Positions 1-25,563 of a stretch of DNA of 25,563 nucleotides are shown here, piece after piece. Each line of letters opens with the position of its first letter. The first letter of the stretch is position 1. A program made the position numbers and the translations under genes. Source of the stretch: a virus; IMG/VR virus record IMGVR_UViG_3300032676_000823, positions 1 to 25,563 of that record; one strand, 5' to 3'. The notes beneath the pieces were generated by a model. That model worked only from the letters and a program-made list of their open reading frames with translations. It was not told where the DNA came from and did not search any database.

Positions 1-99
1 ATCACAGAGTTCCGTGGTGATATGGAAGCATGGTTAGGTGATTTCAAACTCCCAGCATATCGGGTTATGAAGTTTAATACTGAAAACTTTAAGCGCTAA
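1..99 (+). CDS. C-terminal end of an unidentified head-module protein (partial)
   Basis: The first 32 codons of the window are open and end in TAA at 97-99. They encode a soluble, mixed-charge tail that includes EAWLGDF and ends in TENFKR. The gene starts outside the window, so no domain can be assigned. It lies 9 nt before the next start, in the position where comparable phages carry a portal, prohead protease or scaffold gene, so a head-assembly role is inferred from position only. Confidence 0.6.
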   Translation: MTEFRGDMEAWLGDFKLPAYRVMKFNTENFKR

Positions 100-108
100 G
101 GATAAGCC

Positions 109-768
109 ATGACCGCACAAATTTCTCTCCAACCAATGGTGACAACCAATGCCGCTGGCTTATTTAACGTAAACAGCGCAGGTTTTACCCAAGGCGATGC
201 ACAAGATGATCCAGCAGTTAAGTTTGCTCTTGCTGGTGGTGTTCTCTCAACTTTGGCTACTTTGCCTTTATGGGGCGGTGTTCCAATTTCAGAGATCATC
301 CCTGTTGCTCAACAAGGCGTTTACTCTGGTGACTATCAGCCCGGTACTGATACATTAGGCGGAACAATCATCCAATCAGATGAAGCTACTGCTCCTACAG
401 GTATCGCTGTATTCAACCAAGCTTTCCAAGGTATTACAACCCCACAAAGTACTGCTCCTTTGTATTCACCCGGTATGTCCGTAAACTTCTATCGTTTTGG
501 TAGCGGCGCGCGTATTCCATTGCCTTGTGATGCTTCAGTAGTCGCTTTAGCAGGTTCTTCTATCGTTGAAACTGTTTATTGGGATACAGTAAATTTCCGT
601 TTAACAACAACCTCTACCAGCAATTTTGCTGTTCCTTGCAAAATCTTGCGTATCAGTACATCTGGTAACAAGATCGTAAGCTATAGTTCTGTTACTGGTA
701 ACGCTAACTGGTCTAATACCATTGTTGGTGGTTCTACTTCTGCTCCTGTAGCAGTAGTTCAAATCTAA
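109..768 (+). CDS. Putative head structural (decoration-type) protein
   Basis: This 219-residue protein has no signal peptide or membrane segment. It is rich in Ala, Gly, Ser, Thr and Val, as expected for a beta-rich virion protein. Conspicuous stretches are DDPAVKFALAGGVL (about residues 33-46), LPLWGGVPISE (about 52-62) and MSVNFYRFGSGARIPL (about 123-138). I recall this pattern from uncharacterised structural proteins encoded just before DUF2184-type capsid genes in proteobacterial phages, but I cannot verify that here. AAGGATAAGCC precedes the ATG, and the capsid gene follows after 15 nt, consistent with co-transcription and a role on the capsid surface. Function beyond 'virion structural' is inference. 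Confidence 0.65.
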   Translation: MTAQISLQPMVTTNAAGLFNVNSAGFTQGDAQDDPAVKFALAGGVLSTLATLPLWGGVPISEIIPVAQQGVYSGDYQPGTDTLGGTIIQSDEATAPTGIAVFNQAFQGITTPQSTAPLYSPGMSVNFYRFGSGARIPLPCDASVVALAGSSIVETVYWDTVNFRLTTTSTSNFAVPCKILRISTSGNKIVSYSSVTGNANWSNTIVGGSTSAPVAVVQI

Positions 769-783
769 GAAAGGAACTAGATC

Positions 784-1809
784 ATGTCAGGTTTTGCACC
801 TTCGTATGTAACAGTAAATCCGCATCACATGATGCCTGAGCTAATTATGCAATATAGCTTGGCTTCTGGTGCGTTTACAACTCTGGCAACAGAGAATCCT
901 ATGCCTCGCCTCGGTGAAGCTGACCTTTATGTTTATGCTAAAAAAGTTCAGTTGACAACTCAAGTATCAGCTAATCAATCAACGGCTAACCAGTTGCCTA
1001 GCGCATCTGTTATCCCTTCGATGATTAGTACTGCTACTTATCGTCTACAAACCCGCGCGCAATATGACAACTTCGATGAAGCGGCTACTGGTGCTTGGGG
1101 TTATGCCCTACCAGAAGCTCTCCGTTTAGCGGCTCGTCAAGGTATCGCTCAACAGTTGCGTAATGCACTTCTCTATGGCTATAACCCAGCCAATGGCGAA
1201 GGCTTGCTCAATACTGCTGGCGCTACACGCGTGAACTTAGGCGCAGATAGCAATGGTAATGTTGGCTATAGCACATGGGATTCAGGTCAATTGGCTCAGT
1301 TCTTGTTGAACATGATTGGTAATTTAAAAACTACCACTCTGCAAATTGGTCAACCATTGCGTTTAGTTTTTCTAGCTCCACAACGCTTCATTCAACAAAT
1401 CTCTTACGGCGGCATCGTGTCATTGACACAATTCCAACGTATCGGCGCTGGTGTAGAAACCACCGCTGGATTAGTTGAAACTGTAGCTTCTTGGGCTGGC
1501 GGCGATGATGTTTCCTTCGCGGCTGACGATACTCTCGTTGGTCAAGGCTACGGCGGTACTGATGCAATCATCTTGGTTGCTCCAGAACTGAAAATCCCAC
1601 GCGCTAATGCACAAATCAACACCAACGTATTTGCTACTTTGACGCCAAATCAAACTGCAACTACTTTGATGCTTTGTGACGTAGCCGCACCAACTGAAAT
1701 TCCTACTCCATTGCCAGACGGCGGTATTACCACCCTCTACACAATGCGTAGCACTTCAGGTTGGGGTATCCGTCCAGAAGGTATGACAATTTTGTCAGCC
1801 GCTTATTAA
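784..1809 (+). CDS. Major capsid protein (DUF2184-like)
   Basis: This 341-residue protein has the length and composition of an HK97-fold capsid subunit and resembles the DUF2184 major capsid group. The middle has a helical stretch (EALRLAARQGIAQQLRNALL, about residues 116-135) followed by GYNP and a glycine-rich GLLNTAG turn, typical of this group. The C-terminal half is beta-rich and contains VGQGYGGTDAIILVAPELKIP-type sequence before the final strand GWGIRPEGMTIL. No separate protease-cleaved N-terminal arm is obvious. The start is supported by AAAGGAA about 8 nt upstream. A strong terminator follows 21 nt after the stop, so this gene ends the head transcript. Family assignment is by recognition of the overall pattern, not by alignment. 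Confidence 0.75.
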   Translation: MSGFAPSYVTVNPHHMMPELIMQYSLASGAFTTLATENPMPRLGEADLYVYAKKVQLTTQVSANQSTANQLPSASVIPSMISTATYRLQTRAQYDNFDEAATGAWGYALPEALRLAARQGIAQQLRNALLYGYNPANGEGLLNTAGATRVNLGADSNGNVGYSTWDSGQLAQFLLNMIGNLKTTTLQIGQPLRLVFLAPQRFIQQISYGGIVSLTQFQRIGAGVETTAGLVETVASWAGGDDVSFAADDTLVGQGYGGTDAIILVAPELKIPRANAQINTNVFATLTPNQTATTLMLCDVAAPTEIPTPLPDGGITTLYTMRSTSGWGIRPEGMTILSAAY

Positions 1810-1830
1810 AATCCTTCACGGGAAGTTGTA

Positions 1831-1853
1831 GCCGCCCTTCGGGGCGGTTTTTT
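1831..1853 (+). terminator. Rho-independent terminator after the capsid gene
   Basis: CCGCCC (1832-1837) pairs perfectly with GGGCGG (1842-1847) around a TTCG tetraloop closed by C-G, and six T residues follow (1848-1853). The UUCG loop is exceptionally stable in RNA. It ends the head operon. Confidence 0.92.
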
Positions 1854-1867
1854 AACAAGATTTAAGA

Positions 1868-1885
1868 AACCAAGTGATGCTGGTT
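1868..1885 (+). promoter_or_regulatory. Stem-loop with NGTGATGC loop, copy 1
   Basis: AACCA (1868-1872) pairs perfectly with TGGTT (1881-1885), leaving the 8-nt loop AGTGATGC. It lies 15 nt downstream of the capsid terminator, in the leader of the 1959 gene. Bases 1875-1880 of the loop (TGATGC) are complementary to GCATCA at 1923-1928, so a long-range loop pairing is possible. Three further hairpins in the window share the loop but not the stem sequence. The function is unknown; a translational or RNA-processing element is inferred. Confidence 0.5.
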
Positions 1886-1948
1886 ACTTTCTTTATGGGG
1901 GGTTGGAGGTCTAAAAAACCTCGCATCATCAATCCCCCACCCATCTAG
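1877..1948 (+). CDS. Possible leader micro-ORF (23 codons)
   Basis: The ATG in the loop of hairpin copy 1 opens 23 codons ending in TAG at 1946-1948. From the internal ATG at 1895 the peptide reads MGGWRSKKPRIINPPPI, a Gly/basic/Pro-rich composition. No Shine-Dalgarno precedes either ATG. The TAG overlaps the AGGGGA ribosome-binding site of the 1959 gene, so translation of this ORF could affect initiation there. It may equally be non-coding leader; coding status is unproven. Confidence 0.25.
   Translation: MLVTFFMGGWRSKKPRIINPPPI
1897..1938 (+). promoter_or_regulatory. Two-tier hairpin in the leader of the 1959 gene
   Basis: GGGGGGTT (1897-1904) pairs with AATCCCCC (1931-1938; seven Watson-Crick pairs and one G-T). 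Inside it GAGGT (1906-1910) pairs with ACCTC (1918-1922) around CTAAAAA. The unpaired side (1923-1930, GCATCATC) contains the complement of the loop of the hairpin at 1868-1885, so the two can in principle form a pseudoknotted leader. It ends 20 nt before the ATG at 1959. Confidence 0.5.
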
Positions 1949-1958
1949 GGGAAATATC

Positions 1959-2468
1959 ATGGAATTATTTATTGCAAACTGCTCTAAGCAAGATTTTTTG
2001 TTTACTTATATGTTGCCAGAGAATCAAAGACCTTTTTCTCATAAAATCAGGGCTGGAGCGCAAATGCGTTTGGTTCAAACCCAAGTAGAAGCTGACGTTA
2101 TTATTAAACAGCACCTTCCTTATGGGTTAATGGAAGCAACTCACGTCAAAAAAGGCTTTGGTGGGCTTTGCTATCGTTTTAGCAAGCCAATTAGCGTAGA
2201 AGCTATTGAAGCGGGTATTGGGCAATCGGATCAAGAAAATATTGACCGCGCCCAAGAAGCTAGAAGCATTACAGCGGCGGCTCAAGATCAGATCATTTCG
2301 CTTAAAGCCCAAGAAATGGGTATTAAGCAAAAAGGCGGTATTGAGTTTGAAGTAACTGAAGATAAAAAGAACGCCGCGGATCAAGAAGTAAAGTTTGACC
2401 AAAGAATTGAGGTCATACATGAAGGCGAAGGACAAAAAGGTCGTGGTAGACCAAGAAAGTCGGTATAA
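1959..2468 (+). CDS. Small protein with C-terminal AT-hook-like tail
   Basis: This 169-residue protein is not recognised by family. Residues 1-75 look globular (ELFIANCSKQDFLFTYMLPE, then a Gly/aromatic patch GFGGLCYRF). Residues 85-160 are highly charged and probably helical, with many Glu, Lys and Gln. The last 14 residues contain KGRGRPRKSV, which matches the GRP core flanked by basic residues of the AT-hook minor-groove DNA-binding motif. AGGGGA precedes the ATG by about 6 nt. The gene stands alone between two strong terminators and behind a structured leader, unlike the overlapping genes around it, so it may be expressed separately. A head-completion, DNA-binding or regulatory role are all possible; none is demonstrated. 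Confidence 0.7.
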   Translation: MELFIANCSKQDFLFTYMLPENQRPFSHKIRAGAQMRLVQTQVEADVIIKQHLPYGLMEATHVKKGFGGLCYRFSKPISVEAIEAGIGQSDQENIDRAQEARSITAAAQDQIISLKAQEMGIKQKGGIEFEVTEDKKNAADQEVKFDQRIEVIHEGEGQKGRGRPRKSV

Positions 2469-2471
2469 AAG

Positions 2472-2492
2472 AACTCCCTTCGGGGAGTTTTT
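2472..2492 (+). terminator. Rho-independent terminator after the 1959 gene
   Basis: AACTCCC (2472-2478) pairs with GGGAGTT (2483-2489) around a TTCG tetraloop, followed by further T residues. It is the same architecture as the terminator at 1831-1853 but with a different stem. It starts 3 nt after the stop codon. Confidence 0.88.
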
Positions 2493-2528
2493 GATTTAGA
2501 ATGTAAAAAATATTTCTAGGATAGTTCT

Positions 2529-2987
2529 ATGGCTGATCCAATCGTAAGTCCCCCTTCTTTAACAGGATTTATCGCGTGGGCGCAAGCCGTTATGGGGATA
2601 CCCACAACTGCTATGTCCCCTGATGATCCGGGCTGGAACTATGCCTATGTAATCGCTAAAGACATTGTTCCGACTGATTTTGCTAATACAGTAAAGGACA
2701 TTTACACTTTAACAGTCTATAACTGGGGCGGTAGCCAACTATTGCAGTTTCAGCAAGATTATCCCGGTCAAACCTATTTCACCACATTACGCAATCAATT
2801 TGGCATTAATAACTTTGTAGCTGGCGTCATAAATGCCGCTGGCGATGTAAGCACCCATGAAGCACTCTCTATAGGACACGGATTGCGCGACTTGAGCCTT
2901 TTAGACCTCCAACGCATTAAAGACCCTTACGGGCGCGTAGCGCTATCCTATATGCAACAACTTGGCACTCTTTGGGGGCTAACTTAA
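2529..2987 (+). CDS. Putative head-completion / connector protein
   Basis: This 152-residue soluble protein is not confidently assigned. It begins with MADPIVSPPSLTGFIAWAQAVMGIP and has a Trp/Asp/Pro-rich segment (SPDDPGWNYAYVIAKDIVP, about residues 30-48). This is followed by a largely helical remainder that includes TVYNWGGSQLLQF and LRDLSLLDLQRIKDPYGR. Its position directly after the capsid unit and before the neck and tail genes is where head-tail connector subunits are encoded, and its size fits. It overlaps the next gene by one base (TAATG), indicating coupled translation. The role is inferred from order and length. Confidence 0.6.
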   Translation: MADPIVSPPSLTGFIAWAQAVMGIPTTAMSPDDPGWNYAYVIAKDIVPTDFANTVKDIYTLTVYNWGGSQLLQFQQDYPGQTYFTTLRNQFGINNFVAGVINAAGDVSTHEALSIGHGLRDLSLLDLQRIKDPYGRVALSYMQQLGTLWGLT

Positions 2988-3499
2988 TGAGTTTAAAATT
3001 AGGTCTAGGCGTAATAGATGTTCCAGAACCTTATGGTGACCCTCCAAAATCCACTTATGAAGTAGGTATGGACTTGGAAAAACGCTACGGCATATTTACA
3101 ATGTTTTATAACTTCCGTGAAAAAGAAATATCCGAATTAATAGCTAAAGATGCCGCAATTGGCTTAGAAATGATGCTAAAAGGTGAATCGGTTGATATAG
3201 CAAGTGTATTCGCCGTAAGTTCCGAAGAAATTACCGACAAAATGCACGACTTTATTACCCAGCGCGAAGTAGAAAACATTGCCTCCACATACGGAGAACA
3301 AGGTATCCCTACTCAAGCCGCTATAGATGGTAAGAGTTTTAGATTTGATAAAGGGTTTACAGCTAAACGTCAAGTTAAGGGTTTAAAAGGTACAGGCACA
3401 GCATTTACTAAACGTAACCAAAAACGCGAAGCTGTTGCGCGCCCATCATTTATGTATTCTGGCGTATTTGAAGCTTCTTTAAAAGCGGAGATTAAATAA
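2987..3499 (+). CDS. Putative neck / head-tail joining protein
   Basis: I start this 170-residue protein at ATG 2987, which overlaps the upstream TAA (TAATG) and has GGGGG about 10 nt upstream; a longer TTG start at 2972 is in frame but unlikely. The N-terminal two thirds are acidic and helical. From about residue 120 the protein is basic (RFDKGFTAKRQVKGLKGTGTAFTKRNQKR). It then ends in RPSFMYSGVFEASLKAEIK, a C-terminal 'RPSF..(S/T)G.(F/Y)..S' pattern that I associate with small minor structural proteins of phage necks. It overlaps the next ATG by one base. The exact function is uncertain. Confidence 0.6.
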   Translation: MSLKLGLGVIDVPEPYGDPPKSTYEVGMDLEKRYGIFTMFYNFREKEISELIAKDAAIGLEMMLKGESVDIASVFAVSSEEITDKMHDFITQREVENIASTYGEQGIPTQAAIDGKSFRFDKGFTAKRQVKGLKGTGTAFTKRNQKREAVARPSFMYSGVFEASLKAEIK

Positions 3500-4500
3500 T
3501 GGCATCAGCCGTAGAAGCCGCGCAAGCAAAACCGCAATTAGGCGCTGGGTTAGCACAAGGCGTAGAAACGCTTTCGGGTAATGAACAAGTAACCTTTACG
3601 CTCTATGTTAAATTGGTTTTGCCTTTAGACGGATACGTATTTTGGGTAAATGCTAGTCTTTTGACTGATTCTGCCCTTTTTAACGCATCGCAATATAACA
3701 AATTACTTTATAACAATTACCCTGAAGGCGTACCTGCAAGACAATTAGTAGCTAGTGGCTCATTCCATTTTAGTAGTGATGTTCAAATGTTGGAAGATCG
3801 TCAAACTGTGTTTAACCACACTACTTTTACTTCTTTGGTAGAAATAGCCGATTTCAACTTAATTAACCCTCAGTTTCAATATATAGCAACTTATCAAGGG
3901 ATGCGATTTGCCTTTAATACTAGGGCAAACTTCTACAAACAAGCCGATTTATACCATTATCGTGGCGATGCGCTGTATTCAGTAATGAATACCCAAATCA
4001 TTGACACAATGACAGGATTTGATACTCAAAGCGTAATTGTGTCCAATAGCTTACCTATTTGGCTTAGTTTGAACCAATTTTTCCCTATGTACCCGTCTTA
4101 TTTGGTAGACCAAAACATTGTCCCAGCTTATGCGGCTGTCGATATTAATCCAAGCCTAACTACTGCATTGCAAGATTTTCCATTATTAGACCCCGATTCA
4201 AACCCTTTCCAATTGGTCAAAGATACTGTAAAAATAACTATGTATGGTATTCGTAACCATGAAGCACTTAATTTTGTGCAATATATACTTGATTACAGTC
4301 GAAATACCGACAATATTGGCTTAATGAATATGCCTGTAATGCAAGACGAAAAAATGACTCAATCTGAGCTAGGAATCATGGCGCAAAAGAAAACCATTAC
4401 TTTTGAAGTAAGTTATTACCAAACTACAGTAAATAATGTAGCAAGAGAATTAATAGAACACGCATTTATTTCCCTGACAGCAAGTACTATTCCAGTTTAA
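3499..4500 (+). CDS. Tail/neck structural protein sharing the sheath C-terminus
   Basis: This 333-residue protein with many aromatic residues and no membrane segment is typical of a virion component. It carries FWVNASLL (about residues 49-56) and a long beta-rich core with repeated Tyr/Phe. Its last residues are LTASTIPV, matching the sheath protein's last residues LTASNIPV (gene at 4882-6201) at seven of eight positions. A shared C-terminal arm suggests it contacts the same lattice, for example as a neck, tail-terminator or sheath-capping subunit. It is coupled to the upstream gene (TAATG) and followed by a 53-nt gap. No enzyme motif is visible. Confidence 0.6.
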   Translation: MASAVEAAQAKPQLGAGLAQGVETLSGNEQVTFTLYVKLVLPLDGYVFWVNASLLTDSALFNASQYNKLLYNNYPEGVPARQLVASGSFHFSSDVQMLEDRQTVFNHTTFTSLVEIADFNLINPQFQYIATYQGMRFAFNTRANFYKQADLYHYRGDALYSVMNTQIIDTMTGFDTQSVIVSNSLPIWLSLNQFFPMYPSYLVDQNIVPAYAAVDINPSLTTALQDFPLLDPDSNPFQLVKDTVKITMYGIRNHEALNFVQYILDYSRNTDNIGLMNMPVMQDEKMTQSELGIMAQKKTITFEVSYYQTTVNNVARELIEHAFISLTASTIPV

Positions 4501-4553
4501 AATTAAGTAGTAATATGTTGTTATCTAAAACAAGTGTATAAAAGGAGTTACAA

Positions 4554-4868
4554 ATGGCAATTACTTCAAACCCAGCAATCCAGAATGGCGCAGTTTCTAC
4601 TGGTCTAGGTATTCATTCTTTTTTAAATATTACTGATACAACAGTAATTAAAACTGTTCCGGGTCGCATCTGTACAGTTAATGTTCTTATCGCTGGAACA
4701 TCAGTCGGTACTGTATTTGACCATGCGGCAACATCAGGTCTTGTTACCGCAAATTTAGTAGCAGTAATTCCTGAAGCTGTTGGAACTTATGTAATTAATT
4801 TCCCATGCGCTGTAGGTATTGTTATTACGCCGCCACCAACTGGTACTGTTTCTGTTAGCTTCAATTAA
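4554..4868 (+). CDS. Small beta-rich virion protein
   Basis: This 104-residue protein is preceded by a strong AAAGGAG ribosome-binding site 8 nt before ATG. It consists of alternating Val/Thr/Ile strands (TVIKTVPGRICTVNVLIAG, residues about 26-44; LVAVIPEAVGTYVINFPCAVGIVI, about 69-92) ending in GTVSVSFN, consistent with a compact beta-sandwich. I recall similar short proteins in phage structural clusters, but without a firm role. It lies between the neck genes and the sheath, so a head decoration, tail or fibre-base accessory is plausible. The gap at 4501-4553 contains a weak TTGTT/AACAA hairpin (4518-4533) and no convincing promoter. Confidence 0.55.
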   Translation: MAITSNPAIQNGAVSTGLGIHSFLNITDTTVIKTVPGRICTVNVLIAGTSVGTVFDHAATSGLVTANLVAVIPEAVGTYVINFPCAVGIVITPPPTGTVSVSFN

Positions 4869-4881
4869 TTAGGGGGCAATT

Positions 4882-6201
4882 ATGCCAAATATTGTAAATG
4901 TCGTTGTCACTCAACAAGTGGCAAGCGCACCTAATCAGCTACAGCAGACAGGGGCGTTTGTATCACAAGGTGGTACAACTTTAGCCGCTGGAACTACTCA
5001 ACTGTTAACTCAGTTAAGTGATTTAACCAGCATCCTTAGACCTGCAACTGCAATTACTTCTCTTACTTGGGCAACCAATGTGGTAACTGTTACAACCACT
5101 ACTGCTCATGGTATTCCAAGCGGTGATACAGTTCAAATTGTTATTGCTGGATGTACACCAACGGGATATAACGGCACTTTTGCTGGTACTTCTACTGGCA
5201 CAAATACAGTTACTTATCCATTATTGACAAATCCGGGATCTGAAACAATTGCGGGAACTTTGCAACTTAATTCTACTTTAGAGTTAACAGCAATGGGCAA
5301 TACTTTCTTTGCTCAAGGTTCTACTGTTTCTGTATTTGTTTTGGAATTAGGCGTAAATACTGTAACTAATGGAATTACTGAATTAGAAACTTACATTACA
5401 ACTAATGTTGGTCATCCACCAACTTCTTCAACACCACAGTTTTATAGCTATTTATTGCCTATTGAATGGGATGTAGTTGGTGCAGAAACAATGGCTGGCT
5501 TATATGATGGTACAACTGCACAAGTTTACTTTTATGTATCTAGTACATTAGCTACTTATTCTGGTTGGGAAGGTAAAAAATCAGCATTTGTTACTTTACC
5601 AAGTCCAAATGCGCCAGCACAAGAATTTAGTGCCGCCGCTATTTTTTGGTCATCTTTGGCATATAATCCAAGCGTAAGTAATTTAGCTCATCCTTTTGAA
5701 TATACTTATGTTTATTCTGTAACTCCTTATAGCACTTTAACCAATACTCAACAAACTCAATTGTTGGCGGCTGGTGTGAACTGGGTAGGTACAGGCGCAC
5801 AAGGCGGTATTTCAAATACGCTGATTGAAGGCGGTACTTTTATGGATTTAAACCCATTTAATTACTGGTATTGTGTGGATTGGCTTTCTATTAATGTGGC
5901 TCAAGCTTTATCTGCGGCAATTATTAATGGTTCTAATTTGCCAACAAATCCTTTGTATTACAACCAAGCTGGTATTAATACCTTGCAAAAAGTAGCACAA
6001 GCAACAGTAAATAATGGTATTTCGTTTGGATTGATTCTTTCACCTGCTTCTGTAGTAGCAACTCCGTTTACTACTTATGTAGCACAGCATCCCGGTGATT
6101 ATGCAACTGGTACTTATAACGGCTTGAGCCTGACATTTGTTCCATTGCGTGGATTCAGTTCTATTACGATCTACTTAACTGCAAGCAACATTCCAGTTTA
6201 A
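4882..6201 (+). CDS. Tail sheath protein (DUF3383-like) with an inserted beta domain
   Basis: This 439-residue protein forms the contractile outer tail tube. It begins with a strand-rich segment (NIVNVVVTQQ) typical of sheath N-termini. Its C-terminal third contains the sheath-like core with QAGINTLQ, ISFGLILSPASV and a final beta strand ending LTASNIPV, as used for inter-subunit strand exchange. Residues about 58-128 appear to be an extra domain: TTAHGIPSGDTVQIVIAG, then GYNGTF and a Thr-rich strand. This resembles the beta module annotated in phages as 'FCCH-like', and a similar module lies in the gpJ-like protein at 11768-13165. Adjacent tail tube and chaperone genes support the call. GGGGG lies 5-10 nt before the ATG. 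Confidence 0.75.
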   Translation: MPNIVNVVVTQQVASAPNQLQQTGAFVSQGGTTLAAGTTQLLTQLSDLTSILRPATAITSLTWATNVVTVTTTTAHGIPSGDTVQIVIAGCTPTGYNGTFAGTSTGTNTVTYPLLTNPGSETIAGTLQLNSTLELTAMGNTFFAQGSTVSVFVLELGVNTVTNGITELETYITTNVGHPPTSSTPQFYSYLLPIEWDVVGAETMAGLYDGTTAQVYFYVSSTLATYSGWEGKKSAFVTLPSPNAPAQEFSAAAIFWSSLAYNPSVSNLAHPFEYTYVYSVTPYSTLTNTQQTQLLAAGVNWVGTGAQGGISNTLIEGGTFMDLNPFNYWYCVDWLSINVAQALSAAIINGSNLPTNPLYYNQAGINTLQKVAQATVNNGISFGLILSPASVVATPFTTYVAQHPGDYATGTYNGLSLTFVPLRGFSSITIYLTASNIPV

Positions 6202-6212
6202 GGGGAAAATAA

Positions 6213-6656
6213 ATGGCAAATCCACAAATCCAACAAGGTACATTAAATCGGCTACTGGCTTCTGTAGTCTATGCCGATTTTCAGCAACTTAATGTAACAT
6301 CAGGCTATTTGTCTAAAGAGGCAATTAGTTTGGCTTTTGATGGTGACACATCAATGCTTATACCAACTCTAACTGGTGCAGTTACCAGTCCAGAGCCGTA
6401 TATTTTTGGTACTGTTACTATTCACTTACTCAGAACGCAAGCTCTCGGTAATGCTTATAAAACACAAATTGAAACAAATACAACAATGGGTTCTGTAACT
6501 GTTTATCCAGATACCCAAGTATTGTCTGCATTTCAATTAAATAATTGTGTTTTGATGAGCATTAATGAAGCAACTTTTGACGGCAATCAAGCTGGATTAG
6601 TTGTTCGCTTGCGTGGTGTTTATAGTGTTAATGCTTCTTTATTTTCCGCATCCTAA
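6213..6656 (+). CDS. Tail tube protein
   Basis: This 147-residue protein directly follows the sheath with an AGGGGAAA ribosome-binding site. It starts NPQIQQGTLNRLLASVVYADF and continues as alternating beta strands (ISLAFDGDTSMLIPTLTGAV, FGTVTIHLLRTQALGNAY) with a single likely helix at about residues 70-85. It ends with a strand rich in Val (GLVVRLRGVYSV). Size, beta-barrel pattern and the order sheath, tube, chaperone, tape measure match contractile tails. It should form the inner hexameric tube around the tape measure. Confidence 0.78.
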   Translation: MANPQIQQGTLNRLLASVVYADFQQLNVTSGYLSKEAISLAFDGDTSMLIPTLTGAVTSPEPYIFGTVTIHLLRTQALGNAYKTQIETNTTMGSVTVYPDTQVLSAFQLNNCVLMSINEATFDGNQAGLVVRLRGVYSVNASLFSAS

Positions 6657-6669
6657 ATGAAAGAATAAA

Positions 6670-7254
6670 TTGAAAATTGATCGTAATCTGAACCTTGTGA
6701 TGCAGGTACAGACTGAAAGTTATGGAAAAGTTTATATTCATTCCACATCAATCAGTCGTTCTGTTTTTGAGCAATTTTATTTAGTTATAGGAAAAGTGTT
6801 TAGCCAATGCTTTGATGGCATAAGCGAAGCACATTTAGCTTTAACTGCACCACAACTTGCTTACCCCGCCCTAAAGTCTATTGCTATACAAGCAGGAACT
6901 TGGGAAGGGGTAGGTGGAGTTAAGTTTGGATTAGTAAACGAGATTATCCGTTTAACTAATATTGTAATAAATACTGAAGGTGGATGGGAAACCATTACTT
7001 TTGATACAGCAATAAAGCGTGGAATTCTGGATGATGATGAAGAACATGAAATATTAAGTTCGTTGATTTTTTTTACAGCAATCTCCAAGGTTGCACCGAG
7101 GGATTTGAAAAATTCCTTCTTGGAGATGGTGGGTGCGTTGCGAAACTGGGAACTTACATCATTAGACTCTACGGAATACAGGAATGGTTTGCCGATATTG
7201 AGCAAGAAAGAAGGTACTGGCAAGAAGGTGAAGGAATCATTAATAGTGTCTTAG
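6670..7254 (+). CDS. Tail assembly chaperone, short (unshifted) product
   Basis: This 194-residue product is read without frameshifting; it acts like lambda gpG, binding the tape measure during tube assembly. The N-terminal part (KIDRNLNLVMQVQTESYGKVYIHSTSISRSVFEQFY) resembles tail-chaperone N-termini that I know from contractile phages. LIFFT at residues 133-137 marks the slippery site. The start is uncertain: TTG 6670 keeps the conserved-looking N-terminus but has only a weak AAAGAA upstream, while ATG 6700 sits in a hairpin loop (6692-6707). A three-codon ORF (6657-6668) separates it from the tube gene. The position between the tube and tape measure genes is diagnostic. Confidence 0.75.
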   Translation: MKIDRNLNLVMQVQTESYGKVYIHSTSISRSVFEQFYLVIGKVFSQCFDGISEAHLALTAPQLAYPALKSIAIQAGTWEGVGGVKFGLVNEIIRLTNIVINTEGGWETITFDTAIKRGILDDDEEHEILSSLIFFTAISKVAPRDLKNSFLEMVGALRNWELTSLDSTEYRNGLPILSKKEGTGKKVKESLIVS

Positions 7255-7376
7255 AATATATAACCTATATGAATTTCGGTGAATTTATGAAAGAAATTGG
7301 CTTGCAATGGGAAGATACAGCCGATTTTAAACAGCGATATTTAATTAGGGCGATTAAGTCTAAAGCGTTGTTTTAA
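6670..7376 (+). CDS. Tail assembly chaperone, long product by -1 frameshift (join 6670..7074, 7074..7376)
   Basis: The -1 frame is open from 7050 to the TAA at 7374-7376 and has no plausible start of its own, yet reads like real protein: IIRLYGIQEWFADIEQERRYW, then GEFMKEIGLQWEDTADF and a final RYLIRAIKSKALF. Slippage on T_TTT_TTT at 7068-7074 would fuse 135 residues of the short product to 100 residues of this frame, giving a 235-residue protein equivalent to lambda gpGT. Without it, 122 nt between the short product's stop and the next RBS region would be unexplained coding-like sequence. It is annotated separately because both products are expected at a fixed ratio. Confidence 0.8.
6692..6707 (+). 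promoter_or_regulatory. Stem-loop with NGTGATGC loop, copy 2
   Basis: ACCT (6692-6695) pairs with AGGT (6704-6707) around the loop TGTGATGC. It lies at the 5' end of the chaperone gene; the loop ATG (6700) is in frame and is an alternative start codon. This is the shortest stem of the four copies and overlaps coding sequence if TTG 6670 is the start, so it is the least certain. Confidence 0.35.
7068..7137 (+). promoter_or_regulatory. Programmed -1 ribosomal frameshift signal
   Basis: The heptamer T_TTT_TTT (7068-7074) is in the correct phase (Ile-Phe-Phe). After a 6-nt spacer, ATCTCCAAG (7081-7089) pairs perfectly with CTTGGAGAT (7119-7127), extended by a G-T pair (7090/7118). Loop bases GCACC (7093-7097) can pair with GGTGC (7132-7136), giving a possible pseudoknot. 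Heptamer, spacer and stem match established -1 frameshift rules; no other in-phase canonical heptamer lies in the overlap 7050-7254. Confidence 0.85.
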
Positions 7377-7392
7377 TTACTAGGAATATAAA

Positions 7393-8937
7393 ATGGCAAT
7401 ACAATCGGTAATTGAAATTGATGTATTAGACGAAAAGTTTAAAGCCTTTCAACAAGAGTTTGAAAAGTATAAAAAGTCTACCAAAGAATCCACTAAAGAG
7501 TGGAAAGAAGTAAATACTTTTATTGGTAAAGCACTTAATCAGCAAAAAGAGTTTAATAAATCCCTTAAAGATGGCGTAAAGCAACTTAAAGAAGCCGCCG
7601 CTCTTACATCTGCTATTGCTGGAGATATGGCTGGTATTGCCCTTTCAGCGGCTAAATGGGTAGCTTATTCCGTTATTGGTGGCTATACAGCTATGGGTGC
7701 ATTAGCCTATAAAGCCAATGCCGTTACCAAAGAATCTAGTGCTTTAGGAATAACAAGGGCGCAATTGCGTTCAGCTAGAGTTTATGGCAATCCATATTAT
7801 GACAATATGGAAGGAATGATGGGTAATATTCAAGACCTTCAATCTTCTTTAGGTGGCAGATGGAAAATAGATAGATTACTTGGCGGTGATTCTTCAAAAA
7901 ATCCTTACGAAAATCTTGTTCCAATATTCAATAAAGTAAGAGAAGCCAAAGCAACTTCTGGTGGATTTGTAGATGTTGCAATGGGTCAAAATCCAGCATT
8001 TCAAAATGTATTAACAAAACAAGAAATGTTAGCTATCTGGAATATGTCTGAGCAAAGATATAAGGCGTTTACTGGAGGTTTAAATAAAGGTGCGGGTCAA
8101 TTTCCAAACGAGGAAAAAAATGCCCAAGCATGGACTAATTTCTGGATCGCTATTACAAAAACTGGTCAATTATTAGAATCTAAATTGATTAATGTATTAG
8201 GTAAATTAACTGAACCTTTAGCACAATTAACTGAAGCTGTAGCAGATGCACTTGTAGCATTTTTGGGAAGTAAAGAAGTAGAAGATGCTATTAAAGGTTT
8301 TGTTTCTGAATTAAAAGATCCAGATAATAAACAAGCATTAAAAGACTTTTTTGAGGGTATTTTTATTATTGGTAAAGCAATAGCTTATGTCATAAGTAAA
8401 ATTCCTAATTTTGCAAAATGGGTAGCTGACTATACAAAAACTGAAGCTGGTAAAGGTCAGGATATAGTAGATTTCTTTAAAAAAGCTGGAGTTGCTAATG
8501 GTAATTGGTACGATCAATATAAAAAAGATGCTCCAAATAATGATATTAATTTAGGTAAAGTAGATCCTGAATTAGTTAATACAGCGCAAAGATTAGGATT
8601 AACAGTTAATAGCGGATATAGAACCCAACAAGAAGCTATATTAAAAAAGATTTGGCATCCGGGTTCTCACCATACTGTTTTAAATAAAGAAGGTTTTTCA
8701 ACGGCTTTAGATATTGATATGGATCAGGCTTTAGCTTTAAGAGCAAAGTTTAAGACTGAAGAAGAATTTACTAAAGCTACAAACTTATGGCGACCTTATC
8801 TTGGTATGAAAGGTGAGGAAAACCATTTTGAATTAAAAAATCATCATTTAAAATTTGTTGATCCAAATCCCGGTAAAGATAATGTCTTTATTTATGATAA
8901 TGATGGCACTTGTACTAAATTAGTGGCGATGAAATAA
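7393..8937 (+). CDS. Tape measure protein with C-terminal M15-type peptidase-like domain
   Basis: This 514-residue protein sets tail length and is ejected through the tube. Residues 10-70 are a charged coiled coil (DEKFKAFQQEFEKYKKSTKE). Residues about 68-110 form an Ala/Gly-rich hydrophobic segment of possible membrane-inserting type, followed by helical regions to about 385. Residues about 390-484 resemble a zinc D,D-/L,D-carboxypeptidase of the M15 family. They carry NSGYRT (406-411), S-H-H (425-427), a GFSTALDID block with Gly434, Ala438 and Asp440, and an ENHFE block with His478. His426 or His427, Asp440 and His478 are candidate zinc ligands, though the usual SxHxxGxAxD spacing is stretched by about five residues. 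The length predicts a short tail. The stop overlaps the next ATG (TAATG). Confidence 0.78.
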   Translation: MAIQSVIEIDVLDEKFKAFQQEFEKYKKSTKESTKEWKEVNTFIGKALNQQKEFNKSLKDGVKQLKEAAALTSAIAGDMAGIALSAAKWVAYSVIGGYTAMGALAYKANAVTKESSALGITRAQLRSARVYGNPYYDNMEGMMGNIQDLQSSLGGRWKIDRLLGGDSSKNPYENLVPIFNKVREAKATSGGFVDVAMGQNPAFQNVLTKQEMLAIWNMSEQRYKAFTGGLNKGAGQFPNEEKNAQAWTNFWIAITKTGQLLESKLINVLGKLTEPLAQLTEAVADALVAFLGSKEVEDAIKGFVSELKDPDNKQALKDFFEGIFIIGKAIAYVISKIPNFAKWVADYTKTEAGKGQDIVDFFKKAGVANGNWYDQYKKDAPNNDINLGKVDPELVNTAQRLGLTVNSGYRTQQEAILKKIWHPGSHHTVLNKEGFSTALDIDMDQALALRAKFKTEEEFTKATNLWRPYLGMKGEENHFELKNHHLKFVDPNPGKDNVFIYDNDGTCTKLVAMK

Positions 8938-9512
8938 TGACATCAATAGCAAAAACAATATTTTCAGGCGCATTTGAAATTGCACCTATATGGCTGGTTG
9001 GTGGATTAGTAGGCTATGCACCCCTTAATTTTCCAGCTATAAATTTAAGCGATCCTTTAAATTCTGGATTCTTTGCCCATTTTAAACCTTTAGCTGGAAG
9101 CACTTTAGCTCAATGGGATATTGCAACTTATCCAATGGCAAATTTTGCAACTGCCGCTAATGCTGTAGTTCAAAAGCCATTAAGTGTAAGTATGGCGATG
9201 ATTTGCCCTGCACAAAATAATGGTGGCTATCTACAGAAAACAGCTATTTTAACGGCTATGCAATTTCTTATTCAAAATCATATTTCTAATGGTGGAACTT
9301 TTACTATACTGACACCAGCATTTGTATATGCTAATTGCTTGCTAACTGGTATTAGGGATATAACTCCACCAAGCGATAAACAAGTTCAATATGTATATCA
9401 ATGGGATTTTACTCAGCCATTAATTACTACTTCACAAGCACAATCGGTTTTGGGTACATTAATGAATAAAATTCAAAGTGGATTGCCAACAACCTCAGCT
9501 TGGGGGGGTTAA
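8937..9512 (+). CDS. Baseplate Dit-like / distal tail protein
   Basis: This 191-residue protein is encoded immediately after the tape measure with a one-base overlap. It has a hydrophobic, beta-rich N-terminus (GAFEIAPIWLVGGLVGYAPLNFPAINL). A helical middle follows (TAILTAMQFLIQNHISNGGTFTI, about residues 102-124), then a strand-rich end with CLLTGIRDITPPSDKQVQYVYQWDF. The final pattern, a strand carrying 'LTGIRD' then 'YQWDFTQPL', is like Dit-type hub adaptor proteins that connect tube and central hub. The hydrophobic start is not a signal peptide, as it is too late and followed by a beta region. Assignment rests on order and pattern. Confidence 0.55.
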   Translation: MTSIAKTIFSGAFEIAPIWLVGGLVGYAPLNFPAINLSDPLNSGFFAHFKPLAGSTLAQWDIATYPMANFATAANAVVQKPLSVSMAMICPAQNNGGYLQKTAILTAMQFLIQNHISNGGTFTILTPAFVYANCLLTGIRDITPPSDKQVQYVYQWDFTQPLITTSQAQSVLGTLMNKIQSGLPTTSAWGG

Positions 9513-9515
9513 ATT

Positions 9516-9788
9516 ATGACAACTTTTGTTAAATTTGATCCTGCTCTTACAGCAAATTTTCAATTTAATGCTACTTTAGATGGGGCAAATTATATTGTTA
9601 TATGTACTTGGAATGTATATGGTGCAAGGTATTATTTAAGCGTATATAACAACAATGGAACAATTATTGTTACTAACCCTATAATTGCATCGCCTGATGA
9701 TTTTGATATAAATTTAGTTTTTGGGTATTTTCAAACTTCTACTTTGGTCTATAGACTATCGTCAAATAATTTTGAAATATTTCCATGA
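9516..9788 (+). CDS. Baseplate plug protein (Pam3 gp18-like)
   Basis: This 90-residue all-beta protein contains ANYIVICTWNVYGARYYLSVYNNNGTII and a second half with SPDDFDINLVFGYFQTSTLVYRLSSNNFEIFP. The 'WN.Y..RYY.S...NNG' and 'GYF..STL.YR....FEI.P' patterns fit the small plug protein family named after cyanophage Pam3 gp18, which closes the hub interior before contraction. The family link is from memory of the pattern. It overlaps the hub gene by 4 nt (ATGA), as expected for partners made in stoichiometric amounts. Confidence 0.65.
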   Translation: MTTFVKFDPALTANFQFNATLDGANYIVICTWNVYGARYYLSVYNNNGTIIVTNPIIASPDDFDINLVFGYFQTSTLVYRLSSNNFEIFP

Positions 9789-10792
9789 GATTTTATAAAA
9801 TTACAATAAGTCCACCAATTGAAGATCTTAATCGGTTTGAAGAATTTTCTTTTAGCTCTCAAACCAATGGAAAAGACAATTATTCTGCATTGCAATTAGA
9901 TTTAGATATTTATCAAGAATCATATAGCCAATATTCAGCTAATGGCTTTATTAAAATAAATGGAATTGATTTAAAAGGTTTGGGAGAAATAGGAAATTAC
10001 AATCCTAAATTAGTGCGTGGCAAACCAATTGAAATGTGCAAGATTAAAATTGAAGTTGGAATGTCTAAGGGTTTACCTTATGCTAATCCAAGTCAACAGG
10101 GAATAATTCTTATTGGCGGAATTATGCAAGCCTTTGCTAACTGGCAAGGTGTTAATGTATCTTTGGATATGATTGTTGCTCCAGCTTTCGCTGGAAGTAA
10201 TGATTTAAATAATATTACTTTTGTTTGGAAGAAAAATACTGAATTAACCGATGCAGTAAAACTAGCTCTTGAAACTGCTTACAAACCAACAAAAGTAACA
10301 GGTTCATTTAGAACTGGATTAAAACAATCCGAAGATGCCCCAGAACAAAATTTTAATTTATTAAGTTTATCCAGAAAAGTAAATGCGGTCAGTAGAAACA
10401 TTATTAAAGAACCTACCTATACTGGCGGGTTAATATGTGTTAATGATACTGGTTTTTATTTAACAGATAATGCAATAACTAAAACAGCCACAAAAACAAT
10501 TAAATTTACCGATGTAATTGGTAATTTAACATGGCTTCAAATTGGCACTATTTCTGCAAAAGTAGTTATGCGAGGCGATTTGAATGTTGGTGATTACATT
10601 TCTTTTGAAAAAAACATCCCAATAAATAATACAGTAAATAATTTTTCTCAATACAGAAACAATATTTCTTTTGACGGCATTTTTTATGTTTCAAAATTAC
10701 ACCATATAGGAAGCAGTAGATCACCAGATGGCAATGGTTGGGTAACAACTATTGAAGCTATTGCTAATGGAGTGGGGTTATATTCAGCATGA
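9785..10792 (+). CDS. Baseplate central hub protein (gp27/gpD-like)
   Basis: This 335-residue protein should form the trimeric hub beneath the tube. It starts MRFYKITISPPIEDLNRFEEFSFSSQ, carries a charged beta region with IEVGMSKGLPYANPSQQGIILIGGI (about residues 88-114), a helical insert (TELTDAVKLALETAY) and a second beta domain ending WVTTIEAIANG. Two beta domains bridged by helices, located between plug and spike genes, match the organisation of hub proteins. The region 186-200 (QNFNLLSLSRKVNAV) is a likely interface helix. The start overlaps the plug stop and the stop overlaps the spike start (ATGA). Confidence 0.7.
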   Translation: MRFYKITISPPIEDLNRFEEFSFSSQTNGKDNYSALQLDLDIYQESYSQYSANGFIKINGIDLKGLGEIGNYNPKLVRGKPIEMCKIKIEVGMSKGLPYANPSQQGIILIGGIMQAFANWQGVNVSLDMIVAPAFAGSNDLNNITFVWKKNTELTDAVKLALETAYKPTKVTGSFRTGLKQSEDAPEQNFNLLSLSRKVNAVSRNIIKEPTYTGGLICVNDTGFYLTDNAITKTATKTIKFTDVIGNLTWLQIGTISAKVVMRGDLNVGDYISFEKNIPINNTVNNFSQYRNNISFDGIFYVSKLHHIGSSRSPDGNGWVTTIEAIANGVGLYSA

Positions 10793-11448
10793 GTTTAGGT
10801 CAAAAAATCCCTCTTGCTCAGTCAATAAGTGACTATGTACAGCAAGCAATAGAATTAAATCAAATGTCGAATGGGCTTCAATTGCCATGTCGTGTTGTTG
10901 CTGTAGATGGCGCAATCGTAACTGTTAATTTTGAAATTGACAATAATGGGGAATATACATTCCCACAAGTTAAAATGCCTATCGCCCAAAGCATTTATGT
11001 GCGCTTACCTGTACAAGTAGGCGATTTAGGAATTTGCGTTTCAGCAGATGTTCGTATAGGCGGGATAACAGGACTTGGTACTAAAGGCGCATTAGCTCCT
11101 TTAGTAAAGCCATTTAATCTTAGCGCATTAATTTTTGTTCCAGTAGGGGCAACAGATTGGGAAGCGGTTGATCCAAATGCGGTTAATATTAATGCTCCAA
11201 ATGGCGCAGTAATCAGAGATACAGGAAACAATTGCGTTATTACTTTAACTCCTACTGGGGTAAATGTAACCATTGGAAGCACTAGCTTTCTTGTGGAAAG
11301 TTCTGGTGTTACAGTTAATGGTAAATTTACAGTAAATGGCAATGTTGAAACTACTGGAACTTTGAAAAATAATGGCGTAAGCGTTGGTAGCACTCATAAA
11401 CATTCAGGTGTTCAAACAGGTATAAGCAATACAGGGAATCCAGTATGA
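10789..11448 (+). CDS. Baseplate spike protein (gpV / Gp138-like)
   Basis: This 219-residue trimeric membrane-piercing spike has an N-terminal OB-fold-like part: CRVVAVDGAIVTVNFEI, then MPIAQSIYVRLPVQVGDLGICV (about residues 62-83), close in style to the Gp138 N-terminal domain. From about residue 125 it becomes a beta-helical needle of short repeats (PNAVNINAPNGAVIRDTGNNCVITLTPTG, ESSGVTVNGKFTVNG, NVETTGTLKNNGVSVG). The tip ends in THKHSG and TGNPV. The HxH pair (His203, His205) matches the iron-binding tip motif of P2 gpV-type spikes. Confidence 0.85.
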   Translation: MSLGQKIPLAQSISDYVQQAIELNQMSNGLQLPCRVVAVDGAIVTVNFEIDNNGEYTFPQVKMPIAQSIYVRLPVQVGDLGICVSADVRIGGITGLGTKGALAPLVKPFNLSALIFVPVGATDWEAVDPNAVNINAPNGAVIRDTGNNCVITLTPTGVNVTIGSTSFLVESSGVTVNGKFTVNGNVETTGTLKNNGVSVGSTHKHSGVQTGISNTGNPV

Positions 11449-11768
11449 GAACTTATGGCGTAGATCCAAGCACTCAACAATGGGTAGAAGTTTCAGAAAC
11501 CAGTTATGTATGGTTGGCTACTTTAGCTCAAACTTTAAGATTAAATTTGGGTGAAAGCCCTTTTTATGCTAATTATGGTATTCCAGCACAAAACGCTGTT
11601 CATACTCAAATACCGCCTGATCTTGCTATAAATACTACTCAGGTTCAATATGCACCTTATTTTGCTAGTTTGACTGTTACAAATAGGCAAATAGCTCCAA
11701 ATCCAATTTATAATATTAATGCGGTATTCCTAAACGGAACAATTATTTCTTCTCAGGTGGCTACTTAA
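11445..11768 (+). CDS. Baseplate wedge / sheath initiator (gpW/gp25-like)
   Basis: This 107-residue protein contains WLATLAQTLRLNLGESPFYANYGIPA (about residues 23-48), typical of the gp25-like fold, in which a conserved helix and EPR-type loop nucleate the sheath. The acidic residue in LGESPF may correspond to the family's EPR loop, but the exact Glu-Pro-Arg triplet is absent. The C-terminal half holds three beta strands. It sits between the spike and gpJ genes, as usual, with a 4-nt overlap upstream and a 1-nt overlap downstream. Confidence 0.7.
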   Translation: MRTYGVDPSTQQWVEVSETSYVWLATLAQTLRLNLGESPFYANYGIPAQNAVHTQIPPDLAINTTQVQYAPYFASLTVTNRQIAPNPIYNINAVFLNGTIISSQVAT

Positions 11769-13165
11769 TGGCTCAAATAACGACTGCTGGAGCAATACCA
11801 GCTTTACCAACAGATCTATTAAATGCTGAAATTGCGGCGGCTACAGCTTTAGCACCCGGTTTAACAGCTAATCTTCCGGGTTCTCTTGTAGAAGATATGG
11901 CTTCTACAGCCGCTGGTGCGGTAGTAGTTCAAGATCAAGCTTTTGTAGACTTAGTTAATTCTATTAGTCCTGCAACTGCTAACCCTTCAATTCTTTATCA
12001 ATTGGGGCAAGTCTATGGTGTCGAACAAGGTCAAGGTTCTAATACTTCCGTTTATGTTATTTTTACAGGTCTTGCTGGTTTTGTTATTCCTGTTGGATTT
12101 ACTGTATCTGATGGTACTTACCAATATACAGTTCAGGATGGCGGAATTATTGCTACTTCTGGACAAACTTCTCCACTTTATTGTTTAGCAACAGTTCAAG
12201 GTTCTTGGGCTGTTCCATCTGGAACTGTTACGCAAATTATTACTTCTGTACCAGCAGGGTTTACCCTTACTGTTACTAATCCTGATGATGGATTGCCCGG
12301 TCTTACAGCACAAACAATTGCTTCATATCAAGCTCAAGTAATGCAAGCAGGAATGGTTACTGCTCAAGGTGTCCCTACTTTTATTAAAGCTCAACTGCAA
12401 AATGTTATAGGTGTACAAGCTAGGTTAATTTCTATTCGTCTGATAGCTACAAATCAATGGGAAATCATTGTAGGTGGTGGCGATCCTTATGAAGTAGGTA
12501 ACGCCATATTTAATAGCGTTCCTGATATTTCTAATTTGGTAGGCTCTACTCTTGCTGTTACTGCTATTACTACAGCAAATCCGGGCGTTGTTACTACTGA
12601 TTTAAATCATGGATATGCAACTGGACAAGTAATTACCATAGCTGGTGTAGATCCAGTTTGGTTTAATAATAACTACACCATTACTGTTATTGATGAAAAA
12701 TCCTTTAGTTTAGGAGTAACAACTGTAGGTCATGCTTATACAAGTGGCGGTGTTGTAACGCCTAATTTACGCAATATAACTGTATCTATTGATGATTATC
12801 CAGATATTTATAGCATTATTTTTGTAAATCCACCTTCTCAAACTGTTAATATAACAATTACTTGGAATACTATTTCTACCAATTTAGTATCTCCAACTGC
12901 TGTAGCTCAACTAACAACCCCAGCTATTGTTGATTACATTAATAGTATTCCTGTTGGTCAACCAATTAATACTTATGAATTGCAAGATGCCTTTCAAAAT
13001 GCAGTAGAACCCATTATTTCTGCAAGTCAAGTATCTAAAATTGACTATGTAGTGGCAATTAACGGAATAGATACTGCTCCAACTTCTGGTACTTTGCTTA
13101 TTTATGGTGATCCTGAAAGCTATTTTTCTACTAATGCTTCATTGGTATCGGTAGTACAAGGCTAG
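11768..13165 (+). CDS. Baseplate wedge protein J-like with inserted beta domain
   Basis: This 465-residue protein belongs to the baseplate_J (P2 gpJ / T4 gp6-like) group. Early sequence includes LPGSLVEDMASTAAGAVVVQDQAFVDLVNSISP (about 36-68), then an IPVGFTVSDGTYQYTVQDGG strand pair. The core motif GLPGLTAQTIASYQAQVMQ (about 175-193) and the GVQARLISI segment follow. Residues about 262-332 look like an insertion: NHGYATGQVITIAG, then NNNYTITVIDEKSFSL and HAYTSGGVVT, similar to the extra module in the sheath gene. The C-terminus (LTTPAIVDYINSIPVGQPINTYELQDAF) is again typical of gpJ. These subunits form the ring that opens on contraction. Confidence 0.8.
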   Translation: MAQITTAGAIPALPTDLLNAEIAAATALAPGLTANLPGSLVEDMASTAAGAVVVQDQAFVDLVNSISPATANPSILYQLGQVYGVEQGQGSNTSVYVIFTGLAGFVIPVGFTVSDGTYQYTVQDGGIIATSGQTSPLYCLATVQGSWAVPSGTVTQIITSVPAGFTLTVTNPDDGLPGLTAQTIASYQAQVMQAGMVTAQGVPTFIKAQLQNVIGVQARLISIRLIATNQWEIIVGGGDPYEVGNAIFNSVPDISNLVGSTLAVTAITTANPGVVTTDLNHGYATGQVITIAGVDPVWFNNNYTITVIDEKSFSLGVTTVGHAYTSGGVVTPNLRNITVSIDDYPDIYSIIFVNPPSQTVNITITWNTISTNLVSPTAVAQLTTPAIVDYINSIPVGQPINTYELQDAFQNAVEPIISASQVSKIDYVVAINGIDTAPTSGTLLIYGDPESYFSTNASLVSVVQG

Positions 13166-13166
13166 T

Positions 13167-13868
13167 ATGCTTACACAAGTACTTCCAGCTTATCTTTACC
13201 AGCAATATACAAAAGATCCGTATAACGAAGATTTACAGGCTTTTTTTACTGCTTACAATACTGAATCACAAACTAGGCTAGATGCCACTAATAGCTTAAA
13301 TTTGCCTATTTATACAAAGCAAATAGCTCCTTTATTGGATTGGACAGCTTATGCCATTTATGGCGTAACTAGACCAAGCCTTGGCTCTCCTGCCAAGTTT
13401 TCGCCTTTAGGCGTATACGACACAATTCCTTATGACATAAACGCTTATTCAAGAAATATAACAACTGGTACAGCTAATCTTTATGTTGTTGATGATGACA
13501 TCTTTAAGCGTATTTTGACTTGGAATTTTTATAAAGGTGATGGCTTCCAATACACCACACAATGGTTAAAACGCAGAATTAAACGCTTTCTTTTGGGTAT
13601 AGATGGGGTTGATTTTCCAATTGATAATACTTATGAAATTAGTGTTACCTATGGCTCTAACAATGTAATAACATTAACAGTTCCAAATTATGCTGTAACC
13701 CCTATTTTTATATCAGCTTTGGAATCTGGCGTTTTAAATGTTCCGTTTGAATACAGTTATATAGTAGATATTTCATCAGGGGCAATACCTTGGAAAAACA
13801 ATTCTAGCGCAACTATTGGATGGACAAATAGCTCAAGTATGCCAATTACTTGGTACACTCTCGTTTAA
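13167..13868 (+). CDS. Baseplate wedge / tail protein I-like
   Basis: This 233-residue protein directly follows gpJ, where the second wedge protein (gpI or DUF2612-like) is encoded. It has a helical N-terminus (LPAYLYQQYTKDPYNEDLQAFFTAYNTESQTRLD). A Trp/Tyr-rich middle (APLLDWTAYAIYGVTRP, then ILTWNFYKGDGFQYTTQWLKRRIKRFLLG, about residues 118-145) matches the proteins that pair with gpJ and anchor fibres. The end is beta-rich, with WKNNSSATIGWTNSSSMPITWYTLV. AAGG lies upstream of the ATG. Confidence 0.65.
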   Translation: MLTQVLPAYLYQQYTKDPYNEDLQAFFTAYNTESQTRLDATNSLNLPIYTKQIAPLLDWTAYAIYGVTRPSLGSPAKFSPLGVYDTIPYDINAYSRNITTGTANLYVVDDDIFKRILTWNFYKGDGFQYTTQWLKRRIKRFLLGIDGVDFPIDNTYEISVTYGSNNVITLTVPNYAVTPIFISALESGVLNVPFEYSYIVDISSGAIPWKNNSSATIGWTNSSSMPITWYTLV

Positions 13869-13878
13869 AGGATAATTT

Positions 13879-14391
13879 ATGTCAGTTCCGTATACTTTTG
13901 CTTCCGCCTCATCAGCACTTCCTTTATCGGAATTGGATCTTAACTTTGCTACGCCCATTACTCTAGGCTCTCAGCCTATGATTTTAGGTAATACATATAC
14001 AACAATAGCAGGGTTAACCCTTACTGCTCCTGTATTTACTGCTCCAGTTTTAGGAACTCCAACTTCAGGAAACTTATCAAATTGCACAGGAAGTCTTGCT
14101 GGATGTACTGGGTATACCTATGCCAATTTAGCTGGAACAGTACCAACTTGGAATCAAAATACTAATGGTAATGCGGCAACCGCCACTTTAGCGGCAACCG
14201 CCACTTTAGCTTCAACAGCTACTTATGCTACTACAGCGGGTAGCACCAATACTTTTGCCACAACTAACTTTTCTATTGCTGAATCTGGTGGTAAGCTATA
14301 TTTTTATCATAATTCAACAACAATTGCTTCATTAGATTCTTCTGGAAACTTAATTGCTCTTGCTAACGTAACAGCATATGGAACACCATAA
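13879..14391 (+). CDS. Tail fibre-like protein
   Basis: This 170-residue protein has an AAAGGA ribosome-binding site. It starts SVPYTFASASSALPLSELDLNFATPITLG, like N-terminal segments that attach fibres to baseplates. It then shows the fibre signature PVLGTPTSGNLSNCTG (about 56-71), an Ala/Thr-rich stretch encoded by a perfect 18-nt tandem repeat, and ends with a short trimeric tip-like segment (KLYFYHNSTTIASLDSSGNLIAL). It is short for a full fibre and may be a stub or a base for the adhesins downstream. It overlaps the next start by one base. Confidence 0.6.
   Translation: MSVPYTFASASSALPLSELDLNFATPITLGSQPMILGNTYTTIAGLTLTAPVFTAPVLGTPTSGNLSNCTGSLAGCTGYTYANLAGTVPTWNQNTNGNAATATLAATATLASTATYATTAGSTNTFATTNFSIAESGGKLYFYHNSTTIASLDSSGNLIALANVTAYGTP
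14173..14208 (+). repeat. Perfect 18-nt tandem duplication inside a fibre gene
   Basis: The unit GCGGCAACCGCCACTTTA occurs twice (14173-14190 and 14191-14208), giving ATATLA twice in the protein. It is more GC-rich than its surroundings. An identical copy next to the original suggests recent slippage or recombination; the repeat could vary the length of the fibre shaft. Confidence 0.9.
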
Positions 14392-14771
14392 TGGAAAATA
14401 ATATTGACTTTAATTACGAATACTCTGATTTAAACTTATTTAAAACTAGGGTTCAAATCTTAACTGGCGAATATGCAGATACTATTTTAGAATTTGGCGG
14501 GTCACTTTTAGCTCAAGACGAAAATCAAAATACTTTTACTTTTGAGTATCAACTTTTTCAAATTCCTCAACATTTAAAAGGTATTGTTTTAAAAGGTACT
14601 AAAGATTTTGAAATGTTTTTAGGTTACTTATTAGTCGATATTATTGATAGTAGAAATAATGACCCAGAAGAAAAAAATAAATTAGAACAAGCTGCTAGTT
14701 TTAAAGGGGCTTTACCTAATACTATTAAAATTGACCCTTGGTTTTATAACAAACAGGCGACAGTAATATGA
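14391..14771 (+). CDS. Unidentified acidic protein between fibre genes
   Basis: This 126-residue protein is not recognised. It is acidic, with no membrane segment. The first two thirds look beta-rich (NLFKTRVQILTGEYADTILEFGGSLLA, FTFEYQLFQIP), followed by a helix (DFEMFLGYLLVDIIDSRNNDPEEKNKLEQAASF). It ends IKIDPWFYNKQATVI. It overlaps its neighbours at both ends (TAATGG upstream; ATGA downstream), so it is translated with the fibre genes. It may be a fibre-assembly chaperone or an adaptor; no motif proves either. Confidence 0.6.
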   Translation: MENNIDFNYEYSDLNLFKTRVQILTGEYADTILEFGGSLLAQDENQNTFTFEYQLFQIPQHLKGIVLKGTKDFEMFLGYLLVDIIDSRNNDPEEKNKLEQAASFKGALPNTIKIDPWFYNKQATVI

Positions 14772-15778
14772 CATTAAATTCATCAGGACCAATTAGCTTA
14801 GCTGGCGCTACTGCTGGGCAGTCTATTGCTGTAGAGCTTGCATTAGGCACTACGACAGTAATTAGTTTGAATGATTCAGCGGTAAGGACTTTGGCTGGTG
14901 TACCAAGTGGTGCAATTACGATGCCCACGAATTTTTATGGCAAATCAAATACTGTAACTATTAGCTATACATTTACTTCTTCAACAACTAACGCTTCTTT
15001 AAATATATCTTCTATTAGCGGATATAGTGCAGGAAAATCTATTATTACAGTTACAGTAAATAGCGGCATTTATTTATATGCAACAACAACTGGAAACTAT
15101 GGTTTAAATCTTACTGGTGGAACTACTGGCGATACTTTAACCCTTGTAAATAATGGCTACATTATGGGTCAAGGTGGAAAAACTAGTGCTGGTGGTCCAG
15201 CATTGAACATTGGAACTGGAATTGGTTTAACTATTAATAATGTTGGCTATATTGGTGGTGGAGGAGGTGCAGGTAGAAATGCTCACTATATCTTCAATGC
15301 TGGTGGTGGTGGTGGTGCTGGCGGAGGAGCTGGTAGTAATTATTGTGGTTTTGTTACTGGTGGAGCTGGTGGAGCAATTGGTGGAAGTGGTGGTAATGGT
15401 GGCACTTCTTGTGTTAGTTGTTCGACATTTGGTGGAGGAGGTGGTGGTGGCAGAATTTTCCCAGGATCAGGAGGAGCTGGCGGTTGTAGTGGATGTGTTC
15501 GTTTTATTGCTGGTGGTAATGGTGGCGGTTCTGGTGGCGGGGGCTCTGGTTTTTTTAGTTGTAGTAAGGGCGGTAATGGTGGTTCTGGCAGCTCTAGTGG
15601 CACTAATGGATCTGGTAGTTGTGCTCACTACGGCGCTGGAGGTGGTGCTGGCTGGGGTGCAACAGGTGGTAGCTCTCTTTGCGGTGCTGGTTATAGTGGT
15701 GGTAAAGCTATTAACAAAAATGGCAAAACAGTTACCTTTTCAGCAGGATGCACTAGAGTTTATGGAGCAGTTTCATAA
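14768..15778 (+). CDS. Tail fibre / adhesin with glycine-rich receptor-binding tip
   Basis: This 336-residue protein has an N-terminal module of about 62 residues (SSGPISLAGATAGQSIAVEL, then ISLNDSAVRTLAGVPSGAITMPTNFYGKS) that recurs in phage tail proteins. A beta-rich linker follows to about residue 150. Residues about 155-315 are a glycine-rich domain of many G4-G6 runs separated by short loops, resembling the polyglycine-II adhesin tips of T-even gp38-type receptor-binding proteins. It carries an unusual set of about ten cysteines in the loops (for example SCVSC, GCSGC, SLCGAG, AGCTR). The end is TVTFSAGCTRVYGAVS. It should sit at the fibre tip and contact the host surface. Confidence 0.7.
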   Translation: MTLNSSGPISLAGATAGQSIAVELALGTTTVISLNDSAVRTLAGVPSGAITMPTNFYGKSNTVTISYTFTSSTTNASLNISSISGYSAGKSIITVTVNSGIYLYATTTGNYGLNLTGGTTGDTLTLVNNGYIMGQGGKTSAGGPALNIGTGIGLTINNVGYIGGGGGAGRNAHYIFNAGGGGGAGGGAGSNYCGFVTGGAGGAIGGSGGNGGTSCVSCSTFGGGGGGGRIFPGSGGAGGCSGCVRFIAGGNGGGSGGGGSGFFSCSKGGNGGSGSSSGTNGSGSCAHYGAGGGAGWGATGGSSLCGAGYSGGKAINKNGKTVTFSAGCTRVYGAVS

Positions 15779-16224
15779 TGCAAATATATGTTATAAACAA
15801 TCCAACACAAAATATTATTGATTATGTTTGCGATAGTCAAGCAACTATTGACGCAGGTCAAACTGCGGGCTATGTAGGTACGTTTACTATTGGTACAGAA
15901 TCAAATGCAAATGCAATACTGGCAACTAACCAACAAGCGTGGCTTACTGCACAAGAGGGTATTTTTTGTGTTAATAAAAATGTTATTACTTCTGATGGTC
16001 ATATTGAATGGATAACAGTAAACTTAAACACAGAACCAGCAAATACTGATGTAGTTTATAGATTGCTTAATACACCCAATGGGGATTGGGTTGAAGAAAC
16101 TGGTTTAATTCCAGCGCAAACCGAATTTGAAACAATTCAACAAAATTATTTAATATTTAGCAATTTAAGTTCAGTAATATTTTGGACTGAATGGAAACCT
16201 TTACCAACACCACCTAAATCATAA
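15778..16224 (+). CDS. Unidentified protein following the glycine-rich adhesin
   Basis: This 148-residue protein is not recognised. It overlaps the adhesin stop (TAATG). It starts MQIYVINNPTQNIIDYVCDSQATIDAGQ, has no membrane segment, and ends in a Trp/Pro-rich tail (FWTEWKPLPTPPKS). Such a tail is reminiscent of fibre-assembly chaperones, which often bind beside the gene they serve. Chaperone or adhesin accessory are both possible; the role is an inference from position only. Confidence 0.5.
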   Translation: MQIYVINNPTQNIIDYVCDSQATIDAGQTAGYVGTFTIGTESNANAILATNQQAWLTAQEGIFCVNKNVITSDGHIEWITVNLNTEPANTDVVYRLLNTPNGDWVEETGLIPAQTEFETIQQNYLIFSNLSSVIFWTEWKPLPTPPKS

Positions 16225-16226
16225 AA

Positions 16227-16868
16227 ATGACAAACCAACTAACAATAGAATCAGTATTTCCCACCAATGTTTATAGCATTGATAAACCTGAATTTTTGGA
16301 TGTTGCACGAACGGTAGCGGTAGAATTTTTAGATAAACGACATAAAGAAACAACATTAAATGAAGCTTTCCCATGCTACATGACAGAATCACTTAATGTA
16401 GACCCAAGAATGTTACCCTTTGCAAACTATGTAGCCCAAACAGCTTGGAATATTTTGCAAGAACAGGGTTATGAAGTTACCAATATGACTACTTATTTTG
16501 AATCAATGTGGTGTCAAGAACATCATAAGGGTTCTTTAATGGAACAGCACATACACGGAAATGGGAATCAAATTGTTGGTTTTTACTTTTTAGATGTTCC
16601 AGAAGACGGTTCTAAAGTTATTTTTTATGATCCAAAGCATAGTAAAGTTCAAATTAATTTACCAGAAATAAACGCTACTCAATCAACACCAGCAAGTAAT
16701 ATTATTAATTACGAAGCAAAGCCAGGTACTTTAATGTTTACAAATGCTTGGTTGCCACATTCATTTACTAAAAATATGTCTGATAGTCCAATGAAATTTA
16801 TTCATTTTAATATAAATGTCAAATTAGCAGATACATATTTTTGCCCATCGAAAGTAGAAGTGATATGA
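16227..16868 (+). CDS. 2-oxoglutarate/Fe(II)-dependent oxygenase-like protein
   Basis: This 213-residue protein is of the kind annotated as 2OG-Fe(II) oxygenase family 5 in aquatic phages. The core has MWCQEHHKGSLMEQHIHGNGNQIVGFYFLDVP (residues 94-125), with His108 and His110 in the position of the metal-binding H-x-D/H. KPGTLMFTNAWLPHSF follows, with His178 as the distal ligand. The residue that normally binds 2-oxoglutarate (Arg) appears as Lys190 in SPMKFIHFNI. The substrate is unknown; the gene is sandwiched between adhesin and fibre genes, so a virion protein is possible. It has no clear Shine-Dalgarno and overlaps the next gene (ATGA). Confidence 0.7.
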   Translation: MTNQLTIESVFPTNVYSIDKPEFLDVARTVAVEFLDKRHKETTLNEAFPCYMTESLNVDPRMLPFANYVAQTAWNILQEQGYEVTNMTTYFESMWCQEHHKGSLMEQHIHGNGNQIVGFYFLDVPEDGSKVIFYDPKHSKVQINLPEINATQSTPASNIINYEAKPGTLMFTNAWLPHSFTKNMSDSPMKFIHFNINVKLADTYFCPSKVEVI

Positions 16869-17095
16869 AATACAAAATCCGTTTTAATAAAACTCGTGGT
16901 CAAGAAGGTCGTGGAACTGTTGACCATGTTTGGCGTGTGTTTGAAGGTGACAAAGAATACTTAGTTAAACATTTTCAACTTAATGTGCCTTCTTTTAGCG
17001 AAATTGACGAAAGCGGTGTTGATTGGAATCTTTGTTGTAATGGTGTTTTAAGTTTTGACAAAGAAACATCGACAGCAATATTTAACAAAAAGTAA
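16865..17095 (+). CDS. Small conserved-looking protein of aquatic phages
   Basis: This 76-residue protein is read from ATG 16865, which overlaps the upstream TGA (ATGA); a longer TTG start at 16841 is unlikely. The sequence KYKIRFNKTRGQEGRGTVDHVWRVFEGDKEYL is highly patterned, and the C-terminal half contains VDWNLCCNGVLSFDKETSTAIF. I recall similar short proteins in cyanophages and other marine T4-like phages, usually without a function. It has no membrane segment. Function unknown. Confidence 0.65.
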   Translation: MKYKIRFNKTRGQEGRGTVDHVWRVFEGDKEYLVKHFQLNVPSFSEIDESGVDWNLCCNGVLSFDKETSTAIFNKK

Positions 17096-17172
17096 CTATT
17101 AAACTAAGTAGTTTTTAGATACAATATGTAAAATCGCTTGGTGATGCAAGCAGATCAGATCAAGGAAAAGTT
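17096..17172 (+). other. Intergenic region before the second fibre gene
   Basis: This 77-nt gap is one of few in the window. It contains a 6-bp inverted repeat with 2-nt spacing (AAACTA / TAGTTT, 17101-17114) followed by T residues, perhaps a weak terminator. A TACAAT hexamer (17120-17125) resembles a -10 box, but no good -35 is seen. Hairpin copy 3 (17136-17151) and AAGGAAAAG before the fibre ATG complete it. Confidence 0.4.
17136..17151 (+). promoter_or_regulatory. Stem-loop with NGTGATGC loop, copy 3
   Basis: GCTT (17136-17139) pairs with AAGC (17148-17151) around GGTGATGC; the first and last loop bases can pair as well, giving a 5-bp stem. It ends 21 nt before the fibre ATG. GCATCACC at 17215-17222, inside the fibre gene, is the exact complement of the 8-nt loop. 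Confidence 0.5.
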
Positions 17173-17176
17173 ATGA
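17144..17176 (+). CDS. Possible leader peptide ORF (10 codons)
   Basis: The ATG in the loop of hairpin copy 3 opens the peptide MQADQIKEKL and stops at TGA 17174-17176, overlapping the ATG of the fibre gene (17173-17175). This arrangement would couple its translation to the fibre gene. It has no Shine-Dalgarno of its own, and the AAGGAAAAG that serves the fibre gene lies within it, so coding status is only a suggestion. Confidence 0.25.
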   Translation: MQADQIKEKL

Positions 17177-18333
17177 CTGTTCAGCTTTATGCCAATAATG
17201 CAAAAACAACGCTGGCATCACCAATTAATGCTACTCAGACTACCATTACAGTAGCGCCGGGTACTGGTTCGCTTTTTCCAAACCCTAGTTCTGGTCAAGC
17301 ATTTAAAGTAACTTTAGTTAGTGCTTCTTCTGTTACTGTTTATGAAATTTGCCTTTGTACCGCAAGATCAACTGATACTTTAACAGTAGTAAGAGCGCAA
17401 GAAGGAACTTCTGGTACTCCATTTTTATTAAATGATGTTGTCGGTAATTTTGATACTGCTGGTGTAATGGATGGTTTAGTTCAATCTGTTCAGCTTCAAA
17501 ATCAATATTATTTGTTTGCTGTGGCTAGTGGAACAGCAAATGCTTTAACGGCAACCATTCCATCAACTCTTACTGCTTTAACAGATGGAATGTCTATTGT
17601 TATTAAATCTGGATATGCAAATACTGGAGCAACTACTTTAAATATAACTTTAGGTTCTACAGCAACGGGAGCTTTGCCTATTGTTTCTGGTAATAATTCA
17701 GCACTTGTAGGAAATGAAATTCCTTCTGCTGGATACCCAATTACTTTGTCTTATAGTTCTACTTACAACGCATGGGTAATTACCAATGCAAATGTTAATT
17801 TAAATGCGTATGCTTTAATTAATAGCCAAACATTTACTGGAACTCCTAGAGTACCTACAGCACCATTTAATGACAACAGCACCATTATTGCTAGTACAAC
17901 TTGGGTTCAAGGGCAATTAGCCAATTACGCACCTATTTTTAGCCCTGCTTTAACGGGAATTCCAACAGCACCAACAGCCTCAAGCGGAACTAACACTACT
18001 CAAATAGCTACTACGGCTTTTGTACAAAACCAATTGCAAATTGTAAAAGGTTTAGGTTTTGGTGGGACTACTTGGAATGATGTAACAGGCTCAAGAGGAA
18101 ATGGAGTTCAATACACAAACAGTTATTCCTATCCAATTGCTGTTTCTGCTACTGGTGGTGCTGGTGGGTACTCTACTTTGCATGGATATGTTAACGGAAT
18201 TCTTATTTCAGAATTTAATTGGCAATTTAATGGAAATGGCGCACATGGCGGATGTTTTATGATTGTCCCGCCGGGAGCTACTTATCAAATAAATGGCGAT
18301 AGCGGTATTCAAAGATGGACTGAACTTTATTAA
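17173..18333 (+). CDS. Tail fibre protein with paralogous attachment domain
   Basis: In this 386-residue protein, residues 1-100 form an attachment-type domain (NNAKTTLASPINATQTTITV, then EICLCTARSTDTLTVVRAQEGT). The first 100 residues of the collagen-like fibre at 18638 are clearly paralogous to it. The middle contains beta repeats of fibre type, including FTGTPRVPTAPFNDNSTIIASTTWVQ and LTGIPTAPTASSGTNTTQIATTAFVQ (about 225-290). The C-terminal about 90 residues, with GGTTWNDVTGSRGNGVQYTN and a glycine-rich GGAGGYSTLHG, form a likely receptor-binding tip. AAGG precedes the ATG. Confidence 0.72.
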   Translation: MTVQLYANNAKTTLASPINATQTTITVAPGTGSLFPNPSSGQAFKVTLVSASSVTVYEICLCTARSTDTLTVVRAQEGTSGTPFLLNDVVGNFDTAGVMDGLVQSVQLQNQYYLFAVASGTANALTATIPSTLTALTDGMSIVIKSGYANTGATTLNITLGSTATGALPIVSGNNSALVGNEIPSAGYPITLSYSSTYNAWVITNANVNLNAYALINSQTFTGTPRVPTAPFNDNSTIIASTTWVQGQLANYAPIFSPALTGIPTAPTASSGTNTTQIATTAFVQNQLQIVKGLGFGGTTWNDVTGSRGNGVQYTNSYSYPIAVSATGGAGGYSTLHGYVNGILISEFNWQFNGNGAHGGCFMIVPPGATYQINGDSGIQRWTELY

Positions 18334-18342
18334 GGAAATATT

Positions 18343-18615
18343 ATGACTTACAACTATGGTAGCCCCATTACAGGCACTCTTACTGGAACTACTTTAGAGG
18401 TATTAGTTCCTAATTTAGTTTACCCAGCAACTATTGTTTTGAATTCTGCCGCTGTAGGTAGAGCAATTCAACTATCTTTAGATAGTGGAGCTACTTTTCT
18501 TACAGCAGTTACTCCTACTGGAACAGCTACAGGTCAAATTTATTATGTCTTAACCTTTCCTGTAACAATGCTTAAATTTACTGGTGTAGCCGCTGATACT
18601 TACGCAATTCTTTAA
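18343..18615 (+). CDS. Small beta-rich fibre-associated protein
   Basis: This 90-residue protein lies between two fibre genes. It is strand-rich, with VPNLVYPATIVLN, AIQLSLDSGATFLTAV and GQIYYVLTFPVTMLKFTGV, and has no cysteines, charged helices or membrane segment. Its leader, TAAGGAAATATTATGAC, is repeated exactly before the next gene, suggesting the two starts are derived from the same cassette. It is probably a minor tail or fibre component; no motif identifies it. Confidence 0.55.
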   Translation: MTYNYGSPITGTLTGTTLEVLVPNLVYPATIVLNSAAVGRAIQLSLDSGATFLTAVTPTGTATGQIYYVLTFPVTMLKFTGVAADTYAIL

Positions 18616-18637
18616 TAGCGTTGAATAAGGAAATATT

Positions 18638-21600
18638 ATGACAATGCTATTATTTGCAAATCAAGCACAAACAACTCTTGCCGCACCAATAACAAGTGTA
18701 GATACAACTTTAATTGTTGCAAGTGGTACTGGTCAATATTTTCCTCAACCAGTAGGCGATGAAATATTTAAAGTTACTTTAATTAATTCAACCAATAATT
18801 TACAAACTGAAATTTGCAATTGCACAGCTAGAACAGGTGATGTTTTAACAGTTCAAAGGGGTCAAGAAGGAACTGTTGCTCAAGCATGGAAATTTAGTGA
18901 CTTTGTTACAAATTTAGTTACTGCTGGAACATTGCAATCTTTTAGCCAAGTTTCAGGATGGAGTGGTTACTCTGGAATTAGCGGGTATTCAGGTATTTCT
19001 GGTTATTCAGGTTTCTCTGGCTTTTCTGGAATTTCTGGGTATTCTGGATCAGGTGTATCTGGATTTTCAGGGGCTTCTGGAATAAGCGGATTTTCTGGTT
19101 ATAGCGGATTTTCGGGATATTCTGGAATAAGCGGATTTTCTGGAAAATCTGGATTTAGCGGAATTTCAGGTTTTAGCGGATTTAGCGGCATATCAGGATA
19201 TTCAGGTAAATCAGGATTTAGTGGAATTTCTGGCTATTCAGGATTTAGTGGAATTTCAGGTTATTCAGGATTTAGTGGAATTTCAGGTTATTCAGGAAGT
19301 GGTATTAGTGGATATTCAGGTTTTTCTGGATATTCTGGTTTACCCGGTGCGGCAATTAATGTTATTGGAACTGTTCCAACAGCCGCAGATTTACCACCAA
19401 CAGCAAATATAAATGATGCGTATGTTACTGCTGACACAGGAAACCTATGGGTTTATACAGTATCAGGATGGATTGATATTGGACAGTTTGTTGGTGATAG
19501 TGGCTATAGCGGTTACTCTGGTTCTGGTGTTTCTGGGTATTCTGGGTATTCTGGTGATTCAGGTATATCAGGATTTAGCGGCAATTCAGGCATAAGTGGT
19601 TACTCAGGTGATTCTGGAATTTCTGGTTACTCTGGTTATAGTGGCATATCAGGTTTTTCAGGTGATTCTGGTATTTCAGGCTTTTCAGGTGATTCTGGTA
19701 TTTCAGGCTTTTCAGGTGATTCTGGTATTTCAGGCTATAGCGGTGATAGCGGTATTTCTGGTTACTCAGGTGATTCTGGAATAAGTGGGTTCTCAGGAGA
19801 TAGCGGTATCTCTGGTTTTAGCGGAGATTCTGGAATTTCAGGATTTAGTGGTGATAGCGGAATAAGTGGCTATTCAGGTTATTCTGGAGATTCAGGAATT
19901 TCTGGCTATTCAGGTGATAGCGGAATTTCGGGTTATAGCGGTGATTCAGGGCTAAGTGGTTATTCTGGCGATTCTGGTATTAGTGGTTATTCTGGATCAG
20001 GAATTTCTGGTTATTCTGGAGATAGCGGTATTAGTGGTTATTCTGGAGATAGCGGTATATCTGGCTATTCAGGTGACAGCGGTATATCAGGGTATTCTGG
20101 CGATAGCGGAATCTCAGGATTTAGTGGCGATTCAGGAATATCGGGGTATAGTGGCGATTCTGGTATTTCTGGTTGGTCTGGTAATTCAGGAATTTCAGGA
20201 TATTCAGGAATTTCAGGTTTTAGCGGAGATAGTGGTATCTCAGGATATTCAGGCGACAGCGGTATATCTGGTTTTAGTGGCGACAGCGGTATATCTGGAT
20301 TTTCTGGTGATTCAGGAATATCAGGTTACAGCGGAGATTCTGGTATTTCTGGCTACAGCGGGGTTAGCGGTTATTCTGGAGATTCTGGTATTAGTGGTTT
20401 TAGCGGCGAATCAGGATTTAGCGGTATTTCTGGCTATAGCGGATTCTCTGGAGAATCTGGTTACTCTGGATTTTCAGGTATATCAGGCTATTCAGGCTTT
20501 TCTGGTGAGTCAGGTTTCTCAGGTATCTCTGGTTACTCTGGCTTTTCTGGAGAGTCAGGCTATAGCGGCATTAGTGGCTATTCGGGCTTTAGCGGAATTT
20601 CTGGCTATTCTGGTATCTCAGGATTTAGTGGCATCTCTGGCTACTCAGGTGATTCAGGAATATCTGGTTTTAGTGGCGACAGCGGTATATCTGGGTATTC
20701 TGGATCAGGCATATCAGGCTACAGCGGTTCTGGTATTTCTGGTTATAGCGGATTACCGGGTGCATCCATTGTTATTAAAGGGACTGTACCTAACGAAACT
20801 TTTTTACCACCAACAGGCAATCAATTTGATGATGCTTATGTAACCGCAGACACAGGCGATTTATGGGTTTGGTCAGGTACAACATGGAATAATATTGGAC
20901 AGTTTGTTGGAACAAGCGGTTACAGCGGATTTTCTGGTTATTCAGGATCAGGAATAAGCGGTTTTTCAGGTTACTCAGGTTCTGGTATTTCTGGGTACTC
21001 TGGTTCTGGTATTTCTGGATATTCAGGCGATTCAGGAATATCTGGCTACTCAGGTGATTCAGGAATATCTGGTTATTCTGGAAGTGGTGTAAGTGGTTAT
21101 AGCGGATATTCTGGCATTTCAGGTTACTCTGGTATTTCAGGATTTTCAGGTGTATCAGGCTATTCTGGAGATTCTGGTATTTCTGGCTATAGTGGAATTT
21201 CGGGATATTCTGGTTCTGGAATTAGTGGGTACTCAGGATCAGGAATAAGCGGATTTTCAGGGACTAGCGGATTTTCGGGGTATTCTGGAATTAGCGGGTA
21301 CCGCGGATTTTCAGGCGATAGCGGTATTTCTGGATTTAGCGGTTTTTCTGGAATAAGTGGATATTCTGGCTTTGGTATTTCAGGTTACTCTGGATTTTCA
21401 GGAATTAGTGGCTATAGCGGTTCAGGCGTTTCTGGTTTTTCTGGATACAGCGGTTCTGGAATAAGTGGATTTAGTGGATACTCTGGATCTGGAATATCAG
21501 GTTTTTCAGGTTACTCTGGAAGTGGTATTTCAGGATTTAGCGGCTATAGCGGTATTAATGGCGCAACAGGAACATCAGGATTTAGCGGTTATTCAGGAAA

Positions 21601-22285
21601 TAACGGAGCTACTGGCACTTCTGGATATAGTGGCTATAGCGGAACAAATGGTTCAACAGGAACTAGCGGTTTTTCTGGATATAGCGGAACTAATGGCAGT
21701 AATGGGGCAACAGGTACTTCAGGTTATTCAGGATATTCAGGTACTAACGGGACAAATGGTGGGCAAGGGACTTCAGGTTATAGCGGTTACTCAGGTGCTA
21801 CAGGTGCTACAGGAGCAACTGGAGCAACAGGTGGTACAGGAGCAACAGGCACATCTGGTTACTCAGGATACAGCGGAGCAATTACTACTGGTTCTAATGC
21901 TCAAGCTAACAGTTTAGGAGTTGGTACTGCGGCTTCTGGAACAACAGGTGAAATTCGTGCCACAAACAATGTGACCGCTTATTATTCTGATGATCGTTTA
22001 AAAACAAAACTTGGTAATATTGAAAATGCTCTTGAAAAATTGCGTACTTTAAATGGTTTTTATTATGAAGCCAATGAAGTTGCTCAAGCTTTGGGTTATG
22101 ATGTTAAGCGTGAAGTTGGCGTATCTGCTCAACAAGTTCAAGCGGTATTATCTGAAATTGTTGTACCAGCACCAATTGATGAGCAATATTGGACAGTTAG
22201 ATATGAAAGACTTTCTGCTTTGATTATTGAAGCTATTAAAGAATTGGCTGACCAAGTGGATGAAATAAAGAAAAAACTTAATTAA
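18638..22285 (+). CDS. Giant collagen-like Gly-X-Ser tail fibre with S74 chaperone domain
   Basis: In this 1215-residue protein, residues 1-100 are the attachment domain shared with the fibre at 17173. Residues about 107-1085 are Gly-X-Ser triplets with X mostly Tyr, Phe, Ile or Asp. Two near-identical globular inserts break them (about 235-286 and 706-758; each has AYVTADTG, then LWV and IGQFVG). Towards the end the triplets become GAT, GTN and GTS types. Residues about 1108-1215 match the peptidase S74 intramolecular chaperone: YSDDRLK contains Ser1117 and Lys1122, the spacing of the Ser/Lys pair that self-cleaves after trimer folding. A C-terminal coiled coil (IIEAIKELADQVDEIKKKL) follows. 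It should fold as a long collagen-like trimeric fibre. Confidence 0.85.
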   Translation: MTMLLFANQAQTTLAAPITSVDTTLIVASGTGQYFPQPVGDEIFKVTLINSTNNLQTEICNCTARTGDVLTVQRGQEGTVAQAWKFSDFVTNLVTAGTLQSFSQVSGWSGYSGISGYSGISGYSGFSGFSGISGYSGSGVSGFSGASGISGFSGYSGFSGYSGISGFSGKSGFSGISGFSGFSGISGYSGKSGFSGISGYSGFSGISGYSGFSGISGYSGSGISGYSGFSGYSGLPGAAINVIGTVPTAADLPPTANINDAYVTADTGNLWVYTVSGWIDIGQFVGDSGYSGYSGSGVSGYSGYSGDSGISGFSGNSGISGYSGDSGISGYSGYSGISGFSGDSGISGFSGDSGISGFSGDSGISGYSGDSGISGYSGDSGISGFSGDSGISGFSGDSGISGFSGDSGISGYSGYSGDSGISGYSGDSGISGYSGDSGLSGYSGDSGISGYSGSGISGYSGDSGISGYSGDSGISGYSGDSGISGYSGDSGISGFSGDSGISGYSGDSGISGWSGNSGISGYSGISGFSGDSGISGYSGDSGISGFSGDSGISGFSGDSGISGYSGDSGISGYSGVSGYSGDSGISGFSGESGFSGISGYSGFSGESGYSGFSGISGYSGFSGESGFSGISGYSGFSGESGYSGISGYSGFSGISGYSGISGFSGISGYSGDSGISGFSGDSGISGYSGSGISGYSGSGISGYSGLPGASIVIKGTVPNETFLPPTGNQFDDAYVTADTGDLWVWSGTTWNNIGQFVGTSGYSGFSGYSGSGISGFSGYSGSGISGYSGSGISGYSGDSGISGYSGDSGISGYSGSGVSGYSGYSGISGYSGISGFSGVSGYSGDSGISGYSGISGYSGSGISGYSGSGISGFSGTSGFSGYSGISGYRGFSGDSGISGFSGFSGISGYSGFGISGYSGFSGISGYSGSGVSGFSGYSGSGISGFSGYSGSGISGFSGYSGSGISGFSGYSGINGATGTSGFSGYSGNNGATGTSGYSGYSGTNGSTGTSGFSGYSGTNGSNGATGTSGYSGYSGTNGTNGGQGTSGYSGYSGATGATGATGATGGTGATGTSGYSGYSGAITTGSNAQANSLGVGTAASGTTGEIRATNNVTAYYSDDRLKTKLGNIENALEKLRTLNGFYYEANEVAQALGYDVKREVGVSAQQVQAVLSEIVVPAPIDEQYWTVRYERLSALIIEAIKELADQVDEIKKKLN
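18953..21880 (+). repeat. Long 9-nt-periodic repeat tract encoding Gly-X-Ser triplets
   Basis: About 2.9 kb of GGN-NNN-(TCN/AGY) units, interrupted at about 19340-19497 and 20753-20912 by the inserts. Serine codons switch between TCT, TCA and AGC/AGT, and glycine codons among GGT, GGA and GGC, so the protein repeats are much more regular than the DNA. Confidence 0.9.
19661..19735 (+). repeat. 27-nt perfect tandem repeat inside the fibre gene
   Basis: A nine-codon unit encoding GDSGISGFS occurs as two perfect copies (19661-19687, 19688-19714), plus 21 nt of a third (19715-19735). It is one of the few places where DNA as well as protein repeats exactly, which points to recent duplication. Confidence 0.85.
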
Positions 22286-22290
22286 CTAAA

Positions 22291-22308
22291 GGATTAGTGA
22301 TGCAATCC
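22291..22308 (+). promoter_or_regulatory. Stem-loop with NGTGATGC loop, copy 4, over a start codon
   Basis: GGATT (22291-22295) pairs perfectly with AATCC (22304-22308) around AGTGATGC. The GGA of the Shine-Dalgarno (AAAGGA) is in the stem, and the ATG of the glycosyltransferase gene (22300-22302) is in the loop. This can mask the ribosome-binding site, and is the clearest case of translational control among the four hairpins. Confidence 0.55.
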
Positions 22309-23544
22309 CCAAAATATTCGGTAGTGATACCGACTTACAATAATTGTGAGAAATATCTAAAACCTTGTATTGATTCCATAATCAAATACACAGAAATGAC
22401 TGACATAGAGTTGGTCATTTCTGCTAATGGCTGTACTGATAACACTAAAGCGTATTTACAATATTTAAAAACTGCTATTCCTAATATGCAATGGTGGTGG
22501 AATGATGAACCTCTAGGCTTTGCCAAAGCCACTAATGTCGGTATTAAAGCCGCTAAAACAGATAAAATAGTATTGCTTAACAATGATACTTTGTTGTTAG
22601 AACAACCAAAAAATCAATGGTTAAATAGGTTAGATGATTTTCATGCTGACATATCTTCAGTATTAACCCTACATTCTAAAATTACACAACAAAAGTTTGG
22701 TGTTTTCTTTTGCACAATGATTGATAAAAAAGTATTTCAAACTATTGGTTTATTGGATGAAAATTTTGAAACTGGTGGATGTGAAGATATAGATTTTTGC
22801 TTTAGGGCAGATCAGAATGGTTTTAGCCTTGTAGATGTTGGCTCTAAAGGTGATTTCCCTATTTATCATGTAGCAGAGGGAACAGTTCATGATCCTGAAT
22901 TGGTATCAGATTGGGAGCAAAAGTTTTATAAAAATGAATTGAAATTAGCCAAGAAATACAACATGGATCACTATAGATATTTGCTTCAAAATAACTATGA
23001 AAGAGCCGTATTTCTTAAAGGTGATCCAGTATTTCCTAGAGAAACTCAAAGGTATCAATGGGCTAGGCAAAATTTAAGAGGTACATCTATATTAGAGATT
23101 GGTTGTTCTACTGGGTATGGATGTCAATTTTTACCTGATAACTATACTTATATGGGTATAGATTACGATCCAATTATTATTCAAATTGCTAAAGAACAAG
23201 AATGGCGAGCTAATTGCGAATTTGTTAATGTTGATATTAATAAAATTGGAATTGACCACTACGACATTATTATTGCTTTTGAAGTAATTGAGCATTTAGA
23301 CAATGGTTTAGAGATTGTTGAAATGCTTAAACGACATTGCAAACGACTTTTAATTACAGTTCCCCATAATGAGCCTAAAGGCTTTTGGGGTGAACACCAT
23401 AAATTGCATGGTTTAAATGAAAGTAATTTTTCTGGTTTTCATTTTAATTACATTAACCATAATGGTGAAATATCAGATGTAATGCAAGAAGTTACACCTG
23501 AAAACCCAAGTAACTTAATGATTTGTAGGTGGGATAATGCCTAA
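22300..23544 (+). CDS. Bifunctional glycosyltransferase (GT2) - SAM methyltransferase
   Basis: I choose ATG 22300 (414 residues), 6 nt after AAAGGA, over the GTG one codon earlier. Residues 1-210 are a GT-A fold family 2 transferase: YSVVIPTYNN (6-15), a metal-site NND at 94-96, and GGCEDIDFCFRA (159-170) with the catalytic-type Glu-Asp. Residues about 240-414 are a class I SAM-dependent methyltransferase: motif I ILEIGCSTGYG (264-274), an acidic motif in MGIDYD, and FEVIEHL (327-333). The fusion would add a sugar and methylate it, or modify a sugar made by its neighbours. Its start lies 14 nt after the fibre stop, and it overlaps the next gene by 8 nt. Confidence 0.8.
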   Translation: MQSPKYSVVIPTYNNCEKYLKPCIDSIIKYTEMTDIELVISANGCTDNTKAYLQYLKTAIPNMQWWWNDEPLGFAKATNVGIKAAKTDKIVLLNNDTLLLEQPKNQWLNRLDDFHADISSVLTLHSKITQQKFGVFFCTMIDKKVFQTIGLLDENFETGGCEDIDFCFRADQNGFSLVDVGSKGDFPIYHVAEGTVHDPELVSDWEQKFYKNELKLAKKYNMDHYRYLLQNNYERAVFLKGDPVFPRETQRYQWARQNLRGTSILEIGCSTGYGCQFLPDNYTYMGIDYDPIIIQIAKEQEWRANCEFVNVDINKIGIDHYDIIIAFEVIEHLDNGLEIVEMLKRHCKRLLITVPHNEPKGFWGEHHKLHGLNESNFSGFHFNYINHNGEISDVMQEVTPENPSNLMICRWDNA

Positions 23545-24508
23545 AATACTATGCTCAATAGCAACTAGGGGGCGTTATCACACAACGCTTCCTTTAGTTT
23601 TAGAAGCTGTTATTAATCAAACTTGGCTACCTAACAAAATTGTTATTTTTGACGACAATGATGAACCCCAAGATATGCGAAAAGAAATGATTTATCAGCA
23701 TTTCTTTCAAATAATGGCTATTAAAGGTATTGAATGGGAGTGGTTATTTGCTGAAAAAAAAGGACAACATCACATTCATCAAATGGCTAATCGTATGGAT
23801 TTTGATTGGGTTTGGCGTGTAGATGATGATTGCGTTCCTGAAGCCACAGTCTTGCAAAGCCTGTATAGCCATGCTACACAGTTTCCCAATGTTGGGGCTG
23901 TAGGTGGTGCAATTCTTACTCCACCATTACAAGATACTTCTAAATCTACGGGGTTAATTAAAAACATTGATTCTGAGCCTAATATTCAATGGAATTTTAT
24001 TGATGGCATTAGGGAAGTAGAGCATTTACATTGTTCTTTTTTATATCGGGCAGGGGTCTATGACTTTAATTTAGGTCTTTCCAGAGTAGCTCATCGTGAA
24101 GAAACGCTATTTACCTATGGTTTATACAAAAAAGGATATAAAGTATTGGTTGTACCTAATGCTGTTTCTTGGCACATGAAAAACCCTCAAGGGGGTATTC
24201 GTGCTGAAACAAAGAAGGAGATGTACGACCATGACGAACAAATATTTAGAAACACACTCAGTTTTAATGACAATACTGTTGTTGTTCTCAATTCTGGACT
24301 TGGGGATCATATTGTATTTAATTCCATATTGGGTTCTATCAAAAATCCAGTTGTCTTTGGTTGCTATCCTGAAATAATCCCTTGTCGTTCTATAGCTGAA
24401 GCACAGCACCTTTTTGGTAACATAGATCAATGGAATATCTATGGCAAGATGGATCAATGGAAGTGGACTGATAGCTTAGAAAATGCCTACAGAAAGCTTT
24501 ATTTATGA
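23537..24508 (+). CDS. GT2 glycosyltransferase with C-terminal half of a GT-B (GT9-like) fold
   Basis: In this 323-residue protein, residues 1-240 form a GT-A domain: CSIATRGRY (5-13), IVIFDDND (35-42), and the DxD motif in WRVDDDCV (93-100). An acceptor-side AHREETLFTYGL (185-196) and His213 in VSWHMK follow. Residues about 246-323 do not belong to that fold. NTVVVLNSGLGDHIVFNSIL looks like the N-terminal Rossmann beta-alpha unit of ADP-heptose-type (GT9) transferases, with the glycine loop SGLGDHI. The other half is the next gene, overlapping by 4 nt, so the two may assemble. The sugar is unknown. Confidence 0.7.
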   Translation: MPKILCSIATRGRYHTTLPLVLEAVINQTWLPNKIVIFDDNDEPQDMRKEMIYQHFFQIMAIKGIEWEWLFAEKKGQHHIHQMANRMDFDWVWRVDDDCVPEATVLQSLYSHATQFPNVGAVGGAILTPPLQDTSKSTGLIKNIDSEPNIQWNFIDGIREVEHLHCSFLYRAGVYDFNLGLSRVAHREETLFTYGLYKKGYKVLVVPNAVSWHMKNPQGGIRAETKKEMYDHDEQIFRNTLSFNDNTVVVLNSGLGDHIVFNSILGSIKNPVVFGCYPEIIPCRSIAEAQHLFGNIDQWNIYGKMDQWKWTDSLENAYRKLYL

Positions 24509-24933
24509 TAATCATTCACCCTTTTGCCAAACCATTAAGAAATGGCAAAACTAACCCTAAAAACTACCCTTATTGGAAACAATTAATCTCCATGATTAAT
24601 GAACCTATTATTCAAATAGGCGTAGAAGGAGAAGAACAGTTAGTTTATGATTTTCGTAAAAATTTGCCAATCCCAGAACTTAGAAAGTTAATCCAAGAAT
24701 GTCGAATTTGGATTGGCGTAGACAGCTTTTTTCAGCATTTAGCTTGGGATGAAAAAAAATCGGGCATTGTTCTTTGGTCAGTATCAGACCCATTGATATT
24801 TGGACACCCAGAAAACACCAATTTACTTGAAAATCGTGATAATCTATCAAAAAATCAGTTTCTTTGGTGGGAAGCAACAGAACATAATCCTAGTAGTTTT
24901 GTAAAGCCAGAGATTGTTAAAAATTATTTATAA
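24505..24933 (+). CDS. C-terminal half of a GT9-like (GT-B) glycosyltransferase
   Basis: This 142-residue protein begins at the point where a GT-B enzyme's second Rossmann domain would start: MIIIHPFAK, then WKQLISM. It carries IIQIGVEGEEQLV (about 35-47) and LIQECRIWIGVDSFFQHLAW (about 62-81), the GT9-type pattern in which the nucleotide-sugar binds between the GvDs and a downstream His. A helix ends the protein. The missing N-terminal half is the tail of the preceding gene, and the two overlap (ATGA). It is either a working split enzyme or the remains of a fission. Confidence 0.65.
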   Translation: MIIIHPFAKPLRNGKTNPKNYPYWKQLISMINEPIIQIGVEGEEQLVYDFRKNLPIPELRKLIQECRIWIGVDSFFQHLAWDEKKSGIVLWSVSDPLIFGHPENTNLLENRDNLSKNQFLWWEATEHNPSSFVKPEIVKNYL

Positions 24934-24944
24934 AAAGGCTTTTT

Positions 24945-25205
24945 ATGTTTGACCAAACACTTTTTAATTATGCGTTAGCTTTATGTGGTGCTTTGGGCGG
25001 ATGGGTTCTAAAAGTTATTTGGGATGCAGTTAAAGATTTACAAGCGGCAGATAAGGTTTTGGTAGAAAAAGTAAACACTATTGAGATTCTTATAGCTGGA
25101 AACTATATGTCTAAATCAGATTTTGACAAAATTGCCGCCGCTATTTTTGCAAAATTAGACAAAATAGATGATAAGTTGGATAGAAAGGCAGATAAAAATG
25201 TTTAA
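24945..25205 (+). CDS. Membrane-anchored coiled-coil protein (lysis-cassette type)
   Basis: In this 86-residue protein, residues 5-26 (TLFNYALALCGALGGWVLKVIW) form one hydrophobic segment, and the rest is charged and helical (LQAADKVLVEKVNTIEILIAG, then FDKIAAAIFAKLDKIDDKLDRKADK). I recall this layout in small proteins next to phage lysis genes and at fibre gene ends, often called hypothetical. It might be a spanin-like or holin-associated protein. GGC-rich Shine-Dalgarno sequence is weak (AAAAGG). It overlaps the next gene by 8 nt. Confidence 0.5.
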   Translation: MFDQTLFNYALALCGALGGWVLKVIWDAVKDLQAADKVLVEKVNTIEILIAGNYMSKSDFDKIAAAIFAKLDKIDDKLDRKADKNV

Positions 25206-25347
25206 AACTATTTGTGCTTTACTTCGTAAAAAACCTGAACCAGCTATTATTCCAGTTTTTCCTGTTAAAAAGAAACCAGTAGCCAAAAAAGTAGCGGCTA
25301 AAACTGTTAAAAAAACTGTTAAAAAACCTGCCCCTAAAAAGAAATGA
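25198..25347 (+). CDS. Very small lysine-rich basic protein
   Basis: This 49-residue ORF starts at ATG 25198 inside the upstream gene and ends at TGA 25345-25347, overlapping the next start (ATGA). After a short hydrophobic start (MFKTICALLRKK), it is almost entirely Lys, Ala, Pro and Val, with tandem KK(P/T)V-type units resembling histone H1 or HU-like C-terminal tails. The coupling to its neighbours on both sides supports translation. It could bind nucleic acid, act on the membrane, or be a non-structured filler; function unknown. Confidence 0.5.
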   Translation: MFKTICALLRKKPEPAIIPVFPVKKKPVAKKVAAKTVKKTVKKPAPKKK

Positions 25348-25526
25348 AAGCCCACAAATCGAAAACCATGTGGTTTTCTTTAGCATTAGTAGTATTTGGT
25401 GCTTTATTTGATAACTTATCCTATGTCCAAAACATTATTGATCCAAAATATTATGGCTTTATCATTATTGCTATTGGCATTATCGTTGCTGTACTTCGCT
25501 TTGTGACATCAAAGCCTATTCAATAA
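25344..25526 (+). CDS. Holin-like small membrane protein
   Basis: This 60-residue protein has two predicted membrane segments (MWFSLALVVFGALF, about residues 9-22; YYGFIIIAIGIIVAVLRFV, about 36-54) and a short basic N-terminus (MKAHKSK). KSKTMWFSL, then a Gly/Ile-rich helix ending VLRFVTSKPI, is a pattern I associate with class II-type phage holins. Its position at the end of the late region, next to the coiled-coil membrane protein, fits. No endolysin or further lysis gene is visible before the window ends. Confidence 0.6.
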   Translation: MKAHKSKTMWFSLALVVFGALFDNLSYVQNIIDPKYYGFIIIAIGIIVAVLRFVTSKPIQ

Positions 25527-25563
25527 TGTTTCCATTATCCATAAATAGTTACATAATGATTGG

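Follow-up and report, generated by a model that had tools for sequence, protein, structure and literature searches.

The heptamer GTGATGC lies on the plus strand at five positions of the phage DNA analyzed here (527, 1874, 6697, 17141 and 22297), and the locus raises the question of whether the copies held in hairpin loops represent one RNA element and what such an element would do for the phage. The window is the whole 25563-base IMG/VR record (25.6 kb), and two further copies are present on its minus strand (822 and 17215). A sequence-only reading had reported four plus-strand copies in 8-nt loops (NGTGATGC) closed by arms that differ from copy to copy, and the arms are as it had quoted them. 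The fifth plus-strand copy, which it had placed at 525-531, does exist, but occupies positions 527-533. The heptamer by itself is mildly enriched in the window (7 copies versus 2.1 expected; 3 of 100 shuffled sequences reached as many), and it is the most recurrent 7-mer inside 8-nt hairpin loops.

Relatives of the phage were identified through its major capsid protein, for which 116 IMG/VR relatives were found and 80 (87-100% identical) were retained:
784-1809: major capsid gene (phrog_6671; also weakly similar to phrog_264, major head protein).
Capsid relatives of approximately 50% identity occur in phages of Yersinia, Klebsiella, Pantoea, Escherichia, Actinobacillus and Shewanella, and others in two metagenome-assembled genomes (MAGs) labelled Oxalobacteraceae and Mucilaginibacter. 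The latter, L254 (CAISKH010000033.1), contains a related phage with Shine-Dalgarno-based starts, so a proteobacterial host seems likelier and the Mucilaginibacter label may result from wrong binning. The window also encodes a tail sheath, baseplate proteins, a collagen-like fibre and glycosyltransferases. Region 18638-22285 encodes a 1215-aa collagen-like fibre with SGYSG repeats and a C-terminal Peptidase_S74 chaperone domain, and region 22297-23544 a glycosyltransferase 2 domain fused to a methyltransferase domain.

In the window and the 80 relatives (1.24 Mb), a stem of 4 or more Watson-Crick pairs in the exact NGTGATGC geometry encloses 78 of 248 plus-strand copies of GTGATGC and none of 84 minus-strand copies; the stemmed copies comprise 23 distinct hairpin sequences. 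Hairpin scores were reached by 43 of 106 sense copies and by 1 of 53 antisense copies in 18 long related genomes (0.81 Mb). Counting copies with and without stems against controls had been proposed as a check, and stems proved far commoner around GTGATGC: 28% of its sense copies in the long genomes reached a stem score of 4.5, versus a mean of 1.2% for 400 control 7-mers of similar abundance (7.8% for the next best). The recurrence of stemmed GTGATGC is not due to chance, since it far exceeds that of antisense copies and of the 400 control 7-mers; many of the counted copies are orthologues, and the counts are therefore not independent events. The placement at gene starts that had been remarked on in the window also holds in the relatives, where 37 of 43 hairpin copies are so located versus 11 of 63 stemless ones, with orthologous sites counted repeatedly.

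The copy at 1874 is part of a larger structure. In the relatives, the 1874-type hairpin (P1) is always followed by a second hairpin with GCATCAT on its 3′ side, and this heptamer is complementary to the P1 loop (including one G-U pair). The following elements were distinguished:
1860-1958, plus strand: whole leader RNA, about 100 nt, reaching as far as the start codon of the 1959 gene (99.6 bits and E 2e-23 with covariance model R1; pair counts from 51 leaders).
1868-1885, plus strand: hairpin P1, AACCA / A-GTGATGC / TGGTT, whose inner four pairs change on both sides and are 100% paired in 51 sequences.
1874-1880, plus strand: 5′ strand of the pseudoknot, GTGATGC, pairing with 1923-1929 (7 pairs, 100% paired; two covary).
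1896-1905, plus strand: 5′ strand of P2, TGGGGGGTTG, pairing with 1930-1939 (both-side changes in 9 of 10 P2 pairs).
1906-1922, plus strand: hairpin P3, GAGGT-CTAAAAA-ACCTC, with 5 pairs, all showing both-side changes, and an A-rich loop; it abuts P2 on the 5′ side.
1923-1929, plus strand: 3′ strand of the pseudoknot, GCATCAT, a 7-nt bulge between P3 and P2 with compensated variants.
1930-1939, plus strand: 3′ strand of P2, CAATCCCCCA (pair counts from 51 leaders).
1940-1951, plus strand: CCC-ATCTA-GGGG, candidate small hairpin (3 bp) holding the Shine-Dalgarno sequence GGGGA; CCC...GGG is kept in most leaders.
1959-2468, plus strand: gene of the phrog_6737 family (169 aa), next after the capsid gene and predicted cis target of the leader.
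The hairpin noticed at 1874 is thus real, but it is only P1 of a leader of about 100 nt, its loop being pseudoknotted with GCATCAT at 1923-1929.

The fold was examined in a structure-fitted alignment of 51 leaders (P1, 4 bp; pseudoknot, 7 bp; P2, 10 bp; P3, 5 bp). Standard pairs occupy 99.7% of the pair cells (80.4% in shuffled alignments), 252 cells are changed on both sides (59 in shuffled alignments), with such changes in 20 of the 26 pairs, and the covariation score is 0.571, compared with 0.175 for shuffled and at most 0.122 for slid versions; none of 500 shuffles matched the leader on any pairing measure. The alignment was fitted to a structure without the pseudoknot and so favours P2 and P3, but this bias is not the source of the support for P1 and the pseudoknot, because both lie at fixed offsets from the two heptamers. 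RNAalifold recovered P1, P2 and P3 from the same alignment. The pseudoknot covaries in three lineages; five of its seven pairs are invariant, so its covariation rests on two pairs. Its loop/partner variants are GTCAAGC/GCTTGAT (L035, L037, L472 and L480), GTCATGC/GCATGAT (L047) and GTGAAGC/GCTTCAT (L078), and every loop variant among the matches listed carries a compensated partner, though rarer variants may exist. In pairwise comparison the pseudoknot strands average 98% identity, versus 54-61% for P1, P2 and P3; the linker and the P3 loop vary, and on the 5′ side no unpaired nucleotide separates P2 from P3. The window leader has a modestly low folding energy (z -1.7), in an energy model that cannot include the pseudoknot. 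By covariation, P1, P2, P3 and the pseudoknot are established as parts of a well-supported predicted fold, in agreement with the earlier suggestion of a structured RNA with compensating stem changes. That suggestion had also included the absence of any described element with such a loop, and searches of Rfam 15 gave no relevant match up to E 1 for the window or up to E 3 for five relatives (L253, L079, L040, L061 and L078). The leader appears to represent a new, previously undescribed RNA family of freshwater phages, whose function we infer. A leader peptide starting at an ATG in P2 was considered and rejected (its frame and stop are not conserved, and 11 of 53 leaders lack the ATG), as were leader-pattern matches in L101, L126 and L130, which have the wrong context and no significant model match.

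The other three hairpins of the window are as follows:
6688-6711, plus strand: hairpin CTGAACCT / T-GTGATGC / AGGTACAG in codons 7-14 of the gene at the tail-chaperone position (6670-7254), with 7 of 8 pairs formed.
17120-17125, plus strand: TACAAT, a -10-like box ahead of the fibre gene that does not vary among 11 aligned fibre leaders.
17136-17151, plus strand: hairpin GCTT / G-GTGATGC / AAGC in the fibre leader, shortly before the start codon at 17173.
22291-22308, plus strand: hairpin GGATT / A-GTGATGC / AATCC, over the ribosome-binding site (RBS) and ATG (22300) of the glycosyltransferase gene.
All four copies had been taken for one element. Model R1 gives 15.7, 15.6 and 12.7 bits at 6683, 17127 and 22283, compared with 99.6 at 1860, and scores of 13-16 against about 100 bits mean that the three other hairpins are not members of the leader family. 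The sequence-only reading therefore understated the 1874 site and overstated the four copies as a single element. Its claim of compensating stems applies to the leader and the tail-chaperone hairpin, which covary, and to the fibre hairpin, which shows pair-preserving changes, but not to the glycosyltransferase hairpin, for which no covariation was found within its clade.

For the tail-chaperone and glycosyltransferase hairpins, a quite plausible explanation, though one that we do not favour, is that they are by-products of coding and RBS sequence and have the loop in common with the leader by chance. The LNL-VM-QVQ codons of the tail chaperone are naturally palindromic, the glycosyltransferase stem consists of the Shine-Dalgarno sequence and codons 2-3, without covariation, and other fibre copies of GTGATGC encode a VLRDAN-like peptide; the hairpins within those codons (G007 at 27680, G008 at 12862, G012 at 40338 and G017 at 11412) are probably coding-driven. 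Against this stand the sense-strand bias of the stems (43 of 106 versus 1 of 53) and the behaviour of synonymous partners in the tail chaperone, where CTG..CAG alternates with TTG..CAA and CTT..CAG with TTA..CAA (Fisher p 0.0003, 0.003 and 0.004, uncorrected for relatedness). In 19 distinct relatives its 8-bp stem is 91.4% paired, a value reached by none of 500 shuffles, with 21 double-changed cells versus 7.4 in shuffles. Watson-Crick-only scoring had made this hairpin look like a coding coincidence, a verdict reversed by G-U scoring and the synonymous-partner test. The hairpin is lost in clades in which LVIPIE replaces LVMQVQ. Synonymous covariation supports it as a separate, simpler conserved structure.

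The predicted fibre hairpin, likewise a separate and simpler conserved structure, is backed by conservation with base-pair-preserving changes. It is kept behind TACAAT in 11 of 12 distinct promoter-bearing fibre leaders, and its 4-bp stem stays paired where AA has become GG and the outer C-G pair U-A; the loop GTAATGC occurs once. In L311 the hairpin is cleanly deleted; the deletion (L311:521-601), perhaps between AAAATT repeats, leaves the -10 box and the RBS. Pairing of the fibre loop with GCATCAC at 17215, which lies within coding sequence 74 nt further on, would form another pseudoknot but is unsupported, as the partner is absent in L317, L327 and L335 and is not adjusted to the GTAATGC loop of L326. 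The glycosyltransferase stem is invariant in one clade, where the Shine-Dalgarno sequence, the start and codons 2-3 are conserved, with its closing pair broken in L428, and its putative function is unproven. Genome G001 has the same glycosyltransferase RBS/start stretch, after which the gene sequence diverges downstream of MQS. Further copies of GTGATGC occur in G016, among them a NGTGATGC hairpin (TGGG/CCCA, approximately at 4886 of the oriented sequence) directly after a promoter-like pair TTTACA-16-TACACT and 36 nt before an 89-aa gene (MSWEAIISG).

The leader is present in 76 of 76 capsid relatives whose contig reaches the 1959-type gene and in the two MAG contigs, and absent from six distant isolates. 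Comparison indicates a single copy per phage in fixed attachment: each long genome has one leader, which always precedes the 1959-type gene and stays with it when an extra gene follows the capsid gene (L052, L067, L071-L076 and L079). The distance from the pseudoknot to the start codon is constant (about 25-33 nt), with CCC directly after P2 and then, past a short loop, GGGA ahead of the start codon. Upstream lies a further element:
1832-1853, plus strand: terminator-like hairpin CCGCCC-TTCG-GGGCGG with six T, after the major capsid gene (read directly; unlisted by the consensus scan).
Similar hairpins precede most related leaders and are absent in L052/L067. In approximately 29 of 46 distinct upstream regions, an extended -10-like TGNTANNNT begins 18-20 nt ahead of the loop, a spacing that would place the RNA 5′ end near P1. 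The window itself has no good -10 sequence upstream of P1 (AAGATT), so its leader may lie inside a read-through transcript.

We consider it rather probable that the 1874 hairpin is P1 of a cis-acting pseudoknotted leader that serves as a translational operator, probably feedback-regulating the 1959 gene and the tail genes behind it. The leader would form the 5′ end of an mRNA beginning with the 1959 gene, where the 8-nt loop of P1 would pair with the 7-nt 3′ bulge of P2/P3 in a compact loop-to-bulge pseudoknot, and this fold would end directly at the Shine-Dalgarno sequence. Its short constant distance to the start codon points to translation, and the leader would set the translation of the 1959 gene and of the downstream tail genes, probably by feedback. 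The pseudoknot is more nearly invariant than pairing requires, whereas the stems are free to drift, which makes a protein its probable reader. A candidate is the 1959 product, through the AT-hook-like basic tail (GRGRPRK; window 2432-2468) at its C terminus. AT-hooks usually bind DNA. The match is under the Pfam cut-off (14.0 versus 17.4 bits), and the AlphaFold model shows a confident core with a disordered tail; structural comparison yielded no informative relatives, the fold matching nothing of known function. Most members of the leader-bearing clade have a GRGRPRK-type tail and the six distant homologues, which lack the leader, do not, a co-occurrence confounded by phylogeny. Autogenous translational repression, as in T4 gene 32, is preferred but unproven, and would be the weakest step of the mechanism.

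The leader pseudoknot of gene 32 in T4, T2 and RB69 is an autogenous translational operator, which is situated 67 nt ahead of the start and acts together with an A+U-rich stretch for cooperative binding (PMC3014915). The leader analyzed here likewise places a pseudoknot, recognized by covariation, before the RBS of a phage gene, and its candidate regulator, as judged from sequence, is also a phage protein with nucleic-acid-binding character. It differs in that its pseudoknot joins a hairpin loop to a bulge in the next hairpin and abuts the Shine-Dalgarno sequence in a capsid/tail operon, with no A+U-rich stretch between pseudoknot and RBS and no Rfam relation. The Escherichia coli rpsO (S15) operator, which controls translation of the encoded protein, is also a leader pseudoknot at the RBS, but has a different topology and gene; an S15 match in one relative lies outside the leader and is sub-threshold (21 bits versus a 39.5 cut-off).

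Among other readings of the leader, a 5′-end stabilizer or nuclease barrier, in which the pseudoknot would shield the tail-operon mRNA from decay without a ligand, is unlikely. P1 at the presumed RNA 5′ end and the rigid compact fold would suit it, as would the hairpins directly after the -10 box of the fibre gene and of one other small gene, but it leaves both the 98% identity of the pseudoknot and the fixed start-codon distance unexplained. Operon-start hairpins that share a loop but not their stems are reminiscent of boxB sites, and the leader has a terminator-like hairpin before it and a long tail operon behind it, which is what a put- or nut-like cis-acting antitermination RNA modifying RNA polymerase after the capsid terminator might look like. 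This is still less probable, as the leader is downstream of the terminator to be passed and such an RNA would need no constant short distance to one start codon; a literature search on put/boxB antitermination gave nothing useful.

A metabolite riboswitch could also be compact, pseudoknotted and upstream of an RBS. With a variable linker and P3 loop, and with P2 and P3 abutting on the 5′ side, neither a small-molecule pocket nor a catalytic core would have much space; there are no conserved unpaired nucleotides to form a pocket, the target is a capsid-neighbour gene rather than a metabolic one and Rfam gives no match, which makes a riboswitch very improbable. In the pistol ribozyme (env25 sequence), the partner of the P1 loop lies on the 5′ side of the P2/P3 junction. 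A self-cleaving ribozyme of the pistol-like or pseudoknotted hammerhead kind is scarcely credible: pistol also pairs its P1 loop with the P2/P3 junction (PMC6154101) and UGAUG is present in the leader loop, but here the partner occupies the opposite strand of the junction, 3′ of P3, no catalytic nucleotides are conserved outside the stems, no Rfam match was obtained and, unlike in the hammerhead core (CUGANGA and GAAA), the loop is paired and varies (GTCAAGC, GTCATGC, GTGAAGC), CUGANGA being destroyed in GTCAAGC and GTGAAGC.

The tail-chaperone and fibre hairpins carry the loop of the leader and may share its reader. Common control of late genes by the hairpins is possible, and we tentatively propose that a single trans-acting reader, be it a phage protein or the leader GCAUCAU by loop kissing, recognizes the NGUGAUGC loop in several late mRNAs and coordinates late expression; these may include the head gene leader, the tail chaperone, the fibre, the glycosyltransferase and, in one phage, a small gene. 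In L047/G015 the leader loop and the tail-chaperone loop are both GTCATGC, the latter on a 9-bp stem, which is suggestive of a shared reader, in one phage and as the only matched change among 19 distinct tail-chaperone windows. The tail-chaperone loop GTGGTGC of the L071 group still pairs with GCATCAT through G-U, and GTAATGC of L046 does not. The fibre and tail-chaperone hairpins resemble lambda boxB and the T4 gene 43 operator, short conserved-loop hairpins that are read by proteins, but those differ in loop size or sequence. The lambda boxB loop has 5 nt, and an 8-nt loop does not fit this pentaloop.

A 2010 review of post-transcriptional control in T4 could point to just one example of a viral pseudoknot in translational autoregulation, the T4-type gene 32 structure (PMC3014915). 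If the function proposed here is true, the leader would be a second, unrelated and deeply covarying phage leader pseudoknot, located in a structural operon of freshwater phages that occur in many metagenomes. Its covariance model can be used to look for further members, and its natural compensated variants offer a ready test system for the balance of phage head and tail proteins.
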